From Acidobacterium sp. (GTDB lineage: Bacteria; Acidobacteriota; Terriglobia; Terriglobales; Acidobacteriaceae), in assembly GCA_003166955.1 (NCBI GenBank), contig PMUI01000050.1, forward strand, positions 1-44,715: 44,715 bases of DNA. The letters run 5' to 3'. Position 1 is the first letter of the stretch. The number at the start of each line of letters is the position of its first letter. The notes under the pieces were generated by a model. That model worked only from the letters and a program-made list of their open reading frames with translations. It was not told the origin of the DNA and searched no databases. This document shows positions 1 through 44,715 of the stretch, one piece after another. The position numbers and the translations under genes are program-made.

Positions 1-13
1 AGCCTCCACAAAT

Positions 14-69
14 AGGGAATAGAAAAGCGCTCAGCGCTCAGCGCTCAGCGCACAGAGCGCAGAGCCCTT
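14..69. repeat. heptamer-register repeat array (left edge)
   Basis: Eight consecutive 7-base units can be laid in register here. Three are exact CGCTCAG (28-48), followed by a one-base variant. The first unit, AGGGAAT, is the same word that dominates the array at 21459-21486. The gene that would end just left of the array is outside the window. See the other arrays after stop codons at 10678, 11388, 12056, 21459, 24744, 32526 and 32603. Confidence 0.7.
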
Positions 70-127
70 CTCGTTGCTACTCGGTGGTTCTTTGGGTTGT
101 GCCTTGCAGGACTCTTTCGAGGCCGCT

Positions 128-172
128 TCATCTTCGATATTGACGCAGGTTTGGCTTCGGTCGATTTGGCGC
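128..172 (-). pseudogene. decayed fragment of the fabD 3' end
   Basis: About 40 of 45 bases match 1557-1601, the 3' end of the intact fabD, on the same strand and in the same reading frame. The translation keeps the fabD C-terminal words RQIDR and CVNIEDEA. Similarity stops abruptly on the fabD-upstream side (beyond 172) and fades downstream. The differences are partly synonymous, so the copy is old or came from a related genome. It and the intact fabD bracket the aldo/keto reductase as direct repeats. The rest of 1-367 shows only the heptamer array and no convincing gene. Confidence 0.65.
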
Positions 173-367
173 CGCGGTTCGTCGCGCCCGTTGTGGCGAA
201 TCACTTCCGAGGCACATCCGTAGCACGAAAGAGCTACTTCCTGATCGAACCGCTCGCGGCACACTGAGAGTTGGCGAGTCGGCAGTTCGCTCAGCATGAC
301 TCCGCCTCGGATCTGACGGATCGCGCGAGCATTTTCCGGCCTAACGCGTCAGCTCCCGGTCTGAACT

Positions 368-1465
368 ATGCAAGCGCTGACCGAACAATGCAGGCTTCGC
401 GTTCTCGGAGATTCCGATCTCGGACTCTCGCCCGTCGGTTTTGGCGCCTGGGCACTCGGGGGCGACGGATGGCATTACTCTCTCGGCCCTCAGGACGACA
501 AAGAATCCATCGCTGCCATCCATTGTGCTCTTGACCTGGGCATCAACTGGATCGACACCGCCGGCGTTTATGGGCTGGGTCGTTCGGAAGGGGTGGTGGG
601 TCGCGCGCTGAGGACTTCGCCGCACAAGGCACAAGTTTTTACGAAAATTTCCGTACGCTGGCGCGAGGACGGATCGCTTTACAACTCCCTCAGGGCCGAA
701 TCCATGGTCGAAGAGGTAGAGGGATCGCTGCAGCGCCTGGGTCTTGAGGCCATCGATCTCTGTCAGGTGCACTGGCCGGAGCCGGCGGCGGACATCGAGG
801 AGGGCTGGGAGACACTGGCCCGCTTGCGCGATCAGGGAAAGATCCGGTGGATCGGGGTATCCAACTTTTCTGTCGACCAGATGCGCCGCGCGATGAGGAT
901 TGCGCCCATTACAAGCGTGCAGCCGAATTACTCGATGTTGCGCCGCAAGGCTGAGGCGGACGTGCTTCCCTTCGCCCAGGCGAACGGTATCGGCGTTATC
1001 AATTACGCGCCAATGGGTTCGGGGCTGCTGACGGGCAACTTCGATGCGCGAAGGATCGCGGCGTTGCCGCTGGATGACTGCCGGCGAACGATGGCGCAGT
1101 TTCACGAGCCCCGCCTGAGCCGCAATCTGCGTCTGGTGGAATTGCTGCGCGAGATCGGCCGAGCGCACGGCGTGAGTGCGGGCGTTGTGGCGGTGGCGTG
1201 GACGCTCCATCACCCGGCCATCACCGGGAGCATCGTGGGATTCCGCAGCGTCAGGGAGGTGGAAGAGATCGCCCCCGCGCTTCACTTTCGGCTGAGAGAG
1301 AACGAATACCGGGAGATCGAAGGATTTCTCACATCGATTCGGTGGTATCTGGATTCGCTGTACGCTCGGTTTGCAGATGCCGTTCCGGTCGCGGGTGACC
1401 GTCTGAGCAGGGGTGTCGCCCTGGAATACGGATCCACATCAACCCCCGCCATTTTGAAAGGCTAA
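368..1465 (+). CDS. aldo/keto reductase
   Basis: A 365-residue NADPH-dependent oxidoreductase of the aldo/keto reductase superfamily, cytoplasmic, with an unknown aldehyde or ketone substrate. The expected catalytic tetrad is visible: D63 and Y68 in DTAGVYG, K93 in FTKIS, H135 in QVHWPE. The cofactor-side motifs GVSNFS and INYAPMGSGLLTG are also present. The region from about 325 to the end extends past the usual barrel and carries no motif I recognise. The ATG at 368 has no clear Shine-Dalgarno, so the start is provisional. It converges on fabD with 33 bases between the stops and lies between a fabD-tail fragment and intact fabD, which suggests insertion at the fabD 3' end. Confidence 0.9.
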   Translation: MQALTEQCRLRVLGDSDLGLSPVGFGAWALGGDGWHYSLGPQDDKESIAAIHCALDLGINWIDTAGVYGLGRSEGVVGRALRTSPHKAQVFTKISVRWREDGSLYNSLRAESMVEEVEGSLQRLGLEAIDLCQVHWPEPAADIEEGWETLARLRDQGKIRWIGVSNFSVDQMRRAMRIAPITSVQPNYSMLRRKAEADVLPFAQANGIGVINYAPMGSGLLTGNFDARRIAALPLDDCRRTMAQFHEPRLSRNLRLVELLREIGRAHGVSAGVVAVAWTLHHPAITGSIVGFRSVREVEEIAPALHFRLRENEYREIEGFLTSIRWYLDSLYARFADAVPVAGDRLSRGVALEYGSTSTPAILKG

Positions 1466-1498
1466 AGCCACAATCTCCGCGGCAGAGCGAGGGGAATG

Positions 1499-2458
1499 TC
1501 AGTCCTCAGCCCTGTGTTTTTGCAATGCGCCCTGCATCACCCGCTCCAGACTGGCCTCATCCTCGATATTGACGCAGGATTGGCCGCGGTCGATCTGGCG
1601 CATGAGACCGCCGAGGACTTTGCCGGGTCCAACTTCGACGAAGAAGGCCGGGTTCTGCGCGATGAGCAGGCGGATTGAATCGACCCAGCGCACGGCGCCG
1701 GTGACCTGGCGGATGAGCGCTTCGCGCAGCTTGCCGGGATCGGTGACCAGGGCCGCATCGACGTTGACGGCAACGGGAACGGTGGGCGCTGAGAAGGTGA
1801 GCGAGCGGAGCAGCTCTGCGAGGCGATCCTGGGCGGGCTGCATGAGCGCGCAATGGAAGGGCGCGCTGACCTGGAGTATGACGACGCGCCTGGCTCCTTT
1901 TGCTTTGCAGAGCTCGGCGGCACGCTCCACGGCGAGCGCATAGCCGGAGATAACCGTTTGCTCGGGCGAATTAAAGTTAGCCGGGGAAACGACATTGCGA
2001 GTCTCGGCCGCAGCGGCCGCACAGGCCTGGGTGGTTTCGTCCGGAGGCAGACCGAGCACGGCGGCCATCGCGCCTTTGCCTGCGGGTACTGCTTCCTGCA
2101 TGAACTGGCCGCGACTGCGCACGGTGCGCACGGCGTCGGCGAAATCGAGCGAACCGGCCGCGACGTTGGCAGAGTACTCGCCGAGGGAGTGGCCGGCAAC
2201 CCAGGTGGGGGTGACTCCTTTTTCCGCGAGCACGCGGAGTGCGGCGACGGAGACGGTGCAGATGGCGGGCTGCTGAAACTCGGTGAGCTTGAGCTGTTCT
2301 TCGGGCCCATCGAAACAGAGCTTCGAGATGGGAAAGCCCAGGGCCTCGTCGGCCTCTTCGAAGGTTCGCCGGGCGGCGGGGAATTTCTCGGCTAAATCCC
2401 GGCCCATGCCGGTGTACTGCGAATTTTGTCCTGGAAAAATGAAGGCGAGGTTGGTCAT
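1499..2458 (-). CDS. fabD: malonyl-CoA:ACP transacylase FabD
   Basis: Transfers malonyl from CoA to acyl carrier protein for fatty acid synthesis in the cytoplasm. The start is placed at ATG 2458 (MTNLAFIFPGQNSQ) because FabD proteins begin at this point. An open frame continues 26 codons upstream to 2536 but that segment is not FabD-like. The resulting 319 residues are close to the usual length of about 310. The nucleophile is S91 in GHSLGEY and the catalytic His is in SAPFHCALM. The oxyanion-hole region reads GQNSQ instead of the more common GQGSQ. It stands alone, without other fab genes. A diverged copy of its last codons lies at 128-172. Confidence 0.95.
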   Translation of the reverse strand: MTNLAFIFPGQNSQYTGMGRDLAEKFPAARRTFEEADEALGFPISKLCFDGPEEQLKLTEFQQPAICTVSVAALRVLAEKGVTPTWVAGHSLGEYSANVAAGSLDFADAVRTVRSRGQFMQEAVPAGKGAMAAVLGLPPDETTQACAAAAAETRNVVSPANFNSPEQTVISGYALAVERAAELCKAKGARRVVILQVSAPFHCALMQPAQDRLAELLRSLTFSAPTVPVAVNVDAALVTDPGKLREALIRQVTGAVRWVDSIRLLIAQNPAFFVEVGPGKVLGGLMRQIDRGQSCVNIEDEASLERVMQGALQKHRAED

Positions 2459-2592
2459 CTCTCTGGGAAGATTAACAGGCAAGCGCGATGATGCATGCGG
2501 GGTCCCGCACAGAGGCACGCGGGAGGTGCATTGCACCAGCGCACGGCATCAATTTGGAAAGAAGGATTAACTTTCTGCGAGTCTGGTGCGTC

Positions 2593-2693
2593 TATAAACC
2601 CAGAGGCGCGCGGGGCGTTGGACCCAATGCCAACGCCCCTTGCTGCCCTCCATGAAAGCCCCGGTGGTTCGTGGGTCCGCCGGGGCTTTTCTT
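2593..2693 (+). ncRNA. candidate structured small RNA or 3' regulatory element with two hairpins
   Basis: Hairpin 1 is a perfect 10-bp stem, GGGGCGTTGG (2612-2621) with CCAACGCCCC (2630-2639). Hairpin 2 is a 10-bp stem, AAAGCCCCGG (2655-2664) with CCGGGGCTTT (2680-2689), followed by a T-rich run on the + strand as in an intrinsic terminator. Seven bases at loop 1 (GGACCCA, 2620-2626) are exactly complementary to loop 2 (TGGGTCC, 2672-2678), allowing a kissing or pseudoknot contact. A TATAAA word at 2593-2598 could be a -10; no good -35 is seen. No + strand gene lies upstream, so the terminator has no obvious mRNA. The alternative is a terminator for the gvpL/F gene on the other strand. Confidence 0.4.
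2655..2693 (+). terminator. intrinsic terminator-like hairpin
   Basis: A 10-bp GC-rich stem with an A-rich 5' side and a TTTTCTTT tail on the + strand. On the - strand it would sit about 20 bases downstream of the gvpL/F stop but has only three T residues after the stem, so it is a better + strand terminator. It may serve both. Confidence 0.55.
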
Positions 2694-2712
2694 TGTGTGG
2701 GAACTTCGGCCG

Positions 2713-3507
2713 TCAGGCGGAGGCAGCAAGGTGAGCCGAGGGCCGCACCCCGTTGCCGGCGGCTGCCGGTGAAGTGTGATGCGTGAGCCGATGCACAAAG
2801 TGATACGGCGGCCAGGGGCCGGAGAGCTGCATGTGGCAGTCCTTCATGAGCACGCTGGCGCTGGAATACTTATTCTGATAGCGCTCCACGCCGCCTGAGT
2901 CGATGAGGTGGGCGATGTCGAGCAACATCTTGCCCGGCTCGACCCGCTTGCAGCTGACTTCTTCGGCCAGCGGCAGGAACATGCGATGCATCTGGACGGT
3001 GACGGCGCGGGCTTTGGTCTGCCGCTCGCGCTGCAGAGCCGCGCTTTCGCGCAGGTTGGACAGATACGCTTTGCCCACGGTGGGCAGGGGCCCGGGCGGT
3101 GCATAGCGGTGGAGCTGATTGCGGCAGCAATCGTCGAGCATGACCTTGAGGTGCATCTCGGCCTTGCCGCGGAGGCGTTCGATATTGGTGATGAACTGGC
3201 GCTGGTTGGAGCGGATCGAGCGCCTTAGCGACTCGTCATCGGCAAATACGGTTCCAAAACGGAAGGGCAGAACGGTGGAAGTTTTGAAGCAGTCGGAGAT
3301 GACGCGAGCGTGTTCGACGCCGGCCTGGTGATTGAGATTTTCAGAGGGGGAATATTCACTGACGATAACGGCTAAATCACTGGCTGGGTAGAGGAAGATT
3401 TGGTTTCCCTGGATTCCCGTAACTGCTTCCATTGGAATCGGCTTTCGGTGACGAAGCAGTTCGGGAAAGGCTTGTCGTTCTGTTATGCAGTAGGCATACC
3501 ACGCCAT
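2713..3507 (-). CDS. GvpL/GvpF family protein (orphan)
   Basis: A 264-residue protein of the gas vesicle GvpL/GvpF family. The family signature is clear: TVLPFRFGTVF in the middle, followed by a helical segment with LRGKAEMHLKV, and SGPWPPYHFV near the C-terminus. In gas vesicle producers GvpF/L are accessory proteins that contact the shell protein GvpA during assembly. No gvpA, gvpN, gvpK or other gvp gene lies within the window, so the role here is unknown and probably not flotation. GGAG lies about 9 bases before the ATG. The last 25 residues are Ala/Ser/His-rich and non-conserved in appearance. Confidence 0.85.
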   Translation of the reverse strand: MAWYAYCITERQAFPELLRHRKPIPMEAVTGIQGNQIFLYPASDLAVIVSEYSPSENLNHQAGVEHARVISDCFKTSTVLPFRFGTVFADDESLRRSIRSNQRQFITNIERLRGKAEMHLKVMLDDCCRNQLHRYAPPGPLPTVGKAYLSNLRESAALQRERQTKARAVTVQMHRMFLPLAEEVSCKRVEPGKMLLDIAHLIDSGGVERYQNKYSSASVLMKDCHMQLSGPWPPYHFVHRLTHHTSPAAAGNGVRPSAHLAASA

Positions 3508-3897
3508 TTTAGGTCGCTCCGCATGCTGGATTGGGAAAGGGTTGAGAACGTGAGCGTTGAGGGGATGGACATGGTTCTACGACTTTAGGACTTAACTGAA
3601 CTGCCACGTATGCTAGCCCCGCGTATAAACGACTGGCAACAGCGTGTTGGCGCAAGATGACGTAGGTGAGCGCGGCAATCGAAAGTAACTTTTACGCTGT
3701 GAAATTATTATTGGTAGGATGAAATCTTTCGCTAAAGTGCTCACTTTTAGTGTTGGATCGACTAGAATTGCCGCTCAATTGTGGTGGGCCTTCCCCGGGG
3801 AATCCAGATCGCCAGTCCTTGCGGGTTGAGGGATTCCCTACCTCCTGACGCCTAAACCCCATTTCGGATTTTGCCCGGCTGCGCAGGCGGCCCCGCC
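3508..3897. other. 390-base intergenic region, gvpL/F leader and xdhC 3' region
   Basis: No gene is convincing here. It is upstream of gvpL/F and downstream of xdhC (both -), so it should hold the gvpL/F promoter, but I cannot fix -35/-10 boxes. Visible structure: an imperfect palindrome CTAAAGTG/CACTTTTAG at 3732-3750, a separated inverted repeat GGGAATCC (3798-3805) and GGATTCCC (3831-3838), and a near-palindrome CCGCCT/AGGCGG at 3893-3905 that overlaps the xdhC stop codon. None is followed by a strong T-run. Confidence 0.5.
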
Positions 3898-4941
3898 TCA
3901 GGCGGGAATGGCGGGTGTCGAAGAGAGCTTGCGGGCTTCGCGTCCGGCAAAGACGGCCTGAAGCTCGGCCGCGATGGCGAGGGCGATGGCGGCGGGGGAG
4001 TGGCCGCCGAGATCGAGGCCGACGGGCGTGTGCAGGCGCGCCATGCATTCGGTGGCCGTGAGGCTGAGGCCGGGGGCGATTTCGCCGATGAGGCGTTCTG
4101 TGCGACGGTGCGGCCCGAGGATGCCGATATATTTCATATCTTTGGCAAGAAGCGCGCTGAGGATTTTGCGGTCCTGCTCGTAGCTGTGGGTCATGATGAC
4201 AGCGGCGTCTTCCAGGCCTGCCAGCGCGGAATCGAGGTTTTGGACGCGGGCTGCCTGGGGGAAGCGCTCCGGGCGGGCGAGGTTGGAGCGGTCGTCAGCA
4301 ATGGTGACATGCCAGCCGAGGGATGCGGTGAATTCGAGGAGCGGGAGCGTGTCGTCGCCGGCTCCGAAGATGATGAGCGCGGGCGGCGGGGCGACGAGTT
4401 CGACGAAATATTCGCCGCTGTTCGAGGACTTGCCGGTTCTGAGCGCTTCGATGGCCAGGGTGGTGGCTTCGGGATTCGCGCTTCGCTCATAGAGTATGTC
4501 GCCGGCGCCGTTGAGGATGAGCGCGGTGCCTGGAGAATTTGTGCCGGTGTCGGTTACGATTACGGACTCGGTGCGGTCTTCGACGCTGCGCCGCAGGGCT
4601 TCCAAGCTGGCTCCGGCTGGCTCGCCGCGTTCGAGGAGGACGATGACGGTTCCGCCGCAGCCGAGGCCGTAGGGCATGTCGCCGTCGTCGTCGAAGAAGC
4701 TGGAGTAGCGCTGTATCGACGAGCCCTGCTCGGTGAGCCACCAGGCTTTCTTTGCGATTTCGGCTTCGAGGCATCCGCCGCTGACGGTTCCGGCGCGCTG
4801 GCCGGAGGATGTGAGGATCATGCGCGCGCCGGGACGGCGGTAGGCTGAGCCCTCTACGCCGACTACGGTGGCGACGCAGATTTCTTCGTCTGCTCCGCTG
4901 GCGCGTTTCCACAGGTCGAGAATTTGCTTTAGCTCAGACAT
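3898..4941 (-). CDS. XdhC/CoxI (PaoD-like) molybdenum cofactor insertion protein
   Basis: A 347-residue XdhC-family protein. These bind molybdenum cofactor, promote its sulfuration and hand it to a molybdenum hydroxylase; they are not part of the mature enzyme. The N-terminal CoxI half shows GSAYRRPGARM and SGGCLE. The second half is a Rossmann-type domain with IIFGAGDDTLPLLEF, and the end has the family word PVGLDLGGHSPAAIALAIAAE. It is the last gene of the operon, 24 bases after the molybdopterin subunit, matching PaoD in paoABCD. The ribosome-binding site is weak, so coupling to the upstream gene is likely. Confidence 0.92.
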   Translation of the reverse strand: MSELKQILDLWKRASGADEEICVATVVGVEGSAYRRPGARMILTSSGQRAGTVSGGCLEAEIAKKAWWLTEQGSSIQRYSSFFDDDGDMPYGLGCGGTVIVLLERGEPAGASLEALRRSVEDRTESVIVTDTGTNSPGTALILNGAGDILYERSANPEATTLAIEALRTGKSSNSGEYFVELVAPPPALIIFGAGDDTLPLLEFTASLGWHVTIADDRSNLARPERFPQAARVQNLDSALAGLEDAAVIMTHSYEQDRKILSALLAKDMKYIGILGPHRRTERLIGEIAPGLSLTATECMARLHTPVGLDLGGHSPAAIALAIAAELQAVFAGREARKLSSTPAIPA

Positions 4942-4965
4942 TGCTTTGCCGCAGTTCGGACATCG

Positions 4966-7218
4966 CTACGCCGTCATTTGCTGGCCGGCGATCAGATCTT
5001 CGATGCGCACGGGCAGCTTGCGGACGCGCACGCCGGTGGCGTGGTAGACGGCCATGGTGACGGCCGATGCGATTCCTGCCAGGCCGATTTCGCCGATACC
5101 ACGCGCACCGTACTCATTCAGGTGGAGATCAGGATACTCCACAAAAATGCAGTCGAGGTCGGGAATGTCGGCGTTGGTAGAGACGATGTAGTCGGCGAAA
5201 TTGTTGTTGAGCGGCTTGGCGTTGCGCTTGTCGTAGATGGTTTCTTCGAACAGCGCCATGCCGATGCCCATAACGACGGCGCCGAGGATCTGGTTGCGGC
5301 CCGTGCGGTGATTGATGATTTTGCCGGCGTCGATGACGGTGAGGGCGCGGCTGACGCGCATGCGGGCGATGCCCGGATCCCACGCGACTTCGATGAACTG
5401 CGCGCCGAAGGAGTGCCCGGAAAACTGGCGCGACGTGGTGGGGTCGGGAGCGGTGCGGGACTCCATTTCCAGCGCGGCCAGCCGATGCTGCGCCAGAACC
5501 TCCTGAAAGGGAATGCCGCTTTCCGGCGGCTGATCGGCGACGTGGATGCGGCCTGCGGTCATGATGAGCTTGGGCGGATCGCCGCCGGCGCCGGCGCGCT
5601 TGAAGGGCGAGGACGGCATGGTTTGCGCCGCGGCGATGACGCGGTCGATGGCGCCGTTGGTGGCCGCGGAGACGGCGGGGAGGATCGTTGCGGTGACGGT
5701 GGAACCGCCGGAGGTGGGGCCGTCGGGGAGCGAGCTGTCGCCGAGGACGACTTCGATTTTGTCGATGGGGATGCCGGTTTTTTCCGATACGACCTGGGCG
5801 AAGATGGTGTAGGTTCCGGTGCCGATGTCCTGGGTGGCGCAGGTGGCGCGCGCGGTGCCGTCGGCGTTAAGGCGCACGCGGACGGTGGCCGATCCGCGGC
5901 TGGCGTGCCATGTGGCAGTGGCCATGCCCCAGCCGAGAATTTCGTCGCCGCTCTTCATCGATCCGACTTGCGGCGTGCGTTTCGACCAGCCGAACTTCTC
6001 GGCGCCGATCTGGTAGCACTCGCGGAGGTGCTTGCTCGAGAAGGGGCGGACGGGGCTGAAGCTTTCGTCCTGCTCGGCGTAATTTTTGAGGCGGAGCTCG
6101 AGGGGGTCGAGGTTGAGCTTGATGGCAAGCTCGTCCATCGCGGACTCGAGGGGGAACAGGCCGGGGACGATGCCGGGGCCGCGCATGGGCGTGGGCGTGC
6201 CGATGTTCATGGGGACGAGGGTTTGGTTGGCGGTGAGGTTTTCGCAGCTGTAGAGCATGGTGGTGACGCCGGTGGCCGCCTCGACGTAGGTGTCGACCAT
6301 GGAGGTGGGCTGGAAAACGTCGTGATGGATGGAGAGGAGTTTGCCGTCCTGCGTTGCGCCGATGCGCATGCGCTGCTGGGTGAGGGGGCGATGGCCGACC
6401 GCCGTAAACATGAGGGCGCGCGGCACAACGAATTTGACGGGGCGGTTGACGCGCTTCGCAGCCATCGCGGCGACGAGCGAGTGCGGCCACGGGAAGAGCT
6501 TGCCGCCGAAGCCCGAGCCGCAAAAGGGCGAGAGGACCTGCACCTGATCGACGGGGATGCCGAGCATTTCGGAGAGCACGTGCTGATGGTTGACGACGCC
6601 CTGCGAGGATTCGTAGAGGATGACCTTTTCGCCTTCCCATTTGGCGATGGTGGCGTGCATCTCCATGGGGTTGTGGGTTTCTGGCGGGAGGACGTAGGTC
6701 TCGTCGATTTTGACGGGCGCGCTCTCGAAGGCCGGGTCGGCGTTGCCGCGGGCGTAGTGAATGCGGGGCGGACCCTGGGGCGGAGGGGCGTCAGCGATTT
6801 CGACGACGTTGGGCTGGGTTTCGTACTGGACTTTGACTTTGGCGGCGGCGTCCTGGGCCTGCTCGAAGGTATTTGCAACCACGACGGCTACATATTGTCC
6901 GTAGTAGTAGACCTTGTCGTCTTCGAAGGGTGGGCGGACTTCTCCGGCGCGGCTGCTTTGCTCGAGCTGGCCGGCGGGGCGGAAGAGCTGGTCGGTATTG
7001 CCGTGATGAATGATGGTGAGGACGCCGGGCATGCGCTGGGCGATGGAGGTGTCGATGCGTGCGATGCGCGCGTTGCCGACGGTCGAGGCAACGGGGACGC
7101 CGAAGGCAATGTTGTCCATCGGATGATCGACCGCGTAGCGGGCTGCTCCCGTGACTTTCAGCGATCCTTCGATGCGCTGGATGGGCGCGCCGATAATTGA
7201 ATTGCCGGATGTGCTCAT
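4966..7218 (-). CDS. xanthine dehydrogenase-family molybdopterin-binding subunit (PaoC-like)
   Basis: A 750-residue catalytic subunit of a molybdenum hydroxylase. The order is an aldehyde oxidase a/b hammerhead domain at the N-terminus, then the molybdopterin domain. The cofactor loop GSGFGGKLFPWPH, the MRGPGIVPG segment and the C-terminal GARGIGEIGLAG are visible, the last with the predicted catalytic Glu at 710. Subunit composition and motif details resemble E. coli PaoC, an aldehyde oxidoreductase, more than true xanthine dehydrogenase, but the substrate cannot be read from sequence. GGAG lies 3-4 bases before the ATG. It follows the FAD subunit by 13 bases, so these are co-transcribed. 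Confidence 0.93.
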   Translation of the reverse strand: MSTSGNSIIGAPIQRIEGSLKVTGAARYAVDHPMDNIAFGVPVASTVGNARIARIDTSIAQRMPGVLTIIHHGNTDQLFRPAGQLEQSSRAGEVRPPFEDDKVYYYGQYVAVVVANTFEQAQDAAAKVKVQYETQPNVVEIADAPPPQGPPRIHYARGNADPAFESAPVKIDETYVLPPETHNPMEMHATIAKWEGEKVILYESSQGVVNHQHVLSEMLGIPVDQVQVLSPFCGSGFGGKLFPWPHSLVAAMAAKRVNRPVKFVVPRALMFTAVGHRPLTQQRMRIGATQDGKLLSIHHDVFQPTSMVDTYVEAATGVTTMLYSCENLTANQTLVPMNIGTPTPMRGPGIVPGLFPLESAMDELAIKLNLDPLELRLKNYAEQDESFSPVRPFSSKHLRECYQIGAEKFGWSKRTPQVGSMKSGDEILGWGMATATWHASRGSATVRVRLNADGTARATCATQDIGTGTYTIFAQVVSEKTGIPIDKIEVVLGDSSLPDGPTSGGSTVTATILPAVSAATNGAIDRVIAAAQTMPSSPFKRAGAGGDPPKLIMTAGRIHVADQPPESGIPFQEVLAQHRLAALEMESRTAPDPTTSRQFSGHSFGAQFIEVAWDPGIARMRVSRALTVIDAGKIINHRTGRNQILGAVVMGIGMALFEETIYDKRNAKPLNNNFADYIVSTNADIPDLDCIFVEYPDLHLNEYGARGIGEIGLAGIASAVTMAVYHATGVRVRKLPVRIEDLIAGQQMTA

Positions 7219-7231
7219 GCTCTCCGTCTCC

Positions 7232-8215
7232 TCAGGCCGCTTGCGTGGTTTGTTCGAGGTTGCGAATGAGGGCGCGCTTCGCCAGCTCGATTTTGAAGGC
7301 GTTGTACTTGAGGGGCTTCGCGCTGGCCATGGCCGCGTCGGCTGCGCGCCGGAAGGTTTCCGGGCTGGCCGGCTGGCCTTCGAGAGCCTTCTCTGCTTCG
7401 CGGGAGCGCCAGGGTTTTGTGCCGACTCCGCCGAAGGCGATGCGGGCGCGCTGGATGCTGCCGCCGTTGACGTTGACGACGATGGCGGAGGAGGCCAGCG
7501 CGAATTCGTATTGCTGGCGGTCGCGGAGTTTGAGATAGACGGAGCGCGTGCCGGAGGGGAGCGCGGGCAGCGTGACGTGCGTGATCAGCTCGCCGGGGAC
7601 GAGGACGTTTTCGCGGTCGGGCGTCGAGCCGGGAACGAGGTAGAAGTCATCGAGGGTGATGGCGCGCTCGCCTTTCGGGCCTTGCGTGTGGACGGTGGCC
7701 TCGAGCGCCATCATGGCGACGGCCATGTCGGATGGGTGCGTGGCGACGCAGTGTTCGCTGCCACCGAGGACGGCGTGGATGCGGTTGAATCCGTCGAGTG
7801 CGGCGCAGCCGGAGCCGGGCTGGCGTTTGTTGCAGGCGTAGTTGGTGTCGCGGAAGTAGTAGCACCGCGTTTTCTGCAGCAGGTTGCCGCCGGTGGTGGC
7901 CATGTTGCGCAACTGCGGCGATGCGCCGGAGAGCAGCGCTTCGGAGAGGACAGCGTATTGCTGTCGGACGGTGTCGTTCCAGGCGAGGTCGCTGTTGCGG
8001 ACCAGCGCGCCGATGCGGAGTCCGCCGCCGGGGAGGGTTTCGATGCGGTCGAGGGGGAGGCCGTTGATGTCGACGACCGATGTCGGCTGGAGGACGTTGA
8101 GCTTCATCAGGTCGACGAGCGTGGTGCCGCCGGCGATGAAGGCGCCGCCGGAGCGGGCCACATTTTCGACGGCGCCGTCGACGGTTCGGGCCTGACTGTA
8201 GCGAAAGACCTGCAT
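7232..8215 (-). CDS. FAD-binding subunit of molybdenum hydroxylase (PaoB-like, with 4Fe-4S insert)
   Basis: A 327-residue FAD subunit of the PCMH type, passing electrons from the 2Fe-2S clusters to an acceptor. FAD-site motifs are [13 protein letters not shown] near residue 30 and TTGGNLLQ near 109. Four cysteines, C118, C128, C137 and C156 (in [26 protein letters not shown]), match the extra cluster-binding loop known from E. coli PaoB. The start is taken as ATG 8215 because AGGAG lies 8 bases before it; a GTG at 8221 is only 2 bases from the same site. It begins 12 bases after the iron-sulfur gene ends. Confidence 0.93.
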
Positions 8216-8227
8216 GGTCACGACTCC

Positions 8228-8908
8228 TTAGGCGGGTTTGTTGCCACGGGCTTGTTGTACGGCTGCAACGATGTTGTTGTAGGCTCCGCAGCGGCAGATG
8301 TTGCCGCTCATGGCGGCGCGGACGGCGTTGTCGTCGGGATCGATGGGCTCGCGGAGCAGCGCCGTGGCGGACATGATCTGGCCCGGGGTGCAGTAGCCGC
8401 ACTGGAATCCGTCATGCTCAAGGAACGCCTGCTGGACCGGAGAGAGCTGGCCGTTTTGCGCGAGGCCTTCGATGGTGACGATCTTGTCGCCCTGATGCAT
8501 GATGGCGAAGCTGAGGCAGGAATTGACGCGGCGGCCGTTGACGTGGACGGTGCACGCGCCGCACTGGCCGTGGTCGCAGCCCTTCTTGGTGCCGAAGAGC
8601 TGGAGGTGATCGCGGAGGGCATCGAGGAGGGTGACGCGGGCCTCGAGGCGGACCCGATACTCTTTGCCGTTGATGTTGAGCGTGACGGGGACTGCGCCGG
8701 GAACTCCGGCGGGAGCTTCTTTTTCGGGGGCTTCGGTCTCGGTGGCGTGGGCCAGCGGAGAGGCGGTGGCCGCGACTCCGGCTGCGCCGAGTTGGGCGAG
8801 GAAGGAGCGGCGCGAGAATCTACCGAAGGCGTGCTCGCGTTCTGTAGTTGAATTGTTGTCGGTGTCAGGTTCCTGGGCGTCTAAGAGAGGCTTCTTAGGT
8901 TGGTCCAT
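8228..8908 (-). CDS. 2Fe-2S subunit of molybdenum hydroxylase with Tat signal (PaoA-like)
   Basis: A 226-residue iron-sulfur subunit, first gene of the operon. The start is ATG 8908, preceded by AGGAG at 5-6 bases; the frame is open further upstream but without a ribosome site. A twin-arginine signal, RFSRRSFLAQLG plus a hydrophobic Ala-rich stretch ending near LAHA, predicts export of the folded complex. The plant-type 2Fe-2S loop is GCDHGQCGACTV with a later Cys in NSCLS. The second cluster ligands are in CGYCTPGQ and CRCG. Tat export fits the periplasmic PaoABC oxidoreductase. Upstream pgsA ends 129 bases away on the same strand, so the operon may have its own promoter. Confidence 0.93.
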   Translation of the reverse strand: MDQPKKPLLDAQEPDTDNNSTTEREHAFGRFSRRSFLAQLGAAGVAATASPLAHATETEAPEKEAPAGVPGAVPVTLNINGKEYRVRLEARVTLLDALRDHLQLFGTKKGCDHGQCGACTVHVNGRRVNSCLSFAIMHQGDKIVTIEGLAQNGQLSPVQQAFLEHDGFQCGYCTPGQIMSATALLREPIDPDDNAVRAAMSGNICRCGAYNNIVAAVQQARGNKPA

Positions 8909-9037
8909 TGCGGCTCCTGATGCATTGGATGTAGTTTGTCCGCTGAAAGAAGCGACAAGTGTTGCCGTGGCCCGAAGATTTCGGGTGACCTGCAAGAGCC
9001 CTGGACCGCCGACCCGCTGACTGGCAAATTTTTGCGG

Positions 9038-9784
9038 CTACGTTACATTGCGCGCGGCGGTGGCGGTGTTCTTCTTCTTCTTGCGGCGGCTGAGGACGAA
9101 ATCGTTGTCGCTCGTGCGCCGCGTGGCGGTCGCCTTGTCGATCTTGCGCCAGAAGGCCACAAAATAATCGACGGCGGAGATGATGGAGACTGCGGCGGTG
9201 TAGTAGATGCCGACCACCGCGAACAGATCGACGGGCATGATGAACCAGCCGATGTGCCAGGAGTACCAGGCGTGGTCGAGAGTGGCGGCGACGACGGAGA
9301 CGATCTGGATGACGGTTTTCAGTTTGCCTACGTCGCTGGCTTCGATGGTGAAGCCTTCGGTGGAGGCGATGGAGCGGAGGCCGCTGACCAGGAATTCGCG
9401 GCCGATGACGACGACGACGATCCACGCTTTGACGACGTGCGGATTGAACTCGACCAGGGCGACGTAGGCGGAGGTGATGAGCAGCTTGTCAGCCAGGGGA
9501 TCGAGGAGCATCCCCATGGTTGTGATCTGGCCACGGTGTCGCGCGAGGTACCCGTCGACGCCGTCGGAAATAGAAAGCAGGATGAAAAACAGGGAGGCGA
9601 TGACTTCCTGCTCGCCGTGCCAGCCGCCGTGAGGAAAGCGGGGCGACAGCATCCAGATGAGCACTGGAATGCAGAAAATCCGGCCCATCGTGATGGAGTT
9701 GGGGAGGTTCACGCGGGATGCGCCCCTGTTGTCATTATGCACCAGGGGGAGGAGGCCATTGACGGCCCGGGTTACTCCAGTCAT
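9038..9784 (-). CDS. pgsA: CDP-diacylglycerol-glycerol-3-phosphate 3-phosphatidyltransferase
   Basis: Makes phosphatidylglycerol phosphate at the inner membrane, the first committed step to phosphatidylglycerol and cardiolipin. The CDP-alcohol phosphotransferase signature is complete: D74, D77, G78, A81, R82, G91, D95 and D99 within DGVDGYLAR and GMLLDPLAD. Several hydrophobic helices surround it. The C-terminus is a basic, lysine-rich tail (RRKKKKN). PgsA proteins usually begin close to NLPNSIT, which is residue 26 here; a GTG exists at that point, so translation may start later than the ATG at 9784. It diverges from the coiled-coil protein gene at 9847. Confidence 0.93.
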   Translation of the reverse strand: MTGVTRAVNGLLPLVHNDNRGASRVNLPNSITMGRIFCIPVLIWMLSPRFPHGGWHGEQEVIASLFFILLSISDGVDGYLARHRGQITTMGMLLDPLADKLLITSAYVALVEFNPHVVKAWIVVVVIGREFLVSGLRSIASTEGFTIEASDVGKLKTVIQIVSVVAATLDHAWYSWHIGWFIMPVDLFAVVGIYYTAAVSIISAVDYFVAFWRKIDKATATRRTSDNDFVLSRRKKKKNTATAARNVT

Positions 9785-9798
9785 GACACGAAAGAACT

Positions 9799-9828
9799 TT
9801 GGTAGGTGTGGGTTCTATTGACTATAGT
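9799..9828 (+). promoter_or_regulatory. putative promoter for the 9847 gene
   Basis: TTGGTA (9799-9804), 18-base spacer, TATAGT (9823-9828). This would start transcription near 9835, a few bases before an AGGA ribosome site and the ATG at 9847. It matches four and five of six consensus bases. Confidence 0.4.
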
Positions 9829-9846
9829 GATCGCAGGAACTGCTCC

Positions 9847-10392
9847 ATGAACCCGAACGCAGGGCAATCGGCGGTCGACAGGCTCATTGCGCTGGCGCAG
9901 GAAAAGCCAGCCCGGCCCAGCGCCGCCTCGGACGAACTGACCGACCTGGAGACGGTCCCGCTCGGCCTGCCTTCGCCGAGAGAGCTGGAGCACAATCCTA
10001 TGTGGAAAGCGCTGCTGCAGTTGCGGGTGTTTCTGCCCTATGTCGCGCGGCTGCTGGAGATGAGCAGCCCATCGCAGCAGCAGTCAACCGCGCTCTCTAC
10101 AGAAGTGCGCAGCGAGATGCGGCAAAGCGTGGGCGCGCTGGAGAGCTCGCACCGCGACCTGCGTCTTGCGGTGCAGGACCAGACAGTGGAGATCAAGCGG
10201 ATCGAGGAGACGGCGACGCGCACGCGCGAGGCCACGGAGCGCAATGCTCTGGAGGTGACGGAGCTGGCCGAGGATGTGCGGTCGATGCGGTCGCTGGTGA
10301 AGACGGCGCTGGTGATTCTGGTGCTGTTGTTCCTGTCGGTGATCGGGACGGTGATTTTTCTGCTGTTCAAGGTCAGGCCTCTGCTGCACTGA
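9847..10392 (+). CDS. coiled-coil protein with C-terminal membrane anchor, unknown function
   Basis: I do not recognise the family. The start is ATG 9847, with AGGA about 9 bases upstream; an earlier in-frame start at 9799 lacks one. The 181 residues comprise a variable N-terminus, a segment with LRVFLPYVARLLEM near 60-75, a charged heptad-rich helix from about 80 to 150 (likely coiled coil), and one strong membrane helix (ALVILVLLFLSVIGTVIFLLF) close to the C-terminus. It is a tail-anchored protein with the coiled coil in the cytoplasm by inference. It sits upstream of zapB-like and zapA genes, so a division or envelope scaffold role is possible but unproven. Confidence 0.7.
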   Translation: MNPNAGQSAVDRLIALAQEKPARPSAASDELTDLETVPLGLPSPRELEHNPMWKALLQLRVFLPYVARLLEMSSPSQQQSTALSTEVRSEMRQSVGALESSHRDLRLAVQDQTVEIKRIEETATRTREATERNALEVTELAEDVRSMRSLVKTALVILVLLFLSVIGTVIFLLFKVRPLLH

Positions 10393-10488
10393 GCGGGGTC
10401 TGGCTCGGGGCTCTGCGGACCCCTTGGTGCTGATTCTCAGGCAACGGCTGGGGCGGGTTTGGCCTCTCCTTCTGGATGAGGAGGGGTT

Positions 10489-10677
10489 ATGGCCGAGGCT
10501 TTGAGGAAGTCTGAAGAAATTCCAGACAACGCAGACGAAACGGCGCAGGACGAGCGTGAGCCCACTTTGGGCGAGGAGATTCGTGCGCGGGTGAAGCATG
10601 CCCATAAGGGCGATGTGGGAGTGCCTGGGACGAATGACGAAGTTTTCCAGGGGTCGAAGGTGCGGGAGCTGGGGTAG
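10489..10677 (+). CDS. small acidic protein, unknown function
   Basis: A 62-residue protein without Cys or membrane segments, rich in Glu and Asp in the first half. No family recognised. It is supported by a strong GAGGAGGGG ribosome site a few bases before the ATG and by its position in a run of + strand genes. The stop codon is followed at once by a heptamer array (10678-10712). Confidence 0.55.
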   Translation: MAEALRKSEEIPDNADETAQDEREPTLGEEIRARVKHAHKGDVGVPGTNDEVFQGSKVRELG

Positions 10678-10712
10678 GGCAGCCGGAAGCCTGAAGCTGG
10701 AAGCCGGGAGAG
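10678..10712. repeat. heptamer array directly after a stop codon
   Basis: Five 7-base units start on the first base after the TAG of the 62-residue gene. The consensus is GGAAGCC; the second and fourth units are exact, the others differ by one to three bases or more. It is part of the window-wide set of arrays described in the findings. Confidence 0.65.
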
Positions 10713-10746
10713 ACGGTTTGGCCCGATTTTCCTGCGTCCGGAGCGC

Positions 10747-10752
10747 TATACT
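10747..10752 (+). promoter_or_regulatory. putative -10 box for zapB-zapA
   Basis: TATACT, five of six consensus bases, 29 bases before the zapB-like ATG. No convincing -35 at the right distance. Transcription would begin near 10759, leaving room for the GAGG ribosome site. Confidence 0.35.
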
Positions 10753-10781
10753 GCGCGAAGAAATATTGAGGTGACCCTGGA

Positions 10782-11060
10782 ATGGCAACACTGAGCGTGC
10801 ACGAAGCACAATTGCCCATCACCGCGGACGACTTCAGCGCTCTGGAAGAGCGCGTGGTGCGCGCCGTGGAGGTGGTGAAACACGAGCGCGCGGCGCGGGC
10901 GGAGGCTGACAAGAACGCGGCGCGGCTGCAGAGCCTGCTGGACGCGCAGTCCGGGCTGCTGGAGCAGGCCAAAGAGCAGCTGCGCACACTGGAGCGCGAG
11001 CGGGAGCAGGTTCGCCAGCGCGTGGAACGCCTGCTGAAGCAGATCGACGAGATTGCCTGA
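10782..11060 (+). CDS. ZapB-like coiled-coil protein
   Basis: A 92-residue protein that is almost entirely one helix with heptad periodicity from about residue 20 to the end (LDAQSGLLEQAKEQL, LEREREQVRQRVERLL). Size, coiled coil and position directly before zapA (2 bases between stop and start) suggest a ZapB-like cell-division factor. ZapB links ZapA-FtsZ to the chromosome terminus in enterobacteria; here that function is inferred from context only. GAGG lies about 10 bases before the ATG. Confidence 0.65.
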   Translation: MATLSVHEAQLPITADDFSALEERVVRAVEVVKHERAARAEADKNAARLQSLLDAQSGLLEQAKEQLRTLEREREQVRQRVERLLKQIDEIA

Positions 11061-11062
11061 CC

Positions 11063-11383
11063 ATGGCCGACGACAACGCCATCACCGTCGATATCTACGA
11101 CCAGACCTACCGGCTGAACGGCAACGACCGCGAGTATGTCGAGCGGCTGGCCGCAACCGTCGACGCGAAGATGCGAGCCGTGGCCACGCAGGGACGGACG
11201 GTCGACTCACTGCGGGTGGCGGTGCTGGCGGCACTGAACCTGGCCGATGAGCTGGCGCGGCTCGAGGAACGGTACGCGGCTGTGACGAACGGCGGCGATA
11301 GTGTGGAATCGATCCGGAGCCGGGCGCACTCGCTGAGCGGCATGTTGGATGAGGTGCTGGGGGAAGAGCGCAAAGCGGGGTGA
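11063..11383 (+). CDS. zapA: cell division protein ZapA
   Basis: ZapA binds FtsZ and bundles its filaments at mid-cell. The 106 residues have the usual layout: an N-terminal beta strand-turn segment (ITVDIYDQTYRLNG) followed by EYVERLAATVDAKM and a long coiled-coil helix with VAVLAALNLADELARLEE. Length and motif spacing are normal. It is tightly coupled to the zapB-like gene upstream. In many bacteria 6S RNA lies beside zapA; here a 6S candidate lies about 3.4 kb further on. Confidence 0.88.
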   Translation: MADDNAITVDIYDQTYRLNGNDREYVERLAATVDAKMRAVATQGRTVDSLRVAVLAALNLADELARLEERYAAVTNGGDSVESIRSRAHSLSGMLDEVLGEERKAG

Positions 11384-11387
11384 AGAT

Positions 11388-11401
11388 AGGGTACAGGGTG
11401 C
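11388..11401. repeat. short heptamer pair after the zapA stop
   Basis: Two units, AGGGTAC and AGGGTGC, begin 5 bases after the zapA TGA. The 11-base word ACAGGGTGCAG found here recurs exactly in the array at 24744-24792. Confidence 0.5.
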
Positions 11402-11425
11402 AGTAGAAGCGGCGAACGCGAGATT

Positions 11426-12052
11426 GTGACTGCTACTGTGAACGCGGTGGAGCTGCGGCGCCCGTACCTGATTCACGGGCTGGTGTTGCTCGTCGGCTGG
11501 GGCACGTATCTGCTGGACCGGGACGACGTCCTGTGGCGCTTCATCCGTCATTCCCCTCACTCGCGGTTGCTCGAGCATGTCGGCTTCGGATGCGCGGCGG
11601 CGGCGATAGGGCTCGGGATCCTGCTGGGTTGCTGGAGAACGGATCGGGACTACGGCGCGGAGGGATGGACGCCCGGATCGATTCGGCGGCGGCGCGCGGG
11701 GGAGATTCTGCACGGGATCGGGCTGGCCTCGCTGGTGCCGGTGGCCGGCTTTGTGCTGCTGGTTTGCGGAGAAGCGATCCGCAGCGTGCTCTATGCCAGG
11801 CTGAAAATGCGGATCGCGCGGGAACACAGCGGCGGAGTGCCCGGCGGAGTGCCTATTGCGGCGCCTCCTGGCCCGGCGTGGAAATGGCTGGTGCTGAGCC
11901 AGGCGGGCATGTGGTGCGCCTTTGCCTCCATGGTCATCTTCAGCGTCGTGCTCATCGATCACGCGGCTGACCGTATGTTTGGGATCACGATCCTGGTTTC
12001 TATAGTGACTCGCGCGATGCTGCCGTTGGACAATTTCATCCCGGCTCGGTGA
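11426..12052 (+). CDS. multi-pass membrane protein, unknown function
   Basis: A 208-residue membrane protein of no recognised family, starting at GTG 11426. Four hydrophobic segments are apparent: YLIHGLVLLVGWGTYLL, VGFGCAAAAIGLGILLG, ILHGIGLASLVPVAGFVLLVCG and the C-terminal pair MWCAFASMVIFSVVLI and FGITILVSIV. A Gly/Pro-rich loop separates the third and fourth. It follows zapA by 42 bases, possibly in the same transcript. Start codon choice is uncertain because no clear ribosome site precedes it. Confidence 0.65.
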   Translation: MTATVNAVELRRPYLIHGLVLLVGWGTYLLDRDDVLWRFIRHSPHSRLLEHVGFGCAAAAIGLGILLGCWRTDRDYGAEGWTPGSIRRRRAGEILHGIGLASLVPVAGFVLLVCGEAIRSVLYARLKMRIAREHSGGVPGGVPIAAPPGPAWKWLVLSQAGMWCAFASMVIFSVVLIDHAADRMFGITILVSIVTRAMLPLDNFIPAR

Positions 12053-12055
12053 TTG

Positions 12056-12069
12056 TTGGTCACTGGTCA
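12056..12069. repeat. possible heptamer pair after a stop codon
   Basis: TTGGTCA and CTGGTCA lie in register starting 4 bases after the TGA of the membrane protein gene. Only two units, so this is the weakest member of the set. Confidence 0.35.
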
Positions 12070-12090
12070 TGGAGGCGGCTGATTCGCGCA

Positions 12091-12099
12091 TGCTATATT
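12091..12099 (+). promoter_or_regulatory. putative extended -10 promoter for the DinB-like gene
   Basis: TGCTATATT is an extended -10 (TGn followed by TATATT), 32 bases before the ATG. An AAAGGA ribosome site follows. No clear -35, as is common with extended -10 promoters. Confidence 0.45.
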
Positions 12100-12131
12100 C
12101 TGCGGACTATTGGACCTAAAGGATCGCAAAC

Positions 12132-12665
12132 ATGAAGAAAGCCGCAATTCTCCTTGTCCTGAGTTTTTCGTTTGGCGCTTTGGCGCAGAGCAAGCAACCG
12201 CCCACCACACTGCGCGGCGTCCTGCTGGAGCAGCTGCACGACACGCACGATACGGAAGACTGGTTTGTGCCGGCGAAGATCGCCGTCGCAGGACTAACGG
12301 CGGAGCAGGCGAAGTGGATGCCGCCGGGAGGCGGGCATTCGGTTGGTCAACTGGCATATCACATCTGGTACTGGGACAACCGGTCGCTGCAGCAGTTCAA
12401 GGGCGAGAAGCAGGAGCCCTTCGACGGAAACAACAACGAGACCTTCACCGACTTCAACGCGGCGCAGTGGGACGATCTGCAGAAGAAGCTCGACCAGGTG
12501 CAGACGGACTGGGAGAAGGCGGTGGAGGCGGCCGACGATGCGACGCTGGCAAAGAACGCGTCGCTGATCGCACATATCGGGGCGCACGACGCGTACCACC
12601 TCGGGCAGATTCTCTACGTGCGGAAGCTCGAAGGCGCGTGGGACCCGAGCAAGGGCGTGAAATAG
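12132..12665 (+). CDS. secreted DinB-like metal-binding protein
   Basis: A 177-residue protein of the DinB/YfiT four-helix family with a Sec signal peptide (MKKAAILLVLSFSFGALAQ). The three His typical of the metal site are present: one in LAYHIWYW and two in AHDAYHLGQI. Family members are often thiol-dependent transferases, but many secreted acidobacterial members have no known reaction. The signal peptide places it in the periplasm. It precedes a DUF255 gene and follows an extended -10 promoter. Confidence 0.85.
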   Translation: MKKAAILLVLSFSFGALAQSKQPPTTLRGVLLEQLHDTHDTEDWFVPAKIAVAGLTAEQAKWMPPGGGHSVGQLAYHIWYWDNRSLQQFKGEKQEPFDGNNNETFTDFNAAQWDDLQKKLDQVQTDWEKAVEAADDATLAKNASLIAHIGAHDAYHLGQILYVRKLEGAWDPSKGVK

Positions 12666-12758
12666 CGGTTTCGGCCGCGGCGCCTGGCGCGAATGCTGGC
12701 AAATATTGGCGGCCTGGGCAATCCATTTCTGACTACGCGGTCGTATATCTGGATAGAC

Positions 12759-14554
12759 ATGCGACCGCGCTCGATCATCCTCGCAACGTTGCTCAGCCTG
12801 CTGATGGCCGCGCTGGCTCTGGCGCAATCGCCGGCGCCGGCAACGCAGCTTGCGTGGCAGCCGTGGTCCGATGCGGTGTTTGCGCAGGCGCGGGCGGAAC
12901 ACAAATTTGTCCTGCTCGATCTGGAAGCAGTGTGGTGCCACTGGTGTCACGCGATGGACGACGTGACCTACAAGGATCCCATCGTGATCCGACTGCTGCG
13001 GGAGCACTATCTGCTGATCAAGGTCGATCAGGATTCGCGGCCGGATATTTCGAATCGTTACGAGGATTACGGCTGGCCGGCGACGGTGGTTTTTGCCGGC
13101 GATGGGTCGGAGATCGTCAAGCGCCAGGGGTACATTCCGCCGCGGCCGATGTCGTCGATGCTGCAGGCGATCATCGACGATCCGTCGCCGGGACCGAGTG
13201 TAGTGAGGAGGCCGCGTTTCATCCGGCGGCAAATGCGGCGATCGCGCCGGCGCTGCTGGACCGCGTGCGCGCCAGCTACGAGAAGCAGTACGACAAGGAT
13301 GCGGCGGGTTGGGGCTTCGGGCACAAGTATCTCGATGGCGACTCGGTGGAGTACGCGATGCGGGCGGCGGCGCGGGGCAATGCGGTGCTTGCCAAGCGCG
13401 CTGCGAACACGCTGCACAATGCGACGGCGCTCATCGATCCGGTGTGGGGCGGGATGTATCAGTATTCGGTGGACGGTGTTTGGAAGGAGCCGCATTTCGA
13501 GAAGCTGATCTCGATTCAGGCGGTGGCGCTGCGCGAGTATTCGCTCGGGTACGCGCAAACGCAGAACCGCGAAGAGCTGGGCGCGGCTGAATCCGTACAT
13601 CGCTATGTGACGCGCTTTCTGATGGCGCCGTCGACGGGAGCGTTCTATGTTTCGCAGGATGCCGATCTGCATGATGGGCAGGAAAACGAATCGTATTTCA
13701 GGCTGGCGGATGCTGAGCGGCGGAAACAGGGGATTCCGCGCATCGACGAGCATGTGTATGCGCGGGAGAACGGTTGGATGATCTCCGCGATGTGCGTGTA
13801 TTCGGCCGCGTCGGGCGATGCTTCGGCGCTGGGGGAGGCGCAGCGCGCGGCGGGCTGGATCGCAGCGCATCGCGGTTTGCCTGGCGGTGGGTTCCGTCAT
13901 GGTGAGGCCGATGCTGCCGGACCGTATTTGGGCGACACGCTGGCGATGGGGCAGGCTTTTCTGGATCTGTACAACGTGACGGGCAATCGCGAGGATCTTC
14001 ACGCGGCCGAAGGTGCGGGACGATTTATTGCGGCGCATTTCGCGCCGGCTGCGCGGGGGACGGGGTTCGTGACGTCAGCCACGGCCACGGATGCGTCGTA
14101 TCGGCCGCATCCCGATCGCGACGAGAATATCGCGCTGGTGCGGTTTGCCAGCATGCTGGTTTTGGCTTCCGGGGACGATCGCTTTCAGGAGATGGGCCTG
14201 GAGGCGATGCGCTATCTCGCCGCCGAATCGATTGCGACGCAGCCTCTTTCCGCCGGCATTTTGCTGGCGAGCGAGGATGCGACCCAGATGCCGATGCACG
14301 TTACCGTGGTTGGGCCGGCAACGAATCCGCAGACCATGGCACTGCACGATGCCGCGCTGCACACGATTGCCTCGCACGAGCTGATCGAGGTACGAGATCC
14401 CGCGGATCGCTCGCCGATCCCGACGAAGGTAACTTATCCACAGCTCGGCCGGCCGGCGCTGTTCCTGTGCACGGCGACCGCGTGCTCGTCGCCGGTCTTC
14501 GATGCGGGTCAGGTGAGGGGCAAAATCGAACGCGCCCAGCTGCGCGTGCAGTAG
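12759..14554 (+). pseudogene. DUF255/YyaL-type thioredoxin-fold plus alpha-toroid protein, frameshifted
   Basis: Reading from ATG 12759 gives a signal peptide (LATLLSLLMAALALAQ) and a thioredoxin-like domain with VWCHWCHAMDD (C60, C63), the hallmark of DUF255. At about 13190-13215 the coding frame changes. From there to 14554 another frame carries YEKQYD, GWGFGHKYLDGD and a long toroid-like region, ending at the TAG at 14552-14554. The jump equals a one-base loss (or two-base gain) in an otherwise intact gene of about 599 codons. No other stops are seen. It may be a real disabling mutation, a sequence error, or frameshifted translation. Thioredoxin-toroid fusions of this kind have no well established reaction. 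An earlier in-frame ATG at 12693 is less likely. Confidence 0.8.
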
Positions 14555-14707
14555 ATGCAAGTGTCCACTTTCAAAGGCGATCGAGGGCGCATCGTCGCGA
14601 CGCTCAAAGTCCGGAACCGCGGTGATTTCCGAATCGGCCCGTTCTGGGCATTACTTCCGAAACGGGACCAAAAGGCAATCTGACCCATTCGTGGGAATAT
14701 GTGCCCC

Positions 14708-14737
14708 TTGCTAATTTGCCGAGGTTGCCGTTAGCAT
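14708..14737 (+). promoter_or_regulatory. putative promoter for 6S RNA
   Basis: TTGCTA (14708-14713), 18-base spacer, TAGCAT (14732-14737). It predicts a start near 14744, where the folded RNA begins. Confidence 0.4.
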
Positions 14738-14743
14738 CCACTC

Positions 14744-14945
14744 AAGAGATCGGCCTGCAAAGCAGGTGAGGGCGGTCAACGCTGGATGAACCTACATTCA
14801 TGCGAACAGGGGGCTCGACTCGACAAATCGGTTCGGTGTGCAGTGTCCGCCAGTCCGGAATGCCTAAAGAACCGCGGCGAGTTCCCACCGTCTTAGGACG
14901 GGTTCACCAGCGCATCACCCCACGGCCAAGCGGGCCGGTGTCTTA
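14744..14945 (+). ncRNA. ssrS: 6S RNA candidate
   Basis: 6S RNA mimics an open promoter and sequesters sigma70-type RNA polymerase. The region folds as one long irregular hairpin. The closing stem has CGCTGG and TGAACC (14780-14792, one bulged A) paired with GGTTCACCAGCG (14901-14912). A central bubble leaves 14793-14808 unpaired on the 5' side and a small hairpin, CCGTC/GACGG (14888-14901), on the 3' side, as in E. coli 6S. The apical arm has GGGGGCTCG (14809-14817) paired with CGAGTTCCC (14878-14886) and CGGTTC with GAACCG. The words GTCCG, GCCTAAA and GCGGCGA follow the same order as in the E. coli 6S apical arm. Ends are approximate; no protein gene fits here. Confidence 0.68.
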
Positions 14946-15010
14946 CTTCGTCACGCAGAAGCGCGTGGCAGGGGTTCGGGCTCTTCTTTCCATCCCGCGC
15001 TGATCGACGC

Positions 15011-15808
15011 GTGCATCCTCTTCTCTTCCATTTCGGACACATTGGAATTCCCACTTACGGCGTCTGCATGGCGCTGGGCCTGCTGTCGGCGCTGGCGGTT
15101 TCGCTGCTGACGGCGAAGTGGGCCGCCCTGAGCGCGGAAAGAGTCTGGAACCTCGAGCTGATTGCGATTCTCACCGCGCTGTTTGCATCGCGGCTGCTGA
15201 TGATCGTTGGCCATCCGCACCTGTTTCGTAGCCATCCCTTCTGGCTGCTGGGGTTGCTGAACCTGCCGAGTATCTGGTTTGCGCTGGGCGGCGTGCTGAT
15301 CGGCGTGCTGGCGGCGATGCTGTACGCGCGTGCAGAGGGGCTGCCGCTGTTGAAGACCGCGGATGCGCTGGCTGCGCCTGTGGCGCTGGCGTTTTGCCTG
15401 AACCGCATCGGCGCATTCTGCGGCGGTTCGGCATGGGGAACCTCAACGCAGATGCCGTGGGGTGTCGTCTACCGCAGCCCTGTGGCGTATCTGTGGTATC
15501 GCGTGCCGCTAGGGACGCCGCTCAATCCGGTGCAGATTTACGACGCTGCTGTTTCGCTGGCGCTGTTCGTGATGCTGCTTTGGCTGGGGCGGCGCGGCCG
15601 GTCTGGGCGAGCGGGTGAGATTGCGGGGGCGTGGCTGTTTCTATATGGCGTGTGCCGGTTCTTCCTCGAGTTTCTGCGCGGCGATCCGGCGCGCGAGCCA
15701 CTGCTGGGCGGCACGGTGACGCTGGCGCAGGTGTTGTCGATGGGGGCGGTGATTCTGGGGGCTGCGCTGTCGCTGCGACGCTCTCCGGAACCGCCGCCGT
15801 TGTCATAA
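15011..15808 (+). CDS. lgt: prolipoprotein diacylglyceryl transferase
   Basis: Moves diacylglycerol from phosphatidylglycerol to the lipobox Cys of prelipoproteins at the inner membrane. The 265 residues start at GTG 15011 and include about seven membrane helices. Conserved pieces are HFGHIGIPTYGV at the N-terminus, NRIGAFCGG (the key Arg of the Lgt signature), LNPVQIYDA, and GVCRFFLEFLRGD (the second key Arg). The segment equivalent to the E. coli HGGL loop reads FALGGVLIG, so the His found there is absent. This makes it a divergent Lgt. It begins shortly after the 6S RNA candidate. Confidence 0.88.
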   Translation: MHPLLFHFGHIGIPTYGVCMALGLLSALAVSLLTAKWAALSAERVWNLELIAILTALFASRLLMIVGHPHLFRSHPFWLLGLLNLPSIWFALGGVLIGVLAAMLYARAEGLPLLKTADALAAPVALAFCLNRIGAFCGGSAWGTSTQMPWGVVYRSPVAYLWYRVPLGTPLNPVQIYDAAVSLALFVMLLWLGRRGRSGRAGEIAGAWLFLYGVCRFFLEFLRGDPAREPLLGGTVTLAQVLSMGAVILGAALSLRRSPEPPPLS

Positions 15809-15908
15809 CGCTTTAACATTCTGCTGGCAGGATGCACGGGACTCTCCTTTCAGGAGACAGGTATGATGCGGGGAACCATCTCATCCAAGGGGGTGGCGGG
15901 AGACTCCG

Positions 15909-16478
15909 ATGCAGATTACGGGTCGCGATCTGGTCACGATCATTCACGGCATGCTCTTTGGCGGCCTGTTCCTGATGGCGTGCTTCGGCGTGCTGATCCT
16001 GCTGCATCGCTCGCTGAGTATCCGCGGCGGCGGGGAGCTGACCGAGGCAGGGCGGCGACGGGAACATATTTTTCTGGTTGTGATGGTGGTGCTGGGGTGG
16101 GGCGCGGTCCTGTCGGGCGCGTATTTCGTTTATCCCTGGTACCGGGCGATTCCTCCGGCGGGGGTGACGAATCTCGGTGCGTATCCGCAACGCCTGCTGC
16201 TGGCCGATCCGCATACGGCGGGCTGGCATACGCTGGGCATGGAGTGGAAAGAACATGTAGCGTGGATGGCTCCGATCCTGATGACCATGGTTGCCTGGGT
16301 GCTGATGAAGTACGAAGATGCCGGTGAGGAGCATCGGCGCTTGCGGTCAACCGCGGTGGTCTTCGCGCTGGCGGCGCTTTTGGCGGGTGGCGTGGCAGCG
16401 GGTTTCGGAGCGCTGATCGATAAGCAGGCGCCGGTGACAGGTGGGCCTGCGATCAACCTGATGCGGGGGACGCGATGA
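15909..16478 (+). CDS. four-helix membrane protein, unknown function
   Basis: A 189-residue membrane protein I do not recognise. Four hydrophobic segments lie near residues 8-33, 53-78, 115-135 and 145-167. His residues sit at or in the helices (VTIIHGMLFGG, ILLHRS, WKEHVAWMAP), a pattern that could hold a b-type haem, but this is inference. GGGAG precedes the ATG by about 7 bases. Its stop overlaps the next start (ATGA at 16475), so the two membrane proteins are translationally coupled. A beta-barrel protein follows, suggesting a three-gene envelope unit. Confidence 0.75.
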   Translation: MQITGRDLVTIIHGMLFGGLFLMACFGVLILLHRSLSIRGGGELTEAGRRREHIFLVVMVVLGWGAVLSGAYFVYPWYRAIPPAGVTNLGAYPQRLLLADPHTAGWHTLGMEWKEHVAWMAPILMTMVAWVLMKYEDAGEEHRRLRSTAVVFALAALLAGGVAAGFGALIDKQAPVTGGPAINLMRGTR

Positions 16479-16810
16479 AGGCGGCCGGCAATCCGGTGGC
16501 CAACGGCGCGGCGGGCGCGGCCATCGTTGCGGCGAGCCTCGGCTGCTTCGCGCTGGGGGTGTTGGCGGTCGCGGGCGACGGATGGAAGGCGCTGGCGACG
16601 ATGCTGACCTTCTATCGCCCGACCGGTCCACTGTCCGGCGTGAGTACGGTGGCGATCGTGGTCTGGCTGGTTGCGTGGTCTGTTGCGCATCGTGCGTGGA
16701 GAGGAAAGACCGTCGCGTGGGGGAAGGTGAGTGTAGTAGCGTTTATGTTTCTGGGGCTCGCGTTGTTGCTGACGTTTCCGCCGGTTGGCGATTTGCTGCT
16801 GGGTAAGTGA
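16475..16810 (+). CDS. small membrane protein, unknown function
   Basis: A 111-residue protein with three hydrophobic segments: IVAASLGCFALGVLAVAG, VSTVAIVVWLVAWSVAH and VVAFMFLGLALLLTFP. It contains the conserved-looking WKALATMLTFYRPTGPLSGVS loop between the first two. Start ATG 16475 overlaps the preceding stop by 4 bases. No family assigned; context says it works with the four-helix protein upstream and perhaps the outer-membrane barrel downstream. Confidence 0.75.
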   Translation: MKAAGNPVANGAAGAAIVAASLGCFALGVLAVAGDGWKALATMLTFYRPTGPLSGVSTVAIVVWLVAWSVAHRAWRGKTVAWGKVSVVAFMFLGLALLLTFPPVGDLLLGK

Positions 16811-16859
16811 TGCTTTGGCTGAGAAGCGCAGCTGACTCTGGAATTGTTCAGGATTGAAG

Positions 16860-17741
16860 ATGAAGCTGAATTGCCAGCAATTCGCGTGGATGAGCGTTCT
16901 GTTCCTGCTCGGGACGGTGGCGCCCGCGTGGGCCGGGCCGCCGTTTCAGACGGACGATCCGGAGCCGGTCGATTTCCGCCACTACGAGTTCTATCAATTC
17001 GGCACGGTGTCGAGCACGCCGGTAGAAACCGATCCGACGGGGCTGCAGCTCGAATTCAACTGGGGCGTAGTGCCGAATGTGCAGCTGCACGCGATCTTTG
17101 GGTGGGGCGAGGTGATTCCGTCGAACAAACTCGTGTATGCGCCTGCGGGAATCGGGCCGAGTGCGTACGGGCTGGTCGATACGGAGCTGGGCGCGAAGAT
17201 CCGGTTCATCAAGCAGACGAAGAAGCGGCCGGAGATCGGATCGTTCACGATGCTGGAGCTGCCGACAGGGAGCTACGCGAAGGGGCTGGGCATCGGGCGT
17301 GTTTGGTATCGGCTGCCGGTGTGGGTGCAGAAAGATTTTGGCGAATGGACGACGTACGGGGGCGCGGGCTATACGCTGATCCATCAAACGCAGTATGCGA
17401 GCTTTCCGTACGCGGGGTGGCTGCTGCAGCGCAACATTGGGAAGAAGTGGACGCTGGGCGGCGAGATTTTTTCGCATGCGCATGAGGGGCTGGCGGCGCC
17501 GCAGACACAGGCGTCGACGATGGTGGACCTGGGCGGCTACTACTACATTAAGAATCCTGGGCTGCAGATTCTGTTCGCGTACGGGCATTCTGTTTTTGGG
17601 CAGACGGAGAATTACGGATACCTCGGCCTCTATCAGACATGGGGCAAGGACAAGGGCGGCGCGAAGGACGCGGACGACAAGAGCGACAAGGCTGACAGTG
17701 GCGGGCACGGATTTCTGAGCCGTATGTTTGCGGGGCGCTGA
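16860..17741 (+). CDS. putative outer-membrane beta-barrel protein
   Basis: A 293-residue secreted protein with signal peptide (SVLFLLGTVAPAWA) and mature start GPPFQTDDPEPVDFRHYEFY. The rest alternates hydrophobic and polar residues with many aromatic ends (QLQLEF-like strands, IGRVWYRLPVWVQ, GYYYIKNPGLQILFAYGHS), as in outer-membrane barrels of transporter type. ATG 16860 is preferred over TTG 16854 because AGGA lies 7 bases before it. A charged Lys/Asp-rich segment sits near the C-terminus. Substrate unknown. It closes the three-gene membrane cluster. Confidence 0.78.
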   Translation: MKLNCQQFAWMSVLFLLGTVAPAWAGPPFQTDDPEPVDFRHYEFYQFGTVSSTPVETDPTGLQLEFNWGVVPNVQLHAIFGWGEVIPSNKLVYAPAGIGPSAYGLVDTELGAKIRFIKQTKKRPEIGSFTMLELPTGSYAKGLGIGRVWYRLPVWVQKDFGEWTTYGGAGYTLIHQTQYASFPYAGWLLQRNIGKKWTLGGEIFSHAHEGLAAPQTQASTMVDLGGYYYIKNPGLQILFAYGHSVFGQTENYGYLGLYQTWGKDKGGAKDADDKSDKADSGGHGFLSRMFAGR

Positions 17742-17794
17742 CGGCGCGCGGGACCGCGTTTCAGGGTTGGATCGCGGGCCGGTCACTCGCTGCA

Positions 17795-17800
17795 TATACT
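17795..17800 (+). promoter_or_regulatory. putative -10 giving a leaderless esterase mRNA
   Basis: TATACT lies 7 bases before the ATG at 17808. Transcription from it would begin at or next to the start codon. No Shine-Dalgarno is visible. Confidence 0.4.
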
Positions 17801-17807
17801 GAACGCA

Positions 17808-18779
17808 ATGACGCGGCGACTATATCTAAGTTTTTTGGTGATGATGTTTTCTTTGGCGTTGCGAGCGCAGCTTCCGGCGGGTATGCCGCAGCCGATTTTT
17901 CTGTGGCCGCAGGGCGCGCCGGACGCGCTGGGCCAGACCGAGGCCGACAAGCCGCGGCTCTATCCCTTTCTGCCGCAGACGCGTTCGACGAGCACGGCGG
18001 TGCTGGTGATTCCGGGCGGAGGCTATCAGCATGTGGCCATCGGACATGAGGGCGTGCAAATTGCAGCCTGGCTGAACGCGCAGGGCGTTCCGGCGTTCGT
18101 GCTGGACTACCGCGTCGCACCGTATCACTACCCTGTGCCGATTGAAGACGGGCAGCGGGCGATGCGGCTGATTCGCGCGCATGCGGCCGAGTATGGGATC
18201 GATCCGCATCGGCTGGGCGTGTGGGGATTTTCGGCGGGCGGGCATCTGGCTTCGACGCTGGGCACGCACTGCGACGCGGATGCGGTTCCGGCGTCAACCC
18301 CCGACGGGGCTGATGCGCAAAGCTGTCGTCCGGATTTCATGGTGCTGTCGTATCCGGTAATCAGCATGCAGCTGCCGGAAGCGCACGCAAATTCGCGGAT
18401 GAATCTGCTGGGGCCGAATGTCGATCCCGCGCTGGAGCGCCGCTACTCGAATCATCTGGCGGTGGCCGCGGAGACGCCGGCGACGTTTTTGTTCGCGACG
18501 ACGAACGATCCGACCGTGCCGGTGGCGAATAGCCTAGATTTCTATCGCGCGCTCCAGCAGGCGCACGTTCCTGCCGAACTCCACATCTACGACTTCGCCA
18601 ATCACGGCTGCGGGCTGTGCGGGTCAATCATTCCGCTCTCGACCTGGCCTGGTTTGCTGCGGAACTGGCTGGTGCAGCGGGGATGGATTCCCTTAACCGC
18701 TCCGCCGCCGCCTGCGCCGGCGCCCAATTTGCCTTCGTGGATTCCGGGGCTGACCGGGCCGGGCAAGCCTGCGCAATAA
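17808..18779 (+). CDS. secreted alpha/beta hydrolase (BD-FAE/acetyl esterase type)
   Basis: A 323-residue esterase with a signal peptide (LSFLVMMFSLALRAQ). The fold is shown by the oxyanion segment PGGGY (70-73), nucleophile S142 in WGFSAGGHLAS, predicted acid D234 in TTNDPTVPV and catalytic H266 in FANHGCGL. Family members commonly deacetylate plant polysaccharides, and the name endo-1,4-xylanase/acetyl esterase is often attached, but the substrate here is unknown. The C-terminus is a proline-rich tail. The stop is 6 bases before the next gene, so rluD may share its transcript. Confidence 0.88.
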   Translation: MTRRLYLSFLVMMFSLALRAQLPAGMPQPIFLWPQGAPDALGQTEADKPRLYPFLPQTRSTSTAVLVIPGGGYQHVAIGHEGVQIAAWLNAQGVPAFVLDYRVAPYHYPVPIEDGQRAMRLIRAHAAEYGIDPHRLGVWGFSAGGHLASTLGTHCDADAVPASTPDGADAQSCRPDFMVLSYPVISMQLPEAHANSRMNLLGPNVDPALERRYSNHLAVAAETPATFLFATTNDPTVPVANSLDFYRALQQAHVPAELHIYDFANHGCGLCGSIIPLSTWPGLLRNWLVQRGWIPLTAPPPPAPAPNLPSWIPGLTGPGKPAQ

Positions 18780-18785
18780 GTCACC

Positions 18786-19802
18786 ATGGCGATTACTTAT
18801 AACGTTCCCACGGAAGCGGCAAAGCAGCGGCTGGATGCGTGGCTGGCTGCGCAGATGAGCGGAGTGAGCCGCGAGCGCGTGCAGTTGCTGCTGGAGCAGG
18901 AGAAGGTTCGCATCGGGGGCGCAACGCCGCGCGCGTCCTATCGGCTGCGGGGTGGCGAGGCGGTTGAGGTTCTGGGCGATCCCACGCCTCCTCCGCTGAA
19001 AGCTTTTGCCGAGGACATTCCGCTCAGCATCGTTTATGAGGACGACGAGCTTTCGGTGATCGACAAACCGGCGGGGATGACGGTGCATGCCGGAGCGGGC
19101 GCGGTGGAAGGCGAAGGCGGCACGCTGGTGAACGCGCTGCTGCATCGCTACCAGTCGCTGTCGTCGGTGGGCGGGGAGCAGCGGCCGGGGATTGTGCATC
19201 GGCTCGACAAGCAGACCAGCGGGCTGATCATTGTGGCGCGCAACGATGCTGCGCACGCGCGGCTGGCGGAGATGTTCGCGCAGCGGCAGATGCGGAAGAC
19301 GTACATCGCGCTGGTGCATGGGCACCTGAAGCAGGACCACGGCACGATTGACGCGCCTATCGGCCGCGATCTCGTGCGGCGGACGCGCATGACGACGCGC
19401 CGGCGGACGGGCGCGCGCAACGCCGTCTCGCACTATACCGTGCTGCGCAGGATCAGTTCGCGCTTTGGCCCGTTCACGCTGGTTTCGGTGCGGATCGAGA
19501 CCGGGCGGACGCATCAGATTCGCGTGCACCTGGCTTCCATCGGCCATCCCGTGGTCGGTGACACGCTCTACGGCGCCCCCGCGCGGCTGATGGTGATCCC
19601 TTCGCGGCAGACGAGGGATCCTGAGCCCGAGAGCCTGGCGTTGCAACGGAATTTTCTGCATGCGGCGGAGCTGGAGTTCGCGCACCCGCGCACGGGAGAA
19701 CCGGTCCAACTGAAGTCCGCGCTGCCCGAGGAGCTGGAAACACTGCTGCGGGCGATCGAATCCGGGAACATCGAGAGCAAGAGAGAATCAGAGTTTCGGT
19801 AG
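18786..19802 (+). CDS. RluA/RluD-family 23S rRNA pseudouridine synthase
   Basis: Converts specific uridines in RNA (usually 23S rRNA) to pseudouridine. An N-terminal S4 RNA-binding domain covers about residues 12-60 and the catalytic domain follows. The active-site motif HRLDKQTSG has the essential Asp at 141. Other family motifs are IDKPAGMTVH and ETGRTHQIRVHL. Length (338) is normal. The RluD rather than RluC assignment rests on overall layout only. It converges with the broken monooxygenase, overlapping it by 15 bases at the 3' ends. Confidence 0.92.
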   Translation: MAITYNVPTEAAKQRLDAWLAAQMSGVSRERVQLLLEQEKVRIGGATPRASYRLRGGEAVEVLGDPTPPPLKAFAEDIPLSIVYEDDELSVIDKPAGMTVHAGAGAVEGEGGTLVNALLHRYQSLSSVGGEQRPGIVHRLDKQTSGLIIVARNDAAHARLAEMFAQRQMRKTYIALVHGHLKQDHGTIDAPIGRDLVRRTRMTTRRRTGARNAVSHYTVLRRISSRFGPFTLVSVRIETGRTHQIRVHLASIGHPVVGDTLYGAPARLMVIPSRQTRDPEPESLALQRNFLHAAELEFAHPRTGEPVQLKSALPEELETLLRAIESGNIESKRESEFR

Positions 19803-20915
19803 CGGATAAAACAGAAGCTGGCGGAAGAGTCGCCGCTCCATCCTTCGACCGAGGGGCGAAGCCGAAACCGAGTTGCGCAGCCACTCGAGCGCAGGTTGAT
19901 CCAGCTGCAGGATGCGGCCGGTTCGCCTGGAATTGTTCACAATCGCGGCTGTGCGCGGGATGCGGAGACGCTCGTACGCGCGCAACGCCGCGTCCACGGG
20001 CTGCTCGGCGCGCAGGCAGTGCGCCAGAACGACGGCATCTTCCAGCGCCTGACACGCGCCCTGGCCGAGATTCGGAGTGGCGGCGTGCGCCGCGTCTCCG
20101 AGCAGCGTCGCGCGTCCGAGGCCCCACTTGCGAAGCGGAGGGCGATCCAGAATATCGTTTTGGATAATGGAGTCCGAGGGCGTGCTTTCGACGACTCCCG
20201 GAATCGGCGGAGCCCAGTTGCGGCAGAGCGCCAGAACCTCAGCCTTGCCGCCGGCCGTGCCCTCGGGCGCGTTTTTCGTCACGAACCAGTAGATCTGTCC
20301 TTCGCCGCAGTGCCAGATGCCACATTGCATGCCGTGGCCCACCGCCAGAATTGCGGACCCATCCGGCAGAGATCCATCATCGCGGCAGATTCCCCGCCAG
20401 CAGGTGTAGCCTGCGTAGACCGGCGCCGCTTTTCCGTGAAGGGCCTGGCGAATCGCCGATGCAATGCCATCCGCTCCAACCAGAACATCGGCTTCGACGC
20501 GTTCGCCGTCTTCCAGAATCGCGGTCGACTGCTCGAAACCAATGCAGCGTGCGCCGGTTCGCACAGACCAGGGCGGCAGTGTCTGCAACAAGATCTGTTG
20601 CAGTGCAGCACGGTGAACGCAAACGCACGGTGCGCTGGCTTCCCGGCTAAGACTCGCGACGTCGGTGACCGCGACCAGACGTCCGGAGGCAGTGCTCGTG
20701 ACGATCTGTTCGACGACTGTCGCCGACGCGAGTACCTAGTCTTCCACGCCGAGTTCGCGGAGCGCATGCACGGCATTCGACCACAGAGAAAGTCCCGCGC
20801 CCACCTCGCGAATCTGTGGGACTCGCTCGAGGACGAGGACATCGACGCCGATCTTTCGAAGCGCGACTGCGGCTGCAAGGCCGCCGATTCCGCCTCCGAT
20901 GACGACTGCCCGCAT
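19788..20915 (-). pseudogene. FAD-dependent monooxygenase with in-frame amber codon
   Basis: One reading frame from ATG 20915 to 19788 encodes a complete p-hydroxybenzoate hydroxylase-like FAD monooxygenase, interrupted only by TAG at codon 60 (20736-20738). The first 59 codons give the dinucleotide site VVIGGGIGGLAAAVAL. After the stop come VLVGADGIASAIRQ (the DG motif) and ATLLGDAAHAATPNLGQGACQALEDA (the GD motif). A single base change, for example GAG to TAG, would explain it. No internal start near the stop would rescue the FAD site. The substrate is unknown. It is either recently inactivated, a sequence error, or read through. Confidence 0.82.
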
Positions 20916-21020
20916 TGCGCCAGTCTAAGCGATGCTGCTGCTGGCGGCGCTGGCGTGCACGTTGCCAGGCGCGCAAACCGGGCCATCATCGGCGAGAATT
21001 GAGTTGGAGGATTTTCGTCG

Positions 21021-21452
21021 ATGCAGGTTTTATATACAGCGGATGTAACGGCCGAGGGCGCGCGCCACGGCCATGTGCGCAGCTCCGATGGGCTGCTCGA
21101 TCTGGACCTGGCGCTGCCGCCGGGGATGGGCGGCAAGGGCGACAAGACGAACCCGGAGCAGTTGTTTGGCGCGGGTTACGCGGCGTGCTTTGGCGGCGCG
21201 GTGGAATACATGGCGCTTCAGGCAAAGAAAAAGACGGGCGTGGTCGCGGTGCGGGCGCGTGTCGGAGTCGGTCCATTCGACGAGGGCAAGGGCGAGGGGT
21301 TCACTCTGCGCGTCGAACTGGACGTGACGATTCCAGAGCAGGATCAGGCGAGCGCGGAGGAACTGGTCGCGGCTGCGCACCGGGCTTGTCCGTATTCGAA
21401 TGCGACGCGCGGGAATATTGAGGTGAAGCTAACCGCGCACGGCGGAAAGTGA
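21021..21452 (+). CDS. ohr: organic hydroperoxide resistance protein Ohr
   Basis: A thiol peroxidase of the OsmC/Ohr family that reduces organic and fatty-acid hydroperoxides in the cytoplasm. The 143 residues carry both redox cysteines: C56 in GYAACFGGA and C124 in HRACPYSNATRGN. The second motif identifies Ohr rather than OsmC. A strong GGAGGA ribosome site precedes the ATG. No OhrR regulator gene is adjacent. The stop codon is followed by a heptamer array at 21459. Confidence 0.93.
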   Translation: MQVLYTADVTAEGARHGHVRSSDGLLDLDLALPPGMGGKGDKTNPEQLFGAGYAACFGGAVEYMALQAKKKTGVVAVRARVGVGPFDEGKGEGFTLRVELDVTIPEQDQASAEELVAAAHRACPYSNATRGNIEVKLTAHGGK

Positions 21453-21458
21453 AAAAAC

Positions 21459-21486
21459 AGGGAACAGGGAATAGGGAATAGGCGAC
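21459..21486. repeat. heptamer array after the ohr stop
   Basis: Four units in register starting 7 bases after the TGA. Consensus AGGGAAT: units two and three exact, unit one AGGGAAC, unit four AGGCGAC. The AGGGAAT word also occurs at 14-20. Confidence 0.7.
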
Positions 21487-21550
21487 AGCGAAAGGCGGCC
21501 GCTGGAAGGCGAGTCGCGGCGGTGCCGGGAACGTTGCGTACCATGGCTGT

Positions 21551-22468
21551 ATGCGGAGCGAACGCAGGCTGGCCGCTTTTCTGGCGCTGAGCGGTGGGAT
21601 CATTGCGATCTCCTGGTCGGCGATTTTCGTTCGCTGGTCGAGGATGCCAGGGGTCAGCTCGGCGTTTTATCGCATGGCCATCGCGTTGCCCGTGCTGTGG
21701 GCGGTGCTTCTCCTGCAGCGCTCGGCGCGCCGCAGCCTTTCGACGCGGACGATCTGGATCGCTGTGGCCGGCGGGGTGTTCTTTGCCGGCGACGTTGGGC
21801 TCTGGAACGTCGCGGTGATGCACACCTCCGCGGGGAATGCGACGTTTCTGAGCAATATTTCTCCGCTGTTCGTGGGGCTCTTCACCTGGATGCTGACGCG
21901 GAAACTGCCTTCGAGCCGATTCTGGGCGGCGCTTCTCGTCAGCACTGTCGGCAGTTGCCTCATTGTTACGGCCGACCTGCGTCACGCCTTCTCGCGTTCG
22001 TCGGCCGATGGCCTGGCCGTGCTGGCCGCCGTTTGCTTCGCGCTCTATCTGGTCATCACTGGCAGGCTACGTGCGAAGGTGGATGCCGGGATGCTGCTGG
22101 CTCTGTCGACTACTGCGAGTGCCGCCACGCTGCTTGTCTGCGCCGCCTTGGGGCATTTTTCGCTGGCGGTTCCGGGAGTTGGTCCGCTGTGGGCTCTGCT
22201 CGGACTCGGTTTGGTTTGTCAGGTAGGCGGCTACTACGGGCTGACCTATGCGCTGGGACATTTGCCTGTCACAGTGAGCTCGATTCTTTGGCTGACCATT
22301 GCGCCCCTAACGGCTGTTTTTGCGTGGATGATCTTCGGTGAGCGGATGTCGCCGATGGAGATTGCCGGTGGGGCGCTGGTGCTGACGGGGGTTTGGATCG
22401 TGGGGCGGCGGCAGAAGGCGGAGATTCCGCAGGTGGAAGAGCTGCTTCCGCCTGTGGCTCAGGTTTAG
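21551..22468 (+). CDS. EamA/DMT-superfamily transporter
   Basis: A 305-residue inner-membrane permease with ten predicted helices in two homologous EamA halves. The first half has SAIFVRWSR and AFYRMAIALP, the second LGHLPVTVSSILWLTIAPLTAVFAW and FGERMSPMEIAGGALVLTGV, all typical of drug/metabolite transporters. The substrate cannot be predicted. The start is ATG 21551; no clear ribosome site. It converges on rel with only three bases between the stops. Confidence 0.9.
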   Translation: MRSERRLAAFLALSGGIIAISWSAIFVRWSRMPGVSSAFYRMAIALPVLWAVLLLQRSARRSLSTRTIWIAVAGGVFFAGDVGLWNVAVMHTSAGNATFLSNISPLFVGLFTWMLTRKLPSSRFWAALLVSTVGSCLIVTADLRHAFSRSSADGLAVLAAVCFALYLVITGRLRAKVDAGMLLALSTTASAATLLVCAALGHFSLAVPGVGPLWALLGLGLVCQVGGYYGLTYALGHLPVTVSSILWLTIAPLTAVFAWMIFGERMSPMEIAGGALVLTGVWIVGRRQKAEIPQVEELLPPVAQV

Positions 22469-22471
22469 CGG

Positions 22472-24718
22472 CTACAGCTTCTGCGAGCGCTGGACGTCGC
22501 GTACGCCGGGCAGCCGTCGCAATGCCTGCACCAGGCGCGTCAGGTGCCGCACATCTTCGGCGTCGATGACAAACTCGATGGTCGCGTCGCCGTTTTCGCC
22601 TGAGTGCGTTTCCATGGTCCGGATGTTGGTGTTCTCGTCGCTGATGATGGCGGTGATTTCCTTGAGCATGCCTGCGCGGTCGTCGCAATGCACCGTGAAG
22701 CGGACCGGATAGGTCTGGCGGGTGCCGTCGCTATCGTCGCCGGTGCGCGCCCATTCGACGGAGATGCGGCGGTCAGCCTCGTAGAGCAGGTTCTGCACAT
22801 TGGGACAGCTACGCGCGTGGACGGCGACGCCCTTGCCGCGCGTGACGTAGCCGATGATCTCCTCGCCGCGGATGGGGTTGCAACATCGCGCGCGATAGAC
22901 GAGCAGCTCGTTCTGGCCCTCGACGATGAGCGAATCGGTTCCACTGACGGCGGCCGCGCGGCGTACGGCATCGGCTCCGGGACTGGAGGGTGCGGCGGGA
23001 GTTTCTGTTTCCTGCGGCTGATGGATGAGGCCGGGGGCGAGGCGGTTGAGCACCTGGCGCGCCGAGTACTTGCCGAATCCGATCGCCGACCACAAATCGT
23101 TCGGCGTCGCCACGCTGTAGTCCGCGGCAACGCGGGCGTAGTCCGATTCCTGGAACTGCGAGAGGCCGACTTTATATTTGCGGGCTTCGCGCTCGAGCAG
23201 CTTGCGGCCGATCTCGATAGCGCGCTCGCGCTGGTGCTCGTTGAGCCAGTGGCGAATTTTGTTGCGGGCGCGCGGGCTTTTGACGAAGGTGAGCCAGTCG
23301 CGGCTGGGCGTGTGGCCGTTCTGGGTGATGACTTCGACGATGTCGCCGTTGCGGAGTTTGGTGCGCAGCGGAACCATGCGGCCGTTGACGCGTGCGCCGA
23401 TGCAGGTGTTTCCGACTTCGGTGTGGATGGTGTAGGCGAAATCGATGGGCGTGCCGTCGCGCGGGACCACGACGACTTTGCCTTTCGGCGTGAAGGTGTA
23501 GACCTCCTCCGGGTACAGGTCGATCTTGAGCGTCGACAGGAACTCGTTGGGATCGGTCATGTCGCGCTGCCACTCGACGAGTTGACGGACCCAGGCGAGA
23601 CGCTGCTCGTCGCGCGCGCTGACGGGGGATCCGCCGGCTTTGTACTTCCAGTGCGCGGCGATGCCCTCCTCCGCGATGCGGTGCATTTCTTCGGTGCGGA
23701 TTTGCACTTCGAACTGGTGGCCGCCCTCGCCCATCACAGTTGTGTGCAGTGACTGATACAAATTCGGGCGCGGCATGGCGATGAAGTCCTTGATGCGGCC
23801 GGGGACGGGGCGCCAAATGCTGTGGATGATGCCGAAGACTGCGTAGCAGTCCTGGACGCTCGAGGTGATGACGCGCAGGGCGAGCAGGTCGTAGACCTGA
23901 TCGATGGAGGTCTGCGACTTTACCAGCTTGCTGTGGATGCTGTAGAGGCGCTTGATGCGCCATTCCACGCGGGCCTTGATGTTGTTCTCGTGCAGGCGCT
24001 CGGAGAGCAGGCCGTCGACACCGGCGAGGAACTGTTCGCCTTCGGAGCGGCGGGCTTCGACGGCTTCGTGCAACTGCTCCCAGGTGATGGGATCGACCCA
24101 GCGAAAGGCCAGGTCCTCGAGTTCGCCGCGGAGTTTGCCCATGCCGAGGCGATGCGCGAGCGGCGCGTAGATGTCGAGGGTTTCGCGGGCAATGGCGCGC
24201 TGGCGCTCGGGGTCGAGATGCTCGAGCGTGCGCATGTTGTGCAGGCGGTCCGCGAGCTTGATGAGAACCACGCGCACATCGCTGACCATCGCCAGCAGCA
24301 TCTTGCGGACGTTCTCGGCCTGGCGATCTTCGCGATTTGCGAACTGGATTTTATCGATTTTCGTCACGCCTTCGACGATGTGGGCCACCTGCTCGCCGAA
24401 TTTCGCGACGATGTCTTCGGTCGTGACGGGCGTGTCTTCGACCGCGTCGTGCAGCAGTCCAGCGGCGATGGCGGTCGAATCGAGCTTCATCTCCGCGAGG
24501 ACGAGGGCGACCTCCAGCGGGTGCAGGACGTAGGGCTCGCCGGAGGCGCGCAGCTGGCCGTTGTGGTGCTCAAGGCAGAACTGCCAGGCCTGGCGGATGA
24601 TGTTGACGTCGTCGGAGGGGCGATTGGCGTGAACCGTGTCCAGCAGCCGGCCAAACTTCTCCCGGAACAGGTCAGGGACCCGCTCTACGGGGAGCGTGGT
24701 GGGCTGAACACTCGCCAT
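22472..24718 (-). CDS. rel: bifunctional (p)ppGpp synthetase/hydrolase Rel
   Basis: Makes and degrades the alarmone (p)ppGpp in the stringent response. The 748 residues have all expected domains: HD hydrolase (about 45-200, H90 D91 in LLHDAVEDTP, KLADRLHNMRT), RelA_SpoT synthetase (about 250-365), TGS (about 400-460), a helical/zinc-finger-like region with CCNPIRGEEIIGYVTRGKG, and a C-terminal ACT domain. RIKD at 308-311 is the RxKD form found in bifunctional Rel/SpoT rather than EXDD of RelA. The hydrolase residues look intact. A TATAAT box lies 5 bases before the ATG, so the mRNA may be leaderless. Confidence 0.96.
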   Translation of the reverse strand: MASVQPTTLPVERVPDLFREKFGRLLDTVHANRPSDDVNIIRQAWQFCLEHHNGQLRASGEPYVLHPLEVALVLAEMKLDSTAIAAGLLHDAVEDTPVTTEDIVAKFGEQVAHIVEGVTKIDKIQFANREDRQAENVRKMLLAMVSDVRVVLIKLADRLHNMRTLEHLDPERQRAIARETLDIYAPLAHRLGMGKLRGELEDLAFRWVDPITWEQLHEAVEARRSEGEQFLAGVDGLLSERLHENNIKARVEWRIKRLYSIHSKLVKSQTSIDQVYDLLALRVITSSVQDCYAVFGIIHSIWRPVPGRIKDFIAMPRPNLYQSLHTTVMGEGGHQFEVQIRTEEMHRIAEEGIAAHWKYKAGGSPVSARDEQRLAWVRQLVEWQRDMTDPNEFLSTLKIDLYPEEVYTFTPKGKVVVVPRDGTPIDFAYTIHTEVGNTCIGARVNGRMVPLRTKLRNGDIVEVITQNGHTPSRDWLTFVKSPRARNKIRHWLNEHQRERAIEIGRKLLEREARKYKVGLSQFQESDYARVAADYSVATPNDLWSAIGFGKYSARQVLNRLAPGLIHQPQETETPAAPSSPGADAVRRAAAVSGTDSLIVEGQNELLVYRARCCNPIRGEEIIGYVTRGKGVAVHARSCPNVQNLLYEADRRISVEWARTGDDSDGTRQTYPVRFTVHCDDRAGMLKEITAIISDENTNIRTMETHSGENGDATIEFVIDAEDVRHLTRLVQALRRLPGVRDVQRSQKL

Positions 24719-24723
24719 GACCC

Positions 24724-24729
24724 ATTATA
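24724..24729 (-). promoter_or_regulatory. perfect -10 (TATAAT) for rel
   Basis: On the - strand TATAAT is followed by GGGTC and then the rel ATG. The -35 position (about 24747-24752) falls inside the heptamer array and does not match consensus. Transcription would start at the A of the start codon or within 2 bases. Confidence 0.5.
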
Positions 24730-24743
24730 TGCGGGAGTTGCAA

Positions 24744-24792
24744 GAGACACGTGACACGTGACAGGTTGCAGGTTTCAGGTGACAGGGTGCAG
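24744..24792. repeat. seven-unit heptamer array between rel and the hydrolase gene
   Basis: Seven contiguous 7-base units in perfect register. On the + strand the consensus is GTGACAG; sense to the hydrolase it is CTGTCAC. The array ends 6 bases past the hydrolase stop (24799) and 25 bases before the rel start. This is the longest array in the window. It contains the word ACAGGGTGCAG shared with 11393-11403. Confidence 0.75.
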
Positions 24793-24798
24793 CGCTCG

Positions 24799-26193
24799 TC
24801 ACTCTGGCTTGCCTGGATTCTTTGGCTTGGGTGGCGTTTTCTCCGGCGGCGGCGGGCTGCCGGGGAGCAGGCCTGGTGTGGGGGGCTTGTTGTCGTGGAC
24901 CCAGGAGAGCAGCTCGTCGAAGGCGAGGCCGGTTTGGTCGGCCGTCACGTTGCAGTGGCCGTCGCGGTCGACGTACTGCTCGACGAAGTTGTCACCGTTG
25001 CCGAGCCGCCTCGTCAGCTCGTTGTACCAGCCCGTGGTCGAGGCCGGTACGAGCGGGTCGTAGATGGTGTGGACCTCCAGCAGTTTGCGATGCAGGTTGC
25101 CGTTGGGCGAATACCAGTTAGCGAGGAAGCGGTACGCGTTGGGATCAGCCGCATAGCGGTGTACGCGCTGGTTCAGCAGCGCATCATTGTCCGTCCCGTT
25201 GTAGACCAGGTTGCGATTGTCGAACGGATTGCCGCCCGATTTGAGCCGGAGATCCTCGATCACGAAGGTGTTGAAGACGAGCACGTCGGCGAGGCCGCGG
25301 TTGGCGTGGATGTTGGCGATCTGGCGCACCAGCGCCGCCTGATCCGGATTCGCATCGAGGCTCTTCTGCACATTCGCGATGGTGGGAATGTCATTCATCA
25401 TGAAGGTCGGCGGAATGTGCTCGACATCGGGCAGGACGCCGGGGAAAAACGCGTCGAAGGCGACGCGGTTGGCGAAGGCTCGCTGCATCACCAGGTCCGC
25501 CGGGGCCAGCACGCCACAAACCGCGAGGCCTCCCGCGTACTCCTTTGGATTTTGCTCGAGCCCCATCAGCGTGAGCAGCCCGCCCATGGAGTGGCCCATG
25601 AGGAAGGTCTCGCGCGGCTGGCCGTATTTCTTCCGGAAGTAGCGGCGCAGCGCATCGGTCTCGCTGGCAGCCTGCGGCACGGCCCATCCTCCGACCGCGT
25701 ATCCGGAGCGCGCGACCGCGTAGCCGCGGTTGAGAATCTCCTGCAGGATGCGTGTGGGCGGGTATTTGGGGTCGAAGGTCTGCGGCGCCGGCTCATAGCC
25801 ATGGAAGTAGAGGACCAGGCCGCGGTTCCAGTCTTTGGGAACGTCGATGCGGAAGGAGGCGCCGTTGATGTGGCCGACTTCGGTCTGGACTGGGGCTGGC
25901 GGTGGGGCGGCGGGCGAGGGCGCAGTCGCGGCGGGGGCGGGAGCCGGTGTCGAAGCGGGGGTGGTGCCGGCGGAAGGGGTGTGGTTGGCCGCGGCTCCGG
26001 AGTCGGGTGGTGACGGGTGCGCGCTCGGCGGCGTTTGACTGGGGGGCGAGGACGAGGAGGGTGCGTGAGTCGGTTGCGTCGCTTGAGGCGGCGCCCCCGG
26101 TTGCATGGCGGGAGCTGTCTGCGCGTTCGATCTGGCCGCGGCAAACGGCAAGATCAGCAGCAACACGGCAACGCGCCGGAGGGGACCCTTCAA
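24799..26193 (-). CDS. secreted alpha/beta hydrolase with Pro/Ala-rich linker
   Basis: A 464-residue protein: signal peptide (VAVLLLILPFAAARSNAQ), a low-complexity Pro/Ala/Ser/Thr linker over about residues 26-104, and an alpha/beta hydrolase domain. The nucleophile is S202 in LMGHSMGGLL; a likely acid is in TIYDPLVP and the His in DGHCNVT. The overall form resembles polyhydroxybutyrate depolymerase-like and dipeptidyl-type esterases, but the substrate is unknown. The linker suggests a tethered or surface-exposed enzyme. A second Pro/Lys-rich tail ends the protein. It diverges from the methyltransferase gene with 82 bases between starts. Confidence 0.85.
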   Translation of the reverse strand: MKGPLRRVAVLLLILPFAAARSNAQTAPAMQPGAPPQATQPTHAPSSSSPPSQTPPSAHPSPPDSGAAANHTPSAGTTPASTPAPAPAATAPSPAAPPPAPVQTEVGHINGASFRIDVPKDWNRGLVLYFHGYEPAPQTFDPKYPPTRILQEILNRGYAVARSGYAVGGWAVPQAASETDALRRYFRKKYGQPRETFLMGHSMGGLLTLMGLEQNPKEYAGGLAVCGVLAPADLVMQRAFANRVAFDAFFPGVLPDVEHIPPTFMMNDIPTIANVQKSLDANPDQAALVRQIANIHANRGLADVLVFNTFVIEDLRLKSGGNPFDNRNLVYNGTDNDALLNQRVHRYAADPNAYRFLANWYSPNGNLHRKLLEVHTIYDPLVPASTTGWYNELTRRLGNGDNFVEQYVDRDGHCNVTADQTGLAFDELLSWVHDNKPPTPGLLPGSPPPPEKTPPKPKNPGKPE

Positions 26194-26275
26194 GTACGCT
26201 CCTTTCCGCTGTGCGAAGATGGGTCTTTGCCCAGCGCATCGCAGCGCCAGGCAGATCAGCCTTTAGTAGACTCTG

Positions 26276-27649
26276 ATGCCGACCCACGCCAAACGCGAAT
26301 CGCCCCGCAAGCAACAAGCTAAACGAAAACCGCGGGAGCTGGGTCCGGGAAATCGCCCTGCCGGGCGCGAGACGGCGAACCAAGCCGGGCGCCCACTCTC
26401 GGATTCGGCGCCAATGGAGCGAGCGACGCCTGAGATTCCCGGGGCGATTCTCATCTCGCGCCGCGCCGCGGATCGGCTGCGCGCCGGGCACGTGTGGGTC
26501 TATCGGTCGGATGTGGAGGAGTGGCCGGGGGAGCCGGGTCAAATTGCTGCGGGACTGGTTCCGCTGGCGGATCGGCGTGGCTCGCTGCTGGGGACCGGGC
26601 TGTACAGCCCTGCTTCGGAGATTGCGCTGCGGCTGGTTGCGCAAGAACTGGTCTCGGATGAGGAATGGCTGGGGATGCTGCGCGCGCGGCTGCGTGCGGC
26701 GATCGCGCGGCGCGTGCCGATGCTCGATGCGGACAGCAACGCCTGCCGGCTGGTCTTTAGCGAGGCGGATGAGCTGCCCGGTATCACCGTGGACAAGTAC
26801 GCCGGCCTGGTCATTGTGCAGCTTCGGCATAAGGCTCTCGATAACGACGCGACCCGCTCCGCTGTGGCGGAAATCCTCAGGGAAGCCCTCGATCCCGACA
26901 CGATTCTGGAGCGCGAAGAGCCGCGCATCCGCGAGCTGGAGCAGCTCAGCGTGCCTGCGTCGGCGACGCTGTTCGCGCGCGACCCGGAAAATCCGGGCAC
27001 GAAGACAGTTTTCCACCTCAACGGCCTTCAGTTTCACTTTGACGCGACCAGCGGGCAGAAGACCGGGGCGTTTCTCGACCAGCGTGAAAACTACGCCGCC
27101 GCTGCGCGCTACGCCCACGGCGAGGCGCTCGACGTTTGCACCTACCAGGGTGGGTTCGCGCTGCATCTGGCGCGCGTTTGCCCGCGGGTGACTGGGAATG
27201 ACGTTTCGCGCGCGGCACTCGAAGTGGCGGAACAAAACCTGGAGGCGAATCGCGCAGCCCTTGGTTCGTCCGAAGTCGATTGGGTTGAAGCGGACGCCTT
27301 CAATCTGCTGCGCGACTGGAGCGACGCTGGCGCGGTCTACGACACCATCGTGCTCGACCCGCCCGCCTTTGCGAAGAGCAAACGCGCCGTTGAAGGCGCG
27401 CTGCGCGGGTATCGGGAGCTGAACCTGCGCGCCCTGAAGATGCTGCGCCCGGGCGGACGGTTGATCACCTGCTCCTGCTCGCACCACGTTTCGCTGGGCG
27501 GGTTCATGGAGACGCTGCGGGCAGCGGCAGGCGATGCTCGGCGCCGGGTGCGTGTGCTGGAGGTGCGGGGCGCGTCTCCGGACCATCCCGTGGTGCTCAA
27601 CATCCCTGAGACCGAATATCTGAAGTGTGTGATTGTCGAGGCTGAGTGA
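26276..27649 (+). CDS. class I rRNA methyltransferase, RlmI-like (PUA plus SAM domain)
   Basis: A SAM-dependent 23S rRNA cytosine methyltransferase of the RlmI/YccW type. After a basic 50-residue N-terminus, a PUA domain (AGHVWVYRSDVEEW) spans about 58-125. A central EEHMT-like domain follows and the SAM site is DVCTYQGGFALHLA near 290. Catalytic motif IV is LDPPAFAKSK and motif VI is TCSCSHH. The basic N-terminus is not part of the family and translation may begin at ATG 26414 (MERATPEIPG); neither start has a clear ribosome site. It converges with iscS, 3 bases between stops. Confidence 0.88.
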   Translation: MPTHAKRESPRKQQAKRKPRELGPGNRPAGRETANQAGRPLSDSAPMERATPEIPGAILISRRAADRLRAGHVWVYRSDVEEWPGEPGQIAAGLVPLADRRGSLLGTGLYSPASEIALRLVAQELVSDEEWLGMLRARLRAAIARRVPMLDADSNACRLVFSEADELPGITVDKYAGLVIVQLRHKALDNDATRSAVAEILREALDPDTILEREEPRIRELEQLSVPASATLFARDPENPGTKTVFHLNGLQFHFDATSGQKTGAFLDQRENYAAAARYAHGEALDVCTYQGGFALHLARVCPRVTGNDVSRAALEVAEQNLEANRAALGSSEVDWVEADAFNLLRDWSDAGAVYDTIVLDPPAFAKSKRAVEGALRGYRELNLRALKMLRPGGRLITCSCSHHVSLGGFMETLRAAAGDARRRVRVLEVRGASPDHPVVLNIPETEYLKCVIVEAE

Positions 27650-27652
27650 GCC

Positions 27653-28840
27653 TCAGGTGAACTCGGCGTACTCCGGCGAAATCTCCCGCAGCTTCTTCAC
27701 CACATCCACCAGCCGTTCCGCGACATAGTCCACTTCTTCTTCGGTGTTGAAGCGGCCGAGGCCGAAGCGAATCGAGCTGTGCGTGGCCTGTTCGTCGAGG
27801 CCCAGCGCGCGCAGGACGTGCGAGGGCTCGATTTTCGCCGAGGTGCACGCGGAGCCGCTGGAGAGCGCCACGTCTTTGAGGCCCATCATGAGCGTCTCGC
27901 TGTCGACGTGCTCGAAGGTCATATTCAGATTGCCGGGGAGACGATGCGTTTGCGATCCGTTCACGAGCACACGGTCGAGCGCCGCCTCCAACTTCGCTTG
28001 CAGCCGATCGCGCAGCGCGCCCACGCGAATCGCTTCCGCCTCCAGCTCCGCGCCGGCGATTTCGCACGCCGCGCCGAGGCCGACGATGCCGGGCACATTC
28101 AGCGTGCCCGACCGCATGCCGCGCTCGTGGCCGCCGCCGTGCATCTGCTCCGTCAGCTCGACACGCGGGTTGCGCCGCCGCACATAGAGGGCGCCGATGC
28201 CCTTGGGGCCGTAAATTTTGTGGCCGGAGATCGACAGCAGGTCGATGTTGCTGCGGTTCACGTCGATGGGGATCTTGCCAACGGCCTGCGCCGCGTCGGT
28301 ATGGAAAGGCGCGCCGCGTTCGTGGCACAGCGCGCCGATCTCGTCGATCGGCTGGAGGGTCCCAATCTCGTTGTTCGCGGCGAGAATCGTGACCAGCACC
28401 GGTTTATCGTCGTCCATTGCGAGGCGGAGATCGTCGAGGCGAATCCGCCCCTGTTCATCCACCGGCAGCATCGTCACGCGGCATCCCTGCTTCTCGAGCC
28501 ACCTGCACGTGTCGAGCACGGCGTTGTGTTCGGTGGCCTGGGTGATGACGTGGCCGCGGCCGCCCTGCATCTGAACCGACCCCTGGACTGCGCCGGTGAT
28601 GGCCAGATTGTCGCTCTCGGTCGCGCCCGAGGTGAAGACGATCTCCCGCGCCGACGCGCCGATGAGCTTTTCCACCTGCGCGCGCGCCTTCTCGACAGCC
28701 TGATCCGCCGCCCAGCCAAATCCATGGCTGCGGCTGGCCGCGTTGCCGTACACCTCGGTGAGGTACGGCATCATCGCCTCCAGCACCCGCGGATCGAGCC
28801 GCGTGGTGGCGTGATTGTCCATGTAGATAGGGAGTTGCAC
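27653..28840 (-). CDS. iscS: cysteine desulfurase IscS/NifS
   Basis: PLP enzyme that takes sulfur from cysteine for Fe-S clusters and thio-modifications. The start is GTG 28840 ([17 protein letters not shown]), where IscS proteins begin; the frame is open upstream but that part is not IscS-like. The product is 395 residues. The PLP lysine is in [10 protein letters not shown] and the catalytic Cys in [16 protein letters not shown]. It follows the iscR-type gene by 26 bases. No iscU, iscA, hscA or fdx gene follows, since the next gene is convergent. Scaffold genes must lie elsewhere. Confidence 0.94.
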
Positions 28841-28866
28841 CGGCTTCGCGTGCCTCTGCTTCGAGC

Positions 28867-29328
28867 TTACAGCTGGATCGTGACCAGTTCCTGGCCGGGG
28901 TTGCGCCGCACCGTAACTTCGGTGCTGGACCCGGCCAGATCGGCGATGCTGATGCTGCGCAGCAGCCCCGAAATGCTGTCGTTGACCCGCGCCAGTGGTT
29001 CTTTGATGGTGCAGGAGTCGGTGAGGTCGCAACCGCTGTGGCTCAGTCCGCAGGAGGTGATGAAGAGCGGGCCGTCGATGGCGTGAATCACTTCGAAGGC
29101 CGAGATTTCACGGGCGGCTTTGAGGAGGGAATAGCCGCCGTTCATGCCGGCGTGCGAGCGCAGAATGCCCACCTTCGCCAGGCGCTGCAGAATCTTGGCC
29201 AGCAGCTGCGGCGGAATGTGATACGCCTCCGCGATGTCCTTGGCGCTGAGCGAGGCCTCGTCCGCATGCTCGGACAGATACTTGAGCGCCATGAGGCCAT
29301 AGTCGGCTTTTTTGGTGAGCCTGAGCAA
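28867..29328 (-). CDS. iscR: Rrf2-family regulator, IscR-like
   Basis: A 153-residue winged-helix repressor/activator that senses Fe-S cluster supply. The N-terminal helix-turn-helix is [21 protein letters not shown] with the recognition region [15 protein letters not shown]. Three cysteines in the region [16 protein letters not shown] fit the 2Fe-2S ligand pattern of IscR. The start is TTG 29328, with AGGGGCG just upstream; the N-terminal sequence matches Rrf2 proteins exactly at this point. As first gene of iscRS it probably autoregulates the pair. Confidence 0.92.
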
Positions 29329-29466
29329 AATTCGCCCCTATAGCAAGTTTACGGGGAAGAGGAAGCGAATTCAATTCGAGGGGCTGGATGGCGGGCCGGC
29401 CGGTCCCGGGGGCGCAGCGAGCTTTCGCAGGAGCGGCAGCGCGAGAGTATCCAGACGCGAGCCGCT

Positions 29467-30048
29467 TCAGGAATGCGCCGCCCTCAGGCGCGCTGCGCGG
29501 TTTCTGGTGTGGACAATGATGACAGCATGGATGATAACGGCGACACTCAGACCGGCCACGTGGTGGATCCAGGTGGCCTGCACGCCGGCGCTCTTCCAGA
29601 GAGTTACGCAACTCAGGGGCAGGAACAGGAAGACCGCGGTCCATAGTCCTGGGTTGTAGATTCGCTGAGCGATGGCGGCAACGATGTGGATCGCCCCGTT
29701 CACGGCAACGAGCCAGTCGGCGATCAAGCCCCACCCGGCGCCTGCTACGACAGCCAGGTAGAGAGCCAGCGATGTGACACCCCAGACCCCGGGAATGTTA
29801 ATCCAGAGAACTGCTGCTGGGGTCAGCCCTTCGACGCCGCCGAAAACATGCTGGTTAACAAACCGCCGGAAACGATCCCCGGTGTGTTCTTCCACCTGAT
29901 GCAGCATGTAAATCGGGATATGGAGGTAAATGAGGACGAGAAACCAGCTCCATTGCAGCCGCAGGATGGGTATGGGCAACAGAAGGAGCAGAAGAATGCC
30001 CATCCAGAGCGTTGCCGTGACCCAGTGGCGATAGAGCCAGGAGACCAT
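29467..30048 (-). CDS. HXXEE-domain membrane protein
   Basis: A 193-residue membrane protein with five or six hydrophobic helices. The name-giving motif HQVEEHTGDRF follows the second helix, with FVNQH just after it. HXXEE proteins resemble small membrane metalloenzymes but no reaction is established. GAGAC-like purines precede the ATG. It follows the beta-lactamase gene by 43 bases on the same strand and may be co-transcribed. Confidence 0.82.
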   Translation of the reverse strand: MVSWLYRHWVTATLWMGILLLLLLPIPILRLQWSWFLVLIYLHIPIYMLHQVEEHTGDRFRRFVNQHVFGGVEGLTPAAVLWINIPGVWGVTSLALYLAVVAGAGWGLIADWLVAVNGAIHIVAAIAQRIYNPGLWTAVFLFLPLSCVTLWKSAGVQATWIHHVAGLSVAVIIHAVIIVHTRNRAARLRAAHS

Positions 30049-30091
30049 AAAGAAAATTGTGGACCGATTGTAACGCCGCGACCCTGGCGCT

Positions 30092-31006
30092 TCAGGGAGC
30101 AGTGGACTGGCGCTGCGCAGCGGCGTCGATTGCTTGGCTGATTTGCCCGATGACCTGCTCGCGGACGGCCGCTGGAGCGGCAGAGTCCGACACCATGACC
30201 GCGAGCGCCAGCCGGCGGCCGTCGGGGAGCGTGATCAAGCCAACGTCGTTGGTGGCGTTGGTGAAGTTTCGTCCGGTGCCCGACGTCCCTGTCTTGTCCG
30301 CGACCACCGTGCCCGACGGGAGCAGCGCTTTGATGCGGTGATCGCCGGTATGGGAGGCCGTCATCCAGCCGAGGAGCAGTTGCGTGTGCTCCGGGGTGAG
30401 CGGGGAGCGGTCGGCGAGGAGCCGCAGCAGAGCTACGAGAGCGCGAGGCTCCGCGGAGTCGCGATCCTCGAGCTTCACCTCGCGGCCGAGCACCTTCTCC
30501 GTATCGACAATGTGAACGCCGCCGATACCGTGACTGCGTACATACGCATCTACCGCGCCGGGCCCGCCCAGCGTGCGGATCAGAATGTCCGACGCAACGC
30601 CGTCGCTTTCTGAAACCGCGAGGCGCAGCAGGTCCTCGAGCGGAACGTCGACATTGCCGTGGGGATGAGCATCGCGCAATGGGCTGTACTGGTCGGGGGA
30701 GATGAGGTCGGAGGGCAGAAACCGGATGTTCTGGTCCAGGCGCAGCCGCCGCTGCTCGACGGCGTGCAGGATTGCCATCGCAATGGGCAGCTTGTAAACC
30801 GACTGCATCGGGAACGGCTCGTTGGCACGGAGGTTGCAGTCGAGGATCTGGCCGGGCAGCGAACACGCCACGCCGACGCGCCCGTGCGCCTGCGCGGCAA
30901 TGCGGGCGATTTCGGTGGAGAGCTGCCCGTGGGCGGGGATCGCAAGCGCCACGGACGTCAGCGTGACGCTCAGAACGAAAATGGGGGACAAGCGCGCAGG
31001 TCGCAT
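30092..31006 (-). CDS. class A beta-lactamase
   Basis: A 304-residue periplasmic serine beta-lactamase with signal peptide ending near PAHGQ. The nucleophile motif is SVYK (S69-K72). The second motif is SDG (134-136), where most class A enzymes have SDN. The omega-loop acid is E170 in TEKVLGRE, with Gly instead of Asn four residues later. The KTG box is DKTGTSG (238-240). These substitutions resemble the class A2 branch (PER/VEB-like) more than TEM. Intact length and motifs suggest activity, but the spectrum is not predictable. No adjacent ampR or mobile element. Confidence 0.92.
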   Translation of the reverse strand: MRPARLSPIFVLSVTLTSVALAIPAHGQLSTEIARIAAQAHGRVGVACSLPGQILDCNLRANEPFPMQSVYKLPIAMAILHAVEQRRLRLDQNIRFLPSDLISPDQYSPLRDAHPHGNVDVPLEDLLRLAVSESDGVASDILIRTLGGPGAVDAYVRSHGIGGVHIVDTEKVLGREVKLEDRDSAEPRALVALLRLLADRSPLTPEHTQLLLGWMTASHTGDHRIKALLPSGTVVADKTGTSGTGRNFTNATNDVGLITLPDGRRLALAVMVSDSAAPAAVREQVIGQISQAIDAAAQRQSTAP

Positions 31007-31147
31007 TCTCCGGAATTCTATCGAATAGCGGCTGCGCGGGATCTGCGCGCGTTCTGGTGCCCCCGGGCAAACTCGCGCGAAAACGATTATGTTGGCAGGG
31101 GCAATTTATTTCGGGGCAATGGACTCGGAATCGGGGGATCAGCGCGC

Positions 31148-32521
31148 GTGAATCGCAGAAGCTTCTTGAAAGTGGCAGGAACGGCAACGACACAAGCGGT
31201 CATGGCAACACGGCTGCGCGCGATGGTGGAGCAGGGGCAACCGGGCACGCTGATCGCTCCGCAGCAGGCCGAGCCTGAGAAGCCCATCGCCGCGAATGAC
31301 CATATCCAGATCGCGCTCATTGGCGCGGGCGGGCAGGGCCAGCACGATACCCAAGTTGCCGTGACGGTGCCGGGCGTGAAGCTGGTTGCCGCTGCCGACT
31401 GCTACGACAACCGCCTCGCGCACTGCAAGGAGCTGTGGGGACCCGACATCCTCACCACCCGCGACTACCGCGAGATTCTCGACCGCAAGGACATCGACGC
31501 GGTCATCATCGGCACGCCGGATCACTGGCACAAGCAGGCTTCGATCGACGCGATGAAAGCGGGCAAGGACGTCTACTGCGAGAAACCGATGATCCACCTC
31601 TACTCGGACGGTCCGGCCATGATCGAGGCGGCGCAGGCGACGAAGCGCACCCTGCAGATCGGGAGCCAGCGCGTCAGCAGCATTGTTTATGCCAAGGCGA
31701 AAGAGCTGCTGGCGGCGGGCGCGATCGGACAACTGAACATGGTCAGCGCGTTCTGGGACCGCAATTCGTCGATCGGCGCGTGGAACTACACCGTTCCTCC
31801 CGATGCGTCACCAGAAACGTGCGACTGGCCGCGCTTTCTCGGGACGGCCCCGAAGATTCCCTTCAATGGCGAGCACTTTTTCCAGTGGCGCAAGTGGAAG
31901 GCTTACGGCAGCGGCGTGGCAGGCGATCTGTTCGTCCACCTCTTCAGCGGCACGCACTTCATCACCGGCGCGAAGGGCCCGACGCGCGCCATGGCAACCG
32001 GAGGGTTGCGCTTTTGGAAAGATGGCCGCGACGCGCCCGATGTGCTGCTCGGACTCTTCGACTATCCCGAGGGCTTTAACCTCAGCTTGCGCGTCAACTT
32101 TGTCGACGGCGGCGCGGAAGGCGAGGGCTTCCTCTTTGCTGGCTCTGAAGGCCAGATGGAGATTGCCGGCAACACCGTCACCGTGAGCCGCGTGCCGCGC
32201 GAGAAAGAGCCCGGGCTGATGATCGGATCGTTCACCGATGCGATGCAGAAGCAGATCACCGCCGCCTATCGGCAGAAGTATCCGCTGGTCGAAGCGACTG
32301 AGCCCACGCGCGTGGGGTACGACAAGTACGTCGCGCCGCGCGACTACAGCGATAGCTACGACCACTTTAAAAACTTCTTCGCGTCGGTACGTTCGCGGCA
32401 GCCGGTTGTTGAGGACGCGGTCTTCGGATACCGCGCTGCCGGTGCGGCTCTGCTGAGCAATCTCAGCTATGAGCGGGACGCCATTGTGAAGTGGGATCCT
32501 GAGGCGATGAAGCTGGGGTGA
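31148..32521 (+). CDS. Tat-exported Gfo/Idh/MocA-family oxidoreductase
   Basis: A 457-residue NAD(P)-dependent sugar oxidoreductase. The start is GTG 31148 with GGGGGA about 8 bases upstream. The N-terminus, MNRRSFLKVAGTATT, is a twin-arginine signal. The nucleotide fold shows IALIGAGGQGQHD and the family motif CEKPM (as DVYCEKPMIH). These secreted Gfo/Idh enzymes act on glycosides, often forming 3-keto sugars with a bound nicotinamide cofactor. It converges with a DUF1080 gene, a partnership common in this phylum. A long inverted repeat made of heptamers separates the two. Confidence 0.92.
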   Translation: MNRRSFLKVAGTATTQAVMATRLRAMVEQGQPGTLIAPQQAEPEKPIAANDHIQIALIGAGGQGQHDTQVAVTVPGVKLVAAADCYDNRLAHCKELWGPDILTTRDYREILDRKDIDAVIIGTPDHWHKQASIDAMKAGKDVYCEKPMIHLYSDGPAMIEAAQATKRTLQIGSQRVSSIVYAKAKELLAAGAIGQLNMVSAFWDRNSSIGAWNYTVPPDASPETCDWPRFLGTAPKIPFNGEHFFQWRKWKAYGSGVAGDLFVHLFSGTHFITGAKGPTRAMATGGLRFWKDGRDAPDVLLGLFDYPEGFNLSLRVNFVDGGAEGEGFLFAGSEGQMEIAGNTVTVSRVPREKEPGLMIGSFTDAMQKQITAAYRQKYPLVEATEPTRVGYDKYVAPRDYSDSYDHFKNFFASVRSRQPVVEDAVFGYRAAGAALLSNLSYERDAIVKWDPEAMKLG

Positions 32522-32525
32522 GAGC

Positions 32526-32560
32526 AGAGTTTAGAGTTTAGGGATTAGAGTTTAGGCTCA
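32526..32560 (+). repeat. heptamer array after the Gfo/Idh stop (left arm of inverted repeat)
   Basis: Five units in register starting 5 bases after the TGA. Consensus AGAGTTT: units one, two and four are exact. The first 16 bases (32526-32541) are exactly complementary to 32622-32637 in the facing array. Confidence 0.75.
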
Positions 32561-32602
32561 CCGGCCTCGAACTCAATCCTCTCCTGGATACCAAGCCCGC
32601 CC

Positions 32603-32637
32603 GGACACCAAACTGTAAACTCTAAACTCTAAACTCT
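32603..32637 (-). repeat. heptamer array after the DUF1080 stop (right arm of inverted repeat)
   Basis: Read on the - strand, five units start 6 bases after the DUF1080 stop (32643). The first three are exact AGAGTTT and the fourth is ACAGTTT. It is the same unit, in the sense orientation to its own gene, as the array at 32526. Confidence 0.75.
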
Positions 32638-32642
32638 TCCGC

Positions 32643-33428
32643 TCAAGGTAATTCCCGCACCCAGATGTTGCGGAAGCTGATGGGCTCGCTCTTGTCGCCG
32701 TGCGCCTGCAGCTTGATGGGCGCGCGGTCGTACGCTTTGTAGAACGGCTGGCCGATGTAGAGCGTCTGCCCTTTGAGCTGGAAATGATCCTGCACCAGCA
32801 CGCCGTTGAAGAACGCCGTGACATACGCAGGCGTTTTCAGCGAGCCGTCGGCGTTGAAGGTGGGCGCGGTCCACACCACGTCGTAGCTCTGCCACTCGCC
32901 GGGTTTGCGGTTCGGGTTCACCAGGGGCGGGCTCTGTTTATAGATGCTGGCGGCCTGCCCATTGACGTAGGTCGCGTTGTTGAACGAGTCGAGTACCTGC
33001 AGCTCGTAGCCCGCGTCGCCGGGGCCGAGTGAGGCGAGAAACACGCCGCTGTTGCCGCGCGCCTGGCCACTGCCAGTGATGCTCTCCGGAATCTTCCACT
33101 CGATGTGGAGCTGGTAGTTCTTAAAGCTGCGCTTCGTCTCGATGTTGCCGGTGCCCTTGGCGACGGTCAGCACGCCATCGCCGACGATCCACTTGGCCGG
33201 TGTGTGATCCTGCGCCGACACCCATTCATCCTCGTTCTTGCCGTCGAAGAGGACGATCGCGTCAGAGGGCGGCGCGGCGTCGGTCGCGCCAGGCGTCACG
33301 ATGGCGGGGACCGGTGTCCAGACTTCGGTGTCTTCGGGCTTGGGCTTCGGTGTTTCCTGGGCGAGGGCGTTGGCGCCTAACGTCGCTGCGACGGCACAAC
33401 TCAAGAGAGCCAGAATAGGTATGCGCAT
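32643..33428 (-). CDS. secreted DUF1080 (3-keto-disaccharide hydrolase) protein
   Basis: A 261-residue protein with a signal peptide (ILALLSCAVAATLGANALAQ). The concanavalin-like DUF1080 domain is recognised by LFDGKNEDEWV, NYQLHIEWKIPE, GNSGVFLA and the end FRNIWVRELP. Recent work on the family shows cleavage of 3-keto-glycosides, which fits its neighbour, a secreted Gfo/Idh oxidoreductase. The start is ATG 33428; an upstream TTG at 33449 is possible. Neither has a Shine-Dalgarno on this strand. It converges with the oxidoreductase across the inverted heptamer arrays. Confidence 0.88.
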   Translation of the reverse strand: MRIPILALLSCAVAATLGANALAQETPKPKPEDTEVWTPVPAIVTPGATDAAPPSDAIVLFDGKNEDEWVSAQDHTPAKWIVGDGVLTVAKGTGNIETKRSFKNYQLHIEWKIPESITGSGQARGNSGVFLASLGPGDAGYELQVLDSFNNATYVNGQAASIYKQSPPLVNPNRKPGEWQSYDVVWTAPTFNADGSLKTPAYVTAFFNGVLVQDHFQLKGQTLYIGQPFYKAYDRAPIKLQAHGDKSEPISFRNIWVRELP

Positions 33429-33471
33429 AACGCAAGGAGGATAACGCAAACGTCAGCGCATTGGGTGGTGG

Positions 33472-34029
33472 TCACGGGCGAGACGTAGTTCCCTTAACAG
33501 CAACGCGGACATCGTCCCAAATCATCCAGTGGGGATTGAGGGGCCGGGCGCCAAATTTGGCGTAGAGGCCGCGCGCGACGAGGTTCTTCGGTTGGACATC
33601 GATGCAGACGCGCAGAGCTTGCTGCTCGATGAACCAGGCCGCCAGCCTGACGACCATCTGCCCCGCGATCCCCTGCCGGCGCTGCGCCTGGACAACGTCG
33701 ATCCATTCCAGCTCGCCCTGGCATCCGTGCCGCGTGGTGCGATGGCCGGCGATGAAGCCAACGACGGCGCCATCGAGATCGGCCACGAAGGCCGCATATC
33801 CCGGCAACGCATGCTGCGCGGCGATTGCACCACGGAGGTAGTTGCCGATCCGCCGTTCCCAATACTCCTGCGTCTCCCACTCGGCCGCGCGGATCGCAGC
33901 CATCGCGGGAATGTCGCGCTCCTCGGCGCGGCGGATCGTGACCGGAACGGTCCCGGTCGCAGCGTCGCGCTCGGCGGTCGCCTCCGCAACAATTTCGGTC
34001 TCCTGCTGGTCGTCCGGTCCGGCGCGCAT
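33472..34029 (-). CDS. GNAT-family N-acetyltransferase
   Basis: A 185-residue acetyl-CoA-dependent acetyltransferase. The GNAT fold starts near residue 29 (VTIRRAEERDIPAMAAI); acetyl-CoA motif A is VVQAQRRQGIAGQMV, followed by AWFIEQQALRVCIDVQPKNLVARGLYAKFGAR. The acceptor is unknown. Residues 1-28 are acidic and lie outside the fold. It diverges from ppc with 23 bases between start codons, containing a perfect palindrome. The DUF1080 gene starts 43 bases downstream on the same strand. Confidence 0.88.
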   Translation of the reverse strand: MRAGPDDQQETEIVAEATAERDAATGTVPVTIRRAEERDIPAMAAIRAAEWETQEYWERRIGNYLRGAIAAQHALPGYAAFVADLDGAVVGFIAGHRTTRHGCQGELEWIDVVQAQRRQGIAGQMVVRLAAWFIEQQALRVCIDVQPKNLVARGLYAKFGARPLNPHWMIWDDVRVAVKGTTSRP

Positions 34030-34034
34030 CGCTC

Positions 34035-34049
34035 TCTGATTTAATCAGA
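34035..34049. promoter_or_regulatory. perfect 15-bp palindrome between GNAT and ppc start codons
   Basis: TCTGATT, a central T, then AATCAGA. It fills most of the 23-base gap between two divergent ATGs. On the + strand it contains TTTAAT (34040-34045), a five-of-six -10 match 7 bases before the ppc ATG. It could be an operator, overlapping promoters, or both. Confidence 0.5.
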
Positions 34050-34052
34050 ACC

Positions 34053-36866
34053 ATGCCGCCTCTGTGGAAACCCGAGAGCTGGACCGAGCGCCTGGCTGAG
34101 CTCGAGGCGCGCTCCGGCGACCTGAAGGAAGCGCCGCTGCGCCGCGACGTGCGCTCGTTGGGGCTGTTGCTGGGCCGTGTGCTGCGCGAGCAGGCTGGCA
34201 CTCCGCTCTACGAAAAAGTCGAAGAGCTGCGGCAGTCCGCGATCCGGCGGCGGGAGCTCCAGGGCAAGGGACAAATCCGCGAAGCCGAAGATCTGATGCA
34301 GCTAGCCGTCCTCGCCATCAGCGCCATGCCGGTCGAGCAGGCCGAGCGCCTCAGCCGCGCCTTCGCCTTCTACTTCGAGCTGATCAACCTGGCCGAGACC
34401 AACCACCGCAAGCGCCGGCGGCTCTCGCTGCAGATCACCGGCGACTCCAAACGCGAAACACAGCGCGGCGAGCTGCGCGGAACGCTGCGCGCGATGCGCG
34501 AAGCCGGAATCTCGGCGGAGAAAACCCTTGCCTGGCTGCGCAGGGTGCTCGTCGTGCCGGTTTTCACGGCGCACCCAACGGAGATCGCTCGCCGCTCCGT
34601 GCTGATGAAGCGGCGCCGCATGAGCGAATTCCTCGAGAAGCTCGACCGTATTCCGGTTTCCGACGAAGAGCTGACCGCGCTCGAAGAGGCGCTCACCGCG
34701 GAGATCACTGCGCTGTGGCAGACCGACGAGGTCCGCACCCGCGCGCCTGCGGTCAGCGACGAAATTCGCATGGGCCTCGACTACTACGACGTTTCGATCT
34801 TCGACACGCTGCCTGGGCTCTACGAAGAAGTCGCGGGCGCGCTGAAGAGCGAATACGGCCTGGAGCTTGAGCTGTCGGAGTTGCCGCTGCTGCTCGCCTT
34901 CGGTTCGTGGATCGGCGGCGATCGCGACGGCAATCCCTTCGTCACGCCCGAGGTCACGCGCCAGGCGATTCTCGCCGCGCGCACCCGCCTGCTCGACTAT
35001 TATGACCAGCGCCTGCAGCAGGCCATCGACTTGCTCACCACCTCAGCGCAGCAGTCGCCCGTCAGCGAAGAGCTGTTCGCTCGCCTGCGGTCCTTCGAGG
35101 CAGAGCTGCACACCAGCGCGGAAGCCTTCGGCACGCGCTTCGAGTTCGAAACCTACCGCCGCTACCTGGTCTGCGTCCGCGCGCGCATCCAGCGCACCGC
35201 GGGCAAGACGGACGCCGATCCCGATGTACTCGAATCCTCGCTCGCCGGGCTGTCGCCTTACTGTTCCGCGGGCGACTTCCTCGAGGACCTGAGCGTGGTG
35301 CGCCGCAGCCTCGCTGTGCACCAGGGCATCCGCCTTGCCGAAACGCTGATCGACCCGCTGCTGCTGATGGTCCGCACCTTCGGCCTGCACCTGCACACGC
35401 TCGACATCCGCCAGCATGCGCGCATCCATCGCAGGGCCCTCGAAGAATCCTCCGCCTGGTGCGCGCAGAGCGGGGCGACGACTCCGGAAGCTCTGAGCTC
35501 CGAGACGCGCGACGTCATCGAAACCTTCCGCGTGATCGCCGAAATCAAGAAAGGATGCAGCCCCGAGGCCATCCGCCATTACATCGTCAGCGGCGCTTCG
35601 TCGGTCGAAGATGTGACAGCGGTGATCTGGCTCGCGCGCCTTGGCGGAGTGGAAGTGGCCGGTCGCGGCGGCGACCCTGGAGTGATGCCCGTGCCGCTCT
35701 TTGAATCCATCGAGGACCTGCGCAACGCGCCGCGCATCTGCCGCGAGCTGTGGAACTCGCCGGGTTACGGCAAGCTGCTCGCCTCGTGGGACAACACGCA
35801 GGAAGTGATGCTCGGCTACTCCGACTCCAACAAGGATGGCGGCATGCTGACCAGCACCTGGGAGATTTTCTGCGCGCACCGCGCTCTGCACGAGGTGGCA
35901 CGCGACTGCGGCGTGCGGCTGCGCCTCTTTCACGGACGCGGCGGCACCGTTGGCCGTGGCGGCGGACCCACGCATCGCGCCATCTACGCTCAGCCGGTGG
36001 GAGCCTTCGACGGCGAGATTCGCATCACCGAGCAGGGAGAGGTGCTGAACTGGAAGTACTCCGACGTGGTGCTGGCCGAGCGCAACCTGGAGCTGATGAT
36101 TGCGGCGTCTTTGGATGCCCTCGCCCGACCGAACGCGCTGCTGCCCAACGGCCGCTACTCCGGCGTGATGCAGCCCGCGTGGGAGAGCGCGCTCGCCGAG
36201 CTGTCCGACATTTCGTTCCGCTTCTATCGCGAGCACATCATCGACGACCCCGGCGTGCTGCATTATTTCGAAGTCGCCACGCCGGTCGCGGAGCTGGAGC
36301 ACGCGCGCATCGGATCGCGCCCCGCGCGGCGCCCCGGCCAGATTAGCTTCGCCAATCTGCGCGCCATCCCCTGGGTGTTTGGCTGGACGCAAAGCCGGCT
36401 GCTCGTGCCCGCGTGGTTCGGCGTGGGCACGGCGTTTGCGGATTTCGCCGCGAAACCGGGGGGAGCAAAACTGCTGCAGGAAATGATGGCCGACTTTCCG
36501 CTCTTCATCGACATCGTGCGCAACGTCGAGATGGCGCTGGCCAAGGCTGACCTCGGCATCGCCTCGCTCTACGCCTCGCTCGTGCCCGACACCGCCCTCC
36601 GCGAACGCGTCTTCGCCATCCTCAAAGCCGAATTTGAGCGCACCCGCGAGGCGGTTCTCGCCGTCACCGGCCAACGCGATCTGCTGCAGTCGAACCCCGT
36701 CCTCGCCCGCTCCATCGTCCTGCGCAATCCCTACGTCGATCCGATGAGCCTGATCCAGGTGGACCTGCTCCGCCGCAAGCGTGCCGGTGAGGACACCGAC
36801 GAGGTCAACCGCGCCATCGCGGGAACGATCAGCGGGATCGCGGCCGGGCTGCGGAACACAGGCTGA
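34053..36866 (+). CDS. ppc: phosphoenolpyruvate carboxylase
   Basis: Carboxylates phosphoenolpyruvate to oxaloacetate, refilling the citric acid cycle. The full-length 937-residue protein carries the catalytic His in FTAHPTE (H174), the SWIGGDRDGNPFVT segment, LHTLDIRQHARIH, VMLGYSDSNKDGG and the glycine loop FHGRGGTVGRGGGP (H627). The C-terminus ISGIAAGLRNTG is the conserved end that reaches the active site, so it is complete. No Shine-Dalgarno is seen before the ATG; a -10-like TTTAAT 7 bases upstream suggests a leaderless message. Confidence 0.97.
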   Translation: MPPLWKPESWTERLAELEARSGDLKEAPLRRDVRSLGLLLGRVLREQAGTPLYEKVEELRQSAIRRRELQGKGQIREAEDLMQLAVLAISAMPVEQAERLSRAFAFYFELINLAETNHRKRRRLSLQITGDSKRETQRGELRGTLRAMREAGISAEKTLAWLRRVLVVPVFTAHPTEIARRSVLMKRRRMSEFLEKLDRIPVSDEELTALEEALTAEITALWQTDEVRTRAPAVSDEIRMGLDYYDVSIFDTLPGLYEEVAGALKSEYGLELELSELPLLLAFGSWIGGDRDGNPFVTPEVTRQAILAARTRLLDYYDQRLQQAIDLLTTSAQQSPVSEELFARLRSFEAELHTSAEAFGTRFEFETYRRYLVCVRARIQRTAGKTDADPDVLESSLAGLSPYCSAGDFLEDLSVVRRSLAVHQGIRLAETLIDPLLLMVRTFGLHLHTLDIRQHARIHRRALEESSAWCAQSGATTPEALSSETRDVIETFRVIAEIKKGCSPEAIRHYIVSGASSVEDVTAVIWLARLGGVEVAGRGGDPGVMPVPLFESIEDLRNAPRICRELWNSPGYGKLLASWDNTQEVMLGYSDSNKDGGMLTSTWEIFCAHRALHEVARDCGVRLRLFHGRGGTVGRGGGPTHRAIYAQPVGAFDGEIRITEQGEVLNWKYSDVVLAERNLELMIAASLDALARPNALLPNGRYSGVMQPAWESALAELSDISFRFYREHIIDDPGVLHYFEVATPVAELEHARIGSRPARRPGQISFANLRAIPWVFGWTQSRLLVPAWFGVGTAFADFAAKPGGAKLLQEMMADFPLFIDIVRNVEMALAKADLGIASLYASLVPDTALRERVFAILKAEFERTREAVLAVTGQRDLLQSNPVLARSIVLRNPYVDPMSLIQVDLLRRKRAGEDTDEVNRAIAGTISGIAAGLRNTG

Positions 36867-37007
36867 TCACCGTCAAGAGCATCGCCGGCCGAAGGTAACG
36901 TCGCGTCCCAAAATGGAAAACCGGCCCCTCGTTGTTACCAACGCCGGAAAGCGTCTGTGAGAATTCTCATCTTTCCCCTCCGGTCCTTTTCTCATCCTTT
37001 TAATCTC

Positions 37008-37030
37008 TGCATGGAGGGATTCTCCATGCA
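37008..37030 (+). promoter_or_regulatory. hairpin sequestering ribosome site and start codon
   Basis: A perfect 9-bp inverted repeat, TGCATGGAG (37008-37016) and CTCCATGCA (37022-37030), with a 5-base spacer. The GGAGG ribosome site starts in the left arm (37013-37017) and the start codon (37026-37028) is in the right arm. Folded RNA would hide both. As DNA it is also a plausible operator for the RHH protein it precedes. Confidence 0.6.
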
Positions 37031-38270
37031 GCCCGGACCCAACCCTGAGGACATCCAAGGCATCCTGAGCCGGTTTCAGACCTGGGCCGAGAAGCAACCG
37101 GCCGAGGGCAATGGAAATGGTCACAAGAATGGCGACGGCGCCGACGAGTTGCGCGAAATTCCCTACGAAGAGGCGATTCGCCAACTCCGGAGCCGCCAGG
37201 CCGCGCCAACGCAGCGGCGGCCTGCCCGGCCCAGAGTCAGGACCGCGGCTGCATCGGGGCTAAAGCTGCCGGTAAAACCTGCGCCCAGCCCACCGTCAGC
37301 CGAGGACGCGGCTCCATGGATCTCCCAGCTGCCGGTCATACCCGATAACGAACCTGTGATCGAGCTCAGGTCCGCGCCCGCCCTCAGGTCCGCCGAACCC
37401 GTCCTTCCAGGAGAAGGGCCCACCGAACGATGGCAACCCTCCATGCCTCTCAACGGCGACGCGCTGGTACCGCCGCCAGCCGCAAAGCCTTCCCCGGCCA
37501 GGCAGGCTCCAATCCCGAAACAGGCGAGAAAGACCGATCTGCCGAAGCCGCCTTTGACCGCCGCAGCGCCGGACATTCTCGCCGAGACAACCGTGAAGCG
37601 GACGCAGCCGGCCACTCCTGCAGCCCCCGCTCCCAGGCCTGCCCTTAAAACCGCGCCTTCCCCTCCGCCGGTGAAGAGAGCAGCTCCAGCACAAACACGT
37701 TTCCGCAAAGTTGCCGCACCCGCGAAGACGACGTCTTCCCGGCGGCCTCAACCGGCTCAAAACCGCACAAGGTCCTCCATCATCCAGGCGCAAAGCAAGA
37801 TGGCTGCCAGGATCCCGACGCAGGCTAAGGCGCCACGCCAACGCGCCGCCGCCGCACCGGCGAGAACCCGCAAACCCAAACGCCCGCCGTTCCGCAAGGT
37901 GCTCGCCAACAGCATTCAGCATCCGCGGATCGCCGCCGCACCCAAAAGGAAGCCAGAGCCCGATCGCACCCGCCGCATCACCACACGCTTTACTCCTGGG
38001 GAAGAGCGCCGCATCGAGAAACTGGCTGCGGAATTCGGCCTCACTGTATCCGCTTATCTCCGCCAATGCGCGCTTGCGTCCCTTGCCGCGCAGAACACGC
38101 CGCAGGACCCGATCTTTGCCATGGGCACAAAGGGAGCACGCAACGGAGCCGAACCGCCATCAGCCCTTCGGACGTATTCCGCTCCCGTGCCGTCGCTCGT
38201 GGGTGGCTGGCTCTCCCTGCTCCGCAACCGCTTCCTCGGGCCGCCGATTCGCTTCTCTGAGGAAGCCTAG
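37026..38270 (+). CDS. disordered Pro/Ala/Lys-rich protein with C-terminal ribbon-helix-helix (MobC-like) domain
   Basis: A 414-residue protein, start ATG 37026 with GGAGG 8 bases upstream. Parts: a short N-terminal folded-looking region (NPEDIQGILSRFQTWAEKQ and LREIPYEEAIRQLRSR, about 1-60); a low-complexity stretch of about 250 residues rich in Pro, Ala, Lys, Arg and Gln with a strong positive charge; then TRRITTRFTPGEERR and LAAEFGLTVSAYLRQCAL (about 315-357), resembling the ribbon-helix-helix of MobC relaxosome accessory proteins; and a hydrophobic end (LVGGWLSLLRNRFLGPP). No relaxase, oriT or conjugation gene is nearby. It is most likely a chromosomal DNA-binding protein of unknown role. 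It overlaps the convergent gene by 4 bases. Confidence 0.75.
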   Translation: MQPGPNPEDIQGILSRFQTWAEKQPAEGNGNGHKNGDGADELREIPYEEAIRQLRSRQAAPTQRRPARPRVRTAAASGLKLPVKPAPSPPSAEDAAPWISQLPVIPDNEPVIELRSAPALRSAEPVLPGEGPTERWQPSMPLNGDALVPPPAAKPSPARQAPIPKQARKTDLPKPPLTAAAPDILAETTVKRTQPATPAAPAPRPALKTAPSPPPVKRAAPAQTRFRKVAAPAKTTSSRRPQPAQNRTRSSIIQAQSKMAARIPTQAKAPRQRAAAAPARTRKPKRPPFRKVLANSIQHPRIAAAPKRKPEPDRTRRITTRFTPGEERRIEKLAAEFGLTVSAYLRQCALASLAAQNTPQDPIFAMGTKGARNGAEPPSALRTYSAPVPSLVGGWLSLLRNRFLGPPIRFSEEA

Positions 38271-39010
38271 CTTCCCGCAGCCGAACCAGCGTCCTGCTGG
38301 ATCTGGGTGGCCTTGTCGTTCTCGAAGGTCACTTCCCAGTGCTTGCCCCCGGCATCGTAATGCACGGTCCGGTTCCCGTAGTTCGATGAATCGGACTGCT
38401 GCATCACGCCCAGCGCCATCGCCGCCTCCAGCTCTGTCATCCCCTGCTTCGGCTGATGCTGGTCGATCGCCTGCCACAGATCCGCCGGCCAGAAGTTATA
38501 CATCTGGTGCGGATCGTCGTAATAGAAAACCGTGTCGCAGTAGTACGTCGAGTCGGTTCCCTGAATTGTGCCGATGGCGGTTGCATATTCCTTTGCGTCG
38601 CCCGGCATGGTGAACACCGCGAAGGCCTGCTGGGTCCCGCGCGGAATGCGTGTCGCGAGATTTGCCGGAAATTTCGCCAGCACGATGTCGCGAATGTCCA
38701 GCCGCTGCACGCTCGGCAGCACGCCCGCCTTGTGCGGGAAGTTCACTTGATGCGCGGCGTAAGGAAAATAGTCCAGCTCGTAGCCGGCCTCGATCCACAC
38801 CGGTTTGCCAATCAGATCTTTTGCCGACTTCAGATCGTCGATGTATAGCTTGCGCGGCTGCACCATCTCCTCATCGCTCAGGTGGCTCTCCTGCGCCGGG
38901 TGCGGCACAATGCCAGGACGATTCCGCGCGACATTGATCCGCCAGATGCCGATGCCCGCGATCAAAATCGCGGGCAGAACGATGAGCGCGAGCTTTTGCC
39001 AGGTCTTCAT
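38267..39010 (-). CDS. membrane-anchored protein, unknown function
   Basis: A 247-residue protein not recognised. A single N-terminal hydrophobic segment (LALIVLPAILIAGIGIW) looks like an uncleaved anchor or signal. The mature part is soluble, with aromatic-rich stretches (YELDYFPYAAHQVNFPHKAG, TYYCDTVFYYDDPHQMYNFWP) and one Cys. It probably faces the periplasm. It ends 4 bases inside the convergent RHH gene and starts 75 bases before the hemH 3' end on the same strand. Confidence 0.7.
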   Translation of the reverse strand: MKTWQKLALIVLPAILIAGIGIWRINVARNRPGIVPHPAQESHLSDEEMVQPRKLYIDDLKSAKDLIGKPVWIEAGYELDYFPYAAHQVNFPHKAGVLPSVQRLDIRDIVLAKFPANLATRIPRGTQQAFAVFTMPGDAKEYATAIGTIQGTDSTYYCDTVFYYDDPHQMYNFWPADLWQAIDQHQPKQGMTELEAAMALGVMQQSDSSNYGNRTVHYDAGGKHWEVTFENDKATQIQQDAGSAAGS

Positions 39011-39085
39011 GGTTTTCCCAGCCTATTCTGATGCGCGCGGGTCTTGCAGGGTGCGGGGAATCATGCCCGCCCGCGCAATTCGACC

Positions 39086-40000
39086 TTACGCGGCCAGCCC
39101 CTTGCGCGCCAGATCCGCCAACGCCAGCGTCAGCAGGCGCGAATCGTTCAGCGACTCCGGCCTCTTCACCGTCATGCCGAGTCCGGCCGCGAACTGCCGA
39201 AAGCCCACGTCGATGTCGTACAGAATCTCGACGTGGTCGCACAGAAACCCGATGGGCTGGATGATCAGATTCGCAACGCCCTGCTCTCGCAGCGCCCTCA
39301 GCGTGTCTTCGACCGTGGGCCCCAGCCACGGCCCGCCCGACATCCCCTGGCTTTGAAACGCAAAGAACCACTCGCCTGTCACCAGACCCGCGCGGGCCGC
39401 GACCAGACTCGCCGTCAGCCGCGTCTGATCCGCGTACGGATCGGGTGTGTCGCTGCCTGGCTCTGGCTGGACCGTGCGGACCGGAACGCTGTGCGCGGTG
39501 AACAGCACCGGCACCGGCGCGCCCGCCTCTGCGCCGAATGCATCGCGCGTCGCAATCAGCCGCTCGGCGAAAGCGCCAATCAGATCCGGATGCTCGGCCC
39601 ATTGCTCCACAAAGCGCAGTTCGAGCGCGTCTTCCGCCGCCGCAAATACCGCCTTACGATATAGGCCCACGCTGGTGCGGGAATTCTGCGGTGCGAGACA
39701 AATCACGACCGCGCGCGTGATCCCGTCTTCGCGCATCCTGCGCACCACGTCGGCGATATACGGCTTCCAGTTGCGCATGCCCACGTAGACCGGCAAGCCG
39801 ATTTCGTCCGCCAGCAGCCGTGCCTGCTCCAGTGTCAGGTGCGTTAGCGGGCTCCCGCCAATTGCCGCGAAGCGATGCTTCACTTCCTCCACGACTGCGT
39901 CCTGCAGTGGCCGCCCCTGGGTCACGCGGCTCAGATACTCCGGAATTTCGTCGACGACATCCGGCGTCCCGTGCGCCAGCAACAGAACCGCATCACCCAC
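39086..40000 (-). CDS. hemH: ferrochelatase (HemH/CpfC)
   Basis: Inserts Fe2+ into a porphyrin late in haem synthesis. The start is GTG 40000, 6 bases after GGAGG and overlapping the hemE stop by 8 bases; the open frame runs upstream inside hemE but that part is not ferrochelatase. The product is 304 residues. The active-site His is H170 in LFTAHSVP, with MRNWKPYI near 75. The segment FLCDHVEILYDID contains the conserved Glu and resembles the coproporphyrin ferrochelatases of Gram-positives more than E. coli HemH. Whether it uses protoporphyrin IX or coproporphyrin III is undecided. Confidence 0.93.
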   Translation of the reverse strand: MGDAVLLLAHGTPDVVDEIPEYLSRVTQGRPLQDAVVEEVKHRFAAIGGSPLTHLTLEQARLLADEIGLPVYVGMRNWKPYIADVVRRMREDGITRAVVICLAPQNSRTSVGLYRKAVFAAAEDALELRFVEQWAEHPDLIGAFAERLIATRDAFGAEAGAPVPVLFTAHSVPVRTVQPEPGSDTPDPYADQTRLTASLVAARAGLVTGEWFFAFQSQGMSGGPWLGPTVEDTLRALREQGVANLIIQPIGFLCDHVEILYDIDVGFRQFAAGLGMTVKRPESLNDSRLLTLALADLARKGLAA

Positions 40001-41054
40001 GGCGCACCTCCGGCACGTATTCGCGCACGAACTTAACCACCGCCTGCACATTTTCGACCGGCGTCCCCGGCACAATGCCGTGGCCAAGATTGAAAATATG
40101 TCCCGGCCTGCCGCCGGCCTGATCGAGAATCTGCCGGACGCGCGTCCGAATCAATTCCTGCTCCGCAAACAACGTAATGGGATCGAGGTTCCCCTGCACG
40201 GCGCACGCATAGTCCAGCTCGCGCCACGCCTTGTCGAGTGGCGTCCGCCAGTCCAGCCCCAAAACGTCGGCCCCCGCCTCCCGCATCGCGGGGAGCAGGC
40301 TCGCCGTATCCACGCCGAAATAAATCACCGGTACGCCCAGAGTCTGCACCTCGCGCACCAGCGTTTTCGTCGCCGGCAAAACAAACTCCCGATAATCGGG
40401 AATCGCCAGCGCGCCCGCCCAGCTGTCGAAAATCTGCATCACGTCGGCGCCCGCCGCCACCTGTTGCGCCGCAAAATCCAGCAGCACCGTGACGAGTTTG
40501 TCCAGCAGCTTTCGCCACGCGTCGGGCTGCCGATACATCAGCGTCTTCGTCTCGATGTAGTTGCGCGAACCGCCGCCCTCGATCATGTAGCTCGCCAGCG
40601 TAAACGGGGCGCCGCAAAAGCCGATCATCCCCAGCCGCCCTTTGAAATGCGCAACGACTCGCTGGATCGCCTCGCCGACGTACGCCAGCTCACCGGCGCG
40701 CGTCGTGACCAGCGCATCGATCGCCGCGGCATTGCGCAGTGGCTTGTGAATCACCGGACCCTCGCCCGCCTGAAACTCAAAGGCCAGGCCCATGCACTCG
40801 AGCGGCAGCAGCAGATCGGCAAAGATAATCGCCGCATCCACGTCGAGCTTCTCTGCCGCCGTGATCGTGACTTCAGCGGCTAACTCGGGCCGCTTGCAAA
40901 TCTCCAGCAGCGAATGGTTCCGCCGCACCTCCATGTATTCCTGCATGTAGCGGCCCGCCTGGCGCAGGAACCACACCGGCGTGCGGTCCACCGGCTGGCG
41001 CAAGCACGCGCGAACAAACCTGTGCGCAGAAAGTTCGGAAGGGATTTGCGTCAT
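39993..41054 (-). CDS. hemE: uroporphyrinogen decarboxylase
   Basis: Decarboxylates the four acetate side chains of uroporphyrinogen III to give coproporphyrinogen III. The 353 residues include the N-terminal signature TPVWFLRQAGRYMQEY and the internal MIGFCGAPFTLASYMIEGGG, both hallmarks, and GLDWRTPLDKAW near the C-terminus. Length is normal. It is coupled to hemH by an 8-base overlap, forming a hemEH operon. No Shine-Dalgarno is visible at the ATG. Confidence 0.96.
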   Translation of the reverse strand: MTQIPSELSAHRFVRACLRQPVDRTPVWFLRQAGRYMQEYMEVRRNHSLLEICKRPELAAEVTITAAEKLDVDAAIIFADLLLPLECMGLAFEFQAGEGPVIHKPLRNAAAIDALVTTRAGELAYVGEAIQRVVAHFKGRLGMIGFCGAPFTLASYMIEGGGSRNYIETKTLMYRQPDAWRKLLDKLVTVLLDFAAQQVAAGADVMQIFDSWAGALAIPDYREFVLPATKTLVREVQTLGVPVIYFGVDTASLLPAMREAGADVLGLDWRTPLDKAWRELDYACAVQGNLDPITLFAEQELIRTRVRQILDQAGGRPGHIFNLGHGIVPGTPVENVQAVVKFVREYVPEVRRG

Positions 41055-41102
41055 GAAGGGTACGAGAAGAAGTTATCAGGAAGAGGGGACCCTGGAAAAC
41101 TG

Positions 41103-41134
41103 CGGCCCGAAACCGGGAAAGGATTTTCGGGCCG
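41103..41134 (-). terminator. putative terminator after the DUF6496 gene
   Basis: A perfect 10-bp stem, CGGCCCGAAA (41103-41112) and TTTCGGGCCG (41125-41134), about 60 bases past the DUF6496 stop. On the - strand it is followed by CAGTTTTCC, a weak U-tract. It lies between the DUF6496 and hemE genes. Confidence 0.5.
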
Positions 41135-41196
41135 AGTCTGGATGGAATGTTGCGGCTGGAGGAACCAGCAGCCCGATGCGGCTACCGACTCGGTTT

Positions 41197-41439
41197 TCAG
41201 CGCGAGGAGGATCTCTTTGCGCTGCTCTTCTTCGCTGCCGACTTCTTCTTCGGAACCTTCGCGCCCGCCTTGCGCGCTTCCGATAGTCCGATCGCGATCG
41301 CCTGCTTGCGGCTGGTGACTTTCTTTCCGCTGCGCCCGCTCTTCAGTGTGCCGCTCTTTTTCTCGCGCATCACTTTCTCGACCTTTTTGCCCGCCTGGGG
41401 ACTGTACTTACTGGCTGATGACTTTTTCTTCGCTGCCAT
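41197..41439 (-). CDS. small lysine-rich DUF6496 protein
   Basis: An 80-residue, very basic protein. The core SRKQAIAIGLSEARKAGAKVP is the DUF6496 motif; flanking regions are repeats of Lys, Ser, Ala and Arg like a histone H1 tail. GGAGAGG precedes the ATG. Such proteins are widespread on bacterial chromosomes, function unknown; nucleic acid binding is an inference from charge. A terminator-like hairpin follows. Confidence 0.8.
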   Translation of the reverse strand: MAAKKKSSASKYSPQAGKKVEKVMREKKSGTLKSGRSGKKVTSRKQAIAIGLSEARKAGAKVPKKKSAAKKSSAKRSSSR

Positions 41440-41528
41440 GCACCTCTCCTTTGCTCTATTGGGAAGCGGCGAAGGAAGACGAGGTTGTGCGGAATCGCGC
41501 GGAGGAAGAACGCCAAGTTATGCGCGAA

Positions 41529-43028
41529 TTAGACTACGGCGGCCACGGCCGGCAAGATGTCCTCGACATCCACCCACTGGGTCGGATAGTCGCCCGTGTA
41601 GCACGCCACGCAGAATTTGTTGCCTTCGCCGCCATCGCACGCATTCCGTAACCCATCCAGTGACAAATAGGCGAGCGAGTCGGCTTCGATGTATTGGCGA
41701 ATTTCCTCGATGGTGTTGTTGGCCGCAATCAGCTCGGATTTGCGCGGCGTATCGACGCCGTAATAACAGGGCGAAATGGTGGGCGGGCAGCTGATGCGCA
41801 GATGTACTTCCGTGGCGCCGGCCTGGCGTACCATACGCACGATCTTGCGGCTCGTCGTGCCGCGGATGATCGAATCGTCGATCAGAATGATGCGTCGCCC
41901 TTCGAGCAGATTCCGCACCGGATTCAGTTTGAGCTTCACGCCAAAATCGCGCACGCGCTGCTCTGGCTCGATGAACGTGCGGCCGACATAGTGATTGCGG
42001 ATCAACCCGAAGCGAAACGGGATTTCGCTCTCCGCCGCATAGCCAATGGCCGCCGTCACGCCCGAGTCGGGCACAGGGACGACCAGATCGGCGTCCACGT
42101 GCGATTCGCGCGCGAGCTGCCGTCCCATTTGCTCGCGGCTTTCCTGCACCCAGCGGCCGAAGATCATGCTGTCGGGGCGCGCGAAGTAGACGTGTTCGAA
42201 GATGCAGCTGGTCTGATTTGGCGGCGCATACTGGCGCGACGTGACGCCGTCCCCGGTGACCATCACCAGCTCGCCGGGCAGCACATCGCGCTCATACTTG
42301 GCGCGGAGAAGATCGAAGGCGCAGGTTTCCGAGGCAAACACGACCGTGTCCGGGCCGTCGGGATTTTTGATGCGGCCCATCGAGAGCGGCCGGAATCCAT
42401 GCGGATCACGCGCGGCAAAGATGCGGTCGCGTGTCATCATCACGATGGAGAAGGCCCCTTCGACCTGGCGCAGCGAGTCGGCAATGGCATCGACCAGCGT
42501 GGTGGCTTGCGAGTGCGCGATGAGTTGCACGATGATTTCCGAGTCGCTGGTGGTCTGGAAGAACGCGCCCTGGCGCTCGAGATGCACGCGCAGATTGCCG
42601 AGGTTGACCAGGTTGCCGTTGTGCGCGATGGCGATGAGGCCCTTGGTCGATTCGACGCGGATGGGCTGCGCGTTCAGCAGCGCCGAGTCGCCGGTTGTGG
42701 AGTAGCGGGTGTGGCCGATGGCCATGTCGCCTTTGAGGCGCGCGATGACTTCGTCGGTGAAAATCTCCGACACAAGGCCCATGCCCTTGATATTCGAGAG
42801 GTGCGTGCCGTCGGCGGTGGCGATGCCGGCGGATTCCTGTCCGCGATGCTGGAGTGCGTAGAGGGCGAGATAGGCCTGGCGGGCTGCATCGGGGTGGTTG
42901 TGGATAGCGACTACGCCGCACTCTTCGTGGAGTTTGTCCGGATCGGAAGTCGATGCAGTTTGTTCGCCGCTCCCGAGGATGGTCGGGGATTCTTCCCCCG
43001 GAAAACCTTCGAAGAGCAGCCACCTCAC
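41529..43028 (-). CDS. purF: amidophosphoribosyltransferase
   Basis: First enzyme of purine synthesis, making phosphoribosylamine from PRPP and glutamine. The start is GTG 43028, overlapping the purL stop (GTGA), giving 499 residues. The nucleophilic Cys of the Ntn glutaminase domain follows HEE at residue 37 (EECGVVAI), so about 36 residues must be removed, longer than the 11 of Bacillus PurF. The PRPP loop is IILIDDSIIRGTTS. Cys in ETCAFD, SPCYYG and KFCVACYTGDYP fit the 4Fe-4S type found in Bacillus. The open frame continues upstream inside purL but is not PurF. Confidence 0.95.
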   Translation of the reverse strand: MRWLLFEGFPGEESPTILGSGEQTASTSDPDKLHEECGVVAIHNHPDAARQAYLALYALQHRGQESAGIATADGTHLSNIKGMGLVSEIFTDEVIARLKGDMAIGHTRYSTTGDSALLNAQPIRVESTKGLIAIAHNGNLVNLGNLRVHLERQGAFFQTTSDSEIIVQLIAHSQATTLVDAIADSLRQVEGAFSIVMMTRDRIFAARDPHGFRPLSMGRIKNPDGPDTVVFASETCAFDLLRAKYERDVLPGELVMVTGDGVTSRQYAPPNQTSCIFEHVYFARPDSMIFGRWVQESREQMGRQLARESHVDADLVVPVPDSGVTAAIGYAAESEIPFRFGLIRNHYVGRTFIEPEQRVRDFGVKLKLNPVRNLLEGRRIILIDDSIIRGTTSRKIVRMVRQAGATEVHLRISCPPTISPCYYGVDTPRKSELIAANNTIEEIRQYIEADSLAYLSLDGLRNACDGGEGNKFCVACYTGDYPTQWVDVEDILPAVAAVV

Positions 43029-44715
43029 GCGGTCACCTCTTCGGCGAGCAGTGATTCGAGCGAGGCGGACCAGACCGACCCCAGCTCCGCAACAGGAGCG
43101 GAGATAACGTTGACGGTATCGATGCTCACCTGCAGCGAATCGCCTCCCACTTCTCCAAGCTCGCGAACATAGAGACCCCAGCGTTGGGCAATCGTCATCA
43201 CTTTCGCAATGTGCGCCCGCCCGCAGCTCACGACTGCCGCGCTCGAAGGTTCGCTGAAGAGCATCTCCCACGGCGAGCCGGGAACCCGCGGATTCGGCAC
43301 CTCCCCAATCGCGATCGCCGCTCCCAGTCCGGCGCCGATGCAGGCTTCTGCGAGAGCCGCGGCCAGGCCGCCATCCGAAACGTCGCGTGCCGAGGAGAGA
43401 ACCGCTGCGGCAGCAAACTCGGCAAGCGCCCGATGCAGACGCGACTCCGCCTCGAGCTTCAGCTCCGGCGGCATGCCCCAGAAGCTGCCCAGGCAGGTTC
43501 TCGAAAACTCGGAGCTGCCAAACCTCTGGAGATTCTCGGTTCTCGGCCCTTCGTCTTCGTCGATAATTTCCGTGCCTCGGCCGGAGAGAAAGAAGATGGC
43601 GTCGCCCGCTCGCTGAAAATCCGCTGGCACCGCCTTCGTCACATCGTCCAGAATCCCCACCACGCCAACAACCGGCGTGGGATAAATCCCCTCACCCCGC
43701 GTCTCGTTGTAGAGCGAAACATTGCCGCCCGTGATTGGAGTCCCCAGCACCGTGCACGCTTCGGCGACGCCGTCGATGGCTGCTGAGAGCTGCGCCATGA
43801 TCTCCGGCTTCTCGGGATTGCCGAAGTTGAGGCAATTCGTCGCGGCGACCGGCGTTGCTCCGGTGCAGGCTACTTTGCGGGCGGCTTCGGCGGCCGCATG
43901 CATTGCGCCGAGCTTGGGATCGAGATAGCACCAGCGTCCATTGCCGGCGAGCGCCATGGCGAGGCCGCGCTCGTGGCGTGAATTGTCAGGGCCGGGAGTG
44001 CCGGTGCCCTTGATACGCATGACGCCCGCTTCGCCGCCGGGGCCCTGGACGGTGTTGGTCTGCACCATGGAGTCGTACTGCTCAAACACCCAGCGCTTCG
44101 AGCAGATGTTCGCCGACGCCAGCAGCTTCTTGAGGTCCGCGGTGTAGTCGCGCGGTTTCTTCAGCTCTTCGAGGATGTGCGGCGGCGGATCGAGCGGGAC
44201 CTTGATCTGGTCGGGGCGCGCCCAGGTTCCGACGGGGCGGTGATACACCGGCGCGTCGTCGGTAAGCGACTGGTTCGGAATATCCGCGACCAGTTCGCTG
44301 TGATGGAAGATGCGCAGCCGCGGCTCGGGAATCACTTCGCCGACGATGACGCCTTCCAGTCCCCACTTCTCGAAGACGCTCAGCACCTCGTGTTCGCGCC
44401 CGCGCTCGGCGACCAGCAGCATGCGCTCCTGGCTCTCGCTGAGCATGATCTCGTACGCGCTCATGCCAGTTTCACGCTGCGGCACCTGGTCCAGCTCGAC
44501 CTCGAGCCCGACGCCGCCGCGTGCGCCCATCTCGCAGGTCGAACACGTCAGACCCGCCGCACCCATGTCCTGGATGCCGACGACCGCGCCGGTCTTCATC
44601 GCCTCGAGGCACGCCTCAAGCAGCAGCTTCTCCATGAACGGGTCGCCGACCTGCACGTTGGGTCGCTTCTGTTCGGAGCCCTCTTTGAATTCCTCGCTGG
44701 CCATGGTGGCGCCGT
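43025..44715 (-). CDS. purL: phosphoribosylformylglycinamidine synthase PurL (5' end missing)
   Basis: Converts FGAR to FGAM with ATP and ammonia. This is the C-terminal part, at least 563 codons; the frame continues past the right edge, where GATMASEEF continues the family sequence, so the ATG at 44704 is internal. Visible motifs are DMGAAGLTCSTCEM, TNCLNFGNPEKPE, ITGGNVSLYNET and VSDGGLAAALAEA. It is the small PurL type that works with PurQ and PurS. It overlaps purF by 4 bases in an operon. Confidence 0.96.
   Translation of the reverse strand, partial: GATMASEEFKEGSEQKRPNVQVGDPFMEKLLLEACLEAMKTGAVVGIQDMGAAGLTCSTCEMGARGGVGLEVELDQVPQRETGMSAYEIMLSESQERMLLVAERGREHEVLSVFEKWGLEGVIVGEVIPEPRLRIFHHSELVADIPNQSLTDDAPVYHRPVGTWARPDQIKVPLDPPPHILEELKKPRDYTADLKKLLASANICSKRWVFEQYDSMVQTNTVQGPGGEAGVMRIKGTGTPGPDNSRHERGLAMALAGNGRWCYLDPKLGAMHAAAEAARKVACTGATPVAATNCLNFGNPEKPEIMAQLSAAIDGVAEACTVLGTPITGGNVSLYNETRGEGIYPTPVVGVVGILDDVTKAVPADFQRAGDAIFFLSGRGTEIIDEDEGPRTENLQRFGSSEFSRTCLGSFWGMPPELKLEAESRLHRALAEFAAAAVLSSARDVSDGGLAAALAEACIGAGLGAAIAIGEVPNPRVPGSPWEMLFSEPSSAAVVSCGRAHIAKVMTIAQRWGLYVRELGEVGGDSLQVSIDTVNVISAPVAELGSVWSASLESLLAEEVTA

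Follow-up and report, generated by a model that had tools for sequence, protein, structure and literature searches.

Tandem seven-base arrays coupled to gene 3' ends in a genome of Acidobacterium sp.

What are the short tandem arrays of 7-base units that recur just past stop codons in this Acidobacterium sp., and why do they lie there? In the window, i.e., the whole stretch of 44,715 nt that was analysed, the original prediction listed eight such loci, which direct reading and scoring resolved into six clear 7-base arrays and two weak ones (Table 1). The weak arrays are individually inseparable from chance at thresholds of 9 to 10. The strict 7-base register within arrays was borne out. The arrays were also said to start 0 to 7 bases past a stop codon, which could be judged only at loci with a called upstream gene (the locus at 14-69 has none in the window) and which holds for loci at 0, 4, 4, 3, 4 and 5 nt, but not for the scored core at 24741-24786, separated by 12 nt from the stop at 24799 (6 nt if the array is taken to end at 24792, as first listed). 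The strand of the latter array that carries the YAG frame described below is antisense to both adjoining minus-strand genes, and no counterpart was found at the best-hit gene ends in two relatives, G011 and G003.

Table 1. Arrays and neighbouring genes in the window.
Feature	Position	Strand	Remarks
Partial AGGGAAT-type units, AATAGGGAATAG	11-22		Precede array 26-65
Array, AGCGCTC units	26-65	+	Upstream gene would lie before contig base 1
Small ORF, 62 aa	10489-10677	+	Stop directly 5' of array 10678; no Pfam match
Array, AGCCGGA-type units	10678-10710	+	0 nt past stop
zapA-like gene	11063-11383	+	PF05164; upstream of weak array
Weak 2-unit array, AGGGTACAGGGTGCAG	11388-11403	+	4 nt past stop at 11383; score 6.5, sub-threshold
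Weak 2-unit array, TGGTCACTGGTCA	12057-12069	+	4 nt past stop at 12052; score 6, sub-threshold
OsmC-like gene	21021-21452	+	PF02566; upstream of array 21456
Array, AACAGGG/AATAGGG	21456-21482	+	3 nt past stop
Array, GACACGT/GACAGGT/TGCAGGT	24741-24786	+	
Alpha/beta-hydrolase-like gene	24799-26193	-	Stop at 24799 faces array 24741-24786
GFO/IDH/MocA-type gene	30665-32521	+	Array at 3' end
Array, AGAGTTT units	32526-32555	+	4 nt past stop of GFO/IDH/MocA-type gene
Array, AGAGTTT units in sense of convergent gene	32610-32637	-	5 nt past stop
3-keto-disaccharide hydrolase-like gene	32643-33428	-	PF06439; convergent partner

We scanned 844,715 b of the source genome (G000) for intergenic periodicity. 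The predicted lag-7 excess was clear: there were 67 intergenic arrays at lag 7 (of 83 lag-7 arrays in all) against 0 to 7 at every other lag from 4 to 13, while lags 14 and 21 gave 40 and 30 as harmonics of 7. The predicted preference for stop codons was also recovered. When arrays were placed at random within their own spacers (2000 draws), 11.6 of 64 were expected within 7 nt of a stop (maximum 22) and 40 were observed; start codons showed no excess (6 versus 5.5 expected). These placement tests omit the 16 arrays inside called genes and three of the 67 intergenic arrays that are missing a called neighbour, and the gene calls come from a purpose-written script with approximate starts. Arrays scoring at least 9 occurred in 43 of 370 post-stop stretches and 5 of 443 pre-start stretches (Fisher p 6e-11); 35 of the 43 lie within 7 nt of the stop, with a median of 3. 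Convergent spacers are enriched in arrays (20 versus 9.2 expected) and divergent spacers depleted (4 versus 17.9). Across 86 array ends, lag-7 matching stays at background through the stop codon and climbs from position +1. The 7-base arrays are thus coupled to gene 3' ends in G000. Among the genes next to them are MoaA-, EtfB- and HPF-like ones; in phase-variable simple sequence repeats, a change of unit number switches a contingency gene. Lag 15 gave 15 arrays in the same sample.

If 7-mers expanded anywhere, were purged from genes and promoters and merely survived in spacers, the intergenic location of 67 of 83 arrays and the depletion of divergent spacers would follow. Such neutral leftovers are improbable, since the placement at stops within the arrays' own spacers contradicts them unless the gene caller is grossly wrong, and the same placement is seen in convergent spacers of 200 to 700 nt, where neither flank has a start. 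The pattern is less clean in some other genomes. Intergenic arrays at lags 8 and 9 numbered 10 and 15 in G041, 10 and 10 in G047, and 0 and 15 in G046, so not all of this signal is lag-7-specific, and the 11 arrays at stops in G041 do not exceed the random range (7.3 expected, maximum 12).

The units were characterised in a pool of 86 stop-anchored arrays from G000 and from relatives' stretches, several of which were picked because G000 has arrays there. An AG dinucleotide keeps phase in the sense strand in 73 of the 86 arrays and in the antisense strand in 13. The first triplet is CAG in 55 of 68 arrays and TAG in one, and in later units the first base of the triplet is T (101), C (81), A (25) or G (25). 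Four AG units are present in 24 of the 68 arrays and five in 20, i.e., 44 of 68 have four to five. AG is fully in phase in 62 of 86 arrays, compared with 42.7 (maximum 48) after permuting unit columns; composition alone also favours AG. The G of YAG deviates in 3.9% of cases within arrays versus 13-16.5% at positions n2 to n4 (p 8e-9, from rounded rates), and it is 2.3 to 4 times less variable than other positions both at stops and elsewhere (4.4% deviation in 42 arrays off stops). The commonest unit is AGGGAAY, and a single genome contains many unit words. The original prediction that units are shared within a locus and differ between loci stood, whereas the idea of wholly local units did not, since most share a YAG-NNNN frame and a CAG opening.

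Heptamers of Xanthomonas and Nostoc, with units GGGAATC and GGGGA(C/T)T, have been proposed to form G-quadruplexes (PMC4692102). AGGGAAY resembles GGGAATC, four to five units are preferred, and four GGG tracts occur in 14 of 73 sense arrays and four GG tracts in 25 more. The remaining 34 of 73 have neither, which leaves a quadruplex unsupported as the common denominator, and four is likewise the commonest unit number among arrays that lack YAGGG (13 of 38). We give quadruplex elements a low probability as the explanation. Arrays acting as the arms of terminator-like hairpins are less probable still. The arrays at 32526-32555 and 32610-32637 are able to pair, and this pair, one in G008 and one in G010 fold into long stems, sharing the unit at 7, 6 and 7 of 7 positions (random pairs reach at least 6 in 10.5% of cases). 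Two distant members of the Acidobacteriota, scanned at a looser cut-off and without a random control, gave inverted partners for 12 of 20 and 17 of 36 arrays. In the G000 sample, however, only 4 of 67 arrays (in two spacers) have an inverted partner, with 1.8 expected. Of 103 convergent spacers, 3 have arrays at both ends, with 1.6 expected (p 0.16 on shuffling partners among the three). A hairpin is not supported as a general feature of G000.

To follow the arrays across relatives, each gene end was matched with its best tblastn hit, which had to show 60% identity or more and extend to the C terminus, irrespective of synteny. The 208 best-hit pairs shrank to 129 once we set aside 13 in which one genome had no called gene end and a further 66 whose spacer measured less than 35 nt. 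In five array-rich relatives, an array was present at the orthologous end at a rate of 0.47 when G000 has one and 0.07 when it does not (gene-level permutation p 0.0008, a test that rests on only 12 array genes); the relative lacked an array in 16 of 30 pairs. The words themselves were not conserved: in 16 orthologous pairs unit identity was 4.31 of 7 versus 4.09 for random pairs (p 0.25). At the end of the GFO/IDH/MocA-type gene, for example, the units are of AGGGNTT type in G008, AGCCGGA in G010 and two copies of GCTTCCA in G004, with no array in G001, G003, G005, G006 or G011. This suggests that, at gene ends, place and seven-letter rhythm may matter more than the word. Local birth by slippage, as originally put forward, is plausible as a birth step, but alone it fails to account for the same ends carrying unrelated units across species. 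Array density also varies: in G004, 2 of 20 sampled ends have an array, and in G003, which belongs to the same genus as G000, arrays were found at none of 104 ends and one array in 120 kb. The element is therefore dispensable.

We tentatively prefer a reading of the arrays as 3'-UTR elements that arise by duplication of 7 nt and are maintained by selection for position, strand and a fixed motif. The unit would be copied by tandem duplication of 7 nt through slippage, and arrays just past the stop, in sense and with a fixed motif every 7 nt, would persist because it is there that the RNA is read. The simplest putative reader would be a protein that binds single-stranded RNA, covers about 7 nt, requires YAG, above all its G, and tolerates any NNNN; it may act on decay, ribosome release or termination. 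Further duplication may re-homogenise the free positions, so that words would change and the element persist. By eye, two of four loci inspected show a G+C-rich hairpin downstream of the array, which would place the array inside the likely transcript. Counting against this reading are the 13 of 86 arrays with the AG phase in antisense (as in the window's array at 24741), the part of composition in the AG frame, the relatives without arrays, and the negative results on HutP and RRM proteins given below.

The 3'-UTR reading leads by a small margin over a mutational hotspot without function. There, 7-nt slippage would be favoured past stops, where nascent RNA is free of ribosomes and R-loops can form, best with purine- or G-rich sense RNA, and arrays would be neutrally gained and lost at predisposed ends. 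A hotspot of this kind is a real possibility, as it accounts for the onset of periodicity directly past the stop, the sense polarity, the absence of a start excess and the repeated appearance of arrays, with other units, at the same ends. It also accounts for the G being equally constant off stops, an observation which means that the constraint is not tied to a 3'-UTR place and which lowered our estimate for the 3'-UTR reading and raised that for the hotspot. It predicts neither the CAG opening nor the mode of four to five units and needs a further assumption for one constant phase; it offers no reason for exactly 7 and sits poorly with a nearly array-free congener (G003).

Spread of the arrays as mobile, REP-like elements through a RAYT transposase is very improbable. 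Some REPs do lie directly past stops (PMC12306157), and similar units recur genome-wide here, but the arrays are mostly non-palindromic (inverted partner in 4 of 67), their unit words differ, and neighbouring arrays do not tend to share units. All 12 genomes have the Y1 transposase PF01797, whether rich or poor in arrays, and its counts (1 in G003; 1 each in array-rich G002 and G011; 3 each in G000 and G006; 6 in G004) do not track array density. Regional dialects of units among neighbouring arrays, suggested by eye, were likewise unsupported (permutation p 0.18-0.41).

Two protein families were considered as readers. HutP-type proteins recognise RNA triplets ending in AG (NAG) at four-nucleotide spacing (N4); in DNA, the arrays show a YAG-NNNN frame. 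HutP itself (PF09021) was absent from all 12 genomes; among 14 control genomes it was found in B. subtilis. RRM proteins showed no association: 6 of 12 genomes had matches, and the only strong one was in G004, where CAGGG arrays are few.

All three frames are closed within 35 nt at 22% of array ends versus 1% of others, so backup stops would be a by-product at best. Seeding from the stop codon was rejected in the G000 genus, where the stop is out of register (match 0.07, 0.27 and 0.26); in G041 and G047 some arrays look as if they extend into the stop. A general GCAG motif past array-free stops gave no clear signal across four genomes when nt 1-12 were compared with nt 31-42 (G000, 28 versus 20 of 417; G006, 8 versus 1 of 93; G003, 10 versus 11 of 104; G008, 8 versus 4 of 41).

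More broadly, bacteria of several phyla may use a 7-nt rhythm past stops as a word-independent 3'-UTR platform, on which a putative single-strand RNA-binding protein of the cold-shock-domain type or a HutP-like ring would take about 7 nt per subunit, with one fixed motif per heptad by lineage (YAG here); any word arising by slippage would do provided it has the motif, and words would be swapped without loss of function. This is rather unlikely; if true, it would also explain why seven-base units, rather than hexamers or octamers, are common in the spacers of many bacteria. With array-rich and array-poor members in one genus, ends that keep an array with a changed word, and one constrained position, the choice between mutational quirk and RNA element is now testable.

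The tandem heptanucleotides of Calothrix are named STRR. Like the arrays, they are tandem 7-nt units, but three words are reported for them (cited in PMC4692102). The link to 3' ends, which the original prediction did not know to be described for this phylum, has been published for others (Rehm et al. 2015, PMC4692102); for Acidobacteria we found no description in a mainly non-subscription literature. In Xanthomonas and Nostoc, downstream heptamers lie mostly 0-50 bp past the stop on the coding strand, and the repeats of that study share with ours the 7-nt unit, the intergenic bias, coding-strand placement near stops, scarcity between divergent genes, a mode of about four units, and sites often common to two relatives with varying length and sequence (PMC4692102). 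They differ in that the study follows one G-tract unit type, whereas here there are many words in a YAG-NNNN frame, mostly without four GGG tracts; in occurring also on the non-coding strand close 5' of starts, where G000 has no excess; and in their common inverted pairs (70 cases in Xcc), which are few in G000. Different words at orthologous ends also set the arrays apart from that description (PMC4692102). The TAACTGA repeats of marine Beggiatoaceae, for which a post-transcriptional role was proposed, are likewise 7-nt direct repeats with no common gene function, but are one word and, in the main genome, lie mostly just upstream of starts (MacGregor 2015, PMC4679880). GGGACCG of Geobacter metallireducens (49 copies, termed putative regulatory elements) also comes as four tandem 7-nt units, but is one word found inside genes as well as between them (PMC2700814). 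Enterobacterial REPs, which can affect translation of the upstream gene, resemble the arrays in that some of them lie at most 15 nt from a stop (446 of 4,072; 260 of 496 in an earlier cited study), but are palindromic and of shared sequence, whereas the arrays are tandem, mostly non-palindromic and unshared in sequence (PMC12306157). A heptamer excess in bacterial spacers is in print without a settled cause (PMC4692102), and the arrays described here are a variant of these already described, unexplained heptamer repeats.

The source genome, G000 (5.41 Mb in 142 contigs, 64% G+C), was sampled over 844,715 bases, comprising the window and 40 stretches of 20 kb, in which 684 genes were called with a home-made codon-model caller. 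The window corresponds to bases 1-44715 of contig C56; the RelA/SpoT gene has its best named match (86%) in an Acidobacteriaceae bacterium, and G000 is accordingly taken for an acidobacterium of this family. The original observation of a 7-base periodicity was confirmed across this sample: 67 intergenic arrays of tandem heptamers reached a score of at least 10 at lag 7, with 0, 1, 1, 2, 4, 0, 7, 5 and 2 arrays at lags 4, 5, 6, 8, 9, 10, 11, 12 and 13, respectively. Within called genes there were 16 more lag-7 arrays. Leaving aside multiples of 7, lag 15 stood highest among the intergenic arrays, with 15. Of eight heptamer loci proposed in the window, six are clear and two, scoring only 6 to 6.5, are individually indistinguishable from chance. 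Several G000 contigs open in or beside arrays; the assembly probably breaks at arrays, and long arrays may therefore be under-counted.

Coordinates of individual features (L, sampled locus; C, G000 contig)
Location	Position	Feature
Window	11388-11403; 12057-12069	the two low-scoring loci
Window	1-69	contig opens in or beside array
C8, C21, C22, C105	≤40 bases from end	contig opens in or beside array
C97 (L027)	near 172127	GGGGAGC...GCTCCCC type hairpin
L133 (G008)	9034-9175	convergent pair, both arms with opening GGCAGGGGATAGGG, reaching ~1 nt from both stops
L135 (G003)	1655-1705	OsmC stop codon TAG inside short GCAGCCG repeat
L082	1390-4192	heptamer arrays in inverted pairs
L085	9188-9972	heptamer arrays in inverted pairs
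L117	1667-1758	inverted heptamer pair

The arrays had also been described as lying mostly right behind stop codons, and this preference holds across our sample. Both flanking genes were called for 64 of the intergenic arrays, and a stop codon lies no more than 7 nt away from 40 of these; setting each array randomly within its own spacer (2000 draws) gave a mean of 11.6 and never more than 22, a result at odds with arrays being neutral leftovers. Start codons showed no excess under random placement within spacers (6 observed, 5.5 expected). Relative to spacer length, arrays are enriched in convergent spacers (20 vs. 9.2 expected) and depleted from divergent ones (4 vs. 17.9), with 40 vs. 36.8 in tandem spacers. 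Lag-7 arrays scoring at least 9 were found in 43 of 370 post-stop stretches vs. 5 of 443 pre-start stretches, and other lags tested gave at most two. Lag-7 matching is at background level through the last codons and the stop codon, stands at 0.43 at position +1 and reaches approximately 0.8 at +6. Of the preceding genes that were scanned, those with Pfam matches are ordinary (OsmC-, GFO/IDH-, 3-keto-disaccharide-hydrolase-, MoaA-, EtfB-, HPF-, MacB/FtsX-, MFS-, GAF/ANTAR- and bactofilin-like), and no Pfam match was obtained for two small genes of 62 and 92 aa. In G003, a relative poor in arrays, the stop codon of the OsmC gene falls within a repeat, and the gene's end is therefore supplied by the repeat.

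A gene-blind alignment of the 67 arrays by phase and strand gave AGGGA(A/G)(C/T), with 5.5 bits compared to 3.3–3.4 with unit columns permuted. In this orientation a stop codon lies 5' of 43 arrays, at a median distance of 3 nt and no more than 7 nt away in 35. We then pooled 843 gene ends of the genus with spacers of at least 35 nt and counted arrays starting no more than 14 nt from the stop; 86 ends carry one, a count that includes relatives' stretches of which several were picked because G000 has arrays at them. Of these 86 arrays, 73 have their AG phase in sense (71 under a YAG-weighted rule), giving a YAG-NNNN frame on the mRNA-sense strand. Where the frame is clear (68 sense arrays), CAG opens 55 arrays and TAG one, the C of the opening triplet follows G or A in 48, this triplet lies 2–5 nt past the stop in 48, and the unit number is four or five in 44. 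At the Y position of later units T occurs 101 times, C 81, A 25 and G 25, and the words after YAG are diverse (GGAA, CCGG, CTGG, GTTA, GGTA, CGTT and others). Deviation from an array's own consensus at stop-anchored sites is 3.9% at the G of YAG, 9% at A, 15.6% at Y, 9.6% at n1 and 13–16.5% at n2–n4. For the 42 arrays not located at stops, the G is equally constant (4.4% deviating), but the A is not (15.3%).

Stop-anchored arrays per gene ends and array words at two gene ends in the source genome (G000) and its relatives
Genome	Anchored	EtfB-like	Window GFO-type
G000	45/462	AGGGTTT	AGAGTTT
G001	0/8		no array
G002	4/25	AGCGTTC	
G003	0/104	none (88%)	no array
G004	2/20		two GCTTCCA units
G005	0/1		no array
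G006	16/109	AGCCNGT	no array
G008	6/47	AGGGATT	AGGGNTT
G009	1/4		
G010	6/21	sub-threshold AGGGAAC pair	AGCCGGA
G011	6/42	AGCGTTC	no array

Array density varies within the genus, from 17 intergenic arrays per 120 kb in G006 to 1 in G003. Best-hit orthologous 3' ends were compared in ten relatives, mainly around four loci (208 pairs, 77 genes). In five array-rich relatives an array is present in 14 of 30 pairs if G000 has one vs. 4 of 56 if not (Fisher p 4e-5, treating pairs of the same gene as independent, which they are not). Counted by gene, at least one relative has an array for 7 of the 12 genes with an array in G000 and for 4 of the 29 without; permutation at gene level supports the difference in pair rates (0.47 vs. 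0.07, p 0.0008; p 0.002 for spacers of 60–400 nt). G003 has arrays at 0 of 9 ends where G000 has one. Unit identity in 16 orthologous pairs (4.31/7) did not exceed that of random pairs (4.09/7, p 0.25). The clearest case of word turnover is the EtfB-like gene, whose proteins are 86–97% identical. By eye, a G+C-rich hairpin follows the G000 array at two of four loci inspected; the one on C97 is present in the five relatives shown, with the array word changed or missing.

Selection on a 7-nt rhythm is favoured by the CAG opening, the mode of four or five units and the persistence of sites whose word changes, and of the two readings left we tentatively prefer a 3'-UTR element selected for this rhythm and for a single fixed motif. 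Words would be supplied and renewed by duplication of 7-nt units while the element persists, and a putative RNA-binding protein would read the array. The constant G is weaker support, as it is equally constant away from stops; this lowers the odds for a 3'-UTR element and raises those for a mutational hotspot behind stops, for example at R-loops where ribosomes leave the RNA, an explanation we consider only slightly less likely. As to a reader of the proposed 3'-UTR element, HutP reads AG-ending triplets four nucleotides apart; it was absent from 12 of 12 genomes. Neither RRM nor Y1-transposase counts tracked array density among genomes. Cold-shock proteins are candidate binders, since PMC4679880 reports one CspB per heptamer.

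Arrays lie behind both stops in three convergent spacers (G000, G008 and G010), where a long stem is possible in each. Such spacers are rare (3 of 103 vs. 1.6 expected); words agree at 7, 6 and 7 of 7 positions, with p only 0.16 on shuffling partners among the three. In G008 it is as if one arm had been copied from the other. A separate test of the G000 sample found inverted pairs in 2 spacers. In the distant Acidobacteriota samples G041 and G047, 12 of 20 and 17 of 36 arrays have inverted partners at a looser cut-off without random control, and such pairs look commoner there than in the G000 genus. The L082, L085 and L117 pairs (Acidobacteria, Thermoanaerobaculia and Nitrospira loci) are ~12–44 nt apart.

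Stop anchoring is strong in G047 (21 vs. 8.5 expected, maximum 15) and within chance in G041 (11 vs. 7.3, maximum 12), and their words differ (GATTTCA, AAGTCTG, GGATTGC). Intergenic arrays at lags 8 and 9 are likewise elevated in samples L171–L190 (G041, 10 + 15; G046, a further sample, 0 + 15; G047, 10 + 10), unlike in the G000 genus. Across 79 of 80 loci, grouped, with lags 4, 5, 8, 10, 11 and 13 as controls, lag-7 arrays are clearly in excess in other Acidobacteriota (14 vs. 0–2) and slightly so in Acidobacteriaceae-type (5 vs. 0–2), delta/Myxo/Geo (4 vs. 0–2), Nitrospira (2 vs. 0) and Firmicutes loci (2 vs. 0–1).

Within our limited literature coverage, no report of heptamers in Acidobacteria was found. 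Heptamers near stops are nevertheless a known kind. The study of Rehm et al. (PMC4692102), which cites earlier notes of heptamer excess, describes Xanthomonas and Nostoc heptamers that, like those of G000, prefer the stop side and the coding strand and are few between divergent genes; their mode is four units, and sites are common to two species while sequence varies, as here. TAACTGA repeats (PMC4679880) and a fourfold Geobacter GGGACCG (PMC2700814) are further kin, and REPs near stops can affect the gene in front of them (PMC12306157). What makes the arrays described here a variant of the known heptamer kind is their open set of words within a YAG-NNNN frame, together with the sharp onset after the stop, GGG independence and word turnover at kept sites.
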